Source of the DNA: a virus
DNA length: 64,000 nt
IMG/VR virus record: IMGVR_UViG_3300017987_001891
Location: 1 to 64,000 of that record
Direction: 5' to 3' (one strand)
This document shows, piece by piece, positions 1 to 64,000 of this stretch (the first letter of the stretch is position 1; each line of letters starts with the position of its first letter). The notes below the pieces were generated by a model that was given only the letters and a program-made list of their open reading frames with translations, was not told where the DNA came from and searched no databases. The translations under genes were made by a program, and so were the position numbers.

Positions 1-243
1 ATGCTTCTTCAACTAGGTAAACATGTTAAGTTTTCTGTGGCCCTCGATCCCGATGCGTTGCAGCAATCCATCGAGATTTGTCAGTTTCTCTTCTCCCACG
101 AACGCGAAGCCCGTCTCGTTACTCTCCCCCAAAACGAAGACCCCTCATCCCTCGGACCCGAGATGCAGCGGCACCTCGATCAGGCGATTGACTACGATCC
201 GTTCCGAACAGGGATTGAGTTGATGCAACGGCAGGTGATCTAA
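1..243 (+). CDS. C-terminal fragment of TOPRIM primase (partial)
   Basis: This looks like the end of a DnaG-type primase TOPRIM domain. ALDPDA (residues 15-20) fits the DxD metal-binding motif, and VTLPQNEDPSSLG fits the usual LPxGxDPxDLG strand-turn near the domain end. A full TOPRIM primase is several hundred residues, so the gene almost certainly starts before the window and the ATG at base 1 is probably internal. It sits one base-overlap upstream of the polymerase gene, as expected for a replisome operon. A stand-alone TOPRIM protein is possible but less likely. Confidence 0.6.
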   Translation: MLLQLGKHVKFSVALDPDALQQSIEICQFLFSHEREARLVTLPQNEDPSSLGPEMQRHLDQAIDYDPFRTGIELMQRQVI

Positions 244-3200
244 TGGCGAAACCGAAGAAAAAGAAGGCAGCGAAGAAGGACCGCCGAAAGAACGTCCTGC
301 CGTTTCCCGAGGATGGGATGGTCCATATCGGCTGTGCGGACTGCATGGCCTACATCGAATCCCATCCGCTTCTTTTTCCTCTCGACGGAGATGTCCGCGA
401 CGAGTCCTATTTGTGCTCCTTCTGCTCCGGCGACGAAATACCGGACCTGACGCCCGGACCGTGCGAGCGGTGTTCGTTGTCCGAGGGGGCGACGACGATC
501 AAGATGTACGGATCGGGCGCGGAGAAGCCGAAGGTCATGCTGATTGGGGAGGCTCCGGGTCAGGTAGAGGACCGCGAAGGGGAGCCGTTCGTCGGCCCGG
601 CGGGGAAGAAGTTGCGGGAATATCTGGCGGATTCAGAGATACCGCTGGAGTGGGTCCGCTTCTCGAACGTGGTCCGCTGCTGCCCGCTGGGTGTGCGGAG
701 TAACCCGAAGCCGTCGCCGAGCGAGATCAGCGCGTGTCGGCCTTACGTGTTGCGGGAGATCGTTAAGCACGATCCCGAAGTGATCGTTGCGGTTGGCGGG
801 GTTTCGTTGAACGGGCTGACCGGATCGAAGCAGAAGATTACAACGGTTCACGGTCGGAAGATGGACCTGACGTTCGAGCTCGACGGGATCACCCATTCCT
901 ACACGGTCATTCCAACGATTCATCCCTCGGCGGTTCTCCGGGGGAATGTGCAGTACGAGCAGATGATCCTCGAAGACTTGGCGATGGTTCGACGCCGCGT
1001 GTCGGGGGAGAAGACCGATCTGGGGATCAACCACGGAGACACGCTCGGTAAGGTCGAGGCGGCAGTGGACACGTATCTGGAGCGGTACGCCAAGGGCGAG
1101 ATCGACTTCGTTGCGGTGGACATCGAGGCAACGAGTAAGGGCGAGGATGGAGGTCTGGAAATCTTTCACCCAACGTGGAAGATGCTGTGCGTGACAGTTT
1201 GCGGGGGTAAGGCGGGCGGGGGAGTCGAGGCGCATACCGACTCGGTTCCGCTCTATATTCCGTATCAGCATAAGTTATCTCCGTTCGCCAACGATGCTCT
1301 ATCCCGACAAGCTATCGACCACCACCTCACCCGTTTATTCCGGACGGTGCCTGTCGCCGGTCAGAATTTCCAGTACGATCAGACGGCGTTCGTTGCCCGG
1401 ACGAAGGTGTGGATACCGATGTGGAGGGGGCGCGGTCTAGCTCCCGGTTTGTTCCACGATACGATGCTGGCCGGTTGGTCCCTGACGAACGACACCGAGC
1501 CTCACGATTTGGATTACATGGCGACGCGATGGGCGGGTATGCTGCATCCGAAGGAGCGGATGCACGAGGCGCAAGCGGAGCTGCCGAAGGGGGCTGATCC
1601 TTACGAGGATGTAGAGTATGAAATCTTCGTCGAGTATGCCTGCTTCGATGCGATCTCTACGGCACGTCTGGTTCCGATTCAGCGGGAGCTGCTGGAGGAG
1701 GAGAATCTGCTCGAACCTTTCGAGATGCTGACGATGAACAGCCACACCTTTGCGCTGTGGATGCGCGTTTCCGGGGTGTATGTCGATCTTGAACGAAACA
1801 AGGAAGTCGCGGACGCGGCGGTAGAGGAGTTGACCGAGATTCGGGATTGGTTTCGGGATGAGGGTTACGACGCAGCGGTGGAGGAGCAGTACAACTACAA
1901 GCTCGGATTGGGGTCGTGGGTCAGTTTGAATTTCCTGATCCACGGCGTTCTCGGTCTTCCTTATATGGGAAATCATTTTACCGACAAGACCGCCGACCCG
2001 AAAAATTCGTTGACCCGGAGAAATTTCCGCCAGCCCGACGGTCGGGTGTTGCAGGGTAGCACCGAGAAGGATGTGCTTTCCCGGATGGAGGTTTGGATTC
2101 GGGACCGGGGGAAAAAGTCCGACGATCCCGAGGTGAAGGAGTTCTGCGAGCGTTGCGCCGAGATGCTGGAGAAGTTGTTGCTGTGGAAGAAGGTCGGCAA
2201 GAATTATTCGAGCTACCTAAAGCCACTTCCCGACCTGACCGGATACGACGGATGCGCTCACGCGAATTGGGGTGTGCGGACGACAGGTACAGGGCGGTGG
2301 TCGGCGAACGACCCCCCGATCCAGACGATCCCGTTTCGCGGCGGTGCGAAGAGTGTTTACAAGACCCGCTTCAAGGGCGGACTGCTCGTCGTTGTCGATT
2401 ACGGCCAGATGGAGTTGCGTGACGGCTGCCGGTTGTCCGGCGACGCGAACATGATGGAAATCTTCCTGATCGGTCTGGACATTCACCGCACGTCGGCGGC
2501 CCGGATTCTGAAGAAGGCTCTGGAGGCGGTAACGGGCGATGAGCGGCGCGGTGCGAAGGCAGCCAATTTCGGGACGATGTACGGGGCGGGTCCACCGGGG
2601 ATCGCGGACATGTACGGGATTACTCTTGAAGAGGCCAAGCTTTTCCAAGAGGGTATCTTCCGGGAGTTTCCGGGGCTGAGGGAGTTGTGGGACAAGCAGT
2701 CCGCGATTCTGAAAGAGCACGGTGCGGTGTGGACCAGCCTCGGGTCGCGTCGGCTGCTTCCGGACATTTATAGTAAGAACCAATACAAACGGTCGTCGGC
2801 TGAGCGTCAGGCAATGAATACCCCAATTCAGGGGGGATCGAGCGATTGGGCGACACTGGCGTTGCAGATGCTCTTCGATGCGGTTCGGGGAGAGGATATG
2901 TGGACAGTGATTTGGGGCTTCATTCACGATTCGTTCGAGGCGGACTGCCCCGGCTCCGAGGTGGTTGACTACATCGAGCTGGCGTCCCGCTGCATGGTTG
3001 ACGATTTGGTCGAGCGGTTCAAGGAGCACTTGACGGTTCCGCTGGAGATCGACTTCGAGGTTGGAACCTCGTGGGGCGAGATGGTTGATGCGGAGCTGCT
3101 GTCCGACGGTCGCCGTGGCTTGCGCCTGAAGTGCGAGCACGACGTGTCGTCAAATATGAAGAAGGTGCTCGATGTGATGCGGGGCTGGCCCTGCGATGTC

Positions 3201-3335
3201 GAGTTTACATATCTGCATACCGAGGAGAAGTTGATCGTCGAGTGCGAGATTCCCGAGTTCGAGGAGAATGTAGAGTTCATCGACGAGTACCGCTTCACTC
3301 CTCGGCTGCACCCGAAAACAGCGGAGGCCGCATGA
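243..3335 (+). CDS. Uracil-DNA glycosylase / DNA polymerase I fusion
   Basis: A 1030-residue replicative polymerase with an N-terminal uracil-DNA glycosylase. Residues about 70-250 match family-4 (iron-sulfur) UDG: GEAPG at 102-106, PFVGPAGKKL near 115, HPSA at 227-230, and cysteines C74, C77, C147 and C165 spaced as for a 4Fe-4S site. A 3'-5' exonuclease follows, with DIEAT (D293/E295), NFQYD (N375/D379) and YACFD (Y465/D469). The polymerase domain has motif A DYGQMELR (about 719), motif B RRGAKAANFGTMYGAG (about 768-783) and motif C HDSFE (about 895). The O-helix position equivalent to E. coli Phe762 is Phe. There is no 5'-nuclease domain; that activity is a separate gene at 5043. The ATG overlaps the previous stop (TAATG). 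The fold assignments are firm; how the two activities cooperate is inferred. Confidence 0.95.
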   Translation: MAKPKKKKAAKKDRRKNVLPFPEDGMVHIGCADCMAYIESHPLLFPLDGDVRDESYLCSFCSGDEIPDLTPGPCERCSLSEGATTIKMYGSGAEKPKVMLIGEAPGQVEDREGEPFVGPAGKKLREYLADSEIPLEWVRFSNVVRCCPLGVRSNPKPSPSEISACRPYVLREIVKHDPEVIVAVGGVSLNGLTGSKQKITTVHGRKMDLTFELDGITHSYTVIPTIHPSAVLRGNVQYEQMILEDLAMVRRRVSGEKTDLGINHGDTLGKVEAAVDTYLERYAKGEIDFVAVDIEATSKGEDGGLEIFHPTWKMLCVTVCGGKAGGGVEAHTDSVPLYIPYQHKLSPFANDALSRQAIDHHLTRLFRTVPVAGQNFQYDQTAFVARTKVWIPMWRGRGLAPGLFHDTMLAGWSLTNDTEPHDLDYMATRWAGMLHPKERMHEAQAELPKGADPYEDVEYEIFVEYACFDAISTARLVPIQRELLEEENLLEPFEMLTMNSHTFALWMRVSGVYVDLERNKEVADAAVEELTEIRDWFRDEGYDAAVEEQYNYKLGLGSWVSLNFLIHGVLGLPYMGNHFTDKTADPKNSLTRRNFRQPDGRVLQGSTEKDVLSRMEVWIRDRGKKSDDPEVKEFCERCAEMLEKLLLWKKVGKNYSSYLKPLPDLTGYDGCAHANWGVRTTGTGRWSANDPPIQTIPFRGGAKSVYKTRFKGGLLVVVDYGQMELRDGCRLSGDANMMEIFLIGLDIHRTSAARILKKALEAVTGDERRGAKAANFGTMYGAGPPGIADMYGITLEEAKLFQEGIFREFPGLRELWDKQSAILKEHGAVWTSLGSRRLLPDIYSKNQYKRSSAERQAMNTPIQGGSSDWATLALQMLFDAVRGEDMWTVIWGFIHDSFEADCPGSEVVDYIELASRCMVDDLVERFKEHLTVPLEIDFEVGTSWGEMVDAELLSDGRRGLRLKCEHDVSSNMKKVLDVMRGWPCDVEFTYLHTEEKLIVECEIPEFEENVEFIDEYRFTPRLHPKTAEAA

Positions 3336-3802
3336 ATTACGGGGATTTGTTGAAATCTAAACTAATGGAGGAAGAGGCGATTCCCGCCCTGCTCGAAGAG
3401 GACCGGGAAATTGTCTTACAGCTTATCGACGACATCTATATCGGAGACAACCTCGATGAGGCGTTCCGAAAGCAGGGAGAGATGGAAGCGATGATGGGAT
3501 ACCTCCTCGGGAAGTATCTGTGGATGTCGCGCAAAGCTCGTCGGGCGGCGGACTTGGCCTATCATCAGATCGTCTTTACGAATGCCGGTAGCCGTCACGA
3601 CAAGAATCCTCAATGGCGGGTGGATACAGCGGCACGGAACGATCCCGAGTTTGCCGGGTTGGATGAGCGGGCGGATCGGTTCCACGTGGCGCACGAGTTT
3701 ATCAGTCAGCTGTCGTGGGCGATCCGTTCCCGATTGCGTTCAGCGGAGCAGTTGTCGAACAACGCCCGCGCCGAAATGAAGGGGATGTCACAAAGCGTAT
3801 AG
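3332..3802 (+). CDS. Hypothetical protein between polymerase and SSB
   Basis: A 156-residue, mostly helical, charged protein that I do not recognise. The start is the ATG of the ATGA overlap with the polymerase stop; longer in-frame starts would lie deep inside the polymerase gene. It lies directly between the polymerase and the gp32-type SSB. A role at the fork (recombination mediator, helicase loader or clamp accessory) is possible by position, but no motif shows it. Confidence 0.8.
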   Translation: MNYGDLLKSKLMEEEAIPALLEEDREIVLQLIDDIYIGDNLDEAFRKQGEMEAMMGYLLGKYLWMSRKARRAADLAYHQIVFTNAGSRHDKNPQWRVDTAARNDPEFAGLDERADRFHVAHEFISQLSWAIRSRLRSAEQLSNNARAEMKGMSQSV

Positions 3803-3842
3803 CTACTCTCAGCCGAGTAGAAGTCATAAACAGTCATACACA
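3803..3842 (+). promoter_or_regulatory. Leader hairpin and repeats before SSB gene
   Basis: A perfect 6-bp hairpin (CTACTC 3803-3808, GAGTAG 3815-3820) is followed by two AGTCATA repeats 10 bp apart (3822-3828, 3832-3838), just before the AGGAGA ribosome binding site of the SSB gene. T4 gp32 controls its own translation by binding a structured leader and the unstructured repeats beside it. The layout here is similar, but the function is inferred. Confidence 0.35.
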
Positions 3843-3854
3843 GGAGAAGCAACA

Positions 3855-4994
3855 ATGGGCGTGAAATTCAACAGGCCGAACATGGACCGGGTAAACAAGC
3901 GAGCGGAGACCGCCCGCGAGGGGGGGTTCCTCAACAGCCGACCCCGCTACAAGGGGTTCGATAACGGGAAGGTGACGTTCTGGCTTCTTCCCCCCGGCGG
4001 CGAGGGAGGCGATCCGATTGTCGAGATGGCGCAGCACTGGCAGATTCCGGGTTACAAGTATCCGCTGGTCTGTCCGGCTTCGTTTACGCATCGGAGAGCC
4101 GAGTGTCCGATCTGCTCGGCGATCACCGAGCTGTCCACGTCTTACCCCGAGCTGGCCGATAGCCTGAAGCGTTCGCGGGCGCAGAACAAAGGGTATGCGA
4201 ACCTGCTGGAGCGCAACCCGGCGGCGGATGCCGGTAAGGACGTTACGAAGCTGATCGAGCTGATCGACATCCGCGAGCTGCCTTTCAGCGTTACCAACAA
4301 AATTTGGATGATGCTCCAAGAGGACTGGACCATCATCGACCCGAACAACGCCGCCGTCTTTCAGGTCGAGAAGTCGAAGGGGAGCAACCGCGTCGAGTAT
4401 TCGGTGATGCTGGTTCCGGACCCGAAGAAGCGGGGAGAGAACGCGATCTTCCGCGAGCCGATCCACGAGGACGAAGCGATCCTCGAAAAGATCGTTAGGG
4501 GTGCCCGCGATCTGGCGTCGGCGATCTACTTCCCGACCGAGGAGGAAATGGAGGACATCAAGAAGGGTGCCGAAGCCTTGTATAAGCATTTTCAGGGCGA
4601 GGCGGCCAAGGGTGCTCCGGGTTCCCGTGTCGGCATCAACGAGGTCGGTGAGGGTGACGACGAGGAGGAAGAAGAGCCGGACGACATTCCGGATTTCGGT
4701 GGTAAGGGGGAGGACGACGAGGAGGAAACCGAAGACACCGAAGAAGAGGACGAAGAGGAGAAACCCGCCGCGAAGAAGTCCAAAACCAAAAAGGTTCCCA
4801 AGAAGCAGGCGGCCCCGAAGAAACCCAAAGGGAAGGGCTTGACCTACCCGCCGGGCGTCGATCCGGTGGAGTTCGCCTGCTACGGAGGTGCGGTGCCTCA
4901 CAGTGGAACCAAGGTCAGGGGGTATTCCGAGGTCATCGACAAATGCCTGACCTGCGATCATCAGGAAGGGTGCATGGCGGCGACCGGCGAATAG
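3855..4994 (+). CDS. Single-stranded DNA-binding protein, gp32 type
   Basis: A 379-residue ssDNA-binding protein of the T4 gp32 type. The core (about 1-250) contains a zinc-site pattern: a histidine at HWQIPG, then CP, then CPIC in the region of residues 60-85. A long Asp/Glu tract (about 270-305) fits the acidic tail that recruits partner proteins in SSBs. Unusually, the acid tract is not terminal. A Lys/Pro/Ala-rich linker follows, then a short module with four cysteines (CYGG, CLTC, GC) at the very end, which could bind a second metal. A good AGGAGA site precedes the ATG. It lies between the polymerase and 5'-exonuclease genes in a replication operon. The gp32 assignment is likely; the role of the terminal Cys module is unknown. 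Confidence 0.85.
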   Translation: MGVKFNRPNMDRVNKRAETAREGGFLNSRPRYKGFDNGKVTFWLLPPGGEGGDPIVEMAQHWQIPGYKYPLVCPASFTHRRAECPICSAITELSTSYPELADSLKRSRAQNKGYANLLERNPAADAGKDVTKLIELIDIRELPFSVTNKIWMMLQEDWTIIDPNNAAVFQVEKSKGSNRVEYSVMLVPDPKKRGENAIFREPIHEDEAILEKIVRGARDLASAIYFPTEEEMEDIKKGAEALYKHFQGEAAKGAPGSRVGINEVGEGDDEEEEEPDDIPDFGGKGEDDEEETEDTEEEDEEEKPAAKKSKTKKVPKKQAAPKKPKGKGLTYPPGVDPVEFACYGGAVPHSGTKVRGYSEVIDKCLTCDHQEGCMAATGE

Positions 4995-5001
4995 GCAGCT
5001 T

Positions 5002-5026
5002 CCGGGGAGGGTATATCCCTCCCCGG
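5002..5026 (+). terminator. Perfect 10-bp hairpin after SSB gene
   Basis: CCGGGGAGGG (5002-5011) and CCCTCCCCGG (5017-5026) enclose the 5-base loop TATAT. No U-run follows, so this could be an attenuator, a weak terminator or an mRNA 3'-end stabiliser for the abundant SSB message rather than a full intrinsic terminator. The same 10-bp stem recurs at 50878-50918. Confidence 0.6.
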
Positions 5027-5042
5027 ATCAACGGATGAAACG

Positions 5043-5960
5043 ATGATTGCGATCTTCGACGGACATTACTTAACGTATAGAATGATGCACGTAAAGGCGT
5101 TGGCGGAATTGTCTTCTAACGGTTACAAGACGGGTGTGCTACTCGGATCGCTGCGGTCGCTGCATGGGTTCCTGATGAGTTTTCCGGCTATTCGGGAGGT
5201 TTATGTGGTGTTCGACCGGGGGCATTCGGCTCGCCGTTTGGCCTTGTTTCCCGGCTACAAGAATAAGCCGCCGCTAACCGAGGAGGAGCAGGCCGAGTAC
5301 GAGGCGGCCAGCTTCCAGCGGTCCGTGCTGCGCTGCTCGATTCTCCGGCGACTCGGAATCCGCCCGGTGTACCTCGATGGCCGCGAAGGGGATGATGTGA
5401 TCCGCCTGCTGCGCGACATCGTGCGGGGCAAGGTGATCGTGGTCAGCGACGACAAGGACTTGCTTCAGTTAGTCGATGATCGGACATCGGTATGGCGTCC
5501 GATGAAGCCGGAGTTGGTAACCGAGAAGGATTTCTCGACGCGGACCGGAGTTCCGGGGCCGAAGTATCTGATTTGGTACAAGGCGATTCTCGGAGACCCG
5601 TCCGATATGATTGACGGTGTGAAGGGTGCCGGTGCGAAGACGGCTGCCCGAGCGGTCAACGAGATTCGGGCGGACCACCCCGAGGGGTTTCTGACTCGTT
5701 GCGCGAAGTCTGAGGACCGGCGGATTCGGCTGATTGCTGAGCAGGGAGACATCTTCCGCCGCAACGTGAAGCTGATCGACATCGCCCTCGAACGGTTTAC
5801 TCCCGACGAGGTGTATCAGGCGCGAGTTCAGGCGGGAAAGTCGGTCGGGGTCGATCTCTCTCTGCTACCGATTCTGCGGAGATTCGAGTTGGATGAGATT
5901 TCCGATTCGTTCGCTTCATGGATCGGTCCGTTCAGGATTTTGCGAGGGAATTGGCGATGA
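5043..5960 (+). CDS. 5'-3' exonuclease / flap endonuclease
   Basis: A 305-residue PolA-type 5'-nuclease that would remove RNA primers and flaps; it supplies the activity missing from the polymerase at 243. FDGHY near the N-terminus, VFDRG (about 58), EGDD (about 114) and VSDDKDLLQL (about 139) give the acidic metal-binding residues. GDPSDMIDGVKGAGAKTA (about 182-199) is the helix-hairpin-helix signature of this family. The gene follows the SSB hairpin and overlaps the next gene by ATGA. Confidence 0.93.
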   Translation: MIAIFDGHYLTYRMMHVKALAELSSNGYKTGVLLGSLRSLHGFLMSFPAIREVYVVFDRGHSARRLALFPGYKNKPPLTEEEQAEYEAASFQRSVLRCSILRRLGIRPVYLDGREGDDVIRLLRDIVRGKVIVVSDDKDLLQLVDDRTSVWRPMKPELVTEKDFSTRTGVPGPKYLIWYKAILGDPSDMIDGVKGAGAKTAARAVNEIRADHPEGFLTRCAKSEDRRIRLIAEQGDIFRRNVKLIDIALERFTPDEVYQARVQAGKSVGVDLSLLPILRRFELDEISDSFASWIGPFRILRGNWR

Positions 5961-6250
5961 ACGACGGACGGGGTAGGCTTGGGTTGACGGGGAGGACCGG
6001 ATGCGCTGTTCGGGTCGGGAGGCACTACCTGAAGTTTTTGAGCGCGGAGAACCGGAGGGTCGTTGTCGATTATGCCGGGATGCGCCTGACGCTTTTTCAA
6101 GGATCGGTCATCGAGCTCGGTCCTGTACGGATTACGTTCTACCGGATAAGCGGTGCGCGGGTTAAGTATTCGATTGATGCTCCCCCGTCCGTTCCGATTG
6201 TTCGGGTAGAAGGAGACACACACGATGAAGAAACTATTACTGTGGGCTGA
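5957..6250 (+). CDS. Tandem CsrA-like RNA-binding protein
   Basis: A 97-residue protein that I read as two CsrA-like repeats. Repeat 2 (L44-R83) follows CsrA closely: LT, then G49, G55, V69 and the strand DAPPSVPIVR. This aligns with CsrA NAPKEVAVHR and keeps the arginine equivalent to CsrA R44. Repeat 1 (L10-G41) has the same LT-G-G-V spacing (L10, G15, G21, V35) but lacks the final APxxVxVxR strand. CsrA is normally a 61-residue chain that dimerises by swapping strands; two repeats in one chain would be a built-in dimer. The CsrA R6 equivalent is missing in repeat 2. The start is the ATG of the ATGA overlap. The C-terminus overlaps the Mre11-Rad50 gene by 26 bp. The family match is inferred by eye. 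Confidence 0.55.
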   Translation: MNDGRGRLGLTGRTGCAVRVGRHYLKFLSAENRRVVVDYAGMRLTLFQGSVIELGPVRITFYRISGARVKYSIDAPPSVPIVRVEGDTHDEETITVG

Positions 6251-9200
6251 CCCCCACATTTATCCCCATAACGCTTTTTCGTCTCCGACAACGGATGGGC
6301 TGACGACGCATCTTCACGAGATCATGGCAATCTTCCGTTGGGTCCACGAGGTGATTCGCGAGGAGCAGCCCGATCTAGTTATCGGGTTGGGGGACTACTA
6401 CCACACCCACGATCACGTGGACCCGCAATCGCAGCACGTCGCGGAGATGATCTTCCGCGAGCACGTTGCGCTGGTTGCGGGCGGAGCTGCCGGTGACTTC
6501 AGTCTGCTGCTCGGCAATCACGAGGTCTACAACGAGAACGCGGGGATTCATACCCTGTCGTTTATGCGGGATCGGGTGATTCCGACGCAGACGATACGGG
6601 ATCGGATTCTCTACATGCCCCACACGAACGACATCGAGGGGGCGGTGATGGCGGCGAACGCCCGAGCGGACGAGTACGATCTCGTGATGATGCACCTCCC
6701 GCTCAACGGTGCGCTGCGGCATCTGGGGATTCCCGAGGTCAACGGCATCGACCCACACTCGTTTCCCGACGGTAAGCACATCTTCGCCGGTCACTACCAC
6801 CGGCCTTGTCAGGTGGTGGCGACGCCGGAGTGCTATGCGCGGGTAGTCGGTTCGATCACCACGCGCACCTTCACCGATTCGGAGAACGCCGGTATCGAGC
6901 GCGGGATCGACATCGTGGAGTGGGAGGAGCGCGGTCCGGTAAAGGTGCGCCGGATTCCCGGTCCCCACCACTCGAAGTACGAGACGGTCCATGTGCGGAC
7001 CGAGGAGGAGCGTTACGCCCTCGACATGATTGAGGACAAGAAGCGGACCTTCGTGAAGGTTTATTATTATAACAACTATCCCATCGAAACGCTGGAGGGA
7101 ACGCTTGCCAAGTTCAAGCGGGCGATTCTCGCCCCCGGCGTCTCGCAGGACAAACGGAAGAAGGGGGACGAGGAGGGGGATCAGTACGGATTCGATGTGA
7201 ACATCGAGGAAGAAGCGATTCAGTACCTCACGGACGCGAAGTGGCGTGACGAGGAAACGGTCGAGATCGTCAAGGGGATTATCAAGGCCGGTGAGGACAC
7301 GACCGGCGATGTTCAGCACTCGAATATCCGCTTCGACTCGGTGCGGATGGAGGGCTTCATGTCGTTCAAGGATGGAGCCTACTTCCATTTGCGGGACCGA
7401 GGGTTGGTCCTGATCGAGGGCGTGAACCAAGACGATCCCGGTGCGATGTCGAACGGGTCGGGGAAAAGCACATTGATCGAGGCGTTGTTCTGGTGCCTCT
7501 ATGACCGGACGCTGCGTGGGTTGTCTAAGGCAGATGTCGGGTGGCGGAACGGGAGGTCGAAGAGGGCGTCGGGCTGCATGGTCGAAGTCGAGTTTCATAT
7601 CGACGACGATCACTACCTAGTGCGCCGGAGCCGGAAGCACAAGACTTACAAGACCGGCTTGACTATCGAGAAGAACGGCGACGATTCGATCACTCCCCGG
7701 TTGGCTGCCGATGCGCAGATCGAGCTGCTGCGGATTCTCGGGGTTACACACGATGCCCTACAGCATCTTTCGATTATGACCCAAGGTCTGTCGCATCGGT
7801 TCATCGACCTGAATGATGGAGACCGGAAGAAGCTGATCGAGAGCATCCTCGGGCTAGACGCGCTGGACCGAATGTCCGATCTGGCGCGGGACCGAAAGCG
7901 GAAGACGGCGGTCGAGATGGGGTCTGCTTCCGCCGAGGTCGAGGTGCGCGATGAGGAGGTGGATCGCGTAACGAAGAAGTGGAAGGCCGCCGAAGAGGAG
8001 ATCGGCGATTTGGATTCCAAGCGGCGGGAGGTCGAAGCTCTTGCCGAACGGAAGAAGACCATCGAACACAATCGGTCCGAGTTCGAGGGCCGGGTGGAGG
8101 AAGCCCGTAAGGAGCTTGAAGCCAAACGCGGGGAGGTGAATCGTCTCCGCGAGGAACACGCCGAGGTCCATCGCAAGGAGGTCGAGCGGCTGCGGGGTCT
8201 GGCGAGCGATCTCCGAAAGAGGGAAGAGGAGTACAGGCTCGAATACGGTCCGCTGTCCAAGCGGGAGGAAGAGCTCAAAGCGGAGATCGAGACGCATAAG
8301 CAGGTGCAGCGGGAGTTGGATGTTACAGAGAACGATCTACAAGAGCGGGCTGGCGATCTGCGACTGAGGATTCATGGGCTGCGCGAGGAGGTTGTTCGGA
8401 TCGAGACAGCGAACAAGGCTCTGGCCGAGCGGCAGGAGAAGGCCCGGAAGATGATCGAGGGTGGGAAGTGCCCGACGTGCTTTCAGCCCCTCAACGAGGC
8501 CCACGATCTGCATCGGGAAGCCGGGTTGACCGAGGATGCGGAGAAGCCGCAGACCACGGAGCAGCTCGACGCCGAAGTTGAGCGGATCAAGCGGGACGTG
8601 GAGTCCACCGAGCAGGAGATCGCGAGGAACAACGCGGCGTGGAAGGAGGAGGAGCAGGCGATCCAGACCATCAAGGACCGGATCAAGGTCGAGGTGGTGG
8701 AACCCCGCGAAAACCTCGATGAGAAGGTCAAAGCGGCTCAAAAACTGATCTCGCAAGCCGATAAGTCCGTCAGGGATGCCGAAAACACCGCCGAGGAGGG
8801 GTCAGATCGGCTCGCTGAGGCGATGGAGGAGGTTTCCGGGGCCGAGGCTGCCTTGGATCAGTTGGGGCGGCTGGTGAAGGACTGTGCGTCTCGGATTGCG
8901 GAGATTGGCGAGGAGGAGCAGTCGATTCGGGAGTCCATCCGGTCGGCTGAGAGTCGGATGGAGCATCTGAAGGAGGAGGTTCGAGAGGCCCATAAGCGGC
9001 GTTGCAAGGCCGGGGACCGGAAGCGGGTCGCCGAGGTGGAGGAGAAGCGGTCGCAGATCGTGGCCGGTTTGTTCTCTCCGACGGGTATCCGGGCGCGTCT
9101 CCTTTCCGGAGCGGTGGAGTTCCTGAATGTCCGGCTGGCCGAATACTCGGATGTGCTGATCGGGAAGGATGCGGTGGTGATCCACTCGCAGACCGAGCTG

Positions 9201-9545
9201 AAGGACAAGACGACGACCGACAAGATCACCGTCGAGCTGACTTCGGGGAAGTCGTATCTGGCCTGTTCGTCCGGGGAGCGACGCCGGGCCGATCTGGTTG
9301 TCCAGTTGGCTCTCAATGCGCTGGCGCGGGTATCGACCGGGTTGACAACGAACATTCTGGTCTGCGACGAGATCGACGACAAGCTCGACCGGACCGGGAT
9401 GGAAGCATTGGCCGATGTGTTGCGGATGAAGGCCGACGAAGGGTTGTCGGTTTTTTTGGTAACGCAGCACTCGTTCCTGCGTGGTCTTGTGCCTGATCGT
9501 GTTTCGGTGGTGAAGTCGAACGGCGTTTCCGCCCTTGCGGCTTGA
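6225..9545 (+). CDS. Single-chain Mre11-Rad50 (gp47-gp46) nuclease
   Basis: A 1106-residue fusion of the SbcD/Mre11 nuclease and the SbcC/Rad50 ATPase. The N-terminal calcineurin-type domain has ADPH (9-12), GDYYH (about 56), GNHE (about 100) and GHYHRP (about 190). Near residue 380 a Rad50 head begins (FMSFKD), with Walker A NGSGKST (about 409-415). A long coiled coil with a zinc hook CPTC (about 749-752) follows, then signature SSGERRR (about 1015) and Walker B ILVCDEIDD (about 1043). In T4 and in bacteria these are two proteins; here they are one reading frame with no stop. The likely role is DNA end resection and recombination-dependent replication. The GAAGGAGA ribosome site lies inside the upstream CsrA-like gene. 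Confidence 0.95.
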   Translation: MKKLLLWADPHIYPHNAFSSPTTDGLTTHLHEIMAIFRWVHEVIREEQPDLVIGLGDYYHTHDHVDPQSQHVAEMIFREHVALVAGGAAGDFSLLLGNHEVYNENAGIHTLSFMRDRVIPTQTIRDRILYMPHTNDIEGAVMAANARADEYDLVMMHLPLNGALRHLGIPEVNGIDPHSFPDGKHIFAGHYHRPCQVVATPECYARVVGSITTRTFTDSENAGIERGIDIVEWEERGPVKVRRIPGPHHSKYETVHVRTEEERYALDMIEDKKRTFVKVYYYNNYPIETLEGTLAKFKRAILAPGVSQDKRKKGDEEGDQYGFDVNIEEEAIQYLTDAKWRDEETVEIVKGIIKAGEDTTGDVQHSNIRFDSVRMEGFMSFKDGAYFHLRDRGLVLIEGVNQDDPGAMSNGSGKSTLIEALFWCLYDRTLRGLSKADVGWRNGRSKRASGCMVEVEFHIDDDHYLVRRSRKHKTYKTGLTIEKNGDDSITPRLAADAQIELLRILGVTHDALQHLSIMTQGLSHRFIDLNDGDRKKLIESILGLDALDRMSDLARDRKRKTAVEMGSASAEVEVRDEEVDRVTKKWKAAEEEIGDLDSKRREVEALAERKKTIEHNRSEFEGRVEEARKELEAKRGEVNRLREEHAEVHRKEVERLRGLASDLRKREEEYRLEYGPLSKREEELKAEIETHKQVQRELDVTENDLQERAGDLRLRIHGLREEVVRIETANKALAERQEKARKMIEGGKCPTCFQPLNEAHDLHREAGLTEDAEKPQTTEQLDAEVERIKRDVESTEQEIARNNAAWKEEEQAIQTIKDRIKVEVVEPRENLDEKVKAAQKLISQADKSVRDAENTAEEGSDRLAEAMEEVSGAEAALDQLGRLVKDCASRIAEIGEEEQSIRESIRSAESRMEHLKEEVREAHKRRCKAGDRKRVAEVEEKRSQIVAGLFSPTGIRARLLSGAVEFLNVRLAEYSDVLIGKDAVVIHSQTELKDKTTTDKITVELTSGKSYLACSSGERRRADLVVQLALNALARVSTGLTTNILVCDEIDDKLDRTGMEALADVLRMKADEGLSVFLVTQHSFLRGLVPDRVSVVKSNGVSALAA

Positions 9546-9568
9546 CTGGCGTATGTGTTTGGTATTAT
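9542..9568 (+). promoter_or_regulatory. Promoter before rusA-terminase genes
   Basis: TTGACT (9542-9547) and TATTAT (9563-9568) with a TG one base upstream of the -10 (extended -10 type). The 15-bp spacer is short, which an extended -10 can tolerate. GTGTTTGnTAT around the -10 is shared with the 17562 promoter. The stop codon of the Mre11-Rad50 gene lies inside the -35 box. Confidence 0.5.
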
Positions 9569-9597
9569 GATTAGGGACTGGAGACCCGGAGAATGGA

Positions 9598-10122
9598 ATG
9601 GATTCCACGAGACGGACATATCGTTTTGAGTTGAGACCGATTTCGCTCAACAACGCTTACCCGGATAAACGAGATCGGGAAGGGAAGGTTGTTGGTCGGC
9701 GGAAGTCGAAAGCGGCATCTGGTTTCTCGAAGGCGGTCGAGCAGGCGATGTGGGTCGAAGATTCGCTCCGCAAGCTCGACCGCCCCCATTTCCCCTTCTA
9801 CTGTGTGACCTACATCTTCTGGCTTCCCCAACACGCGATGTTCTACAAAAACGGCAGGCTCCGGAAGGAGGACTTGTCGAATTTCATTAAGTTGACCGAG
9901 GACTCGATCCTCGGATATATTCAATCTGACGACTCCGAGGTTCTGGAGTTTCATCCCTACAAGAGAGTACGACCACGCGGGTCGGGAGACGGGTTTCTGA
10001 TTCATGTCGTGATCGAAGAGGCCAGCATGGAAGCAGGCATTCTTGACACGACCGGAGATCGTATCCCGCTGGACTCATTCATGGAAGAATGTGAGGCAGC
10101 ATGTCCGACACGACGAACGTAA
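9598..10122 (+). CDS. RusA-type Holliday junction resolvase
   Basis: A 174-residue RusA-family endonuclease, which cuts four-way DNA junctions as a dimer with acidic metal-binding residues. Seen here are an N-terminal SLNNAY (typical SxNxxY start of the fold), KEDLSNFIKLTEDSI (about 101-115) and DDSEV (about 121-125), which hold the usual DxxN and DD active-site residues. The start at 9598 has GGAG upstream; another ATG 5 bp earlier is out of frame. The C-terminus overlaps the sigma-like gene by 22 bp. With the RuvA homologue at 19845, the window has two junction-processing functions. Confidence 0.88.
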   Translation: MDSTRRTYRFELRPISLNNAYPDKRDREGKVVGRRKSKAASGFSKAVEQAMWVEDSLRKLDRPHFPFYCVTYIFWLPQHAMFYKNGRLRKEDLSNFIKLTEDSILGYIQSDDSEVLEFHPYKRVRPRGSGDGFLIHVVIEEASMEAGILDTTGDRIPLDSFMEECEAACPTRRT

Positions 10123-11183
10123 GGAAACGGTTTGATCGGGACAAGATTTTTTCAGCGTTCAAGGACTATCGCGCTGTAGGAAATCGCGGGAAGCCGGTGG
10201 CCCTTTCCCGTCTAGTGATGGAGGTTATGCCCTTTGTTCGGTATCTTGTCAACCACGACTACAGGTACTACGACCCGGCGGACCGGGAGGACTTGTTCTC
10301 GGCAGGGATCACGGAGTTTGTTTTGCTGGTGCGGAGGGGTAGTTCCAAGGCGAGGGCCACTAACCCCTCAGCGTTTGTTTCCTATATTGAGCAGTTTATC
10401 GTCGGGGCGATGGAGCGCGAGAGATCAAAAATTACAAGGATCGAGGTCCACGAAGAGCTTTCGGAGGGGATTCACTGTGCGGTGCGCGGGGGTCAGGAAC
10501 AGGTTGACCGGGAGCTGGACCGGCAATACCGGACGCGGGACATCCGGGCGAGGGCGGCGGATCGGGTTGCGCTTCAAGGTCAAGGACGTGAGGCGTGCCT
10601 CTATGTTCTCGACTCGATTGTCGGCGGGGAGTGGAGTCCCCTACACGGGTTGCAGACGATTTACGGACTATCGCCTCGGGGGGCTGCCCGCATCGCGGCG
10701 TACTGCCGGATTTTGTGGCGTATTGCTGAGCGCGAAAATCTACGATCTGAGGGGGTGGGCGGGAGACCGATTTCTATGGTGACGAAAGATGGAGTACGGA
10801 TCGACGGGGCGAACCTGCTGATGCTACTGAACGACAAGATCGGTGTTCTTCCCCTTCTCCATGAGTGTATCGGGACTGAGCGGTTCGCGGATTTTCTCTT
10901 CCGTTTCGGGGGGATGTCCTTGACCAGCCGCGAGGGGGCGGTGTTCCCGATCCCTCGCTTCGAGGAGTTGCAACAGGCTTACCGCGATATTCTTATATTC
11001 GCTGCATTAACTAAGGAGGACAATCCTGAAGTGCGAAAGGCTCTGTCCGAGCAATACGGCTTGACCCCTCAGCGGTTAGGGATGATCTACCGGGATGTGG
11101 CGGCGGTGTTGGGTGGAGTTATCGACTTAGACGGGTTGGAGTTCGACTTAGATGGGTTGGAGTTCGATGCGCGGTCGGCCTGA
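10101..11183 (+). CDS. Sigma-factor-like transcription protein
   Basis: A 360-residue protein with a sigma-70 region-2-like segment at about 45-115: FVRYLVNHDYRYY, then DREDLFSAGITEFVLLVRRG, then FVSYIEQFI. This resembles the core-binding and -10-recognition helices (DLxxxGxxGLxxAV, FxxYxxxxI). Near the C-terminus, LSEQYGLTPQRLGMIYRDV (about 318-336) looks like a region-4-type helix-turn-helix. The middle is not recognisable. T4 also carries its late sigma (gp55) near its gp46/47 genes, so a late-transcription role is plausible. The C-terminus contains a duplicated DLDGLEF made by a 21-bp tandem repeat. The match is weak to moderate; another DNA-binding role is possible. Confidence 0.55.
   Translation: MSDTTNVRKRFDRDKIFSAFKDYRAVGNRGKPVALSRLVMEVMPFVRYLVNHDYRYYDPADREDLFSAGITEFVLLVRRGSSKARATNPSAFVSYIEQFIVGAMERERSKITRIEVHEELSEGIHCAVRGGQEQVDRELDRQYRTRDIRARAADRVALQGQGREACLYVLDSIVGGEWSPLHGLQTIYGLSPRGAARIAAYCRILWRIAERENLRSEGVGGRPISMVTKDGVRIDGANLLMLLNDKIGVLPLLHECIGTERFADFLFRFGGMSLTSREGAVFPIPRFEELQQAYRDILIFAALTKEDNPEVRKALSEQYGLTPQRLGMIYRDVAAVLGGVIDLDGLEFDLDGLEFDARSA
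11124..11165 (+). repeat. 21-bp tandem repeat
   Basis: Two copies of GACTTAGAYGGGTTGGAGTTC (11124-11144 and 11145-11165) with one C/T difference. They encode DLDGLEF twice at the end of the sigma-like protein. The second copy supplies the GGAG just upstream of the next gene's ATG at 11167. Confidence 0.9.
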
Positions 11184-11835
11184 AGAACCGAAGCCGCCGA
11201 CTTATCACGAGCGGACGGAGCAGGTAGACCGCCTGCTGGCCCCGCTTGTCGAGGTGTTGCACGCGGAAAACCCCGATCCGGGTTTGGCATTGACCGTGAT
11301 CCGCGAATCGGTGTCGCACTTCGAGGAGAAGGCGCGAACATTCCTGATGGCCTACGGATCGGTGAGTCAGGAGCGAATCGTTCGTGTCTTCCGTGCGCTG
11401 ATGAGTGTGGAGGCGGAGCTGTTCGACGAGGAACGGATCAGGAACAGCACGACCGAAGAGCTGATTATGTTAGCCAAGGAGTACAACGGGAATATCCAGA
11501 ACAGCGTCGCCAATCTTCAGAAGATGCTCGACGGTGCGTCGCGGAACCCTGATGCTCTTGGCGACCCACGAGAGTTGGCTGCGGGTATTAGCGGGCGGAC
11601 CATGCAGGATCAGTTGGTCAAAATGCAAGAGCTCGGGGCGCAGGGGCGAGAGCGGGTTCGCAGACTGTTCGAGATGGCGGATGTCGTTGATGTTACACCC
11701 GCCCCGAAACCTGTTTCCCCTCAGTCTTCCACGCCACCGAAGAAGAAGAAGAAGAAGAAACAGAAGGCGGCGAAGCGGAAGAAGGCGGTCAATAAACGCA
11801 AACGTCTTCCCCAGAAGAAAAGGGAGAGTAAATAA
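11167..11835 (+). CDS. Candidate small terminase subunit
   Basis: A 222-residue protein ending one base into the large terminase gene. It is helical in the middle, and its last 40 residues are very basic (runs of Lys and Arg after a Pro/Ser linker). Small terminases commonly sit directly upstream of the large subunit, are about this size and have charged ends, but I see no clear DNA-binding helix-turn-helix. ATG 11167 is preferred over the ATG at 11152 because GGAG lies 5 bp before it. The call rests mainly on position. Confidence 0.4.
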   Translation: MRGRPEEPKPPTYHERTEQVDRLLAPLVEVLHAENPDPGLALTVIRESVSHFEEKARTFLMAYGSVSQERIVRVFRALMSVEAELFDEERIRNSTTEELIMLAKEYNGNIQNSVANLQKMLDGASRNPDALGDPRELAAGISGRTMQDQLVKMQELGAQGRERVRRLFEMADVVDVTPAPKPVSPQSSTPPKKKKKKKQKAAKRKKAVNKRKRLPQKKRESK

Positions 11836-13802
11836 TGTTCGCTCCTGCGCAATTCAGTCCGGACACTGCTCTTGGAATCCGCTCGATATGGGATGAGCTG
11901 GAGCGGGGGAACCTTGCTGTGTTGGACGTGTACTCCCGCCCCGAGCGTGAGTTGATCCTCAATATCATACAAGAGTTGAAGGAGAAGGCGCATTCTCCCT
12001 TACTGGCGAGCACGTGGGAGGAGGACTACGAAACGAAGCCGGTTGACATCGACACTTTTATCGAGAGCGACGATTATATGGGGATGCGTGACGACATCTG
12101 GCCGATCTGGCGAGATGAGCTGCGCTACGTGTGCGACCCGGCGAACGACATCCGCGAGTGGATCATCGAGGGTGCGATTGGAACCGGGAAGACCACGGCG
12201 GCGGTGGTGGCGCAGCTCTACAAAATCTATTCTCTGACGATGATCCGCAATCCTCAGCACATGTTCGGTCTTACTCCGGACACCCAGATCGCAATTATAC
12301 TTTTCAATATCACGATTCGCCTGTCCGATTCGGTGGCGTTTCATCGGATACGCGAGACGATGCAGCGGTCTCGGTACTTCAAGCGGATTATGACACGACA
12401 TCCGAACGCGAGGTACGGAAAGCTTCCGAAGAATCTGGTTTTCACCGTCGGGAGTACGGCGACACATGCGCTGGGTCAGGCGGTGTACGGGGGGCTGTTG
12501 GACGAGGCCAATTTCTCGAAGATGGGAGCCGCCGGTCCGGTGATTCAGGAGACCTACAAGGAGGTGCGCGGCAGGATCGTTTCGCGCTTTCACGGGAAGG
12601 GCGGACCCCGAGGTTTACTATGCCTGTTGTCGCAGAAGAGGGATGAATCGGCGTGGTTGACCACTCACCGCCGGGAGCACGAGGGCGAGGCGAATGTCCA
12701 TGTCAGTGATTATTCGCTGTGGGATGTGCGGGAGGACTTGAAGAAGGAGCGGCGGTTTTATGTGGTGGTCGGTTCGCAGACGCGGCGATCTTCGATGCAC
12801 AAACGGAAGCCGCAGTCGGTTCCGGAAGACTGTCAGTTGATTTGCCCGCCCGTGTCGTTGTGGCCGCTGTTCGAGTCTGATTTGGAGGGTTCGATCCGCG
12901 ACATCGGTGGGGTATCGACCTACGGGTATAATTCGTACATCTATCGGCGGGATCGGATTCAAGGGTGCGTTTCAGAAGTTCGGCAGAATCCGTTTACTCA
13001 CCCGACGGTGTTGCTCGGGACGGACGACGACAAGAATAATTTGATTCTCGACTTCAAGCGGAACGAGGTATTCGTTCTGCGGGACAAGGTGAGGGATCGG
13101 TGGGCGGTTCGTGACCACCCGATGTCGTTGAGGTTTATTCACGTGGACCTTGCGCTGAACAACGATGCGGCGGGAATCGCGTGTTGCTGCCTAAGCGATG
13201 TAAGTACGGTGACACGGTACGACCAGTACGGCCATAAGTACGATACCCGAGATTATCGGGTTCACGTCGATTTCGTGGCGCGGGTTGTAAACACGCAGTA
13301 TGCCGAGATCGACTACGACCGGATCATCGAGTTCATTCACTACCTTCGCGACTCGGGGTTGCCGATTCAACTTGTGACCTACGATGGTTTTCAATCGGCG
13401 CATTCGTTGCAGAAGTTGGCGAAGGAGGGTTTTAATACGTCCCTGCAAAGCGTGGACCGGACGATGGACCCCTACGAGACGCTGAAGCAGGCGATCCTCG
13501 AATTGCGTATCGAGTATCCGAAGCACGATGTGCTGCTCGATGAGTTATCGAGTCTGGAGCGGTTCTTTACCGGAAACCTGAAGAAGGTGAAGGTGGATCA
13601 TCCGCCGACGAAATCGAAGGATGTTTCCGATGCGTTGTGTGGCTGTGTATTCAGCGCACTCAATTCTCCCGAGGCCGCCGCTGCGTTGAAACCGTCGGCG
13701 GTTCCTACGGTGCAGGTTTCCGGTCCCGACCCCGGCCTGATCGAGGAGCGTCCCGATCCGGTTGTGGGGCAGTTGCAGGAGGTATTCAGTGGTCAAAATT
13801 GA
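11835..13802 (+). CDS. Terminase large subunit
   Basis: The 655-residue DNA-packaging motor. The ATPase has Walker A GAIGTGKTT (about 112-120) and Walker B YGGLLDEANF (about 214-223) with the catalytic Glu after the Asp. The RNase H-like nuclease has HVDLALNNDAAG (D about 437), YDGF (D about 516) and SKDVSDA (D about 597), giving the expected three acidic positions. GGGAG lies 8 bp before the ATG. It follows the candidate small terminase and is followed by HU/IHF. Portal and major capsid genes are not recognisable nearby, so packaging and head genes are separated in this genome. Confidence 0.93.
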   Translation: MFAPAQFSPDTALGIRSIWDELERGNLAVLDVYSRPERELILNIIQELKEKAHSPLLASTWEEDYETKPVDIDTFIESDDYMGMRDDIWPIWRDELRYVCDPANDIREWIIEGAIGTGKTTAAVVAQLYKIYSLTMIRNPQHMFGLTPDTQIAIILFNITIRLSDSVAFHRIRETMQRSRYFKRIMTRHPNARYGKLPKNLVFTVGSTATHALGQAVYGGLLDEANFSKMGAAGPVIQETYKEVRGRIVSRFHGKGGPRGLLCLLSQKRDESAWLTTHRREHEGEANVHVSDYSLWDVREDLKKERRFYVVVGSQTRRSSMHKRKPQSVPEDCQLICPPVSLWPLFESDLEGSIRDIGGVSTYGYNSYIYRRDRIQGCVSEVRQNPFTHPTVLLGTDDDKNNLILDFKRNEVFVLRDKVRDRWAVRDHPMSLRFIHVDLALNNDAAGIACCCLSDVSTVTRYDQYGHKYDTRDYRVHVDFVARVVNTQYAEIDYDRIIEFIHYLRDSGLPIQLVTYDGFQSAHSLQKLAKEGFNTSLQSVDRTMDPYETLKQAILELRIEYPKHDVLLDELSSLERFFTGNLKKVKVDHPPTKSKDVSDALCGCVFSALNSPEAAAALKPSAVPTVQVSGPDPGLIEERPDPVVGQLQEVFSGQN

Positions 13803-14112
13803 TGGAGGTGTCGATTGGAACAAGGGGCTGGTTCGCCGCATCGCGGCTCGCTCCGGGGTTGACCGCGACGTTGTACGGGTGGTGTTCAAGGCTACCTTCG
13901 AGGAGATCAGCCGTTCGCTTGTTCTTGGCCGGGCGGTTGGGATACGGTGTTTCGGAAAATTTACCCCTGTCCGGCGGCGCGGTCGGCGGATGAGAAGCAA
14001 TCTGGATGGGAATGTCGTTGAGATGCCGGATCGTTTTGTTGTCCGGTATAAACCAAGCGATTATTTACTGCGTAAGATAAACCATCAGTTCATCGGGAGG
14101 TCGGTCCAATGA
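13789..14112 (+). CDS. HU/IHF-family DNA-bending protein
   Basis: A 107-residue histone-like protein. LVRRIAARSGVDRDVVRVVF and the following helix match the N-terminal helices of HU/IHF. VGIRCFGKFTPVRRRGRR matches the beta-arm entry (GFGxFxxxxRxxRxGRNP), and YKPSDYL matches the end (FKPSKxL). The start is taken as GTG 13789 because AGGAGG lies 6 bp before it; an ATG 27 bp earlier has no such site. It may compact or bend phage DNA for packaging, replication or transcription. Confidence 0.85.
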   Translation: MVKIDGGVDWNKGLVRRIAARSGVDRDVVRVVFKATFEEISRSLVLGRAVGIRCFGKFTPVRRRGRRMRSNLDGNVVEMPDRFVVRYKPSDYLLRKINHQFIGRSVQ

Positions 14113-15092
14113 GAGTTGTTGTTGCTGGTTGGCAAGGGTACTTGGGGTCTGCGTTGACGCGGATGCTCCTCGAAGCGGGTCACACTGTCGTCGGGATGGA
14201 TGCGGGTCACTACATGTCGGTGCCGAGCGGTGCGGCGTGGCACGGGTCGAAGAATTTCTTCCCCCTCCCGATGGATGTTCGTCTGGTCGAACAGTGGTAT
14301 CGAAATTTGCAGCATTGCGATGCGGTTTACCACCTCGTTGATATTAACGGGGCGAGCGCGGCGCGGCGGGTTGCGGAAACGGGATCGGGACGCGCTATGC
14401 TTTTCGACGTGAACGCGACGACGGTTTCGCAGATGCTCCGGGCCGTTTTTGACCACGAGGTGCCTCGGGTGTTCGTGGTGGGGGATATGATGGGTAAGTT
14501 CGACGACGGGGTGTACGGCGCGGTTTGCACCGCCCGGCGGGAGGCTTACGAGTACGGTATTTCGGGTCGGCAGATTACGGATGCGGTGTTTCGTTACGTC
14601 GAATTGCCCGAGCTCTTCGGCCCCTATAGGAGCTGTCGCTTCCGGATGGATCGCGGGATCAATATGATGGTTGGTCAGGCGGTGAAGGAGCGGATGATTA
14701 CGCTCGCCGATCCGCATCGCATCGGCGTTCATCTTTTCGTCGAGGATGCGGCGAGGTATCTGAAGAGTCTCCTGTCGGAGAAGGATGTGGGATCGAAGGT
14801 CGTGCGTCCCTTCGGCTCGGATACGGTGAGGAGTGACCGTGCCGTTGCGGAGATGATCGTCGAGCTGCTTCCGGGAGTAGAGATTCACCAACCGACTACT
14901 CCCGAGGATGGGGAGAGTTTTGAGATCGGCGTTCCCGATCCGGGGATTTCCTGTACGAATTTGACCGACGGCATCCGTGAGACGATCAAAGCGGCCAAGG
15001 AAATCCCTTCGGAGATCGAGTGGACCGACCCCTTCTTCCACAACGACAAACAGATCGGCATCTTTACGAAGCGGGAACGGGTCGATGAGTAA
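14109..15092 (+). CDS. SDR/epimerase-fold protein, catalysis doubtful
   Basis: A 327-residue extended short-chain dehydrogenase fold. AGWQGYLGS (7-15) is the NAD(P)-binding GxxGYLG loop, and ELFGPYR (about 172) is the usual NxYGP-like region of UDP-sugar epimerases. The catalytic YxxxK appears as YGAVC (about 136), with Cys in place of Lys, and the expected catalytic Ser region reads VVGDMMG. It may bind a nucleotide without normal epimerase chemistry. It overlaps HU/IHF by ATGA. Phage sugar epimerases usually act in glycan or base modification, which is only a guess here. Confidence 0.7.
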   Translation: MRVVVAGWQGYLGSALTRMLLEAGHTVVGMDAGHYMSVPSGAAWHGSKNFFPLPMDVRLVEQWYRNLQHCDAVYHLVDINGASAARRVAETGSGRAMLFDVNATTVSQMLRAVFDHEVPRVFVVGDMMGKFDDGVYGAVCTARREAYEYGISGRQITDAVFRYVELPELFGPYRSCRFRMDRGINMMVGQAVKERMITLADPHRIGVHLFVEDAARYLKSLLSEKDVGSKVVRPFGSDTVRSDRAVAEMIVELLPGVEIHQPTTPEDGESFEIGVPDPGISCTNLTDGIRETIKAAKEIPSEIEWTDPFFHNDKQIGIFTKRERVDE

Positions 15093-15459
15093 GGGGAAGA
15101 AATCACGGCGCGATAAGAAGCCGAAGACGGGTCTTCTTCAGCGGCGTCGAGAAGCGATCCGGAAGCGGGAGATCGCTGAAGAGGCGCAGGTGGTTTACCA
15201 CGCCTTCTACGACCTGATCGCTGCGATCATGGCCTATTCAGAAGGGAAGACCGATGTGGATCGTTTCAAATTGGAAATACCGAAGCTGGCACATCCGCTG
15301 GAGTCGCTACCTTACGGGTTTTCGCTCGCTCGGGAAGAGCTTCGCCGGGCGTCGCCGTTCAACCTTGAAGCTATCGAGAACGCGGCTGCTCAGGCTTACG
15401 ACTCTCTTATGCCCGCAGCCACCGATAACGGAGAAACCGATGCCGAAGGAACAGGTTAG
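15085..15459 (+). CDS. Hypothetical protein, basic N-terminus
   Basis: 124 residues with a Lys/Arg-rich first 35 residues, then a helical, more acidic body. No family is recognised. The start ATG 15085 overlaps the end of the SDR gene by 8 bp; the reading frame extends further upstream but inside that gene. Confidence 0.75.
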   Translation: MSKGKKSRRDKKPKTGLLQRRREAIRKREIAEEAQVVYHAFYDLIAAIMAYSEGKTDVDRFKLEIPKLAHPLESLPYGFSLAREELRRASPFNLEAIENAAAQAYDSLMPAATDNGETDAEGTG

Positions 15460-15637
15460 TCTCGAACGAATCGGGAAAGGAGCCGGTACGCGCACCGGGA
15501 ATTGGGTGCTGTCGGTTCGCCGCACGAAGATCGAAATGACCCCGGAGGAGTTGGCTGAGATGATCCGCCAGCTCCCCGAGCACGCCCTCGCACAGGCCGG
15601 TTACTATCCCCCGAATCAGGTCGGGTCCGATGGCTAA
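15440..15637 (+). CDS. Small hypothetical protein
   Basis: 65 residues, overlapping both neighbours by 20 and 8 bp. It contains MTPEELAEMIRQLPE, a likely amphipathic helix. No family is recognised. The start ATG 15440 has GGAGAAA upstream. Confidence 0.65.
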   Translation: MPKEQVSLERIGKGAGTRTGNWVLSVRRTKIEMTPEELAEMIRQLPEHALAQAGYYPPNQVGSDG

Positions 15638-16940
15638 GGCCGATGATGGGTGGAAGATAGCCTGCGGCGATGTTCGGAAGGAGCTGTCGAAGCTGCCGCC
15701 GCATCATTTTCACTGCATGGTAACGAGTCCGCCGTACTTCCAGTTGCGTGACTACGATCTTCCTCGGCAGGTGTGGGGTGGGGATGCGAAGTGTAAGCAT
15801 CAATGGGGTCCACAGATCACGCGGAAGGTGGCTACGGGTTCTTCGATGCGGCTCGGTCGTTTCTGTAAGCAGTGTGAAGCGTGGGAGGGTTCTCTTGGAC
15901 TGGAGCCTACTCCTGATTTGTTCGTGGAGCACTTCGTCGAGGTGATGCGGTCCGTTCGGCGGGTGCTGCGGAAGGACGGGGTTTGCTACATCGTTATCGG
16001 AGATTCGTATTGGGATCAGGGATCGAGGGGCGGTATCAAGCCGGGCGACCTGATCGGAATCCCGTGGCGATTGGGGATGGCGTTGCAAGCCGATGGGTGG
16101 TATCTACGGTGCGACATTATTTACTCCAAAAAGAATCCTACCCCGGAATCTGTGTCGGGATGGTCGAACGAGCTCGTTCTGGATAAGAACCGCAAGAAGG
16201 TTCCATGCGAAAAGTGCGAGGATGGTTCCTGCGGGGAGTGTTGGGATGGTTGGGAAGTTCGCACCCGGCGGGCGTCGTGGCGTCCTACGAAGTCGCACGA
16301 ATATGTTTTGATGCTCACCCCGAGCCGAACGTACTTTTGCGATCAGGAAGCGGTGCGGGAGGAGATGGAGAGGTCGAAGTTCAAAGGGGGTCGTCGCGTC
16401 GAGGATAAGGCTAACCGCCCGGTCGATCCGGACGACACGACTGGACGTAATCCCCGGAGTGTATGGACCCATGCGACGTACCCGTTCAAGGAAGCGCATT
16501 TTGCGGTTTACTCGGAAGGCTTGATTGTCAATCCGATTCTGTCGGCGACATCGGATGTGGGGTGCTGCCCGACGTGCGGCGCGGCGTGGGTGCGGGTGAT
16601 GGAGAAAACGTACCCGAAGGCGCGGGACGACCGAGGGCGGAAGTCGAGTCTTGCGGAGCAGCGGATGGGGAAATCCCCGCCGCCCGAACGCGGGTGGGAG
16701 GTGACCCGGAAGACGATTGGTTGGGTTCCCTCCTGCGATTGCTCCGATCACGATCCGATTCCGTGTCGTGTGCTCGATCCGTTTGTTGGGACAGGGACGA
16801 CGATCATCGCGTCGAGAACCTACGGTCGAGAGTGTGTCGGGGTCGAGCTGAGCAGGGAATACTGCGACATGGCCCGGAAGCGTATCCGGAAGGAGCTGAG
16901 AGGGCGTCGCATTCACCGGAGTCGTGAGGTGATCGAATGA
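15630..16940 (+). CDS. Site-specific DNA methyltransferase, beta class
   Basis: A 436-residue DNA amino-methyltransferase. TSPPYFQLRDY (about 32-42) is catalytic motif IV, and DPFVGTGTTI followed by GVELSREYCDMA (about 382-412) is the SAM-binding motif I region. Motif IV before motif I is the beta arrangement. SPPY rather than DPPY favours N4-cytosine, though N6-adenine enzymes can also have it. Two cysteine clusters (CEKCEDGSCGECW near 190 and CCPTCGAAW near 312) look like metal-binding inserts. No restriction partner is nearby, so it probably protects phage DNA from host enzymes. Confidence 0.9.
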   Translation: MAKADDGWKIACGDVRKELSKLPPHHFHCMVTSPPYFQLRDYDLPRQVWGGDAKCKHQWGPQITRKVATGSSMRLGRFCKQCEAWEGSLGLEPTPDLFVEHFVEVMRSVRRVLRKDGVCYIVIGDSYWDQGSRGGIKPGDLIGIPWRLGMALQADGWYLRCDIIYSKKNPTPESVSGWSNELVLDKNRKKVPCEKCEDGSCGECWDGWEVRTRRASWRPTKSHEYVLMLTPSRTYFCDQEAVREEMERSKFKGGRRVEDKANRPVDPDDTTGRNPRSVWTHATYPFKEAHFAVYSEGLIVNPILSATSDVGCCPTCGAAWVRVMEKTYPKARDDRGRKSSLAEQRMGKSPPPERGWEVTRKTIGWVPSCDCSDHDPIPCRVLDPFVGTGTTIIASRTYGRECVGVELSREYCDMARKRIRKELRGRRIHRSREVIE

Positions 16941-17239
16941 GGTGGGAGATCGACCGGATTGAGATCGACCAGTGGGCGATGGAGGATGATCGGATAACGA
17001 TCTTTTTGTCCTACCCTCAGTGTCGGATGATCCGCGTCACGTTTATGGAGGGGGAGAGTGTACCCCCGACTCCACTCCACCTGTTTGTCTTCATGGTCGG
17101 TGTTGTGGTGAATACTGTTTCGTCTCGGTTGGATTTTCTACGGCGTAAGTATCTGCTCGGTCGGAAGATGCACGAGGAAGACCTTGATCTGCTTCGGGCG
17201 TTTGCTGGTCCTGATCTCGATAAGGCGTTACGACGATGA
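16937..17239 (+). CDS. Hypothetical protein
   Basis: 100 residues, overlapping the methyltransferase stop by ATGA. It has a hydrophobic stretch LHLFVFMVGVVVN in the middle that could be a buried helix or a short membrane segment. No family is recognised. Confidence 0.75.
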   Translation: MRWEIDRIEIDQWAMEDDRITIFLSYPQCRMIRVTFMEGESVPPTPLHLFVFMVGVVVNTVSSRLDFLRRKYLLGRKMHEEDLDLLRAFAGPDLDKALRR

Positions 17240-17565
17240 AGCGAAAAAAGATTCTTCGGATGAAGCCGTGCAAGGCGATCAAGAAGAGCAATCTTGGTTG
17301 GCTTATCGAGTATGACGGTGTTCGGTTTTGGGTTCCGGAGAACGCTATTGTTGGTTTCTATCCGACCGAGAACATTGTCGTCAAGAAGCCCAAGGATTTG
17401 AACGTCAACGAGCGGTCGCAGAAGAAGTTAATGGGCCAGCTGCGTTGGTTGAACCAGAACCCCGGTCAGAAGGGGATCATCGAGATTGACTATAAGTATG
17501 CGGAGAGCTGTTCGGAGAACCTGACGGAGTTGGCTGGGGTCGAGGTGGATGCGGTGAAGACTTGA
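17236..17565 (+). CDS. Hypothetical protein
   Basis: 109 residues with a basic N-terminus and a mixed alpha/beta pattern. No family is recognised. Its stop codon lies inside the -35 box of the next promoter, so it is the last gene of this transcription unit. Confidence 0.75.
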   Translation: MKRKKILRMKPCKAIKKSNLGWLIEYDGVRFWVPENAIVGFYPTENIVVKKPKDLNVNERSQKKLMGQLRWLNQNPGQKGIIEIDYKYAESCSENLTELAGVEVDAVKT

Positions 17566-17591
17566 CATCGTACTACGGTGTTTGCTATAGT
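17562..17591 (+). promoter_or_regulatory. Strong sigma70-type promoter
   Basis: TTGACA (17562-17567), an 18-bp spacer and TATAGT (17586-17591), with TG one base before the -10. The stop codon of the preceding gene (17563-17565) is inside the -35. Transcription would start about 17598, giving a leader of about 37 bases before the helicase gene. Confidence 0.75.
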
Positions 17592-17634
17592 ACCTGCGTG
17601 ACGATTGGAACCTTGCGCCTAGAAGGGAAAACGC

Positions 17635-19566
17635 ATGTCTGAGTTAGGCGATATTTTTGAGCCGGCGGGCCGGATGTCGCGGATCATGGATTCGTACCAT
17701 TTCCGCCCCGGACAGCTTCGTGCTGCCAATTCGATTCTGGAGAGTTTTCGAGGGGGGCGGTCGGTGACGTGCATCGAGGCTCCGACGGGAACGGGGAAGA
17801 GTTTGGCGTACCTGATCCCGGCAGTCCTGTCAGGGAAGAAGGTGATCGTCTCCACTCACTCCAAGGCTCTTCAGCATCAGCTCTGGGAAAAGGACATTCC
17901 GCTGGTCCGAGAGATCATCGGGCGTGACATCAAAGCCTGCATCCTGAAGGGCAAGGGCAATTATTTATGCCGTAAACGATTTCTTGATTTCCAGAAGTCT
18001 CCGACGTGGGAGCGGCGAGAAGAGTTGGGGTACTGGAAGCCGTTCAAGACGTGGGCCGAGAACACCGAGACCGGGGACCGCGAGGAGTTGCGGGGCATTC
18101 CCGACACAGCGGAATTTCTGAGCTGGGTGATGAGTAGTTCGGATACCTGCCTTGGGCAATCCTGTCCGTTCGCCGACAGCTTTACCAAGATGATTAGGGA
18201 ACAGGCTCGGGCAGCAAACATTATCGTCGTAAACCATGCTCTCTTCTTCGCCGATCTTCACGTTCGTTTGGAAGACCCCGAGAAGGGGTTTTTGCCTGAC
18301 TACGATGCTGTGGTTTTTGACGAAGCTCACCACCTCGAAGACGTGGCGTGTGGGTTTCTCGGAACCGATCTGTTCCCCTACAAGGTCAAGGGTATCGTGC
18401 GGGACGCCGAGCATTATCTCGCGAGCGCACCGGCTCACATGTGGGCGCGGTCTAGCCGGGAGATGCAGGCGTTGTCAGGTCGGATGTTCGCTGCCTTCGG
18501 TAAGTGGCTGGGTAACCGCCGCAGCGCGAAGATCGGAAACGAGGATATGGAGCATCTGCGAGGGGTGTGCAACGATTTCCTCGGGGCGGTGAGCGGCTTG
18601 AAACGGGCTATCGCTCGGGCGTTTCCGGACGGGACCGGGGAGTCGGCGGTGTTCAAGCTGATCGAGCGGGTCAGCGTTCTCGCCTCGGCGGTAGACGCTA
18701 TTGCGGCTGACATCGACGAGAACGTAGTGCGGTGGGTTGAGAAGGATGCGAAGGGGATGGTGAAGTTGCATCTGACTCCTTTGAACATTAACGAATTTCT
18801 CGAAGACAACTTGTGGTCTGATGACAAGGCGTTTGTGCTGACATCGGCGACGCTGACCGTGGACCGCTCGTTTACGTACACGACGGCGCGGCTCGGGCTT
18901 CCGAATTGGTCGCAGTCGATGATTCTGGATGAGGTGTTCGATTACGAGAGTCAAGCCCTGCTGGTGATTCCTCAGTTGGATGCGGAGCCGAACGCCGAGG
19001 GGTATCGGGAGAAGGCGTTGGAGGTGGCGTGCCGGGCGATCAAGCACACCGGGGGTAAGGCTCTCTTCCTGTGTACGTCCTACGCGAATATGCGCTGGTT
19101 CGGTGACCAGCTTCGAGAGGAGCTGGGTTACACGGTTCTGATTCAGGGCGAGACAACCCGGACCGAGCTGCTGCGCCAGTTCCGAGAGGAAACATCTTCG
19201 GTACTGGTGGCGACGGCTTCGTTCTGGGAGGGGATCGACGTTCCCGGCGAATCGCTGTCGTGTGTGCTGATCGACCGGATTCCTTTTTCCCCGCCGAACG
19301 AGCCGATTCACGAGGCCCGTTCGGAGCGGATCGACCGGATTGCCGGTAAGGGTAAATCGTTTATGCAGTATCAAGTTCCACGTGCTGCGATCTCTCTTCG
19401 TCAGGGTGTGGGTCGGCTGATCCGATCTACCGAGGATCGCGGCGTTGTCATTCTCCTCGATGAGCGGGTTCGCACGAAGCGGTACGGCCATATTTTTGTC
19501 GGGTCGCTGCCGCCAATGTTCAACGGGTCGCTGCGGGATATGGGAATGTTTGTCGGAGGCGTATAG
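17635..19566 (+). CDS. DinG/XPD-type superfamily 2 DNA helicase
   Basis: A 643-residue helicase of the DinG/XPD group, which unwinds DNA in the 5'-3' direction. Walker A APTGTGKS is at about 49-56 and FDEAHHLED (DEAH) at about 227. The C-terminal half carries SFWEGIDVPGESL and the arginine-finger region RQGVGRLIRS. The iron-sulfur region shows YLC (about 112) and CLGQSC (about 172-177). DinG has four Cys ligands; I see three well-placed ones here, plus another Cys about 10 residues before the first. First gene after a strong promoter, with AGAAGGGA before the ATG. Confidence 0.9.
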   Translation: MSELGDIFEPAGRMSRIMDSYHFRPGQLRAANSILESFRGGRSVTCIEAPTGTGKSLAYLIPAVLSGKKVIVSTHSKALQHQLWEKDIPLVREIIGRDIKACILKGKGNYLCRKRFLDFQKSPTWERREELGYWKPFKTWAENTETGDREELRGIPDTAEFLSWVMSSSDTCLGQSCPFADSFTKMIREQARAANIIVVNHALFFADLHVRLEDPEKGFLPDYDAVVFDEAHHLEDVACGFLGTDLFPYKVKGIVRDAEHYLASAPAHMWARSSREMQALSGRMFAAFGKWLGNRRSAKIGNEDMEHLRGVCNDFLGAVSGLKRAIARAFPDGTGESAVFKLIERVSVLASAVDAIAADIDENVVRWVEKDAKGMVKLHLTPLNINEFLEDNLWSDDKAFVLTSATLTVDRSFTYTTARLGLPNWSQSMILDEVFDYESQALLVIPQLDAEPNAEGYREKALEVACRAIKHTGGKALFLCTSYANMRWFGDQLREELGYTVLIQGETTRTELLRQFREETSSVLVATASFWEGIDVPGESLSCVLIDRIPFSPPNEPIHEARSERIDRIAGKGKSFMQYQVPRAAISLRQGVGRLIRSTEDRGVVILLDERVRTKRYGHIFVGSLPPMFNGSLRDMGMFVGGV

Positions 19567-19848
19567 ATGCCACAAGTAAAGAAAAAGAAGAAGCCATCCC
19601 GGCCTCGGAACAAGAAGACGGGGAAGCTCCTGAAGACGAAGATCGTTTCGTTCAAGGTGGAGGACGGCCTGCGCGATCAGTTCGAGGAGCAGATTCTCCG
19701 GACCCGCATCAAGACGAAATCTAACCTCGATGCGAGCAAGATTCTGCGGTTGTTGATGAAGGAAGCGACGACCGGGGGTCTGGCGAGCGCGAAGCCGGAA
19801 TCGGCGGACCTGAAGGTCTTCTTGTTGCAGGGGAGAGCGAAAAAGTGA
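19567..19848 (+). CDS. Possible ribbon-helix-helix protein
   Basis: 93 residues. The first 25 are very basic (Lys runs). Then VSFKVEDGLRDQFEEQ, followed by SKILRLLMKEA, looks like the strand-helix-helix of a small RHH DNA-binding protein. It could be a transcriptional repressor. It begins directly after the helicase stop and ends overlapping the RuvA start by GTGA. Confidence 0.45.
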   Translation: MPQVKKKKKPSRPRNKKTGKLLKTKIVSFKVEDGLRDQFEEQILRTRIKTKSNLDASKILRLLMKEATTGGLASAKPESADLKVFLLQGRAKK

Positions 19849-20444
19849 TCTCTCGGTTAGAAGGCCGTTATCAGTGGGTTGAGCCGAACGCCGTTGAGGT
19901 GACTCCGGCGGGTGCGGAGTGGATCACGTTCTGCTTGGAGGTTCCCGAGCGGTACTTGTCTGTCCGGTATAATCACCATCTTTCCTTCCGGGTGCATCCG
20001 ATATTCAGCGAGGGATCGGGGTACAAGTTGTACGGTTTTCTCGAAGAGCTCGATCACCGATTATTCCAGCTCTTGCTCCGGGTAAGCGGGGTCGGCCCCC
20101 AGACAGCGATGAAGATTGTCGGGAAGAACGAGTCGGCGCAACAGGTGATTGATTTCATCGCGGCGGGAGCGGGGTCGAAGATCGCCGGTACAGGGAAGAA
20201 GACCCGAGACCGGATTATCACCGATCTACGCGATGCCGCGAAGAGGATGGCGAGTGCGGAAGCGATTCCGAGCTTGGATCAGGAGATCGCGAGGGACTCC
20301 ATTGAGGGTCTGGCGAAGTTGGGTTGGAAGAAGGGCGATGCGAAGTCTGCTGTCGAGCAGGCGATTGAGGATGGTCAGACCGATCCCGCGCAGATCATCA
20401 GAACATGTCTGTCAAACCGAGCGAGGGAGTTCAGTGATGGATAG
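19845..20444 (+). CDS. ruvA: RuvA homologue, Holliday junction binding
   Basis: A 199-residue protein, almost the length of bacterial RuvA (about 203). MISRLEGRY starts like MIGRLRG. The OB-fold ends at KLYGFLEELDHRLFQLLLRV. The two helix-hairpin-helix motifs follow: VSGVGPQTAMKIVG (about 79-92) and the GTGKKTRDRI region (about 115-124). The C-terminal residues (about 150-195) fit the small domain III that contacts RuvB (EGLAKLGWKKGDAKSAVEQA). The start is GTG 19845. RuvA is rare in phages. No RuvB or RuvC is in the window, so it may recruit host RuvB or help the phage RusA resolve junctions. Confidence 0.88.
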   Translation: MISRLEGRYQWVEPNAVEVTPAGAEWITFCLEVPERYLSVRYNHHLSFRVHPIFSEGSGYKLYGFLEELDHRLFQLLLRVSGVGPQTAMKIVGKNESAQQVIDFIAAGAGSKIAGTGKKTRDRIITDLRDAAKRMASAEAIPSLDQEIARDSIEGLAKLGWKKGDAKSAVEQAIEDGQTDPAQIIRTCLSNRAREFSDG

Positions 20445-20580
20445 TTTCATATTATACCTTTTCGGTCCGTTGGGCGTCGGCCTGTTGGCGGGTATCCCCA
20501 TCGGTTACGTAATCGGCAAGGGGTGGGTTGCCGCCTTCGCTGACTGGCTCGATGAGAAGGGTGAGCAATGGGGGTGGTGA
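20437..20580 (+). CDS. Small membrane protein
   Basis: 47 residues with one clear membrane helix (about residues 4-26, FGPLGVGLLAGIPIGYVIG) and a short charged tail. It overlaps the ruvA end, with GAGGGAG about 8 bp before the ATG. The function is unknown; small inner-membrane peptides of early phage regions often alter the host envelope. Confidence 0.6.
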   Translation: MDSFILYLFGPLGVGLLAGIPIGYVIGKGWVAAFADWLDEKGEQWGW

Positions 20581-20912
20581 ACGATCCGAGGCGGGCGCAG
20601 TTGAAGCGTCTCGTCCGTCAGCACGTCAAGCGGGTTCCTGCCCTGTCTCCGGGGGAGCTGGTGAGGCGGTGCAATCACTCGTATGCGAATAACGGCATCG
20701 CGGCTGCGCTGATACTACGGATGGCGATCCGAGGACAGATTCCAAATGTGGTGGTCGATACGGACTGTGATCCGGTCGCCCTCTTCTACGATCCAGATGG
20801 AGGTTGTGGCGTTGTCCCGAAAGAAACGGAAGCATCTGAAGCGACGGCTCGAAAAGCGGAAGGAACGCCGCGAAGACGAGCGGAAGCAAAACGGAAAAGG
20901 AAGAAAACATGA
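20568..20912 (+). CDS. Hypothetical protein, basic tail
   Basis: 114 residues. A helical N-terminal part (LSPGELVRRCN) is followed by a very basic Lys/Arg tail, so nucleic acid binding is plausible. It overlaps its neighbours on both sides. No family is recognised. Confidence 0.7.
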   Translation: MGVVNDPRRAQLKRLVRQHVKRVPALSPGELVRRCNHSYANNGIAAALILRMAIRGQIPNVVVDTDCDPVALFYDPDGGCGVVPKETEASEATARKAEGTPRRRAEAKRKRKKT

Positions 20913-21463
20913 GCCACCTCAGCGACCCGAACGGGGGGAGAGTACAGTACGGTAAGTACCTCCTGTATATTTTGCGGCATAAGTATTATGTCTTCATCGA
21001 GTGCCTGATTATGGGTCGGGTGTGGCGGGGGGTTACTCACGATTTGAGTAAGTTCTTCCCTGACGAGTTTTTTCCGTATGCGCGGTACTGGTGGGGCCGG
21101 TCGGAGTCTCCGGATATTGCGGGTGATTTTGTCCATGCCTTTTCGCTTCATCTTCGCCGGAACAAACACCACGATTTTTCGTGGGGTGTTCCGGAGGGGA
21201 TGGGTCGGGTGAAGGTTCCGGAGAAGTATTTGGACGAGATGATCGCTGACTGGATCGGGTGGGGGTTGGCGAACGGTAAGCGGTATTCGAGTCCGGAGGA
21301 CTTCAGGATTCCAACCAACCTACACCCCGAAAGTCGTTTTTATCTTGTGCGGCGTATTAAATGGAGATTAGACATTGAGCGAAGCGACGGAAAAGGTTCG
21401 ATTCGGGATCGACTTCGACGGCACCTTTGCCGCCTGTCCGGGGCTGTTTCACCGAATCCTTGA
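20909..21463 (+). CDS. DUF5662-family protein
   Basis: A 184-residue protein matching the phage DUF5662 pattern. YILRHKYYVFIECLIMG, THDLSKFFPDEFFPYARYWWG, then HHDF and PEKYLDEMIADW hold the conserved His and Asp residues that suggest a metal-dependent, HD-like site. The last about 30 residues overlap the next gene in another frame and are poorly conserved in character. The biochemical role of the family is not established. Confidence 0.75.
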   Translation: MSHLSDPNGGRVQYGKYLLYILRHKYYVFIECLIMGRVWRGVTHDLSKFFPDEFFPYARYWWGRSESPDIAGDFVHAFSLHLRRNKHHDFSWGVPEGMGRVKVPEKYLDEMIADWIGWGLANGKRYSSPEDFRIPTNLHPESRFYLVRRIKWRLDIERSDGKGSIRDRLRRHLCRLSGAVSPNP

Positions 21464-22007
21464 CGCGATTCTGGAGCGCGGACATTCGGCGGTGCTGGTC
21501 ACAGGCCGGGAGGACCGGGACGATACTCCGTATCCCGCAGCCGAGGTGCGGTCGCTGGTTGGGAGCCGGATTCCGACTGTTTTCGCCGGGGCGATGTATA
21601 AAGAGAAGGCGGCGATTGCGGCGGGGTATCCCGTGGACATCTGGATCGACGACAAACCCGGATTCATCTCTCCCGATGCGGTCGATCTCGGTTTCGATCT
21701 GCTCCGTCAGTTCTATGCACTTCTCGGCGAACGGGGGATGCTCAGTGGAGATGCCGGGAAGACCGATCTCGGTCCCCTGTTCGCAGAGCTCTTCGAGCGT
21801 GGTTTCATCCGTCCGCAGGTTGCGGGGTTTCCCCCGCAGGATTCGGCCTATGTCGGCATCCGCCCGGACGAGGTTCAGCGGTGGATGGCTGAGTCATATC
21901 ACCGGGAGTACCATAGCCCCGACGTGCGTTGGGGCGAGTGCGAGGATCATCCGTGCGTCGAGGTGCGCAAAGCGTTAATCAACAGACGAGGAGCGAGACA
22001 TGATTAA
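21375..22007 (+). CDS. HAD-superfamily phosphatase-like protein
   Basis: 210 residues, TTG start with GGAG 8 bp upstream. FGIDFDGTFAACPGLF (about 10-25) is HAD motif I with both Asp residues. LVTGRED (about 41) is motif II, and DIWIDDKPGFI (about 85) is the acidic motif. The C-terminal half (110-210) is not recognised. The HAD core is paralogous to the N-terminus of the protein at 49276, sharing GH-AV-VT, VF-G and VDIWIDD. Confidence 0.75.
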   Translation: MSEATEKVRFGIDFDGTFAACPGLFHRILDAILERGHSAVLVTGREDRDDTPYPAAEVRSLVGSRIPTVFAGAMYKEKAAIAAGYPVDIWIDDKPGFISPDAVDLGFDLLRQFYALLGERGMLSGDAGKTDLGPLFAELFERGFIRPQVAGFPPQDSAYVGIRPDEVQRWMAESYHREYHSPDVRWGECEDHPCVEVRKALINRRGARHD

Positions 22008-22236
22008 AGTGCAGAGTTCCAATATCGACTCGGTGGGCTGGGAGCCTACGGAGTCGGCAGCGAACAATCCGCTGGGCGATCTGATGGTGGTGTTCAACAA
22101 CGGCGGTCGATACGTTTACCACGGGGTTGTGGAATCGGTAGCGATGCGGCTGGCTCTCTCCCCGTCCAGCGGGAAGTTCCTCAACGAAAACGTCAAGGAC
22201 AAGTACGAGCATCAGAAGCTCGTCGAAGGTAGTTGA
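22000..22236 (+). CDS. KTSC-domain protein
   Basis: 78 residues matching the KTSC domain: SSNIDSVGWE near the start, then LMVVFNNGGRYVYHGVVESV and SGKFLNENVKDKYEH. The family occurs alone or fused to synthetases and nucleases, and is thought to bind nucleic acid. GAGGAGC precedes the ATG. Confidence 0.8.
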   Translation: MIKVQSSNIDSVGWEPTESAANNPLGDLMVVFNNGGRYVYHGVVESVAMRLALSPSSGKFLNENVKDKYEHQKLVEGS

Positions 22237-22238
22237 CG

Positions 22239-22589
22239 ATGGCGCGTAAGGCGACCCATCCGGTCCCGAAGAATCCGTTGCGGGTGCGTGAGGAGCATCC
22301 CCGCATCTTGGAGTGGCGGCAGTTCTCCGCGAAGATGGAGGAGTACATTCGGGCCTCGACTATCGACAAGTATAAAACCGGCACCGTCGAGATCGACGTG
22401 GCCCGCTTCGTTCCGGTCAGTTTCTTCCTCGGGAACATCCTGAAGTATGTGGTCAGGATGCTCAATGGGAAAGGGAAGGGCGGGGAAATCCTGAAGATGG
22501 CGCACTACTGCCAGCTCCATTGGAGTGAGAGTCTGCGGCGTGGGGAGGAGAACGAGGCGACGATCAAGGAGGACGAACGCCTTGAATAA
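22239..22589 (+). CDS. DUF3310-like protein
   Basis: 116 residues. SFFLGNILKYVVRMLNGKGK followed by EILKMAHYCQLHW resembles the phage DUF3310 signature (GNAxKYxxR...DLxKAxxY). The function of the family is unknown. ATG 22239 is preferred to the TTG two codons earlier. Confidence 0.6.
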   Translation: MARKATHPVPKNPLRVREEHPRILEWRQFSAKMEEYIRASTIDKYKTGTVEIDVARFVPVSFFLGNILKYVVRMLNGKGKGGEILKMAHYCQLHWSESLRRGEENEATIKEDERLE

Positions 22590-22785
22590 TTACTATGTGA
22601 AAAAACAGGGATCGTTCTGCATTGCTTGCGAGAAGTGCGGGAAGATTATTGTGGACGGCTACGACAGTGAGGTCGAGGCCGCCGAAGCGGTTCGAGGGTT
22701 TGCGGGTCGGAAGTGTATCAACCCCTCGTGCCCGACGAACAAGGAAGAGTCCGGAAAACCGGCCCCGCAGATTTTATTGGACTAG
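22582..22785 (+). CDS. Small zinc-ribbon protein
   Basis: 67 residues. TTG 22582 is taken as the start because AAGGAGG (22566-22572) lies 9 bp before it. CIACEKCG and CINPSCP form a four-Cys site that likely binds zinc. No family is recognised. Confidence 0.7.
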   Translation: MNNYYVKKQGSFCIACEKCGKIIVDGYDSEVEAAEAVRGFAGRKCINPSCPTNKEESGKPAPQILLD

Positions 22786-22794
22786 GAGTAAAGG

Positions 22795-22989
22795 ATGGCC
22801 GAGCAAAAACCGCCACAGGGAAAACGGACGTATCCGAATCCCAGCGCACCCCCGACTCATACCCCGAAGGTGGGGGACGTTGTACTGTTCCTCGGGATGC
22901 CGATGAAGATTCATCGGGTATCCGCGAAAGACATTGTTCTTCGCCGGGTGGCACATCGGAAGCCTCTCAGGTCGCAGTCCGATGCTTAG
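22795..22989 (+). CDS. Small hypothetical protein
   Basis: 64 residues. The Pro-rich N-terminus is followed by KVGDVVLFLGMPMKIHRVSA, which looks like a small beta-barrel segment. An AGGAG site precedes the ATG. Confidence 0.7.
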   Translation: MAEQKPPQGKRTYPNPSAPPTHTPKVGDVVLFLGMPMKIHRVSAKDIVLRRVAHRKPLRSQSDA

Positions 22990-23092
22990 CGCGGGCGGTC
23001 TTGCCGGTCTATCCCGTCTGGCTGTGTTTTTCGGTATTCTGGTCGGCCTCGTCGTTCTCGGTGAGGTTGGTCGGATCATCTACGAAAAATAG
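22982..23092 (+). CDS. Membrane micropeptide
   Basis: 36 residues with a single membrane helix (FFGILVGLVVLGEVG) and a short charged end (RIIYEK). The ATG overlaps the previous stop by 8 bp. The ribosome site is weak (CAGG), so the gene call is tentative. Confidence 0.45.
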   Translation: MLSAGGLAGLSRLAVFFGILVGLVVLGEVGRIIYEK

Positions 23093-23104
23093 AGAGGGTG
23101 AAGC

Positions 23105-23566
23105 GTGGGCCACGACATCAAAATCAGCCGAGTTGGATCGCTGGCGCGGATCGTGTTTCCGTCGGGGGAGGTGGCGTTCGACGGTATCGAAACGAATGTC
23201 GGTGTATTCCCTGCGAACAAGGTGGAATTGGAATTGGCGTTTCGATGCCTGAAGTCGTTGGGGCGTAAGCCGTCGAAGCGTAGATGGAAACCCCCGACTG
23301 GTCGTTTCCATCTACGCTTCGACGTTCACACGGATAAGATTGATCTACTGGCGGACGTGCTGGAGCACTATCCGGTTCGGGGGAAGCTGGATTGGTCGGT
23401 GAAGACACCCCTAGGTACTTTGTCGGTTCTGGACGGCGTTCCGGCGGTGATTGAGAATACCGAAAATTCCAAGTTTCCGATCCGTGCCGAAGTGGTGGGG
23501 TGGTTGGAGCCTCGGACCTTTTCTTCGGTGATGCGGAAGCTGTTGGAGAAGGGGGAGGTGGTCTGA
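23105..23566 (+). CDS. Hypothetical protein
   Basis: 153 residues, GTG start with AGAGGG upstream. It has alternating beta-rich segments. The DNA at 23274-23320 contains an inverted repeat (GCGTAGATGGAAAC with GTTTCCATCTACGC) inside the coding region. No family is recognised. Confidence 0.7.
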   Translation: MGHDIKISRVGSLARIVFPSGEVAFDGIETNVGVFPANKVELELAFRCLKSLGRKPSKRRWKPPTGRFHLRFDVHTDKIDLLADVLEHYPVRGKLDWSVKTPLGTLSVLDGVPAVIENTENSKFPIRAEVVGWLEPRTFSSVMRKLLEKGEVV

Positions 23567-24123
23567 TGGCGTCTCCAACGCCGCTTCTCCGGGTCTATCT
23601 GGCAATTCCGTACACAGCTGACCCGCAGCTCTCTTTTGAGACGGTGAATCGCGTGGCGGCTCATCTGATTCAAACGCATCGGTGGAATGTCTTCTCTCCG
23701 ATCTCAATGACTCATCCAATGGCGGTGATCGGGAAGTTGCCGGGTGACTGGAGTTTTTGGGGTCAGTTCGACGAGGAGTATATCGCCTTCTGCGATGTAC
23801 TGCTGATCGTTGCTCTTTCGGGATGGGAGGATTCCAAGGGGGTGCGTGCCGAGCTCGCGTTGGCGCGGCGGCTCGGGAAGCCGGTGCGCTTGATCGACCC
23901 GGACAACTACGAGATCACTGATCTGGAAGACGGCGTGGACCCGTTTGTTCGCTCGGATGCGCTGTGTGGATGCGGCGACCGGAAGATGCTCGATCTCGGA
24001 GAGGCAGGGGGTCAGCGTATCCTGTGGTGTGAGATGTGCGGTCGGATGAAGACGATAGCGACGGGGCGGTCGATTACGTCGTACACTCCGAGGCTGTATG
24101 AATTGATTGCGGGGAAGCGATGA
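23566..24123 (+). CDS. DUF1937 / deoxyribosyltransferase-fold protein
   Basis: 185 residues. VYLAIPYTADP (about 10-20), then SPISMTHPM, DVLLIVALSGWEDSKGVRAE and LGKPVRLID, match DUF1937, which has the nucleoside 2-deoxyribosyltransferase-like fold that cleaves or exchanges nucleobases. A C-terminal extension with CGCG and CEMCG is probably a zinc ribbon. GGGGGAGG precedes ATG 23566. A role in nucleotide signalling or salvage is possible. Confidence 0.7.
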   Translation: MASPTPLLRVYLAIPYTADPQLSFETVNRVAAHLIQTHRWNVFSPISMTHPMAVIGKLPGDWSFWGQFDEEYIAFCDVLLIVALSGWEDSKGVRAELALARRLGKPVRLIDPDNYEITDLEDGVDPFVRSDALCGCGDRKMLDLGEAGGQRILWCEMCGRMKTIATGRSITSYTPRLYELIAGKR

Positions 24124-24617
24124 AGGGCCGTAAGCACGGAGAGATCGAGCTGGCGGTACAGGATATTATCCTTGCGCATCGTCCCGATCCGGTTCGGCAG
24201 GCCGACATCCGGCGGAACCTCGACCTTTCCTCCAATCAGGTTTCTCATGTTATCCGGAAGTTGGAGGGCGACGGTAAGATCGAGAAGGGGTACGATGGGA
24301 GGAACGTCGTTGTCCGGTGGAAAAATACGGTGTCTCAACCTGCCGATATTACTGAGCCTGAAAAACCTGCGGCTCCGAAGGCCGAGCCACGGGGAGGACT
24401 CGAAGAGCGGGTTGCCCGGTTGGAAGATATTGTCGGGAGGATCATGCTGGTTCCCCCCGAAGGGACGTTGGCTGGTGACCTGATGGACCTACGGAAGCAG
24501 ATGGTTCTCGGTTACAACTTCCCGAGAACGTCTCCGATCATCGAGCGGCTGGAAAAGGTTTTGTTCGATCACTGCGGAATTATCTTTACGGAACAAGGAG
24601 CTCACAATGTCGATTAA
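24120..24617 (+). CDS. Winged-helix DNA-binding protein
   Basis: 165 residues. VRQADIRRNLDLSSNQVSHV followed by IRKLEGDGKIEKG (about 25-60) is a winged helix-turn-helix like MarR or IclR regulators. A Pro-rich linker and a C-terminal helical part follow. It could be a transcriptional regulator of phage or host genes. Confidence 0.65.
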   Translation: MKGRKHGEIELAVQDIILAHRPDPVRQADIRRNLDLSSNQVSHVIRKLEGDGKIEKGYDGRNVVVRWKNTVSQPADITEPEKPAAPKAEPRGGLEERVARLEDIVGRIMLVPPEGTLAGDLMDLRKQMVLGYNFPRTSPIIERLEKVLFDHCGIIFTEQGAHNVD

Positions 24618-25269
24618 GATTCACTGCAACCGCTGCGGCTGCGAAATTGGGGATGCGGTTCCCGGAGACCCTATTCCGGTTCAGGTCATCTCCGGTCTGG
24701 ATTTCGATATTCGCTTTTCGGTGAACAGCCGGAAGGAGGGGGAGGAGCCGCAAGGTGCCTACCACAATCCCGCTTACGATACGATTCGGCACTACTGCTC
24801 GACGTGTCTGGTTGTGATGATTCACAAGACGGGGGACTATGCGAAAGCCGTCGAGGATCAGAAGCAACGGCGCGAGCTCGGCAAGCCGGTTAAGCCCTGC
24901 TTGGATGCCGGTCAGGACGATCTCCTGCCCGATCCCGAGCTGGCTGAAAAGTTTGTCGATGTGACAAATAAGGTTTCCTTGATGATCCACGAGAACGCCG
25001 TCCAGAAGGGGTGGTGGGAAGAGGAGCGCAACGACGGGGAGATGCTGATGCTGGTTGTCAGCGAGCTCGCCGAAGGTTTGGAAGCGTTGCGTCTCGATGT
25101 GGCTTCGGACAAAATTCCCGAGTTCCACGGGATCGAGGAGGAGGTGGCCGACGCGATTATTCGGCTGCTGGACTTCACGCACTCCCGAGGGTGGAGGGTC
25201 GCCGAGGCGTTGCTGGAGAAGATGAAGTATAACCGGACCCGTCCGTACAAGCATGGGAAGAAGTTTTGA
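24607..25269 (+). CDS. MazG-like nucleotide pyrophosphohydrolase
   Basis: 220 residues. The N-terminal part (about 1-75) carries CNRCGC and CSTC, a zinc ribbon. The C-terminal part (about 120-218) is MazG-like: GWWEEERND, then LMLVVSELAEGLEALR, EEEVADAIIRLLDF and a terminal KMKYNRTRPYKHG. These supply the EExxE/ExxD metal-binding residues. MazG enzymes hydrolyse NTPs or alarmones; phage versions may raise nucleotide pools or blunt (p)ppGpp signalling. AAGGAG precedes the ATG. Confidence 0.8.
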   Translation: MSIKIHCNRCGCEIGDAVPGDPIPVQVISGLDFDIRFSVNSRKEGEEPQGAYHNPAYDTIRHYCSTCLVVMIHKTGDYAKAVEDQKQRRELGKPVKPCLDAGQDDLLPDPELAEKFVDVTNKVSLMIHENAVQKGWWEEERNDGEMLMLVVSELAEGLEALRLDVASDKIPEFHGIEEEVADAIIRLLDFTHSRGWRVAEALLEKMKYNRTRPYKHGKKF

Positions 25270-25616
25270 GCGTTAAGCGTCACCCGATTGGTTTCGCCAG
25301 CTTCGTTGGCTGGTTGCTGCGGAAGGGGTACGAGATTCGTGTTGGGCCTTCTCCGCACATGTCTCGGGTAAACCCGGACGGGGTTCCCGATCCGTGGTCT
25401 CCGTGGGAGGTGACGATTCAGCCAACCCGAGGTAGAGGTTTGGCGATCCGGCACGTAATCCGACCGGAGATGTTACAGACAATGAAGGACGAGGCTTACT
25501 TGGAGCATCTGATCGAAAACATCGCCCGCGATTTCCTTGCATCGTCGCACGACAATGAGATGGTCGAGTCAGTCGAGAAGTTTTTGGAAGAATGGAAAAC
25601 CCACAAGACCCATTAG
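25266..25616 (+). CDS. Hypothetical protein
   Basis: 116 residues, TTG start overlapping the MazG stop by 4 bp. No family is recognised. The C-terminal half is helical and acidic. Confidence 0.7.
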   Translation: MSVKRHPIGFASFVGWLLRKGYEIRVGPSPHMSRVNPDGVPDPWSPWEVTIQPTRGRGLAIRHVIRPEMLQTMKDEAYLEHLIENIARDFLASSHDNEMVESVEKFLEEWKTHKTH

Positions 25617-26290
25617 GTGTGATCCCGTCGCGCTTCGAGCATCCGAACCGATGGGGGTACAAGGCGATCATTGCCGGTAGCCGCTCGATCACGGACTTGT
25701 CTGTTGTCGGCGAGGCGGTGGAGTCGGCGCGTCTGGTTCACCCAATCCTCGAAGTGGTGTGCGGTGGTGCGCGGGGTGTGGATCGCCTCGGGGCGCAGTG
25801 GGCGGTGAAGTGCCGGATACCCGTTACGGTGTTCCATGCGGATTGGGATACCTACGGAAAGCGGGCGGGTTTCATCCGCAATGAAGAGATGGCGCAGTAC
25901 GCGAATTGTCTGATTGCGATCTGGGACGGGAAGAGTAAAGGGACCGCCCACATGATCGAAACGATGGAGGAAGAGGGGAATCTGGTCAGCGTCTATATTC
26001 CCGGCGTCGGCTCGGAAAAGCACGATGTGGCCTTCGCGATGTATCATCATCGGCGTCCCGAAATCTATCGGGAGTTCGAGCGGCTGGCGTTGGAGATGTG
26101 GAACACCGGGAGGAAGAGGTACAGTGCGCGGGCGATTATGCACGTGATCCGCTGGCATACCGATCTCCATGGTCCGGGCCGTTTCAAGATCAGCAATACG
26201 ATGGTCCGGCGATATGCGAAGTTGCTAATTAGAAACCACCCCGAGATGACTGGATTCTTCGAGTTTCGGGGGGAGGAAGAAAAGCCTTGA
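25592..26290 (+). CDS. DUF2493 (SLOG-like) protein
   Basis: 232 residues. The N-terminal part (about 22-135) matches DUF2493/YspA: AIIAGSRSITD, VVCGGARGVDRLGAQWA, FHADWDTYGKRAGFIRN and LIAIWDGKSKGT. This Rossmann-like fold is related to SLOG nucleotide-sensing domains. The C-terminal part (about 165-228) is a separate helical module of unknown role. Its stop codon lies in the -35 box of the 26287 promoter. Confidence 0.75.
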   Translation: MENPQDPLGVIPSRFEHPNRWGYKAIIAGSRSITDLSVVGEAVESARLVHPILEVVCGGARGVDRLGAQWAVKCRIPVTVFHADWDTYGKRAGFIRNEEMAQYANCLIAIWDGKSKGTAHMIETMEEEGNLVSVYIPGVGSEKHDVAFAMYHHRRPEIYREFERLALEMWNTGRKRYSARAIMHVIRWHTDLHGPGRFKISNTMVRRYAKLLIRNHPEMTGFFEFRGEEEKP

Positions 26291-26314
26291 CACGTACTTG
26301 AATCGGTGTATAAT
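26287..26314 (+). promoter_or_regulatory. Consensus sigma70-type promoter
   Basis: TTGACA (26287-26292) and TATAAT (26309-26314) with a 16-bp spacer. Both hexamers are perfect consensus. It fires into the small-gene cluster that starts at 26350. The TGA of the upstream gene (26288-26290) is inside the -35. Confidence 0.8.
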
Positions 26315-26349
26315 AGGAGTACGTTTTTCAACAACGAAGGAGCCTTGCA

Positions 26350-27009
26350 ATGAATCCTTTCGACGATCAACCTTCCGAGCGATGCCCGCTGTGCGGTGCG
26401 GGAGTGGCGGTGGCCTCGCGCCTGTTCGGTCGCCAGTTCAAGTGCGGTACGATACATACGATACAGGGCAACAATCACGAACGCCTCCCGATTCCTTCCA
26501 ACCGATGTCTACTCGAAACGGAGCTGGTCAACGGGCCGATGGACCCCGATGCGGTGTTCATGCCCGAACCGGCGAAGGCCGGTCAGGAGCGGAAGTGGGA
26601 AGCGGGGTCGCACTCCTCGGGTTACGTCCGCGAGGGTGTTCAGATTTTTCAGGGGAACCTCGTCGGTCGCTATATCGGGACCGGGGCGTATGTGCCTTAC
26701 TGGCGCGGTGTGGAGCATACCACGTTTGCCGGGATCGCGATACACAATTCGGACCCCACGGAAGACCACCAATCTCCGCTGGGGGTTCGTTGTGTCGGCG
26801 TCTTCGGGCCGTTCCCCTTGCTTCCCGGACTTGGGGAGCTTCATCAGGGGTGCATCGGTTGCGAGGTCTGGCCGGTGAACGATTCGCTGCTGTCGGGTCT
26901 TCCGACGGGGAGCATCGAACCTTGTGGGCGAATTTTCAAGATCGACGATCACCGGCTTCACCACATTCCGCTGGTCCACATTAAAATCGATGGCTACGCA
27001 TACGGATAG
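26350..27009 (+). CDS. Hypothetical protein, zinc-ribbon start
   Basis: 219 residues, first gene behind a consensus promoter, with AAGGAG before the ATG. CPLCGAG near residue 12 and CGT near 33 suggest a small zinc ribbon. The rest is beta-rich and unrecognised. Strong early expression is expected. Confidence 0.75.
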   Translation: MNPFDDQPSERCPLCGAGVAVASRLFGRQFKCGTIHTIQGNNHERLPIPSNRCLLETELVNGPMDPDAVFMPEPAKAGQERKWEAGSHSSGYVREGVQIFQGNLVGRYIGTGAYVPYWRGVEHTTFAGIAIHNSDPTEDHQSPLGVRCVGVFGPFPLLPGLGELHQGCIGCEVWPVNDSLLSGLPTGSIEPCGRIFKIDDHRLHHIPLVHIKIDGYAYG

Positions 27010-27018
27010 GAGGATACC

Positions 27019-27306
27019 TTGCCGAGGATGAAAGCATATTGGGAAGTGACTGACGCTCACCTGTTCTACGAGTCGCCGCTGGCCTACTTGATTGGGATCG
27101 AGGGCGGTAAGGCCGACGACGTGGACCGGGAGGAGGGCCGGGCGACGTGGGTTCCGAAGTCGCAGACGGAAGACGTGCGGATCGAGGGGGATCGTTTCTC
27201 GGGGTACGTCACGAAGTGGGTGTGGGATCAGAACAATCTCCAAGACGGGCCGCTTCACGAGGCGGTCGTTACCGGAGAGGAGGAGTTCGAGTGGGAACAG
27301 CGTTGA
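27019..27306 (+). CDS. Hypothetical protein
   Basis: 95 residues. TTG 27019 is chosen because AGGAGG ends 5 bp before it; an ATG three codons later is the alternative. Acidic, no family recognised. Confidence 0.7.
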   Translation: MPRMKAYWEVTDAHLFYESPLAYLIGIEGGKADDVDREEGRATWVPKSQTEDVRIEGDRFSGYVTKWVWDQNNLQDGPLHEAVVTGEEEFEWEQR

Positions 27307-27464
27307 AAAAGAAGTGTCCGACCTGTAAGGGGACTGGCCGGGAGCCGGACCCCCAGAAGCAGACCTTCGTTCCGGGTAAGGGCTGGGAGCGGCCCCTCGC
27401 GTGCTGCCGAATCTGCAACGGCACCGGACAGGTGCCTCGGGCACCCCGGAAGAAGTCCAAATGA
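27291..27464 (+). CDS. DnaJ-type zinc-finger mini-protein
   Basis: 57 residues, GTG start with GAGGAG upstream. CPTCKGTG and CRICNGTG are two copies of the CxxCxGxG motif of the DnaJ cysteine-rich domain, here without a J-domain. It might act as a small chaperone-like or zinc-binding protein. The partner is unknown. Confidence 0.7.
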   Translation: MGTALKKKCPTCKGTGREPDPQKQTFVPGKGWERPLACCRICNGTGQVPRAPRKKSK

Positions 27465-27898
27465 CCCCAAAATCGCAAAGGAGCGGGGCCGTGAGCGGTC
27501 CGGAGGGCTTGGCCCTACCTCGGAGCCTTCTGAGGTGGTTGGAGACGCTGAAAATGGCTCTCTGTCCCGAGCGGTGCGAAATCTGTGGGATGCCGATCCT
27601 CGCATCCGGTAACCGGGTGGTTCTTCGGCGTTCCGGTGGTCTGGAGTATACGACATGCGGGCGGCCCTCGTGCATCCGGGAGCTGCTGATCCGGGAATGG
27701 ATCGACCCTGATTCGATGTACCCGGTCTCGGTCAAGGACAGTGGGATCGAGACCGTGGAACCATTCACGTTACACATGACTTGCAAGAAGGAACCGAAAA
27801 ATGGAGACAGCGAAACCGACACCGTTACGGACGAACCCGAAGGGGAAAGCGATCCCCAAGTCGCAGCCGATGAGCGAGGAGGTGATCCGCCGGAGTGA
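27461..27898 (+). CDS. Hypothetical zinc-binding protein
   Basis: 145 residues, ATGA overlap with the previous stop. CEICGMPI and CGRPSC suggest a zinc site in the middle; the tail is acidic. No family is recognised. Confidence 0.65.
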   Translation: MTPKSQRSGAVSGPEGLALPRSLLRWLETLKMALCPERCEICGMPILASGNRVVLRRSGGLEYTTCGRPSCIRELLIREWIDPDSMYPVSVKDSGIETVEPFTLHMTCKKEPKNGDSETDTVTDEPEGESDPQVAADERGGDPPE

Positions 27899-28415
27899 GT
27901 ATCCCCCCGAGCTCGATTGGGTCAAGAAGGGGACGAAGCTGGTCTACGATATTCCTTGCGACGATGAGTCGCATCGTTTCGGCGAGCGTTCGGTTTACTA
28001 CCTGAGTGCTCGGATGTGCGTTTTCTGTCTGCGGGAGGTGGCCGGGGATAGCCGTGAAAAGGCGGGGATGATAGACGCCGAGACGATTGCGGCGATCTAC
28101 GAAGAGTACGGCATCTCCCCCGACTTGGAGCTGTTTTGGGCGAAAGCGGAATGCTGCCGCCACGGTAAGCATTCGTTTCATCATCTGCGTTATCACCGCA
28201 GCGAGTCGCAGGGGTGGGTGGCCTTCCGGCATCCGGAAACCCGTGAGGAGACCTGCGTGCTGTGCGCTCGTGAGCAGACGCAAGGTCTGGTCCTTTCCCC
28301 GAAGGCCGAGAAGCATTTGGAGTACATCAGCTTCTTCGATAAACGACCGAAGGAGCAGGTCGTCGCGGATGCGCTTGCGGGGATCGTCGCCGAACATCTC
28401 GGGGTTGGGAAGTAG
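27801..28415 (+). CDS. Hypothetical Cys/His-rich protein
   Basis: 204 residues with CVFC, CCRHG and CVLC, suggesting two metal sites. The start is uncertain. ATG 27801 has AAGGAA upstream but gives a 98-bp overlap; ATG 27870 reduces this to 29 bp. No family is recognised. Confidence 0.65.
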   Translation: METAKPTPLRTNPKGKAIPKSQPMSEEVIRRSEYPPELDWVKKGTKLVYDIPCDDESHRFGERSVYYLSARMCVFCLREVAGDSREKAGMIDAETIAAIYEEYGISPDLELFWAKAECCRHGKHSFHHLRYHRSESQGWVAFRHPETREETCVLCAREQTQGLVLSPKAEKHLEYISFFDKRPKEQVVADALAGIVAEHLGVGK

Positions 28416-28417
28416 CC

Positions 28418-28900
28418 GTGGGGGATATGGGAGACGATTTCCGGTTCATGCGCCGTGAGGCGAGGCAGCGGCGGGGCCGGAAAGAGGATGGCCGGATGCA
28501 GAACGCCAAGCGCGAGCTCGAAGAGCTGGGGTGGCGTGTGGGGGCCGGTCCCGACGACAAGAGCTTCGAGGTCCGAACGATGCAGGGCCATAAGTTTCAC
28601 TTCTGGCCGTACAAGGGTTGGTTTCAAGGTCCGCGTCAAGGCCGGGGTTTGAAGAAGCTCATCAAGGCCGGGAGGTGGGCGGATAAAAACGGCACACCCT
28701 CTTCAGCGTCGGGTTCCCAACCCCCACCCGACGCTGCTGCCGACCCTCATCCGCCTACCTCCCGGACCCCGGACCGAGAAGGGTTCTGGCCGAGTCACGG
28801 AGAGATCGAGCCGCAGCTCGATCCGGACGCGCCGATCAATCGTGCCGAGATCAGAAGGGGGTTGCTGGCCGAGAGGACGAAGGGAGTCAGCGATGCCTAG
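28418..28900 (+). CDS. Hypothetical protein
   Basis: 160 residues, GTG start 3 bp after the previous stop. The basic N-terminal half is followed by a Pro/Ser-rich linker and an acidic end. The start of the folded part, WRVGAGPDDKSFEVRT, is unrecognised. Confidence 0.65.
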   Translation: MGDMGDDFRFMRREARQRRGRKEDGRMQNAKRELEELGWRVGAGPDDKSFEVRTMQGHKFHFWPYKGWFQGPRQGRGLKKLIKAGRWADKNGTPSSASGSQPPPDAAADPHPPTSRTPDREGFWPSHGEIEPQLDPDAPINRAEIRRGLLAERTKGVSDA

Positions 28901-29168
28901 CGTGAAAGAGATTGTCGAGGCGTATCTGATCGAGAACGATTACGACGGTCTGGCCGGGGAGGAATGTGGGTGCGAGATCGACGATCTGATGGCGTGTTGC
29001 TGCGGCGACTCGATCATACACTGCGAGGCGGGATACAAGGTTCCCTGCCCCGAGCCGGGCGGGGAGGACGGCGAAGGGTACTGCCCGGCGCACGGGGATT
29101 GCGAGTGGCATATCTCGTCAGCCGAAGATGCAAAAGAGCGGCGGATGAAAAAAGAGGACAAGGGATGA
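28893..29168 (+). CDS. Small cysteine-rich protein
   Basis: 91 residues with nine cysteines between about residues 20 and 66 (CGC, CCC, C, CPEP, C), suggesting one or two metal sites. ATG 28893 overlaps the upstream gene by 8 bp. No family is recognised. Confidence 0.65.
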   Translation: MPSVKEIVEAYLIENDYDGLAGEECGCEIDDLMACCCGDSIIHCEAGYKVPCPEPGGEDGEGYCPAHGDCEWHISSAEDAKERRMKKEDKG

Positions 29169-29938
29169 AGATTACGAGCGGTGCATCGAGGGTTGTAATC
29201 CTTGTTGGCCGATGGGCAATTAAGCTTCCCCATCTCGGTCATGGCTGGAGACGCTTCTGCCTCGGGATGGTTGCGAACATGGACGAACGGCTGTGGTCGG
29301 GCTTTGACGAGAGGCTGTGCCCGGTTTTGTTCTGCGCTCCTCTTGGTCTTTTTCTCGTGATGCGGAGGGTGGATCGTGTTCTCCATTCCGAGTCCGAGGT
29401 GGAGGAGATCGGGGTTCGGGAGTTCTTCGCCGACGTTCCGGTAGCGCAGGACGAGAATCCGGATAACTACGGGTACATCGGTAACCGACTGGTGTGTGTG
29501 GATTACGCCCCGGTCTTCACTCCATCCGATACCCGCGACTACCTCAAACATCTCGATAGTTGGGTCAAAAAGTCTATAGGGGAATTGGAGGAGCAGGGCA
29601 AGGTTTCTCCCCAACAGCTCTTGGATGCGATTATGTGGTTTCGCCCTTTACAAATTCTGATTTCGGACCCGTGTGGCAAGGTACGTGTGGTGGTCTCGAT
29701 TTCGTTTTCTACTGCGGTCCAGAATTTCACATGGGATGCGGATTGTTTGGAGACCGCGCTGCGCGAGAACCTTCGTCGCCTGTACCATGCGGCGAAGGCC
29801 GATCAGATGGTCGTTCCGGTTGGGTTGCCTTACGAGGGGCATCCCCCGAAGTTATTCACGTGGCCGAAGACTGCGATGCCGACGGCGGATCAGATGCAGG
29901 CTATCGAGTCGATTATAGGAGCTTATCATGCACGCTAA
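29165..29938 (+). CDS. Possible protein-kinase-like fold protein
   Basis: 257 residues. Three landmarks appear in kinase order: GRWAIKLP near residue 17 (VAIK-like Lys), DENPDN near 97 (Dx4N catalytic-loop pattern) and VCVDYA near 109 (DFG-like Asp). The N-lobe has no glycine loop and the C-lobe is not recognisable, so this may be a degenerate or highly divergent kinase fold. It sits in the small-gene cluster. Confidence 0.4.
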   Translation: MKITSGASRVVILVGRWAIKLPHLGHGWRRFCLGMVANMDERLWSGFDERLCPVLFCAPLGLFLVMRRVDRVLHSESEVEEIGVREFFADVPVAQDENPDNYGYIGNRLVCVDYAPVFTPSDTRDYLKHLDSWVKKSIGELEEQGKVSPQQLLDAIMWFRPLQILISDPCGKVRVVVSISFSTAVQNFTWDADCLETALRENLRRLYHAAKADQMVVPVGLPYEGHPPKLFTWPKTAMPTADQMQAIESIIGAYHAR

Positions 29939-30329
29939 GTGTCCGCAGTGCGGTACGGTGGCGCGGGTTGTGTCCTGCGCCGGATGTGGCGATGATGTCG
30001 GGACGCTGCTGTGCCCGAAGTGCGGTTCGATCCCGGCGGTGAACATCGCGGGGTTGGAACGTGTCGCCGGGGAGACGGCTCCGGAGCCGAATCCGGCGGT
30101 GAATGTCGAGGCGTTCGACATCGGGGTGTGGAAGGCCGAGTTCTCGTCAGCGGTGATGGGGAAGAAAAACGATAAGGTGGATGCGCTGTTGGGTCAGATG
30201 CAGGGCCGGGGACTGCGGGCGAATTGGAGCCGCGAGGCCGAGGCGCAGATGTGGGAGTTCGGAGAGGATGCGGTGACCGAGCTGCTGCGGCTGTTCTTTT
30301 CCGAGGTGGACCGGGAGACGAAGCGATGA
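29928..30329 (+). CDS. Double zinc-ribbon protein
   Basis: 133 residues starting with CPQCGT, CAGCGD and CPKCGS, enough for a rubredoxin-like or double zinc ribbon. The C-terminal part is helical. Such small zinc proteins can act on host RNA polymerase or nucleases, but nothing here shows a target. Confidence 0.7.
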   Translation: MHAKCPQCGTVARVVSCAGCGDDVGTLLCPKCGSIPAVNIAGLERVAGETAPEPNPAVNVEAFDIGVWKAEFSSAVMGKKNDKVDALLGQMQGRGLRANWSREAEAQMWEFGEDAVTELLRLFFSEVDRETKR

Positions 30330-30916
30330 GGGTTTGGGAATGGTTCAAGGAGGTCTTCGGCATCGAGCGGGCGGTTCCGAACGGCGAGGTGACCGAGACG
30401 ATGAAGACCCGTTATTTCACCGTGAAGTACCCGCAGGGGATGAAGGAGAAGTACATCAAACGTCTCGACATCCTCTTCGAGCGGTTCATCCACGCAACCC
30501 GGATGGCAGCCTACGGTCATACGATGGTCAAGTACGAAGGGGTCGAGATCAACCTCGTCGGTCGGGGTTGGCTGAATCTGAATTTCGGTAACCCGCTCGG
30601 GCACTACGACATGTACGGCATGACGGTCCCGAGCAGCGATGGGCCGATCAGAATCTATCTCTGCGACCTGTCGGACGATTACGTGTACCACGAGCTCGCG
30701 CACTTTTTCATCATTCGGATCGCCTCGGGTCGCTTCGGGGTCTCCCCCGAGCTGCACGAGGCGTGGGCTGTGGCGATGGCGAAGCTGGCGAAGAGTGGCG
30801 GTCCGCCGTCCCCAACGATTGAGTCGATCCGAAGCTCGGGGGCTGTGCTTAATGCTCAGCTTGGACGGATGAAGCGCAAGGCGGGGCTGGAGCAGGAAGA
30901 TGAGGAAAAAGTTTAA
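30326..30916 (+). CDS. HExxH zinc metallopeptidase-like protein
   Basis: 196 residues. YHELAHFF (about 121-128) is an HExxH zinc site. ELHEAWAVAM (about 146-155) provides a downstream Glu that could be the third ligand of a gluzincin-type fold. No signal peptide. The same HELAH core occurs in the peptidase part of the 49276 protein. The substrate is unknown. Confidence 0.6.
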   Translation: MRVWEWFKEVFGIERAVPNGEVTETMKTRYFTVKYPQGMKEKYIKRLDILFERFIHATRMAAYGHTMVKYEGVEINLVGRGWLNLNFGNPLGHYDMYGMTVPSSDGPIRIYLCDLSDDYVYHELAHFFIIRIASGRFGVSPELHEAWAVAMAKLAKSGGPPSPTIESIRSSGAVLNAQLGRMKRKAGLEQEDEEKV

Positions 30917-31124
30917 TACAGCATTTATGCTGTTTCAGGTGTGGTGGAACCGGAAGATGCTCCACATCGAGGATCGCTACGGGATGGCTCGCACGGCGTG
31001 GGTCGGTCGCTGGCTCTGGTACAAGGCGGTTTGGCTGGCTACCCTGCCGATCAAGTGGAAGATCGACCGAAAATTAAAAGGAGAGTCTGATGGGAAGGAA
31101 GAAGGACGTGCGGGCGGTGTATAG
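30900..31124 (+). CDS. Small basic hypothetical protein
   Basis: 74 residues, rich in Trp, Lys and Arg, with a possible amphipathic helix. It overlaps the metallopeptidase gene by 17 bp. No family is recognised. Confidence 0.65.
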   Translation: MRKKFNTAFMLFQVWWNRKMLHIEDRYGMARTAWVGRWLWYKAVWLATLPIKWKIDRKLKGESDGKEEGRAGGV

Positions 31125-31233
31125 GCCGCTTCCGATATTTACCGTTCGCGGCGTCTCTCAGATGCAGGGTGCGGAGACCGCCGGTAAGTGCAAGAAGCCG
31201 AAGAAGGATAGGAGGAAGAACGATGGCGAGTAG
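31090..31233 (+). CDS. Basic micropeptide
   Basis: 47 residues, very basic at both ends, with a strong AAAGGAGA site 6 bp before the ATG. It overlaps both neighbours. No family is recognised; the ribosome site is the main evidence. Confidence 0.55.
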   Translation: MGRKKDVRAVYRPLPIFTVRGVSQMQGAETAGKCKKPKKDRRKNDGE

Positions 31234-31564
31234 TTGGCGTGATATTGCGGCGTTGGGGTTCTTCGCCGTTGTCGCGGTGGCGATGTATCGCTATACAGGC
31301 GGGTGGTCCCATGTGCATACGCTCGGGGTGGTTCGGGACCGGACGGGCAAGATCGTCGCGCATCGTTCGCTCATCAAGCTTATGGTGAATCCGTGGCTAT
31401 CGAAGATCGGGTATTACTTGGCTACCGATTATTGGGAAGATGGCGAAGTGCTCGGTCGTATTCGATTTTTTCGGATCGGTAAACAGCGTCGCGGCTGGAA
31501 ATGGAATAAAGAATTTCGTTTATGCGACGGCGATTATGTCGAAAAGCGAAGGAGGGTGTGGTGA
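31223..31564 (+). CDS. Membrane-anchored hypothetical protein
   Basis: 113 residues with an N-terminal membrane helix (IAALGFFAVVAVAMYRY) and a basic, beta-rich outer or cytoplasmic part. AGGAGG precedes ATG 31223. The function is unknown. Confidence 0.65.
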   Translation: MASSWRDIAALGFFAVVAVAMYRYTGGWSHVHTLGVVRDRTGKIVAHRSLIKLMVNPWLSKIGYYLATDYWEDGEVLGRIRFFRIGKQRRGWKWNKEFRLCDGDYVEKRRRVW

Positions 31565-32784
31565 GCGAAGCCTACGTCAACCTCGATACCGGCGAGGTCA
31601 ATATCTCCGGCGATGCGACGGAGCTGATCGAGGTTCGGTCGGAGCCGGTCTACAAGGGCATCGGAATTTCTCGGGCGATCCAGTCGCAGATTCACAAGAA
31701 TCGACTGCGAGCGGAGTGGACCGTAGAGTCGGCTGAGGACATCGAGGCGAGTTTTGATGGTCTTCCCGCTGCGCTGTCCGAGAGCTTGCGGCTGGGGATT
31801 CAGTGCCGACCGGTTACGAAGTTTGACTTTCGGAAAGAGGCTTCTCGCGATCCGGGGTACTTCGTGGCCCCTTACGTGCCGGTGTTCCGACCCCCGAAGT
31901 TCATCGGAAGCGAGCGGGAGCTCATCGAGGAGTTCGGCGTTCCGGGGCGTCCCCACCGCCGGGGGTTTCCGACGTGTCTGGATCAGCGGAGCGGCCTGTC
32001 GCCGGGTGCTCAGCGTCAGGCGCGGAAGATGTGGTCGTTCGCCGAGTGGTATGGGGTGAAGACGGTCGAGCCGCGTTTCTTTCAGGCGTCGTCGGCGATA
32101 CTGGACGAGGCGGACATTCCGCAGCTGGGTGTTCGGAGAGACCGGATTGTGCGGCCTGTTACGCGGTTTGATTCTAGCCCCGTGACGACCCTTGATCGAG
32201 TGAACGTCCGCCGGTTACTTCATCATGCTAAAGGTGTGGTGAAGAATGCCAACGATCATTTGATTTTCGACGAAACGGATAACGAGACGGCGCGGGCGCG
32301 GTTGCAGGCGTTTTACGACAACGTGTTTTCGGGGTCGCCGAGGCCGTCTCGCCCCGGTGTGCATGTCCGTGAGGTGGACATCGAGAATTATCCGAAGCGG
32401 ATCAAGGTGGATGTCGCGCCGAGGATCGTGCCGGAGTCGATTTCGATGGACTTCTCGATCACCCCTCAGAATGCGGAGTTCTACGAGGAGGTGGGGATCA
32501 GGGTGTCGCCGGTAACGAGTCTCGATTCTCCGGTTTTTGACCGGGGTACGTTTCGCCGTTTGGCGTTTTCACTGGTTCGGGCGGCGTTACCTGATCTACG
32601 TGCGCGGGAGCTGGTCAGTGTTCAACCGATGAGGCAGATCGTTCCCGGTAGTATCTATTTCACCGAGTTTGTTTACGGGAAGCGGAATCGAAAAGTTACG
32701 AGGCTGGATCGTCGGCCACGGCCTTCGGTTGTCGAGGGGCCGTTTCCGATTACGGTTACGAATCTGGATTATGAAAAGGAGTAA
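31561..32784 (+). CDS. Repeat protein with PVTxxD motifs
   Basis: 407 residues, GTG start in a GTGA overlap with GGAGG upstream. The motif [RS]PVTx[FL]D recurs: RPVTKFD, RPVTRFD, SPVTTLD and SPVTSLD, with KVTRLD and TVTNLD near the end. The protein may be built from related beta units. No family is recognised. It is the largest protein of the small-gene cluster. Confidence 0.7.
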   Translation: MSEAYVNLDTGEVNISGDATELIEVRSEPVYKGIGISRAIQSQIHKNRLRAEWTVESAEDIEASFDGLPAALSESLRLGIQCRPVTKFDFRKEASRDPGYFVAPYVPVFRPPKFIGSERELIEEFGVPGRPHRRGFPTCLDQRSGLSPGAQRQARKMWSFAEWYGVKTVEPRFFQASSAILDEADIPQLGVRRDRIVRPVTRFDSSPVTTLDRVNVRRLLHHAKGVVKNANDHLIFDETDNETARARLQAFYDNVFSGSPRPSRPGVHVREVDIENYPKRIKVDVAPRIVPESISMDFSITPQNAEFYEEVGIRVSPVTSLDSPVFDRGTFRRLAFSLVRAALPDLRARELVSVQPMRQIVPGSIYFTEFVYGKRNRKVTRLDRRPRPSVVEGPFPITVTNLDYEKE

Positions 32785-32787
32785 CGA

Positions 32788-33171
32788 ATGAACGAAGAGC
32801 AGAATCACGATTGGGCGTTTCACGCCGATGATATGGAGTGGCACCGCCGCATCAAGAAGATCGCTTCCGAGTGCGGGGCGTCTCGGGGGTGCTCGGAGGT
32901 GGCGACGATCCACCGGTTCGTTTCCCTGAAGGCTCTCTTCGAGGAACGGCGGAACGCGGTGGGGTGGGCCGTGGAGCACGTGCCTTTCCGGCTGTGGTCG
33001 GAAGACGATCTCCGTTCGCTGGCCGAGGTGTCCACCGATAACTACGTGGTCCTGATCGCCCGCGCCGCCCTCGAAGGGCAGTTGGCGCGGGAAGAGGCGC
33101 AGACCCGCATCGGCGTCGCGGCGATTTCGGCGGTCGAGCGGAACATGGCGGCGTGTAAGGACGACGAGTAG
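32788..33171 (+). CDS. Hypothetical protein
   Basis: 127 residues, mostly helical, no motif recognised. AAAGGAG precedes the ATG. Confidence 0.7.
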   Translation: MNEEQNHDWAFHADDMEWHRRIKKIASECGASRGCSEVATIHRFVSLKALFEERRNAVGWAVEHVPFRLWSEDDLRSLAEVSTDNYVVLIARAALEGQLAREEAQTRIGVAAISAVERNMAACKDDE

Positions 33172-33175
33172 TCCG

Positions 33176-33445
33176 ATGACGGCGAAGAAGAAGACACCCG
33201 AACCGGAGCCGATTTCCTTCGAGCGTGAGGAGATCGAAGAGGCTCCGATGGCGATGTTCTACAAGACCAAGGACGATTCCCTGTCGGCAGAGTGCAATCC
33301 GGCAGGGGATCACTTCGCCTTCTTTCAGGGGGAGTCGTTGGCATTGGAGGTTCAGACCCTCGAAGAGGTTCGCCGGATGGGTGCGTTCCTCCTGATGGTG
33401 TGGGAGAAGGAAGCCAAACGCGACGGCCCGGAGGATATAACTTGA
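33176..33445 (+). CDS. Hypothetical acidic protein
   Basis: 89 residues, acidic, ending in a helix (EVRRMGAFLLMVWEKE). No family is recognised. The stop overlaps the next TTG start. Confidence 0.65.
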   Translation: MTAKKKTPEPEPISFEREEIEEAPMAMFYKTKDDSLSAECNPAGDHFAFFQGESLALEVQTLEEVRRMGAFLLMVWEKEAKRDGPEDIT

Positions 33446-33768
33446 GCAAGTATGTCCGCCTCTATTGCAGTGATTTCGAGAAGTGGGGCTGGAGGTGTTG
33501 CTCCAGCTGCCACGACGATTGGCATGAGGGGTACGGTGATTGCTCGGATATGGAGGAGGAGTTCAAGGGCGACGATCTCCCTGCCGGGTTGCCCGAGGAG
33601 GTGGTGCTGGTTCAGGTATTCAAATGCTGCGGGGGAGGAGAGAACGGCGAAATCCTTGAGGACAGGTCGAAGGTCGCCGAGGCGGCATTGACGGCGATTA
33701 AGAACGGGCGGGCGCGGGAGTTGGACGGGTCGGAGTCGTTGGTCAATCCGTCGAGGGAGCCATTATGA
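33442..33768 (+). CDS. Cysteine-rich hypothetical protein
   Basis: 108 residues. TTG 33442 is chosen because GGAGG lies 7 bp before it. CCSSCHDDWHEGYGDC near residue 16 combines Cys and His like a zinc knuckle, and CC occurs again near 62. Confidence 0.65.
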   Translation: MSKYVRLYCSDFEKWGWRCCSSCHDDWHEGYGDCSDMEEEFKGDDLPAGLPEEVVLVQVFKCCGGGENGEILEDRSKVAEAALTAIKNGRARELDGSESLVNPSREPL

Positions 33769-34034
33769 GTTTCACCGATCAGAAGCCACGGATTGCGACT
33801 GCCGAGGAATGTACCCTCTCGTGGGGTGGTGCTCCGAACGGGGAGCGGTTTCGCTGTATGCTGTGCGGACATCGTTTTCAGCCGGGGGATCAATGGAGGT
33901 GGGTGTACAGTGGTGATACGGTAAACGTGACGGTTTGCGAGAAGTGCGATGGGGAGAACGCGGATGTGATTGCGCGGTGGAAGGCCCACGTTGCTGAGGC
34001 GAGACAACGGTTCTGGTGGTTTTTGAAGGGGTGA
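33765..34034 (+). CDS. Zinc-finger-like small protein
   Basis: 89 residues. CMLCGHRFQPGDQWRWVY with CEKCDGEN forms a treble-clef-like four-Cys site. ATGA-type overlap with the previous gene. The target is unknown. Confidence 0.7.
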   Translation: MSFTDQKPRIATAEECTLSWGGAPNGERFRCMLCGHRFQPGDQWRWVYSGDTVNVTVCEKCDGENADVIARWKAHVAEARQRFWWFLKG

Positions 34035-34039
34035 TCGGG

Positions 34040-34291
34040 ATGCGCGTTGTTCATTGCAAACGAGACGATTACGACGTTTACATTGGTCGCTCCTCGAAGT
34101 GGGGGAATCCCTTCGAGATTGGCAAGGACGGTACCCGCCGGGAGGTGATCGAGAAGTATGAAGAGTGGGTCAAGACCCAGCCCGAGTTGATGGCTTCGCT
34201 CTCGGAGTTGCGGGGGAAGGTGTTGGGTTGCTGGTGCGCTCCGAAGCCCTGTCATGGGGATGTGTTGCTCAGGATGGTGAACGATGAGTGA
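34040..34291 (+). CDS. DUF4326-family protein
   Basis: 83 residues. VYIGRSSKWGNPFEIG, then RREVIEKYEEWV and GCWCAPKPCHGDVL, are the DUF4326 signature. The family is common in phages and has no established function. ATG 34040 has AAGGGG upstream; GTG 34031 is an alternative start. Confidence 0.85.
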   Translation: MRVVHCKRDDYDVYIGRSSKWGNPFEIGKDGTRREVIEKYEEWVKTQPELMASLSELRGKVLGCWCAPKPCHGDVLLRMVNDE

Positions 34292-34715
34292 TCTGACGGT
34301 GACCTTCCGGTCGGTGAAGGACTGGCCGAGGTACTACGTGAGCGATCACGGGCATCTGTGGAAGCAGTACAAGAACGGGAAGATCAAGGAGCTCAAACGA
34401 TGGAAGTCGGGGAACGGATACCCCTACTGGACACTCCGGGACAGCGGGAGGGAGCGCAAGGTGGGATGTCATGTGCTGGTTGCCGAGACGTTCCTTCCCG
34501 CCCCGGAGCTCGATCACCCCGATCAGTATATCGTCGTCAACCACAAGGACGGGAACAAGGACAACACTCGCCTCTCGAACCTCGAATGGCTGAAGGGGAA
34601 CGGTAACCTGCTTCACGCGATGGCCGAGGGGTTGTGGAAGAGGCGGGGGCACGGGAAGAGGAACGGTAAGAACGAAAACGGTAAATCTGCGCCAGCGCAG
34701 GAGGAGTTGCAATGA
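34284..34715 (+). CDS. HNH endonuclease with NUMOD4-like start
   Basis: 143 residues. YYVSDHGHLW resembles the NUMOD4 DNA-binding start. HVLVAETFLP and VVNHKDGNKDNTRLSNLEWL are the HNH nuclease core with the His and Asn residues. The C-terminus is basic. This is likely a free-standing homing endonuclease, a selfish element able to move among phages. Confidence 0.88.
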   Translation: MSDLTVTFRSVKDWPRYYVSDHGHLWKQYKNGKIKELKRWKSGNGYPYWTLRDSGRERKVGCHVLVAETFLPAPELDHPDQYIVVNHKDGNKDNTRLSNLEWLKGNGNLLHAMAEGLWKRRGHGKRNGKNENGKSAPAQEELQ

Positions 34716-35488
34716 GCGAGGACAGGTTGTGCGAGGTTGTGGTCTACGGCGATACGCCGAGGGCGTTGGGGAGGTTTCTCGTCCAGCGCGGCGGGTATCG
34801 TCTGCCGAATCATTACGGGGAGCGGTTTCGGTACGAGATGCAGCCCTCTCCGAGAGGGGTGTTTCGCCGTTTGCTCGGTATTCCCCCGAAGTATGTGAAA
34901 GTGCTGGTTCCCGATCCTAACGGGTTCCCGGTTTGGGAGGATCGCGAGGCGGCCCGGTTGGATTTCTCGGTTCCGTGCGACGACACTCAGGTTGCCGAGT
35001 GGCTGGGTTTCTGGTTCGATCAGGTGACCGGCACGGCGGCGAGCTACAAGCGGAACGTGCTCGTTCTCGGTTCCGAGGTGTTGCGGGGTTACCTGTTTCT
35101 CGGTGCGTTTCCATGCGGTCTTACCGACCAGTTTCAACCTCGAATGAGGACGATGCAGTTGGTTGCGGATCGGGTGCTACGGGTTCATCATTTTTCGTGC
35201 TGGGAATGTGGGTTCCCGTTGGTCGCCGAAGACCTTGGGCCGCGCTCGGAGCTGATGACTGTTCACAGCGAGTGTCCGTTGTGTGGGCGGACGAACGAGT
35301 TTACTCCTGCTTACCATGCGGGGGGAAAAATGCTGCTTCGTCCGTCTCCGGGGATGGAGAAGTTGCGCGAGCTCGCCGTGAATCTGGCGGCGAAGATGAA
35401 GCAGGCTACGCCGATGGCTCCGAAGGATGTCGAGTCATGGGCCGAGCGGCTGGTATTGGAAACGGTGCGAGGGAGGGAACCCGAGTGA
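34712..35488 (+). CDS. Hypothetical protein with zinc ribbon
   Basis: 258 residues. CWECGFP (about 168) and CPLCGRT (about 192) form a zinc ribbon between an N-terminal alpha/beta part and a C-terminal helix. No family is recognised. Confidence 0.7.
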   Translation: MSEDRLCEVVVYGDTPRALGRFLVQRGGYRLPNHYGERFRYEMQPSPRGVFRRLLGIPPKYVKVLVPDPNGFPVWEDREAARLDFSVPCDDTQVAEWLGFWFDQVTGTAASYKRNVLVLGSEVLRGYLFLGAFPCGLTDQFQPRMRTMQLVADRVLRVHHFSCWECGFPLVAEDLGPRSELMTVHSECPLCGRTNEFTPAYHAGGKMLLRPSPGMEKLRELAVNLAAKMKQATPMAPKDVESWAERLVLETVRGREPE

Positions 35489-35688
35489 ATCGGTATTTCG
35501 TCATTCGGGGGGATCAGATCGCGGCGTGGGCGTCCTCGCTGGAGTCGGCGCGGTTGCAGGCTCAGGTCTTGTCGGTGGAGGATAAAGGATTCGAGTATTC
35601 CGTCGGCCAGCTGACCGGCGATAATTATCTGGTCGAGGAGCTGTGGGAACAGGCCGGGTTCCCGACCGGGGAAGGAAGACGAGGATGA
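35485..35688 (+). CDS. Small hypothetical protein
   Basis: 67 residues, GTG start in a GTGA overlap, GGGAGGGA upstream. No family is recognised. Confidence 0.6.
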   Translation: MNRYFVIRGDQIAAWASSLESARLQAQVLSVEDKGFEYSVGQLTGDNYLVEELWEQAGFPTGEGRRG

Positions 35689-36095
35689 TGAAAGGAACGA
35701 CGTGTCCACTCTGCGGTTCGCCGCTGGACCCGAGTGCGATGTCGAAGCGGGAGCACGGAGTAGTCTATGTCTGTGGGACGCATCGGAGCGGGGACCGGTT
35801 TCCCGGCGAGTTGCGGCAGGGGACGAGCTGTTTGGTCAATCAACAGGCCGAGGAGATCAAGCATCTGTACTCGGTGATCGCGGATCGGGAGAAGGCGTTG
35901 AAGTCGGTTGAGGAAGAGGTGGAAGGAATCGTTACGGCGCGGGAGATGATCTACAACGAGGTTATCGACATGATCGACGAGCTGAACCGCTGCAACGATA
36001 ACGAGCTCGCGGAGCGGCTGAAGCGGCGGGTCCACGATGCGTTCTACGGCCCGGAAGGGGACGAAGAGGATACAGAGACCCATGCGGCTCCTTGA
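35685..36095 (+). CDS. Zinc-ribbon coiled-coil protein
   Basis: 136 residues. CPLCGSP begins the protein, followed by VYVCGTH, then a long helix likely to form a coiled coil (about 60-125) and an acidic end. GAGG precedes the ATG. Confidence 0.65.
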   Translation: MMKGTTCPLCGSPLDPSAMSKREHGVVYVCGTHRSGDRFPGELRQGTSCLVNQQAEEIKHLYSVIADREKALKSVEEEVEGIVTAREMIYNEVIDMIDELNRCNDNELAERLKRRVHDAFYGPEGDEEDTETHAAP

Positions 36096-36381
36096 CGGCG
36101 ATCAGGCCCGAGACCGTTACGAGCGGTGGATGAACCGGACCGGGATGTGCCCGGAGTGCGGATCGGGTCGGCTTGCGAAGACCTTCGAGGAGCTGTTTCT
36201 CGGAACGTTGCGGAGCAGGCAGGCGTACCTGTTCGAGATGTGGGAGTGCCCGAAGTGCGATGCCCGGATTCGCGTTCATCATCGGATGGGCGAGGAGGTG
36301 GGGTCGGGCGACACGGTGCATTACATCGTGATCGAGACTTCCGAAATAGAATCCAAACCGAAGGAGGTAACGGGATGCTAG
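36082..36381 (+). CDS. Zinc-ribbon protein
   Basis: 99 residues with CPECGSG and CPKCDA about 35 residues apart, a zinc ribbon. Overlaps both neighbours. No family is recognised. Confidence 0.65.
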   Translation: MRLLDGDQARDRYERWMNRTGMCPECGSGRLAKTFEELFLGTLRSRQAYLFEMWECPKCDARIRVHHRMGEEVGSGDTVHYIVIETSEIESKPKEVTGC

Positions 36382-36725
36382 GAGATTTGACGTTTCCGGT
36401 CAGTAAGTTCCAGCTGAGGGTGTCGGCGGCTCCCTGCCCGTGCTGCGGCGCGGGACCCGAAATCCGCTCCGGGTGGAGGAGCAATGGAGCGGGGATGGAG
36501 TTCGTTGGCTCGGTGGTGTGCCCGAAGTGCGATTTGCAGGTCGTGGCTCCCGCGCTGCCTAACCCCTCGGATTACCAGATGCGCCTCCTTCAGGTGTTGT
36601 CCGAGCTGGTGGTTACGGCGGTTGGGAAGTGGAACATGCGGGTCTCTTCGCAACCCGGAGACGACGAGGATCGGGAGCTGGAGACCGCTTGCGATACCCT
36701 CGATGCGAAGACAGGAGGTATGTGA
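36375..36725 (+). CDS. Zinc-ribbon protein
   Basis: 116 residues with CPCCGAG and CPKCDLQ, resembling phage Lar-type restriction-alleviation zinc ribbons in spacing, though the match is weak. AAGGAGG lies just before ATG 36375. Confidence 0.6.
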   Translation: MLGDLTFPVSKFQLRVSAAPCPCCGAGPEIRSGWRSNGAGMEFVGSVVCPKCDLQVVAPALPNPSDYQMRLLQVLSELVVTAVGKWNMRVSSQPGDDEDRELETACDTLDAKTGGM

Positions 36726-36940
36726 TGGCCATAGGTGTATTGCGAGTCGATAAGCCGCGCACGCCGGGGTGCTTCTATATCGCCATCGAGGACGTTCAGT
36801 TTTTGGAGATGGAGGAGCGGGCGTTCCATGTCCACATCTACGGGCAACGGCACGAGATCAGCGAGGGGGCGTTCAACCAGCTCTTTCGGGATTGGGAGGA
36901 GTACAAGCATTTTCATGCGCAGGAGCGGGAAGGTGGATAA
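36725..36940 (+). CDS. Small hypothetical protein
   Basis: 71 residues, start overlapping the previous stop (TGATGG), with AGGAGG upstream. No family is recognised. Confidence 0.6.
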   Translation: MAIGVLRVDKPRTPGCFYIAIEDVQFLEMEERAFHVHIYGQRHEISEGAFNQLFRDWEEYKHFHAQEREGG

Positions 36941-37334
36941 GCGCAAGATCGCGGTGACGATTCCGGCGGATGAGATGGGAAGGCGCAATGGGAGGGTGTA
37001 TCCCCCCGAGGTGCTGGAGAAGGCCGTCAACGACCCGAAGTTTCAGGAGCGGATCAGGAATCGTGAGATGCTGGGGAATCTTCAGGACGTGACGCATCTC
37101 GTTACCCGCGCCGATTTCAAGGAGGGGGTGATCGAGGTCGATCTGGAGTTGCTGCCCGACACGCCGAAGAGCAGGGAATTGAAGGAGCTCTTCGCCGCGA
37201 TACAGGAGGGTCGTCTCGGGGCGCGGGGCTATACCATTGGGAGCGGTACGGTCGAGGGCGGGGTGGTGACCGATCTGGAGCTCGAATCGTTCTCGATTGA
37301 GGCGGTTCCTGTCAAGGAGGATGAAGAGGGATGA
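36933..37334 (+). CDS. gp21-like prohead protease homologue, likely inactive
   Basis: 133 residues following the T4 gp21 (S80) prohead protease pattern: NGRVYPPEVLEKAV near the start, VTHLVTR, a LLPDTP strand, IQEGRLGARG and an FSIEAVP end. In active relatives, GELDHP and GVSSRG carry the catalytic His and Ser. Here these places read LGNLQD and GARGYTIG, so both residues appear lost. It also lies in the small-gene cluster, away from structural genes. GTG 36933 is preferred (AGGAG upstream); ATG 36915 is possible. It may be a decoy, a regulator or a repurposed fold. Confidence 0.5.
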   Translation: MDKRKIAVTIPADEMGRRNGRVYPPEVLEKAVNDPKFQERIRNREMLGNLQDVTHLVTRADFKEGVIEVDLELLPDTPKSRELKELFAAIQEGRLGARGYTIGSGTVEGGVVTDLELESFSIEAVPVKEDEEG

Positions 37335-37801
37335 AGGGTGAGCGGATGATTCGGCGGGTTTACGCTGAGCCGGTGAGCGAGTGGTGGGGGCGGATGCGGG
37401 TTTTCCTCGACACGACGATGGACAGCATCAACGGTGGGAATATGAGACCCCGGACGTGGGACACGGCGGCGAAGATGCGAGGCGACGATCTGCGGGATGC
37501 CGAGTTTTGGGAGCTGTGCCGGATCACAGCTCGGGTGGAGTACGACGACGATGGGATCGTGACGCTGCGGTGGTGGGGGGACCGCAATGTCGGATGCCCC
37601 TCGGAGGAGAGCTATCTGGCGAAGGGGGAGCACGTCTTCGCGACGCCGTGGATCGATCCGTGTAACGTCGAGCTTTTGCTGCGGTCACGGGTGATGTCGG
37701 AGACCCGGAAGGCGGTGATCGCGTATGCTCGGAGCTTGCGCGATACGCGGATGGCTTATCTGATCGGGAACATGCAGCTGAATCTCGACGGGCTTCGATA
37801 G
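37331..37801 (+). CDS. Hypothetical protein
   Basis: 156 residues, ATGA overlap with the previous stop; ATG 37346 is an alternative start. A tryptophan-containing middle and a helical end. No family is recognised. Confidence 0.65.
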   Translation: MKGERMIRRVYAEPVSEWWGRMRVFLDTTMDSINGGNMRPRTWDTAAKMRGDDLRDAEFWELCRITARVEYDDDGIVTLRWWGDRNVGCPSEESYLAKGEHVFATPWIDPCNVELLLRSRVMSETRKAVIAYARSLRDTRMAYLIGNMQLNLDGLR

Positions 37802-38173
37802 ATGAGCAAGGCGTCGATGGTCAGGATTACGCGGAAACAGGAGCGGGAGCTGATTCAGCTCGCGGTGGGGTGCAATAACATGTGTGTGAACGGGAGAAGA
37901 GCGATGAGTGATGGGATGGACCCGAAGCGATGGGAAGAGTCCGCCGCGAAGGGGGCGGAGATCGTGCGGCGTTTGGAGACGCAAGGCAGACTTGACGAGG
38001 CGGTTGTGGATGCCCGGATGTTTGCGAAAGTGATCCGCGAGATCAAGCGGGAGCTGGGATGCACGTATCCGAACCGGACGGACGGGGCGGAGCTCCGGGA
38101 ACAGCTCATTCGATCCGCGATTGATTCGGTGGAAGATCGGATCGCGGTTTATGGAGAGCCGGATAACGGATAG
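37802..38173 (+). CDS. Hypothetical helical protein
   Basis: 123 residues, basic and helical, starting directly after the previous stop. No family is recognised. Confidence 0.65.
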   Translation: MSKASMVRITRKQERELIQLAVGCNNMCVNGRRAMSDGMDPKRWEESAAKGAEIVRRLETQGRLDEAVVDARMFAKVIREIKRELGCTYPNRTDGAELREQLIRSAIDSVEDRIAVYGEPDNG

Positions 38174-38202
38174 GAGACGAGGAGTATGAATAAGGAGAAG
38201 GT

Positions 38203-38469
38203 ATGTATACCTATTTGACAGGCCCGCCGGTCTACCTGACGGTGGAGGTGGACGGGCAGTTTTTCGACCCGACGCAGATCAAGGCGGTTACGCGGTACTA
38301 CCCGGCGGAAGACATCCCGACGACGCTGAGGGAGAAGGATCGGTTTCGCGATTGCAAGGCCGCGATCTTCCTGCATGGGGAGGAGGGATCGTTCCCGGTT
38401 CGGCCTACCCCGACGGAGGTGGATCAGTCGATCAAGGAGCAGGTCATGCGGATCACGGGAGATGGCTAA
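38203..38469 (+). CDS. Hypothetical protein
   Basis: 88 residues with AAGGAGA (38193-38199) before the ATG. YLTVEVDGQFFDP suggests a beta start. No family is recognised. Confidence 0.65.
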   Translation: MYTYLTGPPVYLTVEVDGQFFDPTQIKAVTRYYPAEDIPTTLREKDRFRDCKAAIFLHGEEGSFPVRPTPTEVDQSIKEQVMRITGDG

Positions 38470-38484
38470 AAGGAGAAGGGTGAG

Positions 38485-38844
38485 ATGGACCGAACAACGA
38501 GAAATTATCTGCGGGGGTGGTGCGGCGTTCGGCTTGTCGAGAAGGGTAAGGTGGATGGGATTCTAGGGAGACCGGAGTTGCGCTATCTGATTGCCGAGGT
38601 GGGGGGTGAGATTCGGCCCGGCTCGCTCTCCCTACAGGTGCCCCCCGAACAGGGTGGGTTCTTCGCGACGGACGATGGCAATTCCTCAATCGTGGGGGAC
38701 GTGTATCATCCGGGGGGAAAGGTGGACTATCGCAGGGGACGAATCGAGATTTGGAGCGAGCACGATCCCGACCTGTGGCTCGCCGCGATTGAAGCATGGT
38801 TCCACTCGGTCCGTGATTGCCATCCGTCGATGTGGGAGGCGTGA
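38485..38844 (+). CDS. Hypothetical protein
   Basis: 119 residues with a Gly-rich beta-type middle (RPGSLSLQVPPEQGG). No family is recognised. AAGGAGA lies upstream. Confidence 0.65.
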   Translation: MDRTTRNYLRGWCGVRLVEKGKVDGILGRPELRYLIAEVGGEIRPGSLSLQVPPEQGGFFATDDGNSSIVGDVYHPGGKVDYRRGRIEIWSEHDPDLWLAAIEAWFHSVRDCHPSMWEA

Positions 38845-38901
38845 GGTGGGGATCAAGATCGAGTCCGATGACGATCAGGTGAGGAAGGATGAAAGGACGG
38901 A

Positions 38902-39285
38902 ATGATGGGGATGTGCGTGGATGCCAGCATCGGGTATGGGTTCATCGTACCGCCAGAAGTGGCGACCGAAAAACTGGAGGAGTGGGGTGTGGCCTGCTTC
39001 AGCGAAGCGGAGTATGAGGAGGGGATCGGAAACCGGATCGAGCAAGCCCTCGCAAGGGGAGTGCGTCACCAGTGGTCAGGGGCCGACGATGAGGAGGAAG
39101 ACTGCGGGTTGGCCTTCGTGGTTGAGGCGAGTCGGGAGGTGGTGGATTGGGGGCATAAGGTGGTCTCGATTCCCAAGGTGAATCTCGATTGGAAGGATGC
39201 CCTGAAACCGATGATGGAGGTGTTCGGGATGGACCCGCGAGAAACGGAAACGGGATGGGTGATGACGGCGCATTACAGCCATTGA
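38902..39285 (+). CDS. Hypothetical protein, last gene of cluster
   Basis: 127 residues, acidic, with several Trp residues. No family is recognised. It is the last gene before the 582-bp non-coding block. Two adjacent ATG codons could start it. Confidence 0.65.
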   Translation: MMGMCVDASIGYGFIVPPEVATEKLEEWGVACFSEAEYEEGIGNRIEQALARGVRHQWSGADDEEEDCGLAFVVEASREVVDWGHKVVSIPKVNLDWKDALKPMMEVFGMDPRETETGWVMTAHYSH

Positions 39286-39343
39286 CGATACCGAAGGATA
39301 GAGTTTTTCGAGGCGGTTTTCCGTAAGCCGCCAACCTCCCGAC

Positions 39344-39378
39344 AGGCTCCCCATCGTTGGCGATTCGGTGGGGAGCCT
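39344..39378 (+). repeat. Perfect 10-bp hairpin
   Basis: AGGCTCCCCA (39344-39353) pairs with TGGGGAGCCT (39369-39378) around a 15-base loop. A second hairpin, GGCGG (39312-39316) with CCGCC (39328-39332), lies just upstream. Together they may end transcription of the small-gene cluster, though no long T-run follows. Confidence 0.7.
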
Positions 39379-39403
39379 TACTGTGCCCGGATCGGGGATC
39401 GAC

Positions 39404-39430
39404 TCGATTCGGGGGAGGAAGCCGAATCGA
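39404..39430 (+). repeat. Perfect 9-bp hairpin
   Basis: TCGATTCGG (39404-39412) pairs with CCGAATCGA (39422-39430) around a purine-rich loop GGGAGGAAG that resembles a ribosome binding site. Confidence 0.7.
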
Positions 39431-39455
39431 TAATGCCGGTAAGGAAAATCCGACG

Positions 39456-39467
39456 ATTGTATACAAT
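39456..39467. repeat. 12-bp palindrome ATTGTATACAAT
   Basis: A perfect 12-bp palindrome in an AT-rich stretch of this GC-rich genome, typical in form of an operator for a dimeric protein. The binding protein is unknown. Confidence 0.5.
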
Positions 39468-39547
39468 GGATTAAGTAAGACGTTAATACTACTACGAAAC
39501 GCGGGAAGGGCATATTCGGATAGGCCATTTCCGGAGGCGTTCGGTAT

Positions 39548-39563
39548 CGCTAGTATTCTAGCG
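39548..39563 (+). repeat. 6-bp stem with TATT tetraloop
   Basis: CGCTAG and CTAGCG pair perfectly around TATT, in the AT-rich part of the non-coding block. Confidence 0.55.
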
Positions 39564-39606
39564 TTTACGCACTACATTTACGGCAAATTTGTCTTTAGTA
39601 GAGTAA

Positions 39607-39643
39607 GCCCGACGCGCTGAGGTACGGAACAGCGCGATTGGGC
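39607..39643 (+). repeat. Nested hairpin
   Basis: Outer GCCC (39607-39610) with GGGC (39640-39643) and inner GCGCTG (39614-39619) with CAGCGC (39630-39635) form a nested stem with a 10-base loop. Confidence 0.55.
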
Positions 39644-39684
39644 GAAGCCTATCGACGATCCCAAACCAGCAAGTGTGTGTATTC

Positions 39685-39722
39685 GGGCCGCCAACCGGCG
39701 ACGGGAGGATGGCCCCTTTTTT
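39685..39722 (+). terminator. Possible intrinsic terminator
   Basis: GGGCC (39685-39689) pairs with GGCCC (39711-39715), with an inner GCC-AACC-GGC hairpin, and is followed by six T residues (39717-39722). This is the only hairpin of the block with a clear T-run, so it may mark the end of a transcript made inside the block. Confidence 0.45.
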
Positions 39723-39733
39723 CGCTGCCCAAT

Positions 39734-39807
39734 GCCCGAGCCGCCCGCGCATCCTTTCCTCCAAACAGATCGGGCAATTAACCGTTGCGCACCGTGGCGG
39801 CTCGGGC
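39734..39807 (+). repeat. 12-bp inverted repeat with inner stem
   Basis: GCCCGAGCCGCC (39734-39745) and GGCGGCTCGGGC (39796-39807) are perfect complements 50 bases apart. GCGCA/TGCGC just inside can extend the structure. It lies 60 bp before the phosphoesterase gene, so it could be a leader or switch for that operon. Confidence 0.65.
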
Positions 39808-39867
39808 CTACCCCCGATGATGGTAGAGCAATGTCGGTCTTCGCCAATTTGACGGAGAGGACGTTGC

Positions 39868-40686
39868 ATGAAAGTCACAGAGAATGTGCTGGTCATCTCG
39901 GACCTTCATCTTGGCTCGGTGACAGCCTTGTGCCCCGAGTTCCGATTGGATGATGGAGGACGATACCGGCCCAATAAGATTCAGCAGTGGATCAACCGAT
40001 GCTGGCGAGACTTCAACACGAAGTGGTTGCCGAAGGAGTTGGAGGGTCAGCCCTACACGCTCGTTACCAACGGCGACCTGATCGAGGGAGTCCATCATCG
40101 GAAGACCCAGCTGATCTCGACGAACACGAAGGATCACGTCAAGATGGTCGATGCGGTGATCCGACCGCTGGCCGAGAAGGCGAAGGCATTCTTCGTGGTT
40201 CGTGGCACCGACTCCCATGTGGGTGACGAAGGGAAGGATGAAGACTTCCTCGCTTGGCACCTCGGGGCGCGGTTGAACGAGGAAACCGGATCGAACAGTT
40301 TCTACGAGTTGAACCTCGAAGTGGGTGGGGTGCATATTCACTTCACCCACCACATCGGGACGGGCCAGCCCCACACCGATGTCTCGGCTCCCCAAGGGCA
40401 GCTCACCGCACAGTCCATCGAGTACGGACGGGTGGGGTGGAAGCAGCCCGATCTTCAGGTTCGATCTCACCGGCACCGGTACACGTTTACCGAGCTGGAG
40501 GGAGGTCGGGCACTGGTGACGCTTCCGGCATGGCAGGTCAAGACGGGATGGGTCTACAAGAAGGCTCCGATGTCGGTCTCGCAGTTGGGGGGCGTCCTGA
40601 TCCGGATTTTCGACGACGGGACGTTTACGGTGCGGAAGCGCACCTACGCCCCGAAGCAGCCGAAAATCTACAAGGTGGGGAGGTGA
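39868..40686 (+). CDS. Calcineurin-like metallophosphoesterase
   Basis: 272 residues. SDLHLGS (about 11-17), TNGDLIEG (about 67-74), RGTDSHVG (the GNHE-like site, about 112), HIHFTHHIG and RSHRHRY give all metal-binding blocks of the calcineurin phosphoesterase fold. The usual Asn of GNHE is replaced by Thr-Asp. It may cut nucleic acids or cyclic nucleotides. GGAGAGGA precedes the ATG. First gene after the structured non-coding block. Confidence 0.85.
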   Translation: MKVTENVLVISDLHLGSVTALCPEFRLDDGGRYRPNKIQQWINRCWRDFNTKWLPKELEGQPYTLVTNGDLIEGVHHRKTQLISTNTKDHVKMVDAVIRPLAEKAKAFFVVRGTDSHVGDEGKDEDFLAWHLGARLNEETGSNSFYELNLEVGGVHIHFTHHIGTGQPHTDVSAPQGQLTAQSIEYGRVGWKQPDLQVRSHRHRYTFTELEGGRALVTLPAWQVKTGWVYKKAPMSVSQLGGVLIRIFDDGTFTVRKRTYAPKQPKIYKVGR

Positions 40687-40687
40687 C

Positions 40688-40951
40688 ATGCCGAAGAAAC
40701 CGGATGGCGAGCTCACGGTCGAGCAGTTGGCCGGATACCTGCAAGAGCTCGAAGACGAATACTACCGCGAGGGCGAATCGCGGGGTCTGACGATGAAGCA
40801 GTTGATGCGAGGTCTCGGGCTGACCGAGTACAAGGTTCGCAAGCTGCTCGATATGTGCGAAGAGGCCGGGGTGCTGCGCTGCGAGCGGGTGCCCCGAAAC
40901 AGCCGGGATGGGATTCGCCGCTTTGTCCCCGTCTACCGGATCGAGGTCTGA
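40688..40951 (+). CDS. Winged-helix-like small protein
   Basis: 87 residues. LTMKQLMRGLGLTEYKVRKL followed by EEAGVLRCERV resembles a winged helix. It may regulate transcription of the genes that follow. One base separates it from the phosphoesterase stop. Confidence 0.55.
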   Translation: MPKKPDGELTVEQLAGYLQELEDEYYREGESRGLTMKQLMRGLGLTEYKVRKLLDMCEEAGVLRCERVPRNSRDGIRRFVPVYRIEV

Positions 40952-40952
40952 G

Positions 40953-41321
40953 ATGGCTCGCCTGAAGAAGACGCGCCTTCAGCTCGGCAACCAGTGGTTC
41001 GCCCTGAAGGGTGTCCAGCGGCTCCAGCGGGAAGACGGCACGCCCTGCTACGCGATGATCGATGTGGTGAAGGAGGTCATTTCCTACGACCGCGATCTCC
41101 CGGACGCCCTGATCGAAGAAGCGATCTGGCACGAGTGCGTGGAGAAACTGCGTTGTACCGATCACGTGGCCTACGATCTGACCGAAGAGCAGATCGACGC
41201 GATTGCCGAATTGAACGCTCAGGTGAGCAAGCAGATCGGCGGGTCGTTCCTCGTGAATCCGGGCAAACCGAAAACCGAGGCCAAGTCGAAGATGAAGACG
41301 AAGGCGAAGCGGAAGAGGTGA
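40953..41321 (+). CDS. Hypothetical protein, basic tail
   Basis: 122 residues. The N-terminal half is beta-rich, the middle helix contains AIWHECVEKL, and the tail is Lys-rich. HECVE is not a full HExxH site. No family is recognised. Confidence 0.65.
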   Translation: MARLKKTRLQLGNQWFALKGVQRLQREDGTPCYAMIDVVKEVISYDRDLPDALIEEAIWHECVEKLRCTDHVAYDLTEEQIDAIAELNAQVSKQIGGSFLVNPGKPKTEAKSKMKTKAKRKR

Positions 41322-41322
41322 C

Positions 41323-43044
41323 GTGCTCCCGAAACGGATTACATGGCTGATTATCGCGCTGGCAATGACCGGGTTTGCGCTTTGCATGACGGTGATCTGC
41401 GCCAACGCCTGCCCCTTTCCCGATGCGCGGATCGTCTACGACGGCCCGGTGCGTTACTGGACGGCGGATGAGGCGGGAGCGGGTTTGCCTTCCTCGGGTG
41501 CCCGACCGAACATTGGGACCGGTGACACCTTCGAGGCGACGCTCTGGCTCATCGGTTACCCCGGCGAGACCTACACCCTCGCCGACGATGCGCTGGATTA
41601 CTACTGGACGGGATCGGCGTACTCGTTCCGCATCGACACCGGCCTGCTTTGTCAGCGGGAGTGGAGCGGAGAGGCGATGCACCTTGAAATCTCTTCGGTG
41701 CGATCCTCGGACGGTGCGACGTACTCGGTGGAGACTGATCTGTTCGCCGACGGGGACTTCCCGTTGGCCGGGTTTGGGATCACGCTTCCGGTTCAGCCGG
41801 ACATCATCCTCGAAGAAGGCACCTGCGAAGCGGTGCTGGCGGGGAAGGTGATCCGCTTCGACTCGGGCATGTTTATAACCGGGAGCAATCCCGACTACCC
41901 CTCGCTGGACGGTCCGACGGCCTACGAGACGGTTACCTTCTGGCGAGGCGGAACCGCCGCGAGTCCGGACTACTCGATCACCCGAGGGTCCGCGTTCGGT
42001 GACGGGCCGCACGCGACGTTCCCCTCGGCGTACCTCTCGGTGGCCGGGGACGGGACGGGATCGCTGAATCTGATCGGTCTCTGCCAGATCGACGGGTGGC
42101 TCGATCTCACCGCCTACGATACGGATCAATGGGGTGGGGGGAGCCTGAACCTGCGGGTGGAGGGCGACGACATTTTCGGCTACCCGGCGGTCGGTTCGGG
42201 AGCGGGAACCTACGGGATGCCCTACCAGACGACCGAGAGCTCGTTCACGGCCCGCTGGGTTCGCGGATGCGATTCCGAGGTGGACTATCCCCAAGAGTAT
42301 TTCCTGTGGGGGTTGGTAGTGGACGAGGACGGCATCTCTCCAGCCTTCAGCGATAACTTGGTCATGCTGACGTGGCGGGACGAAGAGGCCGACGATGTGA
42401 TGCACTGGCGGGTGAATGCGGAGACCTACGTTTCCTACCTCGCCCCGGAGCATCCCCGCAATCCGTACAGCTACGGGCTGTACGCGGTGACGACGACGGG
42501 CTTCTGCATCGACCCCCCGATCAGCGGGCCGCCGTGGGACACGATCAATATCCGCTTCATCAATTTCGATGGGAGCCGGTTCGGGCAGATCGACCAGCTC
42601 CTCGATCCGGCCTTGGCGTCGGGTGGAGCCTACTATCGGGACATCGTGCTCGATCAGGCGGTGATCCCCTGCGACGATATTCCCCAAGAGGTGTGGATCG
42701 AGTCGATCACCACGAATGCAGGGAGCGTGACGCGCTGCTACCCCGATCCGCTGAACGAGGGGTACGAAGTGCGGAGCTGCTATGTGGACGGTGCGAGCGA
42801 TCCGGGTCTGGAGTTGACCGTGGGAGCGGGATCGACCGAGTGCTTCGGCGGATCGCCGATTCAGTACAGTTTCAAAGTCGAGCCGGTGGATAGCGATTTC
42901 TCCGTTCCATCGGCCAGCGATACCTACACCGTGGTTTGCCCGCCTAGTGGAACCTACCGGGCGGTTGCCAAGGGAGAACAGACCAAAGGATCGCGGCTCT
43001 CGGGCCGGATCAACTTCACCCTCGTCAATGGGTGTACGCCCTAA
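41323..43044 (+). CDS. Large beta-rich protein with signal peptide
   Basis: 573 residues, GTG start with GGAAGAGG upstream. The first 30 residues look like a Sec signal: KR, then the hydrophobic WLIIALAMTGFALCMTVICA, then ANA before Cys. The rest is beta-rich with many Asp/Gly/Tyr residues and several Cys pairs, resembling adhesins or fibre proteins. It stands directly before the tandem fibre-like genes. An exported signal on a virion-type protein is unusual; it might instead be an exported host-modifying protein. Confidence 0.7.
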   Translation: MLPKRITWLIIALAMTGFALCMTVICANACPFPDARIVYDGPVRYWTADEAGAGLPSSGARPNIGTGDTFEATLWLIGYPGETYTLADDALDYYWTGSAYSFRIDTGLLCQREWSGEAMHLEISSVRSSDGATYSVETDLFADGDFPLAGFGITLPVQPDIILEEGTCEAVLAGKVIRFDSGMFITGSNPDYPSLDGPTAYETVTFWRGGTAASPDYSITRGSAFGDGPHATFPSAYLSVAGDGTGSLNLIGLCQIDGWLDLTAYDTDQWGGGSLNLRVEGDDIFGYPAVGSGAGTYGMPYQTTESSFTARWVRGCDSEVDYPQEYFLWGLVVDEDGISPAFSDNLVMLTWRDEEADDVMHWRVNAETYVSYLAPEHPRNPYSYGLYAVTTTGFCIDPPISGPPWDTINIRFINFDGSRFGQIDQLLDPALASGGAYYRDIVLDQAVIPCDDIPQEVWIESITTNAGSVTRCYPDPLNEGYEVRSCYVDGASDPGLELTVGAGSTECFGGSPIQYSFKVEPVDSDFSVPSASDTYTVVCPPSGTYRAVAKGEQTKGSRLSGRINFTLVNGCTP

Positions 43045-43059
43045 CGAACGGAGAGCAAG

Positions 43060-45129
43060 ATGTCGATTCTATATTGGGATTTGGAAAACGGAGTGGATGC
43101 GCCTGCGGGTGGGACGACCCCCGCCGATCCGCTTCTGACGTGGGCACAGATCAAGACCGAGTTGGGGGGTGTGCCCGGACCCGGCGACGAAATCCGCATC
43201 ATGTCTCCCCAGATTCAGGGCGACAATTCCAACGGCGGCGGCAATGCGGTCTATACCCAAGGCTCCGCTGTCATTCAGGTTCCGAACGACCTGACCAACC
43301 CGACGCTCTACGATGAGGATATGGCGATCATCGGACCCGACGGTCGGCTGTACCGGGTTTACGATCAGGACATCGTTGCCAGCGGCGAGATCACGATCTA
43401 CGGCCTGTACCAAGGGGCCACGGTGTCCGAGGATGTGACCGATACGGGTGCGGGTGTGGTTCGCCGGTTGCAGGTGGTCCAGACATCCGGGCGCGACATC
43501 GGCACCGATCCGATCAACGGCTCCGACGGCAGCCCGGTTACGATTACGGGCGGGTGGTACAACAACGGCGGCTCTCCGGCGCAGGAGACCGTGAACGGGC
43601 GCATCGTCCCGACCCTGATCGACGCGGCGGACGTGGACGACTCGTTCTGGATTCCGAGCGACGAGAGCTCCTATGTCACCTTCCGGAATATCGGGTATTT
43701 CCCGGATGGCGGCCTGACCGCCGAGGGTGCGCTGGTTCACCTGCGGACGAACGAAGACGTGGTGCCCACCTCGAACATCATCCTGCATAACTGCCACGCC
43801 AAGGATACGAAGGCTCTGATCTTCGCCCATGCGACCGATCAGTTCTCGTTGACCGAGTGCTCCCGGCAGGGTAATCCCAACGGGAGCAGCGGCTCGATGA
43901 TCGACGTGTATCCCGAGGAGTCCTACACCACGAACCCGCAATGGATTTGCGGCCTGACGATTACGAATTGCCGGGCGCAGAACGGCTACCTCGTCGCGCT
44001 TGGGGATTCCTCGCAGTCGTCCTACTTCGAGGACATCGTGATCTCGGACGTGTATTGCAGCTCCAACGGTGTGATCGGCGGCGGCAACTTCGGCTTCGGC
44101 TATATCAAAACCTCGGGCGTCGCTCGCGGTCTTGCTATCGACGGGGTTACGATGGTCTGCCCGACGGACGCGACTTTTGGCATCTACGGCCCGGATATTC
44201 AGGTGACTTCGATTTTCAGCCCGCTCGCGGATTCGGCCCTGACCGAGAATTACATTCGCGACGTGGACATCCTCGGCGGCAACGACAATCCCCTGCTCGG
44301 AACGATGGTTGTCTGGATTCGGGAGTCGTGCGAACGCTTCCGAATGGATAATATCGAGATCGACACGATTGAGGGCGCGACGGGTGCCCCCCTGTTCATC
44401 TCCTTCGACCCGGATCGCGGCGATCCCAAGCCGATCCCCGTGGTCGATGTGACGCTCGGTCAGCGCGTTCCCGGAACCCCGACGAACATCATGTGGGACG
44501 GTGTGGGCGACATGATGCTGATCGACTGCTCGATCACCGATCCGGTGATCGGCACCGATGTCACGATTCTTACTCTTCCTCCCCAATTCAACTTTGCTTC
44601 CCTCATCAAACGCGATGCGCCGAACCGGATGCGCTTCCTCTATACCAACCCGACTTCGCAGCTGCCCGAGAACGAGAAGCAGATCGTTTCCGGGTTCAAC
44701 GGCCCGACCGGCGAGGCGCAGTTGGTCGGGTACGTGGAGCCGGATGCCGGGACGAAGGTGAGCCTCGTTCAGTCCACCCGCATCAATCAGATTTCGGCGG
44801 ACGACGATACTCCGGTGGTGTTTCTGATTCCGCTTCCGGCGGGGCAGCGGGCGATCACCGCTTCGGTCCGCAAGAATGGCGGGGGTGGCGGCTATGCGCC
44901 TTACGGGTCGAGCAACCTCCCCGGTATCGAGGTGACCTACTACACATGGGATGGCGGTGCCTTGACCGAGAACGTGGTCAGCGACTACATGTCCGATGTG
45001 GACGATTCGTGGGAGACGGTGACGGCGGTGGTCGATCCCGATCACGATCAGATCGTGCGGGTCAAATTCGCGAACCGTTCCAAGGTGCCGACCAGCCTGT
45101 GCTGGATCGATAATCTGCTCGCGGCATAA
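43060..45129 (+). CDS. Fibre/spike-like protein, copy 1
   Basis: 689 residues, paralogous to the next gene. Residues 1-50 (YWDLENGVDAP, LLTWAQIKTELGGV, GDEIRI) and the last about 110 (GSSN, PGIEVTY, DYMSDVDDSWE, VKFANRSKV, SLCWIDNLLAA) are nearly the same in both. The middle is diverged but keeps short Asn/Gly/Asp-rich repeats typical of a right-handed beta-helix, as in phage tailspikes. A likely receptor-binding or decoration protein. No catalytic residues can be assigned. GAGAGCAAG precedes the ATG. Confidence 0.7.
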   Translation: MSILYWDLENGVDAPAGGTTPADPLLTWAQIKTELGGVPGPGDEIRIMSPQIQGDNSNGGGNAVYTQGSAVIQVPNDLTNPTLYDEDMAIIGPDGRLYRVYDQDIVASGEITIYGLYQGATVSEDVTDTGAGVVRRLQVVQTSGRDIGTDPINGSDGSPVTITGGWYNNGGSPAQETVNGRIVPTLIDAADVDDSFWIPSDESSYVTFRNIGYFPDGGLTAEGALVHLRTNEDVVPTSNIILHNCHAKDTKALIFAHATDQFSLTECSRQGNPNGSSGSMIDVYPEESYTTNPQWICGLTITNCRAQNGYLVALGDSSQSSYFEDIVISDVYCSSNGVIGGGNFGFGYIKTSGVARGLAIDGVTMVCPTDATFGIYGPDIQVTSIFSPLADSALTENYIRDVDILGGNDNPLLGTMVVWIRESCERFRMDNIEIDTIEGATGAPLFISFDPDRGDPKPIPVVDVTLGQRVPGTPTNIMWDGVGDMMLIDCSITDPVIGTDVTILTLPPQFNFASLIKRDAPNRMRFLYTNPTSQLPENEKQIVSGFNGPTGEAQLVGYVEPDAGTKVSLVQSTRINQISADDDTPVVFLIPLPAGQRAITASVRKNGGGGGYAPYGSSNLPGIEVTYYTWDGGALTENVVSDYMSDVDDSWETVTAVVDPDHDQIVRVKFANRSKVPTSLCWIDNLLAA

Positions 45130-45141
45130 TAAGGGACGATC

Positions 45142-47151
45142 ATGGCAACGCTCTATTGGGACTTGGAAAATGGGGTGGACGCGCCCGGTGGCGGAACCGG
45201 AGTGGACGATCCGCTACTGACGTGGGCGCAGATCAAGACGGAGTTGGGAGGTGTGCCCACGGCGGGGGACGAAATCCGCATCCTCGGTTCCCAGCTCGAC
45301 GGGTCGCAGTCGCCGGGTGGCGGCAATGCGGTCTATACGAAGGATCAGGGCTATATCGAAGTCCCGACCGATCTCGAAAATCCGGGAGACTTCGTGGACG
45401 GCTTGGGCCTCATCGGTCCCGACGGTCGGCTCTACATCGTCAAGTCTCAATCCATCGTCGCGAACGGTCGGATCGCGATCTACGGGCGGTACGTCGGCGA
45501 GACCGAATCCGAGGACGTGAGCGATACCGGCGCGGGTTACGTGCGGGTTGTTACCCCGGTCGATGCAGCCGGGAGGGTGATCGGCACGGATGCCTTCAGC
45601 GGATCGAGCGGCAACCCGGCCCTGATTACGGGTGGGTGGTACGACTCCGGCGGGGGGACTCCGGCGCAAGAGACGGTGAATGGCCGGACGGTCCCGACGC
45701 TGTTGCTGACGAATGACGAGGACAACGATTTTTGGGCACCTTCCTCGGCGGTTTCCTATGTGACCTTCCGCGACATTGCGTTCGGGCTTCCCCTTTCGGG
45801 TACGCCGGGCGGGCATACGGTTTCCCTCGGCAACGCGCCGGAGTCGGATAACGTCACCCTCCAGAATTGCCATGCCTACGGGTTGCACGCTCTACTGGAG
45901 ACGAAGGATGCGGATAGCTTCCTCCTCAACGAGTGCGCGGCGCACGGGATGTACGGTCTGCTCTCGACCGGGAATCTTCTGAATCTCGGATCGACGGACG
46001 CCGATCATACCATCGACGGTTTGACGATCTCGAATTGCCGGGGGCAGGATGCGGGGCTGGCCGCGATCAATTATCTCGACCGCCTGCCCGCCATCGACTA
46101 CGACCTGAAGGTCACCGATTGCGTGGTGACGGACAATGGCTACGGCAGCCAGACGTTCGGCGTGGTTTCGGTGATCGGCGGAAATTTCCGAGGCTTCGAG
46201 TGGGAGAATATCCGGGGCGTGGGTTGCGGCGGTGTCGCATTCGTCCCCGAGGCGATTTTGATGCCGCGCTCATCTTCGAGTGTGGAGAACCGGATCGCCG
46301 ACATCGACCTGTACGACATCGAATCCTTCTTCATCGGCGGATTCGGCATTGTGGTCTTCCAAGGGTCCGAGAAGCTGCGCATCGACAACGTGCAAGTGGA
46401 CATGGCCGAGGGCGAGGCGGGGGCGGTGGTGCTGTCCCTCGATCCGAGCCGGTGCCGTGGCCCGGTCCCCATCGTCAATCTTCAGATCGCTCAGCGGCTT
46501 CTGACATCGGATGCGACGATCAGCTGGTCGGGGGTGGGGGACGCGATGCTGATCGACTGCTCCATCGACGATCCCCTGATCGATACCGATATTCTGCTCT
46601 TCAATATCGTGGCCTTGGGAACCACGCTCCAGCGGGACAGCGAGAGCCGCTTGCGGTTTATCTACACCGACGGGGTGACCGCTCTGCCGGGCGCAGAGAA
46701 ACAGATTGTTGCGGCCTACGACGAAACGACCGAGCTGTACCAGATGGCCGGGTACGTCGAACCCGATCCCTCCACGAAGTTGAGCTTGGACCACTCGGCG
46801 CGGATCGAGCAGTATTCGACCGACGACGACGCGGCGGTCTACTTCGACATTCCCCTCGGCGCGGGTCAGCGTGCGGTTACGGCCATGATCCGCAAGAACA
46901 GCGCGGGGGGTGGATACGCCGCTTACGGATCGAGCAACCCGCCCGGTATCGAGGTGACCTACTTCACATGGGACGACGGTGCTCTGACCGAGCATACCGT
47001 CAGCGACTACATTTCCGACGTGGACGATACGTGGGAGGGCGTGACGGTCGAAGTCGAGCCGGACCACGATCAGGTAATCCGGGTCAAATTCGCGAACCGC
47101 TCGAAGGTGGCGACCAGCCTGTGCTGGATCGACAACCTCCTCGCGGCGTAA
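45142..47151 (+). CDS. Fibre/spike-like protein, copy 2
   Basis: 669 residues, tandem paralogue of the previous gene, 12 bp downstream. The shared ends and variable middle suggest duplication followed by divergence of the binding region, as seen where phages carry two adhesins. The middle contains NCRGQDAG and FEWENIRGVG-type beta-helix turns. GGGACGATC, a weak ribosome site, precedes the ATG. Confidence 0.7.
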   Translation: MATLYWDLENGVDAPGGGTGVDDPLLTWAQIKTELGGVPTAGDEIRILGSQLDGSQSPGGGNAVYTKDQGYIEVPTDLENPGDFVDGLGLIGPDGRLYIVKSQSIVANGRIAIYGRYVGETESEDVSDTGAGYVRVVTPVDAAGRVIGTDAFSGSSGNPALITGGWYDSGGGTPAQETVNGRTVPTLLLTNDEDNDFWAPSSAVSYVTFRDIAFGLPLSGTPGGHTVSLGNAPESDNVTLQNCHAYGLHALLETKDADSFLLNECAAHGMYGLLSTGNLLNLGSTDADHTIDGLTISNCRGQDAGLAAINYLDRLPAIDYDLKVTDCVVTDNGYGSQTFGVVSVIGGNFRGFEWENIRGVGCGGVAFVPEAILMPRSSSSVENRIADIDLYDIESFFIGGFGIVVFQGSEKLRIDNVQVDMAEGEAGAVVLSLDPSRCRGPVPIVNLQIAQRLLTSDATISWSGVGDAMLIDCSIDDPLIDTDILLFNIVALGTTLQRDSESRLRFIYTDGVTALPGAEKQIVAAYDETTELYQMAGYVEPDPSTKLSLDHSARIEQYSTDDDAAVYFDIPLGAGQRAVTAMIRKNSAGGGYAAYGSSNPPGIEVTYFTWDDGALTEHTVSDYISDVDDTWEGVTVEVEPDHDQVIRVKFANRSKVATSLCWIDNLLAA

Positions 47152-47184
47152 CAGTCAACGCACAGTCGGTAAGGGAGAAACATC

Positions 47185-48039
47185 ATGGCAGTGCATTTCA
47201 AAAGCCACCAGCCGGGGGTCAACGTCAAGGGACTCAAAGTTTCCTTCACCCCGACGCAGATCGTGGTGAGCGAGGGCATCTTGACCCTGCGTGGACAGCG
47301 CATCCGGGTCGCCCGCCAAGGCTTCCGGGTCAGCCCGAGCGATCTCGACCGAACCTTCAGCGGCTACGTGCTGGCGAACGGTGTGGTCTCGATGAGCGAG
47401 GGGTGGGGTCTCAACCGCCCGCAGCCGCCCCGAGGGGTGGTCTACAAGCTCTTCTCCGGGTCGCTCGAAAAGGGCAAGGCTCTTCAGGGGGGCGAGTGGT
47501 ACGTCCGGGCCGAGGGGGTGGGACGGGACGTGGACTCCGGGCTTCCCGCCGATACTCCGGCGATGCAGGCCGCCCAACCCAAGAAGAAGTCCAAGAAACG
47601 GCCCCCGCCGCTCACGGAATTGCCGCAGGAGAAGCCCGAGACGGAAACCGAGGGGGAGAGTGCCCCCGAGACGCCCGAGACGCCACAGGAGCCGGATACG
47701 TCTCCCAGCGTGCCGGAAACGCCCGAGGTGGAGACCCCGGAAACGGAGAACGAGGACGCCGATGAAGAGGCCGAAGAGGAAGCCGCCGAGGAAGACGGTG
47801 AGCTCGAAGAAGAGGCCGAAGAGGAAGAGGCCGACGAAGAGACCTTCCGGGCCGACGTGTTCGCCGCCATCGGGAAGTGTCTGAAGGCGAAGGATACGGT
47901 GAGCTCCGGTGCCCCGACCGTGGCCGCTCTCCGCGATGCCCTCGAAGCCGCCGGGTACGACGATCTCGAAGTGGACTCCGAGTTCCGAGACGAGTGGTAC
48001 GAAACCTACGAGGCGGCCAACAGCGAAAGGAGTGCATGA
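47185..48039 (+). CDS. Structural-type protein with acidic linker
   Basis: 284 residues. The N-terminal domain (1-115) is beta-rich and basic. A Pro/Glu-rich linker (about 135-215) is strongly acidic. A small C-terminal helical domain (about 220-284) follows. Such acidic linkers occur in scaffolding and neck proteins, but no family is recognised. GGGAG lies 8 bp before the ATG. Confidence 0.65.
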   Translation: MAVHFKSHQPGVNVKGLKVSFTPTQIVVSEGILTLRGQRIRVARQGFRVSPSDLDRTFSGYVLANGVVSMSEGWGLNRPQPPRGVVYKLFSGSLEKGKALQGGEWYVRAEGVGRDVDSGLPADTPAMQAAQPKKKSKKRPPPLTELPQEKPETETEGESAPETPETPQEPDTSPSVPETPEVETPETENEDADEEAEEEAAEEDGELEEEAEEEEADEETFRADVFAAIGKCLKAKDTVSSGAPTVAALRDALEAAGYDDLEVDSEFRDEWYETYEAANSERSA

Positions 48040-48350
48040 TGTCGGGTGACTTCATCGACCCACAGATTCCGGTTGGAGGCGTCAAGCCCTCGGATATTAT
48101 CTTCTACATCGAATACAAGCGGATCGGCGAGACGGTTCCGGGTTCTCCGCTCCCCCCGATGGATATGAACATCGCGAGTGCGAAGTATGACGGGCCGCTG
48201 CCCGCCACCCGCGACACGCTGAAGCAATTTCTGACCGAAAAGGGGATGGTCGAGTGGACGCCGACGTGGGACGGGAAGGCTCCGGCCTTCAGCTTCCTCT
48301 CGCCCCCGGCGGTCGAGGCCAACCTGCTCTCGCTCAACGCGCAGCAATGA
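48036..48350 (+). CDS. Small paralogous protein, copy 1
   Basis: 104 residues, with AAAGGAG before two adjacent ATG codons. It is paralogous to the next gene: FYIEYKRIG, DMNIASAKYDG, LKQFLTEKGM and FLSP...LLSLN align with FFIRISRVR, DMEVVSEEYDG, VTAFLEGKGL and FLSE...IASLN. No known family is recognised. Confidence 0.7.
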   Translation: MMSGDFIDPQIPVGGVKPSDIIFYIEYKRIGETVPGSPLPPMDMNIASAKYDGPLPATRDTLKQFLTEKGMVEWTPTWDGKAPAFSFLSPPAVEANLLSLNAQQ

Positions 48351-48634
48351 ACGGCGAGATGGCGACGAAGCTCTTTTTCATCCGGATCAGCCGGGTCAGG
48401 AGGGGCCACTCCGAGCAGATTCCCTCGGTGGACATGGAGGTCGTGTCCGAAGAGTACGACGGGGAGTTCCCGGTGACCGAGGCGACGGTGACCGCGTTTC
48501 TGGAGGGGAAGGGGCTGACCCCCTTCGATCCCCTCGATCCGAAGCCGGACACCTACAAGTTCCTGTCCGAGGGGGCGATGGAGTTGAACATCGCGTCCCT
48601 CAATAGCTCATCGGCCAAGCTGCCGAAGGAGTAA
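48347..48634 (+). CDS. Small paralogous protein, copy 2
   Basis: 95 residues, ATGA overlap with copy 1. The shared motifs are described for copy 1. The pair probably binds the same partner, perhaps as a heteromer in the virion. A hairpin follows the stop. Confidence 0.7.
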   Translation: MNGEMATKLFFIRISRVRRGHSEQIPSVDMEVVSEEYDGEFPVTEATVTAFLEGKGLTPFDPLDPKPDTYKFLSEGAMELNIASLNSSSAKLPKE

Positions 48635-48635
48635 C

Positions 48636-48663
48636 GACACCCTCACCTCGGGGTGGGGGTGTC
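48636..48663 (+). terminator. 12-bp hairpin after gene pair
   Basis: GACACCCTCACC (48636-48647) pairs with GGTGGGGGTGTC (48652-48663) with one G-U pair and a short loop. It starts 2 bp after the stop. No T-run follows, so termination may be partial. Confidence 0.55.
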
Positions 48664-48702
48664 CGCCACCTACCAGCGGTAGAGCGTGGTTCAAAAAGGC
48701 TT

Positions 48703-48730
48703 CCGGGGTGCCCGTCTGACGAAACCCCGG
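48703..48730 (+). repeat. 7-bp hairpin
   Basis: CCGGGGT (48703-48709) pairs with ACCCCGG (48724-48730), directly before the ribosome site of the next small gene, so it could expose or hide that site. Confidence 0.5.
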
Positions 48731-48746
48731 TTCAAAGGAAGTGCCG

Positions 48747-48914
48747 ATGAAGTGGCAGACGAAGACGACAATCGGGTGCCTGATCTTCATGGTCCTGACG
48801 ACAATGTATTATGCGACTTGTCATTGCGACGGGGAGCAGAATGGAGCCGAGCATGAACAGAGCGGACAAGTTGATCGAACGGGAGTTGAAGGGGACGCGG
48901 AATCCCCTGAATGA
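48747..48914 (+). CDS. Small lipoprotein-like or membrane peptide
   Basis: 55 residues with AAGGAAG before the ATG. A basic start (MKWQTK), a hydrophobic stretch (IGCLIFMVLTTMYYATC) and a hydrophilic acidic tail. It could be a membrane peptide or lipoprotein of the lysis or exclusion kind. It overlaps the next gene by 62 bp in another frame. Confidence 0.5.
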   Translation: MKWQTKTTIGCLIFMVLTTMYYATCHCDGEQNGAEHEQSGQVDRTGVEGDAESPE

Positions 48915-49272
48915 AGCCACGAGCGATCTGCGCTCCGGCGTGTCCGTGAGGTCCGATGCGGCTCCCGTGGACATCGAGCTCAAGATGGTCCTGTGCCAGT
49001 ACAGCGCGGGGCGGAAGTGGTCGATCCGTTGCAAGATGGAGGGAGCGTCCGGATACGGCCCGATGTCCTGCGGCGGTCCGATGCGCTGCTACGAAAAGCA
49101 GCTCCCCTATTCGAGCAACGAGCCGCTGACCCCGGAGCAGAAGGCCGAGGTCGAGATGCAGATGCAGGCGATGGCCCGCGAGCTGAAGCCGAAGATTATG
49201 GCCCTTATCGAACAGCTCGATCAGTCGGTCGAGAAGTTGATGGGCGAGAGCGACTTCAAGCCCGTTTACTGA
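48853..49272 (+). CDS. Tagged protein: N-terminal ADxLI module
   Basis: 139 residues. ATG 48853 is chosen because GGAG lies 6 bp before it and because it places MNRADKLIERELKG exactly at the N-terminus, as in the related proteins at 55025, 57495 and 58030. NPLNEA follows, a possible cleavage site of the gp21 type (xxE/A). The body (about 40-139) has five Cys and a helical end and is unrecognised. Proposed to be a packaged or virion-associated protein. Confidence 0.6.
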   Translation: MNRADKLIERELKGTRNPLNEATSDLRSGVSVRSDAAPVDIELKMVLCQYSAGRKWSIRCKMEGASGYGPMSCGGPMRCYEKQLPYSSNEPLTPEQKAEVEMQMQAMARELKPKIMALIEQLDQSVEKLMGESDFKPVY

Positions 49273-49275
49273 TTC

Positions 49276-50193
49276 ATGCTTTTCGGAATCGACTACGATG
49301 GGACGTGGACCGAAGCCCCCGAGCTCTTCAAGTGGTTTGTGGGGATGGTTCGGTCACACGGCCACGATGCGGTGGTGGTAACCCGGCGCGGCGATCCCGG
49401 CGATCCGGGCTTCGAGGCCCAACCCGTCAAGGATGAGATCGACGGCCTGTGCCCCATCGTCTTCTGCGGCCAGCGGCGCAATGACAAGGCCGCTGCCGAT
49501 GCGGGATACGAGGTGGATATTTGGATCGACGATCACCCCCATCTCATAACGAACGATCTACCCGAGGTGAGCGAGCGGAATGAGGTGCATTGGGGGAATA
49601 AGGATTCCGAGAATCCGCAAGAAACCGATGTCATTAACTACCACATCTCGCAGCTTCGGAATTACTTGAAGCGTGCGGGGTTGGGATGGCTCTCCGATCA
49701 GTTGTGGCGCGTTCATGTGTGGAGGAAGCCCCCCATACATCTCGGTGCGCCCCCGTCGGCGGTTGCGGCTTTCGATAGGACGTTCGGACAATTTGCGATC
49801 TACGCGGACAACTTCTTGGAGCACAGGGGCGGGGTGATTCGGATTCGCGAAGCCGAGAAGGATTCGCTGTTTCACGAGCTCGCGCACTATGTGTGGGGTC
49901 GCCACCTCTCCGGTGAAGCGCGGGTGTGGTATAGGGAAGAGTGGAAGAAGTCGAATCAGTTTGTCTCGTCCTATGCCAAGAGCGACCACGAGGAAGATTT
50001 CGCCGAGAATTTCATGCACTTCGTTTCGCCCAAGGGGAAGAAGTTGCCCCCGGAAGCGGCGAATCGGTTTATGGCCGCGATCCAGAACAACCCCCTACCG
50101 GAGAGTGAGATGAGCCGAGCCGACGAATTGATCGAGCAGGAGGTGACCGAGGCGGGGAAGACGAAGAAGAGCAAGTACGACGACACGATATAG
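49276..50193 (+). CDS. HAD + zinc peptidase fusion with ADxLI tail
   Basis: 305 residues in three parts. Residues 1-90 are a HAD domain: FGIDYDGTW, VVTRRGD and VDIWIDDHP, paralogous to the 21375 protein. Residues about 150-265 contain FHELAHYVWG (HExxH, about 199) and DFAENFMHF (about 240), whose Glu could be the third zinc ligand. The C-terminus ends with MSRADELIEQEVTEAGK, a copy of the module found at the N-terminus of other proteins here. No family combining these is known to me. It may be a packaged effector with phosphatase and peptidase activities; both substrates are unknown. Confidence 0.65.
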   Translation: MLFGIDYDGTWTEAPELFKWFVGMVRSHGHDAVVVTRRGDPGDPGFEAQPVKDEIDGLCPIVFCGQRRNDKAAADAGYEVDIWIDDHPHLITNDLPEVSERNEVHWGNKDSENPQETDVINYHISQLRNYLKRAGLGWLSDQLWRVHVWRKPPIHLGAPPSAVAAFDRTFGQFAIYADNFLEHRGGVIRIREAEKDSLFHELAHYVWGRHLSGEARVWYREEWKKSNQFVSSYAKSDHEEDFAENFMHFVSPKGKKLPPEAANRFMAAIQNNPLPESEMSRADELIEQEVTEAGKTKKSKYDDTI

Positions 50194-50199
50194 GAGCGG

Positions 50200-50553
50200 A
50201 TGATGCCGGGAAGCGCAGGCTATGAGTATTGGGCGAAGATTACGAATGTGGTTGACGCCGATACCTTCGACGCCGATGTCGATCTCGGTTTCTATGTGAC
50301 GGTTCACATGCGCTTCCGTCTGAATGCCTACGATGCCCCGGAGACGTGGCGTCCGGTCAACGAAGCGGAGCGCACTCACGGGGAAGCGGCGAAGGCCCAT
50401 GCGGTCAACCTGCTACTCGGAAACAAGATGAAGGTTCGGACCTACAAGCCCGGCAAGTACGGGCGGTGGACGTGCGACGTGATCCTGCCGACCGGCAAGG
50501 ACTACGGGGAGCACATGATCGAGTCCGGATTCGCCAAGCGCGAGAATTATTGA
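50200..50553 (+). CDS. Staphylococcal nuclease-like protein
   Basis: 117 residues of the SNase/thermonuclease OB-fold: ITNVVDADTFDADVDLGF, then RFRLNAYDAPET with the Arg and Glu equivalents of the active site, and KYGRW for the second Arg. Calcium-dependent nucleases of this fold cut DNA and RNA. There is no signal peptide. It sits among the tagged proteins but lacks the tag. Confidence 0.8.
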   Translation: MMPGSAGYEYWAKITNVVDADTFDADVDLGFYVTVHMRFRLNAYDAPETWRPVNEAERTHGEAAKAHAVNLLLGNKMKVRTYKPGKYGRWTCDVILPTGKDYGEHMIESGFAKRENY

Positions 50554-50639
50554 TCCCGGTGCGCTGCGATGCCACCGGCTGAAATCGTCAACGAGCGGGA
50601 GGGCTTCCAAATGGCTGTCACTTGAACAGGAGACAAGTC

Positions 50640-50849
50640 ATGGGAAAGCCGAAATCCCGAAAGCGTAAAGGCCCGAAGAGTACGAGGGGCCGGAATATGG
50701 GCGCACCGCAGAAGATGGAGTGCTTCGGCAAGCGGGTCCGGATGTCGGTCCGCGAGCGTCGAGAGCTCCAGTCGGAGATCGAGGCGTTGGAAGAGTTGGG
50801 TCTTCCAGTGTCAGGCCGACGGCGGGTGCGGATGAATACGTGGTTGTAG
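50640..50849 (+). CDS. Small basic protein
   Basis: 69 residues, very rich in Arg and Lys throughout, with AGGAGA 6 bp before ATG 50640. Nucleic-acid binding is likely. A long hairpin follows the gene. Confidence 0.65.
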   Translation: MGKPKSRKRKGPKSTRGRNMGAPQKMECFGKRVRMSVRERRELQSEIEALEELGLPVSGRRRVRMNTWL

Positions 50850-50874
50850 CAGGACGTTTCTCTACTTCCTCCTA

Positions 50875-50921
50875 GGACCGGGGAGGGGCGGTTACACGAA
50901 AGCCGTTTCCCTCCCCGGTCC
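50875..50921 (+). terminator. Perfect 13-bp hairpin
   Basis: GGACCGGGGAGGG (50875-50887) pairs with CCCTCCCCGGTCC (50909-50921); a second small stem can form in the loop. The core CCGGGGAGGG/CCCTCCCCGG is the same as at 5002-5026. It lies 30 bp before the large multi-module gene. No T-run follows. Confidence 0.6.
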
Positions 50922-50951
50922 GCCCCGTAAATCACGAAAGCGAGATTCACG

Positions 50952-53900
50952 ATGTCGAAACCGAAAATCGAAGAAGCCCGAGTCAAGCCGACCGAGTTGA
51001 TGAAGCTCTTCAAGATCGACGACCCGACGGCGAAGAAGGTCGCTCAGCTGATGCAGAAGCGTGGCGGCGGTCGGCAGATCGAGAAGGTGCTGGATGAGAT
51101 CAACGAGCTCATCGGCGGTTACGGCGTCGAGGCGATCACCAGCCCGGACGTTTCGCTTGACGACTACCCCGGCGGTGTCGATGGACGCTATTGGGGCGCG
51201 AATGCGGGGCAGGGGGTTGTCGCAATGTACGTCAATTTCGGGGACACCTACGATACGACCGTGGTGTTTTCCCCGACCGAGAACAAGTTCCTCCTCACCT
51301 CGTGGGGAGATATGGTCCAGTGGGCCGAGAACAAACACGGATGGACCTTCGAGTCCGTCGAGGATGGAGAATCGGATTTGACCGAGGCAACGACGGTGAC
51401 CTTCAATTTCGGGAGTCCGGGCGACGCCAAGGAATTTCTCGACGACATCAAAACCGACGGCAAGGATGCGACCGGCTTCAAGAAGGGGTCGGTGAAGGGG
51501 AAGTCCGCGATCCTTACCTTCAGCAGCCCGTCCGGCGCGGGTACGGCGAAGAATAACTACGCCAGTGCCTACACCTCGTTCAAGGGTGTGACCGAGGTCG
51601 TGGAGGATGAGGACGATGTGACCGAGGCGAAGTCCACGGTCAAGGTTTCGGTCCCCATCAAGAAGTTGCTGTCCGATCTGATCGGGTCGGTTTACCAGCG
51701 GTACGATCCCGAGACGGTGATCGAACGCCTTTACCAGAACAGCCGACACCTGACGGATTACACGATCCGGGGGTCGAACGTGGAGCTGGTCTTCAACCTC
51801 GACCGGGTGTGGAAGGACTCGATGATGAGCGGCGTGTTTCCGCAGGACTTCACGATGGACGATGCCGAAGAGGAGTTGCGGCGAGACCCGGCCAACGAGC
51901 TGATCGGCGCGTCCCGTGCTGTGATTAAAGACATGACCCGCAATCCCGGCGATTACGGGTACCACCCGTCTGAGAGTGGGGATGCGCCCGCGTCCTCCCT
52001 CGACGAAGCCGATGCGATGATCGAGCGGGCGATGAAGGGTGAGCCGATCTTCGAGGCGGCGATGCCGAAGACGATTGGGAAGATTTTCAAGAACGAAGAG
52101 GGTGCTACCCGCGATGTCTACACCGTTACTTTGAATCCAAAGTTTCATCGGCTCGCCCCGATGGATACGGTTCATGCGGTGGAGTTTGTACTCGAACACG
52201 CGGGTCGGATCATCTCGTATGATCTTGGACCGATTCGGCTCCGCAACCTCCAAAACGATACGGAGATTGAGTGGAAGGATGTACCGTCCGACTTCCAGAG
52301 GGCGATTTTGCATGACAAAACGATTATGAGTAAGTGGGCGCAGGACACTTACGGTGAGGCGATAGGTGAGGAGACCGAGCGGGACACGAAGCGTAAGGCG
52401 TGGATGGACAAGATTTGGTCCAAGATGCCGGGCGAGTACAAGGGCAAGCACGGGGGGAAACCGGCGGTGCTGGTTCTGACTCCCAAGGGTGGCACAACGA
52501 TTATGCCGCTGGCCGATATGAGCGACGCGCAGCTCCGCAAGTTGGCCGGTGTCAAGGAGCATACCGAGATCGAAGAGTGGGATGCGCGGGTGACGTGGCG
52601 GTTGGGCCGTGTTCAGGAGATCGAGGAACAGGGCGCGAGGTGGTCGGCACAGGTGAAGACGAAGTGGACCCCGCCCAAGGGTCTGTTTACCCGGTCGGCC
52701 AAGGAGGTCGCCACGGTTCTTCACAACCAAAGCGAAAGTCTGAAGCAGGCGATGAGCCGCTTGAATTTCTACATCAACCGTGCCGGGTCCAACCTCTCGA
52801 TGGGCCGCAAGCGTGCGCTGAACAACGCCAAGCCGATGCTCCGGCAGATGTTCGGCGAGGTGATGCAGTTGGATCGCATCGATCTCGCCATCGAGGAAGC
52901 CCGTGAGGGTAGTGCGTACCCGGCGGCGGCCTACCTGCTCGATGAGACGATGCAGTGGCCGCTGACGATGGGGCCGACGATCAGTTTCAAGCAGGTCAAG
53001 GGCGATCAGTTCGCCGATGAGTTGCAGCCGACGACCGACGAGGTGGTCCGCAAGGCTCTCGAAGGTGCGGGGCTGAAAGACCCCCGGACATGGATGGAGC
53101 AGATCAAGGTCGATGCGGACAAGGGCTTGGTTCACATGATGGACTTCGATGCGTCCGCTGGGATCGACCCGATGATTATCTCGTGGGATGGTATGCAGTT
53201 CGTGACGAATTTCGCGAGCGGCATTTCCGAGACGGTGATGTCCACGGGATTCGCGGCGGCTCCAATGCCGGTCGGCCATGGGACGATTAAGATGTACCCC
53301 CACATGATCGCCGGGATGGACATCCAGTCGGTGATGATGGGGCAGGACGACGAAGAAGACGATGACGACGAAGAGGTCGATGTCGATTGGGATGAGTTGC
53401 CCGAGGTGACCGAGGCCAGCGTCGCCGCATTCGTGGACGATCTGATGTCGGGGAAGATGAAGGTCGATACCAGCTACGGGAAGAAGAGTCGCGAAGGCAT
53501 CATGTCGATGCTGCGTGGTGGGGGCGACCCCGAGACCGTGGCTGGTGCGCTCTGGCCGACCGCCGCCGACGATCACGAGAAGATGGTCAGTACCCCGTGG
53601 GGTAAGAAGCGGTGGGCCGGTCTGGTCGATCTGGTCAAACGGATTCGCAAGATGAAGGGCGAGCGGGTCGAGGAAGCATCCAAACCCGCTTCGGTCATGG
53701 CGGTCTATCGGAAGGGTGGTGAGATCACCGTTACCGGGAAGACGAAGAACCGGCACGGGGCGTACAACGCCGTGGCGATCCCGACCACGATCAAAAAGGG
53801 TACGTCTCAGGTTCCCGTCGTGGTTGGCGACGAGAGCAACACGATCCCGAGCAATGCCAAGGCGATGAATTGGGAAGACCTGACCCCCGAACAGCAGAAG

Positions 53901-54809
53901 ATCGCCGTCGCCGCGCTCGCCAACCCCGGCACCTATCAGTACGAGGCGGTTGAGGAATTTCGTACCTCTCGGGAGCCGAAGCGTCTAACGCAGCGACAAA
54001 AAGAGAAGATTGCCTCAGCCGCGAGATTGTACTTCGGGAAAACAGGTGTGCGGCGGCGGGGTGATGTCGAAGACTGGATCAGAGATGAGGCGTCCAATCG
54101 CTACGGTGCTTGGACGATAAACCCCAGCGAGGTTTACGACATCCTCTCGATGATTGACATGAAGGCTCTGGAGTCGGTGGAAGAGGAAGCGCAAGGCTTC
54201 GATGTGGGGACGCTGAAGAAGATCGCCGCCGGGGAGGTGGTTCACGACGGCCTCGACAAGAAGGTGGCCGCGAACGTGCTGACGGTTTACGGCAACCTCT
54301 CCGCATCCGATCAGAAGAAGTATCTGGCCCTGCCCCTCGATCAGTTGGTCAGGGTCACCGGGACCGCCATGAAGCGGCTCGGAGAAGCGGAGCTGAAGAG
54401 CGCGGACCCCTCGTATGGATACGATGCCGTCAAAGCGTTTTTGAAGCAGCAGGGCATCTCGGGATCGAAGGGCAAGGGATATGATTGGGCGTTCGAGCAC
54501 GGTCAGCTCTGGATCATTGGCCCGAACGGGGGGCAGTGGAGTGTGGTGGACGCTTCGGGCGGACCGGCTGTTGACGGCTTTGATTTCGAGACGGTCACCG
54601 AACCCAAGGAGTCCACCCGGAAGCTGGGCCTGACCCTGAAGGAGTTCAAGATCGCCAATAACTGCCCGACCCCGCAGCATGGGGGCGGCGGCCACGGCGG
54701 TCTGATGAACCGCATCCAGCGGGGCGAGAAGGACATTCCGGCTTCAGCAGCGGGTGGATCGCTCGATAAGCCGAAGACCGGTTTACTGGCGGGCAAAGCG
54801 GGAGTTTGA
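50952..54809 (+). CDS. 1285-residue multi-module protein, possible polyprotein
   Basis: The largest protein of the window, unrecognised as a whole. It appears to be a string of small domains joined by acidic linkers ending in an xxEA sequence: DLTEATT, DVTEAKS, IFEAAMP, EVTEASV, VEEASKP and LGEAELK. This spacing resembles sites for a T4-gp21-type prohead protease (hydrophobic-x-Glu followed by Ala/Gly). An internal copy of the tag, LDEADAMIERAMKGEPIFE, lies at about 350. DPETVIERLY (about 256) and GGDPETVAGALW (about 860) resemble the second half of the tag. A Gly/His-rich end follows. Together with its neighbours this suggests an inner-head cargo precursor. Cleavage is inferred only. Confidence 0.6.
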   Translation: MSKPKIEEARVKPTELMKLFKIDDPTAKKVAQLMQKRGGGRQIEKVLDEINELIGGYGVEAITSPDVSLDDYPGGVDGRYWGANAGQGVVAMYVNFGDTYDTTVVFSPTENKFLLTSWGDMVQWAENKHGWTFESVEDGESDLTEATTVTFNFGSPGDAKEFLDDIKTDGKDATGFKKGSVKGKSAILTFSSPSGAGTAKNNYASAYTSFKGVTEVVEDEDDVTEAKSTVKVSVPIKKLLSDLIGSVYQRYDPETVIERLYQNSRHLTDYTIRGSNVELVFNLDRVWKDSMMSGVFPQDFTMDDAEEELRRDPANELIGASRAVIKDMTRNPGDYGYHPSESGDAPASSLDEADAMIERAMKGEPIFEAAMPKTIGKIFKNEEGATRDVYTVTLNPKFHRLAPMDTVHAVEFVLEHAGRIISYDLGPIRLRNLQNDTEIEWKDVPSDFQRAILHDKTIMSKWAQDTYGEAIGEETERDTKRKAWMDKIWSKMPGEYKGKHGGKPAVLVLTPKGGTTIMPLADMSDAQLRKLAGVKEHTEIEEWDARVTWRLGRVQEIEEQGARWSAQVKTKWTPPKGLFTRSAKEVATVLHNQSESLKQAMSRLNFYINRAGSNLSMGRKRALNNAKPMLRQMFGEVMQLDRIDLAIEEAREGSAYPAAAYLLDETMQWPLTMGPTISFKQVKGDQFADELQPTTDEVVRKALEGAGLKDPRTWMEQIKVDADKGLVHMMDFDASAGIDPMIISWDGMQFVTNFASGISETVMSTGFAAAPMPVGHGTIKMYPHMIAGMDIQSVMMGQDDEEDDDDEEVDVDWDELPEVTEASVAAFVDDLMSGKMKVDTSYGKKSREGIMSMLRGGGDPETVAGALWPTAADDHEKMVSTPWGKKRWAGLVDLVKRIRKMKGERVEEASKPASVMAVYRKGGEITVTGKTKNRHGAYNAVAIPTTIKKGTSQVPVVVGDESNTIPSNAKAMNWEDLTPEQQKIAVAALANPGTYQYEAVEEFRTSREPKRLTQRQKEKIASAARLYFGKTGVRRRGDVEDWIRDEASNRYGAWTINPSEVYDILSMIDMKALESVEEEAQGFDVGTLKKIAAGEVVHDGLDKKVAANVLTVYGNLSASDQKKYLALPLDQLVRVTGTAMKRLGEAELKSADPSYGYDAVKAFLKQQGISGSKGKGYDWAFEHGQLWIIGPNGGQWSVVDASGGPAVDGFDFETVTEPKESTRKLGLTLKEFKIANNCPTPQHGGGGHGGLMNRIQRGEKDIPASAAGGSLDKPKTGLLAGKAGV

Positions 54810-54820
54810 TTGACACGAAC

Positions 54821-54846
54821 CGGGGTTTCGTGATCGACAAACCCCG
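54821..54846 (+). terminator. Hairpin after multi-module gene
   Basis: CGGGGTTT (54821-54828) pairs with AAACCCCG (54839-54846); the flanking ACAC and GTGT can extend it. It starts 11 bp after the stop of the 1285-residue protein. A likely transcript end. Confidence 0.6.
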
Positions 54847-54874
54847 TTGTGTTCAATGTGTGACCCTCAATGTT

Positions 54875-54936
54875 CGGAGCTCCGATACTACCGAACCCGA
54901 AGTATCGGAGCTTCGGGCGTAAGTATCGGAGCTCCG
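54875..54936. repeat. Three copies of AGTATCGGAGCTCCG
   Basis: A reverse copy at 54875-54889, a direct copy with one change at 54901-54915 and a perfect direct copy at 54922-54936. Each holds the palindromic core CGGAGCTCCG (or one mismatch). The set could form alternative hairpins or be a cluster of operators upstream of the 55025 gene. Confidence 0.75.
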
Positions 54937-54959
54937 GTATTAAAGCAAAGCGCGGAATC

Positions 54960-54984
54960 TTTAATTACGCATCGTGCAATTAAA
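54960..54984. repeat. AT-rich inverted repeat
   Basis: TTTAATT (54960-54966) and AATTAAA (54978-54984), with a further TTTAATT nearby at 54989. This is the most AT-rich spot of the right half, and a promoter or operator is likely here. Confidence 0.5.
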
Positions 54985-55024
54985 ATACCTTTAATTCTCG
55001 AAACCCCGGAAACGTGAAACAACG

Positions 55025-55432
55025 ATGAGCGACTACTCCGCTGACAGCCTGATTCAGAAGGTCATGGACGGGGCGCACCCCGCCGACATGGTTGAAGCCT
55101 GCCTCGTTGGCGACTACGAGGACGGGGGCTTCTCCGGGCTGTTGATCGGGTTCATGCAGTCGCACGGGGTGCGGATGTTCCGCAACGAACGGTTTCAACC
55201 GAAGCGCGGCCATTCAACCTTCATTACGGAGTGCGTGAACGGCCAGCGTCGGCATTACAAGGTCCGGGTAGAGTCGGTGGACGGCCTGCCCTCGAAGGTC
55301 CGGGTGGAATGTATCACCACGGGCTATAAGAGAGTAGTCGAAGGCGACGCAGCGGAAATCTTCAAGCTGATCCGCCAGACGGTTCTCCCGGCAATCCAAG
55401 TCGAATACGCTGACCTGTCTGGAGAATCGTGA
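55025..55432 (+). CDS. Tagged protein: N-terminal ADxLI module
   Basis: 135 residues. The first 27 carry the module: SADSLIQKVMDG, then AHPADMVEACL. The rest (about 40-135) is a small alpha/beta domain with many Arg residues, unrecognised. It follows a repeat-rich leader. Proposed cargo or virion-associated protein. Confidence 0.65.
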   Translation: MSDYSADSLIQKVMDGAHPADMVEACLVGDYEDGGFSGLLIGFMQSHGVRMFRNERFQPKRGHSTFITECVNGQRRHYKVRVESVDGLPSKVRVECITTGYKRVVEGDAAEIFKLIRQTVLPAIQVEYADLSGES

Positions 55433-55911
55433 TGGCGAATGGAAATGCCAACGGTAACGGGAAGTGGAAAGTGACTGAAGGATTCGCGAGATGGCTCCCG
55501 TTTATTTTCACGGTTCTCCTCGCTCTTATTGGTGGTGCGATGGCGTACTCCCGCAGCGATGCGGGGTTGAACAGCCGTGTCGGGTCGGTGGAGAAGGCGG
55601 TGGATAAGCTCGACGAGCAGGTCGAGAGTGCCGCCGCGAAGGCCGAGCGGCTTCGCCGGGAGAACGAAGAGGACCGTCATGCTCAGGGAACCGAGACGAC
55701 GACCTTGAAGGTTAAGATCGACACGCAGAAGGAAAACGTGGATAAGTTGGTCAATCACGTAGACGGCCTGCGCATCGAGCAGACGCGGATCAGGACGGAA
55801 ATGGAAACGATCAAGGAATCGGTGGGCGAGGTTCAAGAGGACGTGAAGGAGATTGGCCGATCCGTCCGGAGAATCGAGCAGGCCGTACAACGGCAAGGAG
55901 ATCATCCATGA
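55432..55911 (+). CDS. Membrane-anchored coiled-coil protein
   Basis: 159 residues. Asn/Gly-rich start, then a membrane helix (WLPFIFTVLLALIGGAMAY, about 22-40), then a long coiled coil (about 48-155) with heptad-like spacing. This could be a holin- or spanin-like lysis protein, a tail-needle-like rod or a membrane-piercing protein; nothing decides between these. GTG 55429 is an alternative start one codon earlier. Confidence 0.65.
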   Translation: MANGNANGNGKWKVTEGFARWLPFIFTVLLALIGGAMAYSRSDAGLNSRVGSVEKAVDKLDEQVESAAAKAERLRRENEEDRHAQGTETTTLKVKIDTQKENVDKLVNHVDGLRIEQTRIRTEMETIKESVGEVQEDVKEIGRSVRRIEQAVQRQGDHP

Positions 55912-56528
55912 GCAGCAGGGTATTTCGCAGTCTCGAACCCGAGCGGGCGAAGCTCCTGTTCAGCTTCGTCGAGAGTGAGCGTCCGACCGCCTTGCGGGTG
56001 GGGCAGGTGCTCCGCGAGGACCGCACGGGCGTACCGAACGTCCTGCTCTCGATGGTCAAGAACGGAGTGGTGATAAACGGGACCGCCGTGGTCGATGAGG
56101 ATACCGGCGAGGCGGGCGACGATGCGGAGACCGCTTTCGAGTTTACTTTGGCCGAAACGTCGGTGCTGCCATTCAGCGTTCGGATCAGTACGGATGTGGG
56201 TGGCGAGACCGTGGTGGCCGAGGATCGGGGGACCGGCAAGCTCTACATCGGCGAAGATGAAGTCGGGACTATCGACTACTATACCGGGGATGCGGCGATC
56301 ACCTACCCCGCCGCCCCCGACAATCTGGCCGCGATTCTGGTTTCTTACAGCTACCAAGACGCGATTCCACTTCGCGGCGTTTTCGCGGTTGCTCCGGCGA
56401 CCGGCGACCAATACTTCCCGCCCATCGGGTTCTGGGAGGAGGTCAAGTTTTTTGCTTACGCCGATCAGGTTGTGGAGTCGTTCGCGGAAGTGGACGAAGA
56501 TGTGTTCTCCGGGGCGCAAGTCCCATAA
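55908..56528 (+). CDS. Structural-type beta protein, copy 1
   Basis: 206 residues. GTIDYYTGDAAITYP (about 121-135) followed by AILVSYSYQDAIPLRG is a beta motif common in phage structural proteins. It shares its layout with the 56762 protein (GxIxYxT and IPLxG), so the two look paralogous. A tail, baseplate or decoration role is likely. Confidence 0.65.
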   Translation: MSSRVFRSLEPERAKLLFSFVESERPTALRVGQVLREDRTGVPNVLLSMVKNGVVINGTAVVDEDTGEAGDDAETAFEFTLAETSVLPFSVRISTDVGGETVVAEDRGTGKLYIGEDEVGTIDYYTGDAAITYPAAPDNLAAILVSYSYQDAIPLRGVFAVAPATGDQYFPPIGFWEEVKFFAYADQVVESFAEVDEDVFSGAQVP

Positions 56529-56761
56529 CCTGATCGGGGGGCGGCGGGCCGTAACCGACAACCTCGGCATGGATGCCTTGGTGCTCTACCATGATGGACG
56601 CAGCAGTGGTCGTTACTCCCTCGGCTCGTAAGCCCCCCGTACCCCGACAGTGAATCGCCCGGAGTGGCCGGGCAACCACGAGTAGCTCCTCGTCGCAGCC
56701 GTTCAATGCGAGGGGCGGTTATCATAATCGTTCAACGTGACGAACGAAAGGAGACAAGAGA
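56529..56761 (+). other. 233-bp gap with long-range inverted repeat
   Basis: No convincing gene. CGGGGGGC (56535-56542) and GCCCCCCG (56632-56639) are perfect complements 89 bases apart. The rest contains no promoter I can name. It separates the two paralogous structural genes; AAAGGAGA at its end serves the next ATG. Confidence 0.5.
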
Positions 56762-57433
56762 ATGGCTGAAAGATTTCTGGGAATGCGCCCGAACGAAGGT
56801 CAGGACCTCATCATCAATCTGGAAGAGAATCAGCTCCCGGTTTCTCTTCGGATGGGGCCGCAGTCCTTCGAGGAGGATGATACGAACGACGCTTCGATCC
56901 TCCTGAAGATTACGAACACGCTCGACGACGGGACCGTGGAGCAAGTCAACGGTACGCTGGTCGAGGACGAAGACACGACCAAGGCCGGTGCCGTCGGTGG
57001 CGACAAAGCCGCCTTTTCTGGTACGCTGGCGACCGTGGCGGGTGACGCCACCTACGCCGTGATTCCCGGCACCGTGAACATTCACACGCTGGCCGAATCC
57101 GACGATGAGGTGATCTCGCTGGAAGACACCTACGGCGACGGCGTGCTGTACGATGAGGATGGCAACGAGGCCGGGTCCATCAGCTACTTTACGAGCGCGT
57201 GGAGCGGCACGTTCAGCAAGAATGTGAAGGCTTCCGAGGCCATCGACGCGACGTTCTATTGGACCACCGAGATTCCGCTGAACGGACGCGTAACGCTGAT
57301 CCCGACCGATGCCGACACCCGCCTGCCGATTCTGCCGCGCTGGGGCCGTCTGAGTATTCAGGGCTTCGTGGACGTGGCGAAGGCCATCGCGGTCGAGGCG
57401 CAGATCACCGACGACAGCTCGGGCATCAATTAA
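56762..57433 (+). CDS. Structural-type beta protein, copy 2
   Basis: 223 residues, acidic and beta-rich. AGSISYFTSAWSG, then ATFYWTTEIPLNGRVTLIP, corresponds to the conserved part of copy 1. A likely tail-tube, decoration or baseplate-type protein. A GC-rich hairpin follows the stop. Confidence 0.65.
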   Translation: MAERFLGMRPNEGQDLIINLEENQLPVSLRMGPQSFEEDDTNDASILLKITNTLDDGTVEQVNGTLVEDEDTTKAGAVGGDKAAFSGTLATVAGDATYAVIPGTVNIHTLAESDDEVISLEDTYGDGVLYDEDGNEAGSISYFTSAWSGTFSKNVKASEAIDATFYWTTEIPLNGRVTLIPTDADTRLPILPRWGRLSIQGFVDVAKAIAVEAQITDDSSGIN

Positions 57434-57440
57434 CCGCTCA

Positions 57441-57470
57441 CCGGGGGGCTGACTCACCTTGGCCCCCCGG
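57441..57470 (+). terminator. Perfect 9-bp GC hairpin
   Basis: CCGGGGGGC (57441-57449) pairs with GCCCCCCGG (57462-57470). It begins 7 bp after the stop of the structural gene. No T-run; possibly an mRNA 3'-end or attenuator. Confidence 0.6.
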
Positions 57471-57494
57471 CCTCTCAACGAAAGGAGTGATCCT

Positions 57495-57947
57495 ATGCTG
57501 CGAACAGCGGATCAGATGATCGATAAAGTGCTGGCGGGGGACGCTCCGGCGAGTGTGATCGAGCGGGCGCACGAGTCCGAGGAGACCGAACCCGATAACG
57601 TCGCGTCGGCGAAGAAGATGGTCAAAAACATGGGGAAAGACCCCGACTCGCCGGAAGGCAAGAAGCTCATCGCCAAGTTTGCCCGCAACGTGGACAAGTT
57701 CAAAAAGGAAAGCCGCTCGAAGACCGAGGGACAGATGACGCTGATCTCGAAGGTGCCGAGTCGGATCACAAAGGCGGTGGACATGCTTCTCGCCAAGAAC
57801 GATTACGTCGAGGTGCTGCTTGGGATCAATAACTGGATCGAGAAGCAGGCCGCGCATCTGCGGGCCATCGGCGATCCGGAGGCCGATGCGCTGGACGCCT
57901 TCGGCGACCGGCTGAACATGGTCATTGACCAAGCCCCCAATCTGTAA
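57495..57947 (+). CDS. Tagged protein: N-terminal ADxLI module
   Basis: 150 residues, with AAAGGAG 8 bp before the ATG. The module is MLRTADQMIDKVLAG, then DAPASVIERA. The body is basic and helical with VASAKKMVKNMGKDPDSPEG near 37, which has the plant-like look of some phage inner-head proteins but no recognised family. Confidence 0.65.
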   Translation: MLRTADQMIDKVLAGDAPASVIERAHESEETEPDNVASAKKMVKNMGKDPDSPEGKKLIAKFARNVDKFKKESRSKTEGQMTLISKVPSRITKAVDMLLAKNDYVEVLLGINNWIEKQAAHLRAIGDPEADALDAFGDRLNMVIDQAPNL

Positions 57948-57955
57948 GTTGATCC

Positions 57956-58011
57956 ATCGGTGCGTCCGGCAGAGACGACGACAACCTCCTCTTCCTGTTG
58001 GACGCACCGAT
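57956..58011 (+). terminator. Intrinsic terminator, 12-bp stem
   Basis: ATCGGTGCGTCC (57956-57967) and GGACGCACCGAT (58000-58011) are perfect complements around a 32-base loop, followed by TTT. It lies between two tagged genes, so the ADP-ribosyltransferase gene that follows can be controlled separately. Confidence 0.6.
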
Positions 58012-58029
58012 TTTCTACTGCGAGGAACG

Positions 58030-59211
58030 ATGAACGCAAACGACTTGATCCAAGAGGTGTTGAACGGCTGTGCCCCGGATCAGGTAGTGGCCCGTCTGTA
58101 CGAGAAGCGGCAGAAGTCGGCCAAGCCGAGGATTTACTACCACGGTACGAGTGAGACGGCGTGGGAGCACATCAAACGTGCGGGCGGTCTCGATCCCGAT
58201 GCCGAACCGATCTGGACCGATGAGGAAGATGAGGGTGTGCGGGGAACGGTTTCCCGCCAAAACCTGACCACGTTCGGAGGGGTGTACTTCACGCCCCAGA
58301 TGGAGAAGGCCGGTAACGCCGGTTCCCGGTCGAAGGTTCGGTACGGCGATGATCGGCAGGTGATTATCGTGGCGCAGATTCAGCCGCGATCCGCCTTCCT
58401 CGACGAAGACGTGGTGTCCCCGCTGGTGGTCAAGGCGGCGGACTATGCGATCCGAACCACGGCGGATTACTACAGGTGGAAGGACGATCACGGGAGACGG
58501 CTCAACGAATGGGAGGCTCTCGGTTACTGGGTCGCCAGCTACCTCGACAACGAAGACCCCGGTGGGGGTGCGGAGTTTGCTCAGGATTTGTTCGACCGGC
58601 TCGATCAGTATGCCCGAGAGATCGAGGTGGAGCCGCCGTCGGACGCGCACCCGAAGTTGTATAATCTGTTGTGGCGGCTTTTCGAGTCGCACTTCGAGAT
58701 CGAGGTTTTGCGGCAGGTTAGCCACACCCGGCAGCGTGCTTCAGACTATTTCTACGGCGGGATTTATGCCTATCACTATTGGGATCGTGTCGAGAACATG
58801 GGTTGGGATGTGAGCGAAGACGACTCGGAGTTGGAGCAGTTCATCAAGGACGAGCTGATTCCGGAGACCCGTTTGGATATTCCGTCCGCCGCTGAAGCGG
58901 AACGGGACTCGCGGGAGGGGATCGACCGCATGACCCGCCTGCTCAAGGGGCTGTCTCTCGGGAAGAGTCCGGACGGCGATCTCTCGATCCGGGTTCTGGA
59001 CAAGATCGACTTCAGGGGCCGCAACAAGATTCTGGCCGTGATTGCATTCAGCTCTCCGCAACGGGGCGAGGTGATCTACGGCAAGCTTCCGTCGAAAGCG
59101 AAGAGCGACGCGAAGCAGTTGTTCAAGCAGGTGGTCGATCCGACCGAGATTCGACGCCGGAAGCGCGAGCCGGGTATCCCCCGACAAGCGCGTTTGTTTG
59201 GAGCGGCATGA
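58030..59211 (+). CDS. PARP-type ADP-ribosyltransferase-like protein
   Basis: 393 residues. The N-terminal tag is MNANDLIQEVLNG, then CAPDQVVARLYE. YYHGTSETAWEHIKRAGGL (about 36-54) and FGGVYFTPQMEKA (about 83-95) correspond to the HG-[TS]...I...GL and FGxGIYF...SA blocks of PARP/Tpt1-type transferases (His and Tyr of the H-Y-E/D triad). IQPRSAFLDED follows, and the third position is not certain. The C-terminal part (170-393) is unrecognised. A partial paralogue starts at 63619. T4 Alt is a head-packaged ADP-ribosyltransferase of a different (R-S-E) class; a similar role is inferred from the tag and the context. Confidence 0.6.
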   Translation: MNANDLIQEVLNGCAPDQVVARLYEKRQKSAKPRIYYHGTSETAWEHIKRAGGLDPDAEPIWTDEEDEGVRGTVSRQNLTTFGGVYFTPQMEKAGNAGSRSKVRYGDDRQVIIVAQIQPRSAFLDEDVVSPLVVKAADYAIRTTADYYRWKDDHGRRLNEWEALGYWVASYLDNEDPGGGAEFAQDLFDRLDQYAREIEVEPPSDAHPKLYNLLWRLFESHFEIEVLRQVSHTRQRASDYFYGGIYAYHYWDRVENMGWDVSEDDSELEQFIKDELIPETRLDIPSAAEAERDSREGIDRMTRLLKGLSLGKSPDGDLSIRVLDKIDFRGRNKILAVIAFSSPQRGEVIYGKLPSKAKSDAKQLFKQVVDPTEIRRRKREPGIPRQARLFGAA

Positions 59212-59954
59212 TGGGCGTGCGTGGACTCTACCAGCAGGCAACCAAGGTCGGCGATGAGCTGGCCGATTTCGTCTACGACTTCACCGAGGAGCTGATTGCC
59301 TACGAGGACTATCTCGGTACGATCCTCGCGGGGGGCTTCCGGGTTAAGCCGTCGGCGAACGCGCTCTCGATCAATGACCAGACGGCGAAGTGGAACAAAC
59401 AGTACCAAGGGATCGGTGAAGCGATCCGACAGTGGCGCGATAACTTGGAGGGGGCGTGGAATGGCGACACCTTCGAGTTGCAGAATATGATCGACAAGGA
59501 GTTCGGGGCGATCTCGAAGAGGCAGCTCAGCGGGATCGAGGAGGACGAGATACGTACTTTCCACCCGAATGCTTATAAGCGGGGGGCGCAGTCCCATGAT
59601 CGCGAGATCATGCGGGATGCCAAGCGGCTTTTGCGGATGCTGGATCAGGCGGTGACGTTTCTGAAGGGCTTCCACAAGGTCTGGGCAAAGGCTCCGCTGG
59701 AGGGGACGACGGCGTGGCTCCGTACTCAGGAGCTCGAATTACTCGAAGCGAAAATCGCGGACTACACCATGCTACGCAACGAGGCCAAAGCGATGATTGC
59801 ATCCGGCTACCTCGATCTGGACCGGATGATAAACGACTTCAATAAAATTTTCCCGCCGCGCCTTGTGATGAAGGAGTCGGCGGACACCTTAATTCAGTGG
59901 GCGATCCATGGCGATCCCGTTGCGGTCGTCGAGTGGGTTTTTAGGGATAACTAG
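59208..59954 (+). CDS. Helical protein with C-terminal ADxLI module
   Basis: 248 residues, mostly helical. It ends with KESADTLIQWAIHG, then DPVAVVEWVF, the same module that other proteins carry at the N-terminus. An in-frame ATG (59871) precedes this tail. It overlaps the transferase gene by ATGA-type spacing, so the two may be co-produced. No family is recognised. Confidence 0.65.
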   Translation: MMGVRGLYQQATKVGDELADFVYDFTEELIAYEDYLGTILAGGFRVKPSANALSINDQTAKWNKQYQGIGEAIRQWRDNLEGAWNGDTFELQNMIDKEFGAISKRQLSGIEEDEIRTFHPNAYKRGAQSHDREIMRDAKRLLRMLDQAVTFLKGFHKVWAKAPLEGTTAWLRTQELELLEAKIADYTMLRNEAKAMIASGYLDLDRMINDFNKIFPPRLVMKESADTLIQWAIHGDPVAVVEWVFRDN

Positions 59955-59963
59955 GAGCTCTTA

Positions 59964-60455
59964 ATGCCCTACGAAAAGAAACGCAGTGGACGGAATCTTG
60001 AGTCTGCATCTCCCCGCGAGGTGGCGTCGATTCAGGTGGCGGGCATCGTCGGTTTTTTCACTGACGGTGTTCACGATGTGATCGAGGCGGTGGACGACAG
60101 CGAGCTCTCCGATACTCCCGCGAACGATGAGGATGTGGAGCCGATCTTCGTCGGCGACTTCACCCAACTTTGCCTCTATTGCAACTACGTCAAGGCAGGA
60201 AGCACGCGGGTCGCCGTCCAGCTCAAGGTTTCGTATAAAGAGGACGGCCCGTACTTTCCGGTCCCGTATACGAGTCCTCCTGCGGGCGGCGCGGTAAAGC
60301 TCAACGATATGATTTACCGCCGTGACGACAACGGACCGTTTCCTATTCCCCAGCCGAATTTCGGATTTCAGTGGCTGAAGGTATTCGTCTACGGACAGGG
60401 AAATCTGGCGGGAGCGAGTTGCGAGGTTCACGTTGCGCGGGGGTGGGGTAACTAA
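59964..60455 (+). CDS. Structural-type hypothetical protein
   Basis: 163 residues, beta-rich, no signal peptide, with AGGAGC before the ATG. It directly precedes the tail fibre and overlaps its start by one base (TAATG), so a tail or baseplate role is plausible. No family is recognised. Confidence 0.6.
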   Translation: MPYEKKRSGRNLESASPREVASIQVAGIVGFFTDGVHDVIEAVDDSELSDTPANDEDVEPIFVGDFTQLCLYCNYVKAGSTRVAVQLKVSYKEDGPYFPVPYTSPPAGGAVKLNDMIYRRDDNGPFPIPQPNFGFQWLKVFVYGQGNLAGASCEVHVARGWGN

Positions 60456-62368
60456 TGAGCTACGCATTCAATCCGAATATCTCTTCTGACAACTGGAAGG
60501 GTGAGGTCCAAGAGCTTTACGATCCGACCGGAGGTCTGCCGACACCGGGCGCGGTGGGCGAGCAGTATATCGCATCGGCTACGGCGAACGGGTGGACGGA
60601 AAATTATATCTACCAGTGGGACGGCGCGGTATGGGTCGAGATCGTTCCGGCAGGTGGGGATCAGGTACTTAACGACGATTCGGGTACGGTGCTGATTTTC
60701 GGGGGTGCGGGTTGGGAAGACTTTGGGACGGCGGTCAATCACAGCTCGCTGGCCGGTCTTGCCAATGACGACCATCCTCAGTACCACGACGATACCCGCG
60801 CCGACTTGCTTTATTTCCGGCAGCCCGTGCTCTACCAGAAGCCCGAGGTGGATCAGGTTGCGTTCGAGGAGCGCAGCACGGTCACCTGCGGCGTTGGGCA
60901 GGACTACGAGACATTCAAGTCCGCTGTCGATGCGTTGAACGCGAAGGGCGGCGGAACGATTTACCTCACCGATGCTTCGATGGCATTCGGTGATGATGAT
61001 CTCAATCTGTCGCAGATCATCCTCGCATCGACGGTCCCGAACGCTGTTGCGCCGCCCTATTTGCTGATGAATGGGAACGGCCACGTCGTCGGAAGTGTGT
61101 GTCGTTTGGTCAGCGTGCGCCTCGTGCTGGCGGGCGATGCGGGAGCGAACGCTTATATCTTTGCCGACGATGCGGCCAAGGTTGTGTTTCTGAACGAGCT
61201 CTCCATTGTCGGTGGCGACACCTTCGTTGCGGGGAACGCGGGCCAGTCCATTTTTCAGCAGGACGGCCAAGGCCACACGCACATCGTCGCGTTGAACAAC
61301 ATTTCGATCCTCGATCCGCTTTTGGCTCAGGACGCAACGCGGACCTTGATCCCGGCTGGTACGTCGAAGCTGGAGTTGTTCGCGTGGAACCATTCTGCGG
61401 TTGGGGGGAACCTGACCGACCTGAATAATTACTACTACGAGCCGAGCGTCGCGTTTATCAACGGCCCGCCCGACATCGGTAAAGCCGGGAATACGGCGGA
61501 CAAGGTAAGGTACGATGCGAGTAATAGCGTTGCGGACAAGCTCGACGCGCTCGAAGACGGGAAGATCGACGAGGTATCCGGAGCGGATGGAGAGATTCCA
61601 CTGTTCACGGCTGCGGGCCAGCTCGTAAGTAGTGGGGAGACCCCGGCGGACTTCGCGGATGCCTCGCATACTCACCCGGCCTCCGAGGTTACCGACTTCG
61701 ATACCGAGGTGGAGAACAACACCGAGGTAACGGCGAACACGACGCATCGCGGATTGACCAACAATCCCCATTCGGTGACCAAGACGCAGGTCAGTCTGGG
61801 GAACGTGACCGACGATGCGCAGCTCAAGCGTGCGGCCAACGACTTCTCGTCGTTCGATCAGAAGGACGATCCGGACGAATCCGATCTGCTCTTGATCGAG
61901 GATCAGGACGATAGCGGTGCGAAGAAGTATGTAGCTATCGAAGACTTGCCGATGGGCTGGCATCTCGAAGATGCGTCCGAAGGCGAGTCTCAAACATCGA
62001 GTAATACGTGGCAGCAGAAATTGAGGCTGTCTACGGGAGCGATTCCCGCTGGTCGTTATCGCATCGGCTGGTACTTCGAGACCGATGTCAACAATACGCA
62101 AACCGATGTGACCGAAGCTCGTGTGCAGGTTGACGATACGGATACGCTGGCAAGCATCGAGAATGCCGCGCATTTCGATAGCACATCGTCGATGAAGGGC
62201 GATTGGCATCCGTGCGGCGGCTTTGCTTATGTCGATTTGGATGAAGATTCTCACGACATCGACATCGATTATCGAGCGAACACCAGCCCGAATGTCATCG
62301 CATATATTCGTAGAGCACGTTTGGAAATTCATCGTGTAACTGTCGAAGCCGCAGGAGTGCCGACCTAA
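60455..62368 (+). CDS. Tail fibre protein
   Basis: 637 residues. NHSSLAGLANDDHPQYHDDT (about 99-118), the DASHTHPASEVTDFDT segment (about 406) and GLTNNPHSVTKTQVSLGNV (about 433) are the repeat types of phage tail-fibre stalks. The final about 120 residues form a compact beta domain, probably the receptor-binding tip. No chaperone gene is recognisable directly downstream. Confidence 0.85.
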   Translation: MSYAFNPNISSDNWKGEVQELYDPTGGLPTPGAVGEQYIASATANGWTENYIYQWDGAVWVEIVPAGGDQVLNDDSGTVLIFGGAGWEDFGTAVNHSSLAGLANDDHPQYHDDTRADLLYFRQPVLYQKPEVDQVAFEERSTVTCGVGQDYETFKSAVDALNAKGGGTIYLTDASMAFGDDDLNLSQIILASTVPNAVAPPYLLMNGNGHVVGSVCRLVSVRLVLAGDAGANAYIFADDAAKVVFLNELSIVGGDTFVAGNAGQSIFQQDGQGHTHIVALNNISILDPLLAQDATRTLIPAGTSKLELFAWNHSAVGGNLTDLNNYYYEPSVAFINGPPDIGKAGNTADKVRYDASNSVADKLDALEDGKIDEVSGADGEIPLFTAAGQLVSSGETPADFADASHTHPASEVTDFDTEVENNTEVTANTTHRGLTNNPHSVTKTQVSLGNVTDDAQLKRAANDFSSFDQKDDPDESDLLLIEDQDDSGAKKYVAIEDLPMGWHLEDASEGESQTSSNTWQQKLRLSTGAIPAGRYRIGWYFETDVNNTQTDVTEARVQVDDTDTLASIENAAHFDSTSSMKGDWHPCGGFAYVDLDEDSHDIDIDYRANTSPNVIAYIRRARLEIHRVTVEAAGVPT

Positions 62369-63261
62369 TGTCGTATGTGCACATCAAGACGAAATCCGCT
62401 CCGATCAATCTGGTTCGCCTGAAAGCGGAGATCAACGCGGATGCGGGTATCCCGAAGGCGATTGAGGAGCTGGTTTGGAACGAACCGGATGTGCTGGAAT
62501 GCACGTTCGATGAAAATTTGCTTGGCCCCGAAGAGGCTCAGCTGGATGTCGTTCTGGCGGCACACGACGGCACTCCCCTCCCGGAGTGGTATGTGTATTG
62601 TCTGGCGTGTGCGGAGCTCGGTAGGGTGGCCGCGCTGGAGGCACCGACATCCTGCCCGACATGCGGAAGCGGTGAAGTGGTCCTGCGCGATCTTCCGCAC
62701 GGCGAGACCGTGCTCGGGGTTCTGGAGGATTTGAAGCTGTCCGAGACGGTGATTATCGACGCGGAGGCTCCCGAAGGGGTGTGCGCGATGTCGCGGGTGC
62801 AATTCACGGATGGCATCCCCTATATCCCTCTTCCGCCCGGTGTGGACACCACGCTATCTTTTTCCCGGTCGTATCCGTTGAAGGCGGATCGGAATTTTCC
62901 CGTCGATTTCAACTTCGGGTACTGTCCGGGAGACGATCAGCTGGGGAATGTGCTGTGGGAGTTCGAGTATGGCTATGTGGAGCCGGGGACGGTTGTGGGG
63001 GAAGGCATGTATACGGGCGGTCCCTTATCTTACGCTTTTCCCGCACAGGGCATTCCACAGGGCATGATGTACCATCCCCCGCGTCACCCTTCGTTTCCGG
63101 AGGCAGGCTCGGGCTTTGTGGTGCCGGGGGCTACCGGAAGATTCGGCGTCTCGATCAGGTTGCGGCGCAAGGGTTCGTCGGCTGGTGACACCTATCCGGG
63201 TACGATCCAATATCGAGGTACGGCCTTGATGTTCTATTGGGATGTTCTGGGAGTTAAGTGA
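62368..63261 (+). CDS. Structural-type protein with zinc ribbon
   Basis: 297 residues. An N-terminal alpha/beta part is followed by CLAC and CPTCGSG (about 80-100), a zinc ribbon, then a Pro/Gly/Tyr-rich beta domain (about 140-297). TAATG overlap with the fibre gene. Possibly a fibre accessory or attachment protein; no family is recognised. Confidence 0.6.
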   Translation: MSYVHIKTKSAPINLVRLKAEINADAGIPKAIEELVWNEPDVLECTFDENLLGPEEAQLDVVLAAHDGTPLPEWYVYCLACAELGRVAALEAPTSCPTCGSGEVVLRDLPHGETVLGVLEDLKLSETVIIDAEAPEGVCAMSRVQFTDGIPYIPLPPGVDTTLSFSRSYPLKADRNFPVDFNFGYCPGDDQLGNVLWEFEYGYVEPGTVVGEGMYTGGPLSYAFPAQGIPQGMMYHPPRHPSFPEAGSGFVVPGATGRFGVSIRLRRKGSSAGDTYPGTIQYRGTALMFYWDVLGVK

Positions 63262-63635
63262 TGAAAACGATCCCGATGGGCGAGGATTGGGCCGCTGGAG
63301 CGATTCAGGCGGTGATCGAGGGTAAAGACCCGTCCGAGGTGGTTTCGACGCTGTACGGCCCGCGTCAGGGACGATTCGAGGAGGTTTCAGCCGGTGGTAA
63401 GGGCATGGAAGAAGCAAAAAACCGCTACAAGGACCGGATCAAGGCTCTCCCCACGTGGGTAAAAATCAAGGAGATCGTCCAGAAGGGGCGGAAGATGTTC
63501 CAGTTGATCCGTACTGATCTGCCCCCGAAGAGTCCCCGGACGCCGATCCTCGGTCTCTTTACGAATCGGGAGGCTGCGGTGGACCGGGCGTGGCGGTGGT
63601 ACGGCGAGGTGACGACCTATGCTGTCTCCCGGTGA
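63261..63635 (+). CDS. Tagged protein: N-terminal module variant
   Basis: 124 residues. After MKTIPMGED it reads WAAGAIQAVIEG, then KDPSEVVSTLYG, a variant of the shared module. The body is basic and helical. GTG 63258 is an alternative start. It overlaps the next transferase gene by 17 bp. Confidence 0.6.
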   Translation: MKTIPMGEDWAAGAIQAVIEGKDPSEVVSTLYGPRQGRFEEVSAGGKGMEEAKNRYKDRIKALPTWVKIKEIVQKGRKMFQLIRTDLPPKSPRTPILGLFTNREAAVDRAWRWYGEVTTYAVSR

Positions 63636-64000
63636 CCTGATCCAACAGGTGATCGAGGGGGCTGACCCGGAACGGTTGGCCGAGGCGATTCTCACCGAGC
63701 GGAAACGCGCTCCATTGGTCGATGCCTTTCACGGCACTTCGTACTTGCGGTGGCAAGACATCAAACGTAACGGCCTGAAACCATCATCTCCGAAGGTGTG
63801 GGGATTCAACAAGGGGCAGGTGGACGAGCCTTCGACGATTTCGGTGGGCGGGATTTATCTTTCCTCTTTCGAGTCGATGCGAAGGGCGAGCAAGTTCAAT
63901 GCGTTTCATGCTGCCCTCAAAGCCCACCGAGCGGACAAGTCTTGGCCGGTGCTGATTCACGTTAGGATTCAACCCCGGCAGGCATCCGTGGACGAGGATG
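63619..64000 (+). CDS. Second PARP-type transferase-like protein (partial)
   Basis: At least 127 residues; the frame is open at the window end. MLSPGDLIQQVIEG, then ADPERLAEAILTE, is the tag. FHGTSYLRWQDIKRNGL (His at 38, the same position as in the 58030 protein) and SVGGIYLSSFESMRRAS (about 74-90) match the first two ADP-ribosyltransferase blocks, and IQPRQASVDED aligns with IQPRSAFLDED. Clearly paralogous to the 58030 protein. The C-terminal part is outside the window. Confidence 0.6.
   Translation, partial: MLSPGDLIQQVIEGADPERLAEAILTERKRAPLVDAFHGTSYLRWQDIKRNGLKPSSPKVWGFNKGQVDEPSTISVGGIYLSSFESMRRASKFNAFHAALKAHRADKSWPVLIHVRIQPRQASVDED

Follow-up and report, generated by a model that had tools for sequence, protein, structure and literature searches.

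A short module shared by mostly unrelated proteins of an uncultured T4-type phage is a candidate head-targeting tag

Results

Tagged genes of the window

The window analysed herein is a 64,000-nucleotide stretch of viral DNA (positions 1 to 64,000 of IMG/VR record IMGVR_UViG_3300017987_001891). An earlier note, made from the sequence alone, had assigned a short module beginning with ADxLI to nine of its genes and proposed that it directs proteins into the capsid. When the module starts were located residue by residue in the translations, this placement was borne out at all nine genes (Table 1). A tail-fibre-like gene at 60455 lies inside the same block as the tagged genes. Scanning positions 48500-64000 gave 3 promoter-like sequences, compared with 4.7 in shuffles, and 17 terminator-like sequences, compared with 13.1.

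Table 1. Genes of the window that carry the module, with the hydrophobic-x-Glu site near each copy and the leave-one-out profile score
Gene	Strand	Product	Module placement and start residue	Module DNA	Site	Score (bits)
48853..49272	+	139-aa protein	N-terminal, 4	from 48862	LNE/A	9.9, just below best shuffle
49276..50193	+	305-aa HAD-like and HExxH metallopeptidase-like protein	C-terminal, 282/305	50119-50190	VTE/A	11.2
50952..54809	+	1285-aa multi-domain protein, DUF3175	internal, 353/1285	52008-52070	bordered by LDE/A and IFE/A	5.8, weak
55025..55432	+	135-aa protein	N-terminal, 6	from 55040	MVE/A	17.2
57495..57947	+	150-aa protein, helical by eye	N-terminal, 5	from 57507	VIE/R	16.0
58030..59211	+	393-aa ART-like (HGTS) protein	N-terminal, 3	from 58036	LYE/K	18.8
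59208..59954	+	248-aa protein	C-terminal, 225/248	59880-59951	VVE/W	3.2, weak
63261..63635	+	124-aa protein	N-terminal variant, 11	from 63291	end without LxE	15.2
63619..64000	+	348-aa ART-like (HGTS) protein, start only; gene runs on beyond window	N-terminal, 4	from 63628	LAE/A and LTE/R	18.5

Copies of the module in the phage population

A profile built from the nine window copies was searched against six-frame translations of three records that belong to the population of this phage. This profile-HMM check, which the earlier note had suggested, found extra, untrained copies beyond the window, six of them at E < 0.01. One lies in a small basic protein encoded one gene upstream of the prohead protease (E 6e-7), three in adjacent genes just beyond the window (E 2e-5, 2.4e-5 and 2.7e-5), two of which are present only in record G003, one in the gene following the capsid gene (E 2.4e-4) and one at 68639 (E 3.3e-3). 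With the same window-only profile, the copy at 66251 gave E 0.25, and those at 69610 and 71549 gave E 10-18, which is not significant and at the level of two unrelated hits. In total, 18 copies (12 N-terminal, 3 C-terminal and 3 internal) were found. All lie within one gene block, which ends shortly after the capsid gene, and no convincing copy was found elsewhere in the three records, including the replication genes and most tail genes.

The 18 copies were also scored in a leave-one-out design in which three near-identical neighbours were omitted jointly, the yardstick being the highest score (10.3 bits) among 20 shuffles of the proteome. Thirteen copies exceeded it, the top one at 33.7 bits and that at 66251 barely, at 10.4 bits. 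The five below it are 48853, 50952 and 59208, together with 69610 (4.7 bits) and 71549 (2.7 bits); half of the six C-terminal or internal copies are among them, and all five are supported by position and by eye as much as by score. The module is thus confirmed as real and beyond chance for the core set, and the five weak copies are less sure. The tag is predicted to form a short helix-turn-helix of about 22 residues, a shape that the structure models gave on two unrelated bodies.

Hydrophobic-x-Glu sites

The earlier note's remark that cleavage-like xxE/A sequences follow several copies holds, in that Ala comes next at such a site in six copies; in the others the residue after Glu is K, R, F, W, I, T or Q, and the offsets vary. 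A [LIVM]xE sequence ends 11 to 24 residues from the module start in 17 of the 18 copies, the exception being 63261, compared with a shuffle mean of 7.5, and none of 5000 shuffles was as high; since the copies are interrelated and the second helix is amphipathic, these are not 18 independent events. All Glu-site patterns counted here, at the tag end, in whole proteins and in the 1285-aa protein, were picked after the sequences had been inspected.

Over whole proteins, six patterns were tried and the signal is mixed. The pattern [LIVMF]xEA occurs 25 times in tagged proteins against 9.4 in shuffles, and 55 times in untagged ones against 39.7. Counts in tagged proteins were within the shuffle range for [LI]xE[AG] (17, maximum 18), [LIVM]xE (124, maximum 129), TEA (6, maximum 6) and EA (50, maximum 54), and the untagged ORFs exceeded every shuffle for [LIVM]xE (512, maximum 490) and [LIVMF][TSN]EA (15, maximum 14). 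The 1285-aa protein contains six [LIVMF][TE]EA sites, compared with 0.3 in shuffles, and none of 5000 shuffles reached six; from these sites it appears polyprotein-like.

Proteins that carry the tag

The claim that the tag is attached to unrelated bodies stands for most of them. With the tag masked, the comparison returned one four-member family (58030, 63619, 64662 and one gene of record G003) and one weak domain pair shared by two large tagged proteins (E 0.014), for which it does not stand. Sizes among the tagged proteins include 1285 and 673 aa. Some bodies appear enzyme-like from their sequence matches, namely a 2H phosphoesterase and the Tpt1/KptA-like HGTS proteins. One tagged body matches 2_5_RNA_ligase2 (E 8e-11) and Acb1 (3e-4). 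The body of 49276 matches phrog_4256 (E 5.6e-18) and, under the cut-off, Peptidase_Mx (E 0.003), "HAD" being our own reading; the 1285-aa protein matches DUF3175 at E 1.5e-11.

Three of the four family members gave weak Pfam matches to Tpt1/KptA in their HGTS region, at E 0.02-0.06 (58030 at E 0.03, under the cut-off), and the fourth gave none. A four-member profile searched against the PDB returned two Tpt1 chains at E 0.08-0.09, and NCBIfam gave E 9e-4, far below its cut-off, for one of the three ART-like proteins searched (64662 was left out). The structure model has a pLDDT of 62.5; Foldseek returned PARP13, PARP16 and tankyrase among its matches and no PDB match at E <= 0.001. The likeness to an ADP-ribosyltransferase (ART) fold is weak and the fold unconfirmed. 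A PADLOC search of ten of the 18 tagged proteins gave no match.

Head genes and their order

Neither a capsid gene nor an intact prohead protease was found within the 64-kb window, which has a terminase match at 11835 (E 1.3e-8). Other records of the same phage encode a gp23-type capsid protein (phrog_138, E 3.6e-52) and a prohead protease (Peptidase_S77, E 2.6e-17) fused to a scaffold-like region that is acidic and coiled-coil-looking. The His, Ser and Asp of the protease align with their counterparts in T4 gp21, and one of 14 control genomes gave a match in the Peptidase_S77 search, below the cut-off. A portal match (E 2.5e-45) and sheath and tube genes are also present. Judged from its gp23-like capsid protein and gp21-type protease, the phage is of T4 type. 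These head genes fit the head-targeting idea of the earlier note, which was formed without them.

The tagged block, a core-like protein, the protease fusion and the capsid gene follow one another on one strand. Two tagged genes belong to this head operon, encoding the small basic protein and the product of the gene that follows the capsid gene. The former, of 91 aa, consists of 35% Lys+Arg, is encoded one gene upstream of the protease fusion, at about the location that gp67/gp68 have in T4, and had no Pfam match above the cut-off. By eye it is similar to a basic segment of Colly1_69, which in Maribacter phage Colly_1 is encoded between the portal and the protease-scaffold genes, and KALxRFNxR is common to both. 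It is probably a component of the virus head core.

DNA of the tag

The tag DNA is near-identical in three neighbouring genes. Older copies differ in codons and keep the key residues (Ile as ATC, ATT or ATA; Gly as GGG, GGC or GGT); the pairwise comparisons among 16 copies gave, across 12 core codons, 298 same-residue and 897 residue-changing differences. Because recent copies are near-identical in DNA, exchange within the tag sequence could insert or remove entire cargo genes. Two assemblies are distinguished by the presence of two tagged genes, and the point of exchange falls within the tag, although an assembly error at this repeat could produce the same difference.

Discussion

Given that the same tag is found on more than 12 mostly unrelated proteins, including probable anti-host enzymes and a probable head-core component, it is most likely an address label. 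With moderate confidence, we propose that the address is the phage head: the tag would work like the capsid targeting sequence (CTS) of T4, while being unrelated to it, longer and not only N-terminal, and its cargo would be packaged, trimmed and injected. In this mechanism the tag would bind the prohead core, its likeliest partner there being the acidic scaffold-like half of the protease fusion, and the forming prohead would close around the tagged proteins. The gp21-type protease would cut at hydrophobic-x-Glu during maturation, trimming N- or C-terminal tags, and the same enzyme may divide two large multi-domain proteins into fragments. Once released, the ART-like enzymes, 2H phosphoesterase, HAD/metallopeptidase and others would exit together with the DNA and be active in the newly infected cell ahead of any phage gene expression. 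Packaging, cleavage and injection of the tagged proteins are steps that we infer. The T4-like targeting and cleavage system of the earlier note thus fits the gp23-type capsid, the Peptidase_S77 protease and the tagged basic protein, and it departs from T4 in the C-terminal and internal tags.

Several other readings were weighed against the head-targeting tag. The module may be a docking or oligomerisation helix for another assembly (tail, baseplate, host polymerase or metabolic complex) on proteins that act late and are never packaged. A helix-turn-helix could bind anything, C-terminal or internal placement is more natural for a binding motif than for a leader that is cleaved off, and the tail-fibre-like gene at 60455 lies within the tagged block. 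However, the head operon contains two tagged genes, including one located a single gene ahead of the protease, the hydrophobic-x-Glu near the tag end and its enrichment in two large proteins fit a head protease, and the three records hold no convincing copy outside the block; we regard a docking helix as rather unlikely. Extracellular contractile injection systems use signal sequences to load effectors, and loading into the tail tube in a comparable manner would agree with the sheath and tube genes of the phage and the tail-fibre-like gene among the tagged ones. The tagged core-like protein and the tagged gene after the capsid gene indicate the head instead, and a protein of 1285 aa would probably be large for the tube lumen, so that this reading appears very improbable.

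An equally improbable reading holds the module to be a selfish or passive recombination joint, with a functionless peptide and DNA spread by homologous exchange. The near-identical tag DNA in three neighbours and the exchange point inside the tag speak for it, but the older copies vary their codons and yet hold the key residues, and the C-terminal copies would each require an in-frame insertion. Finally, a chance likeness of common amphipathic helices could draw on the five of 18 copies that fell below the best proteome shuffle; for the core set it is refuted by the six untrained copies at E < 0.01 and by scores of up to 33.7 bits, compared with 10.3 for the best shuffle, and we give it almost no weight.

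The preferred reading, a head-targeting tag, has its closest parallel in T4. PMC3012670 and PMC12373910 describe the CTS of IPI, IPII and IPIII as a short sequence common to otherwise unrelated, host-directed cargo, and PMC5694885 gives T4 propeptides as 10-20 residues. The T4 sequences read MKTYQEFIAE/A in IPII and IPIII and MKTFKEF...ITE/A in IPI. As in T4, a single phage has the same short sequence on proteins that are otherwise unrelated, hydrophobic-x-Glu stands at or near its end, and a gp23-type capsid accompanies a gp21-type protease. Unlike the N-terminal CTS, 6 of the 18 copies here are C-terminal or internal; the residue after Glu is often K, R, F, W or I, where T4 has a small residue; and the tag is about 22 residues long, with a predicted helix-turn-helix, on about 18 proteins of one phage. 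The module profile was searched against 42 kb of T4, and its twelve best matches included no internal protein, gp67, gp68 or gp22 and revealed no similarity to MKTYQEFIAE. The gp67 N-terminus (MEGLIEAIKSNDLVAARKLF) looks like the module by eye, yet it was absent from those twelve matches, and we propose no homology between the two. A search found this N-terminus in 1,279 phage records, a single time in each, and by that measure it is not itself a repeated tag.

Other phages offer partial parallels. In phiKZ/SPN3US, head and ejection proteins are cleaved after Glu by a related protease, and many are ejected; cleavage is at A-x-E, several propeptides exceed 100 residues, with one of 20, and the paralogs gp53 and gp54 have identical N-terminal 15 residues, while no tag on many unrelated proteins, as found here, is described in the part of PMC5694885 available. 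According to the accessible part of PMC9024508, the N-terminal 30 residues of P1 DarB suffice to carry a reporter into the capsid; unlike the module, that signal is shown for one large protein of a different phage type, and no repeated tag is described there. In the portions of the literature at hand, the term "capsid targeting sequence" is used for T4 or its uses, P1, SPN3US and P22, and the literature searched contained no description of this module.

The earlier note had held that wide occurrence in cellular proteins would speak against the reading. In the strict DNA-pattern form searched, which would overlook most of the phage's own copies, there was no sign of wide cellular use: the exact pattern gave 22 stretches, one match each, in 84,980 bacterial and archaeal species (one genome each), with no convincing second copy within the <=8 kb around each. 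The best of these scored 20.3 and 18.2 bits, and they are taken as chance since the pattern had preselected them. Among 2.9 million viral contigs the strict pattern found four stretches, one from the same phage and three others of 19.4, 10.1 and 5.8 bits. The best of the three, also taken as chance, is at residue 627 of a 669-residue ORF, which we interpret as an unrelated phage's portal protein. When a single 28-residue tag was searched by tblastn against 50,697 phage records, no match appeared at E up to 10, a result of low power with so short a query. Searches for close relatives, for which the queries were the 1285-aa protein, the capsid protein and the ART-like alignment, gave eight loci, each in a record that overlaps or matches this phage.

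If the head-targeting reading is true, the injected arsenal of an uncultured phage becomes readable from sequence through a repeated tag. The tagged set would be a candidate list for early takeover and counter-defence (ART-like proteins, 2H phosphoesterase, HAD/metallopeptidase and many unknowns), and a tag functional at either terminus would offer a new means of packaging proteins in phage heads. More tentatively, and with appreciable doubt, we suggest that distant T4-type lineages may each keep a private, transplantable head-entry tag, usable at any position, that draws a dozen or more effectors and core proteins into the prohead and doubles as a recombination joint through which cassettes of injected effectors come and go, and that the large tagged proteins may be polyproteins cut in the prohead.

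A search for repeated tags over N-termini recovered only 4 copies in this phage and missed the short tag of T4; it is therefore insensitive, and its misses are no evidence of absence. It returned only homing endonucleases in 42 kb of T4, and homing endonucleases with one noise cluster in Sinorhizobium phage phiM9 (22,000 of 27,495 pairs tested). PMC8776804 describes the Molly/Colly isolates, and its available part contains no virion proteomics of them. The Colly_1 tag and the module showed no homology in a profile-profile comparison (hhalign probability 0.4 of 100): the twelve best matches of the Colly_1 profile in the present phage include no module copy, and the top match of the module profile in Colly_1, at the N-terminus of a 92-aa protein, scored 9.0 bits, below the shuffle level. 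Like the present phage, Colly_1 has a gp23-like capsid protein (29% identity), a protease-scaffold fusion and a repeated tag. This second, unrelated tag, which the search for repeated tags recovers, has the form [IL]-K-x-L-[IV]-E-S... and occurs in 13 copies on as many proteins, 11 N-terminal and 2 internal, in a cultured phage, where the claim is directly testable.

Distribution of the module in the phage population

A short peptide of the form ADxLIxxVLxG + xxPxxVVxxL recurs on many proteins of this phage, and all nine copies that the earlier note had claimed were present at their places. A profile seeded with these nine window copies alone was run, in all six reading frames, on three records from this phage population: G000 (71,946 bases, the window being its first 64,000), G001 (IMGVR_UViG_3300017989_000071, 117,644 bases), which is 99.995% identical to the window across 62,903 bases and extends upstream, and G003 (IMGVR_UViG_3300018080_000448, 30,299 bases). 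G003 reaches into the end of G000 on one side and the start of G001 on the other, and arithmetic from these overlaps implies that the map closes at about 129 kb. The profile found six new copies at E < 0.01 and one more at 0.25; two further copies were not separated from background. The total count is 18. G000 holds 14 of them, nine within the window and five at 64662, 66251, 68639, 69610 and 71549. An insertion unique to G003 adds two, and G003 also supplies the two of the head operon, one of which follows the capsid gene and is present in G001 too. In a leave-one-out comparison, 13 of the 18 copies scored above the best of 20 proteome shuffles, and those at 48853, 50952, 59208, 69610 and 71549 did not. 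No convincing copy was found outside the tagged block in the three records.

AlphaFold placed a helix at residues 3-11, a turn and a helix from 16 in the tag on an ART-like body (low confidence), and the same helix-turn-helix in the tag on a 91-aa basic protein (mean pLDDT 87.5, single sequence). In the older copies the codons vary and the key residues are constant; over 12 codons in 16 copies, 298 codon differences kept the residue vs 897 that changed it. Given that key residues are kept despite codon variation, selection probably acts on the peptide.

Tagged proteins

With the module masked, related bodies were limited to a family of four (58030, 63619, 64662 and a G003 gene), with E values as low as 1e-34, and one weak domain pair, residues 906-989 of the 1285-aa protein and 175-264 of a 673-aa protein (E 0.014). 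The family carries HGTS, as does the 69610 protein, and aligns weakly to Tpt1/KptA RNA 2'-phosphotransferases. An AlphaFold model of one such body (mean pLDDT 62.5) had PARP13, PARP16 and tankyrase among the listed PDB matches, none of which reached E 0.001; we call the family ART-like, not ART, its fold being unconfirmed. T4 Alt is an ADP-ribosyltransferase that is packaged and injected.

The 68639 protein has a 2'-5' RNA ligase-like (2H) domain ahead of the tag (E 8e-11) and a weaker match, below cut-off, to the anti-CBASS protein Acb1 (3e-4), making this tagged 2H phosphoesterase a possible candidate for an injected counter-defence enzyme. In the 49276 protein, a domain that we read as HAD-like (phrog_4256) is joined to an HExxH stretch. 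Gene 21375 encodes an untagged relative of that domain, matching the same two PHROGs, and the tag is thus an added part rather than a property of the fold. Pfam gave nothing above cut-off for most other tagged proteins searched. A protein rich in cysteine, bearing a lipoprotein-like signal (MKTKWLWLVAILAFALVGC), sits between tagged genes; profile searches found no module copy in it. In the window, two tandem, visibly alike proteins look like surface or tail-spike proteins; the first had no PHROG match.

Features located in the phage records and in the Maribacter phage Colly_1
Feature	Sequence	Position	Remark
1285-aa protein	window	50952-54809	tagged
2H-domain protein	G000	68639 (L002:8639-9613)	tagged
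Cysteine-rich protein	L002	7053-8084	343 aa
Tandem proteins	window	43060-47151	689 and 669 aa
gp21-type protease relative	window	36735-37334	NGRVYP motif
ORF with head-protein match	window	31522-32784	420 aa
Ferritin-like protein	G003, L018	12748-13080 (-)	111 aa
N-terminal tags, first half	Colly_1 (MT732450)	12767, 13207, 16398, 17312, 17557, 21723	crude gene calls
N-terminal tags, second half	Colly_1 (MT732450)	49629, 97734, 107390, 117536, 117852	crude gene calls
Internal tags	Colly_1 (MT732450)	genes at 11996, 16904	crude gene calls

Difference between G000 and G003 within the tagged block

G003 has two extra tagged genes between 63619 and 64662. Through base 41 of the tagged gene G000 agrees with the first of the G003 copies, and from base 13 onward with the third, which places the exchange in a stretch of the tag, 29 bases long, that the copies share. 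Recombination at the tag would leave such a pattern; a repeat collapse in assembly would look the same.

The head operon

In G003 the tagged block continues on one strand into head genes, beginning with the tagged basic protein of 91 aa; a 123-aa protein, a protease fusion and the capsid gene come next, followed by a tagged 73-aa protein that matches zinc ribbons weakly. With an E value of 3.6e-52 to phrog_138, the capsid protein is gp23-like; it matches 2,489 phage records, all at <60% identity, headed by Listeria phage LIS04 (35%), whose protease gene is similar in length to the fusion here. The protease belongs to Peptidase_S77 (E 2.6e-17 in the genome search, 1.3e-14 in Pfam), and alignment with T4 gp21 showed the His of G-E-x-x-H-P, the Ser of G-V-S-S-R-G and the Asp before G-P-S to be kept, which we take to be the catalytic residues. 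The rest of the fusion had no scaffold match; its look, acidic and coiled-coil-like, is why we call it scaffold-like. Genes for the sheath, tube and tape measure were also found, as were a match to the terminase large subunit (E 1.3e-8) and a portal (phrog_213, E 2.5e-45); judged by these genes together with capsid and protease, the phage is a T4-type myovirus.

The gp21-type protease relative is degenerate (Peptidase_S77 E 1.5e-4, below cut-off), and its alignment shows no GExxHP histidine region; it is probably an inactive paralog, distant from the head genes. The 420-aa ORF, far from the capsid gene, has a weak phrog_138 (major head protein) match at residues 343-389 (E 4e-5). The ferritin-like protein (EncFtn-like, E 1e-5, below cut-off) lies 3' of the capsid gene, and its N-terminus, MKKRLTLQINE/A, resembles another possible cleaved leader.

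Cleavage-like sites and the targeting reading

In 17 of 18 copies, the last residue of an [LIVM]xE falls at +11..+24 counted from the module start (mean 7.5 with the same residues shuffled; 17 reached in 0/5000). In eight copies its Glu is at exactly +18. Six of the 18 copies have Ala directly after the motif; elsewhere that residue is K, R, F, W, I, T or Q. The patterns counted were picked only after the sequences had been inspected. Tagged proteins hold 25 [LIVMF]xEA in 5,841 residues (shuffle mean 9.4, maximum 18 of 200 shuffles), vs 55 among the 27,822 residues of untagged ORFs called crudely from G001 (mean 39.7, maximum 59 of 100 shuffles). Among the other five patterns, [LIVMF][TSN]EA alone exceeded all shuffles of the tagged proteins (6, maximum 5); untagged ORFs also beat every shuffle for it (15, maximum 14) and for [LIVM]xE (512, maximum 490). 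The 1285-aa protein has six [LIVMF][TE]EA against 0.3 expected (0/5000 shuffles), which suggests a polyprotein, and the 673-aa protein has ten [LIVMF]xE[AST] against 3.3 (5/5000); in both, the sites may mark boundaries between domains where a protease would cut.

The copies are confirmed; the earlier note's interpretation as capsid targeting is partly supported, and is strengthened by head genes outside that reader's view. We somewhat favour a head-targeting tag, a confidence lowered very slightly since some of the motifs exceed shuffles in untagged ORFs too; cleavage at the predicted Glu seems less probable. In its working the module would most resemble T4 tags, giant-phage propeptides and the P1 DarB signal. 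PMC5694885 gives T4 tags of 10-20 residues cleaved after Glu, and giant-phage propeptides, several >100 residues, cleaved at A-x-E or similar motifs; PMC9024508 gives DarB an N-terminal capsid signal of 30 residues. Unlike the T4 capsid targeting sequence, the module has no strict N-terminal position, and its sequence differs.

A private tag in a second phage

A repeated-N-terminus search of phiM9 found no tag, the search being insensitive (four copies recovered in the window's own phage). In the cultured Maribacter phage Colly_1, comparison of all N-termini gave a cluster around an unrelated tag (19 members, chance ones included), and a private repeated tag is thus not unique to the window's phage. 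A profile from ten seeds added three more (E from 1e-6 to 4e-5), of which two are internal and one lies in an annotated NUDIX protein, for a total of 13 proteins. hhalign detected no homology between this tag and the module, and tblastn found the Colly_1 tag in Maribacter phages only (8 records). In a looser count, 31 of the 195 genes called crudely in Colly_1 had [LIVMF]xE[AGS] near the N-terminus, against a shuffle mean of 21 and maximum of 29. Colly_1 has an annotated protease-scaffold fusion.
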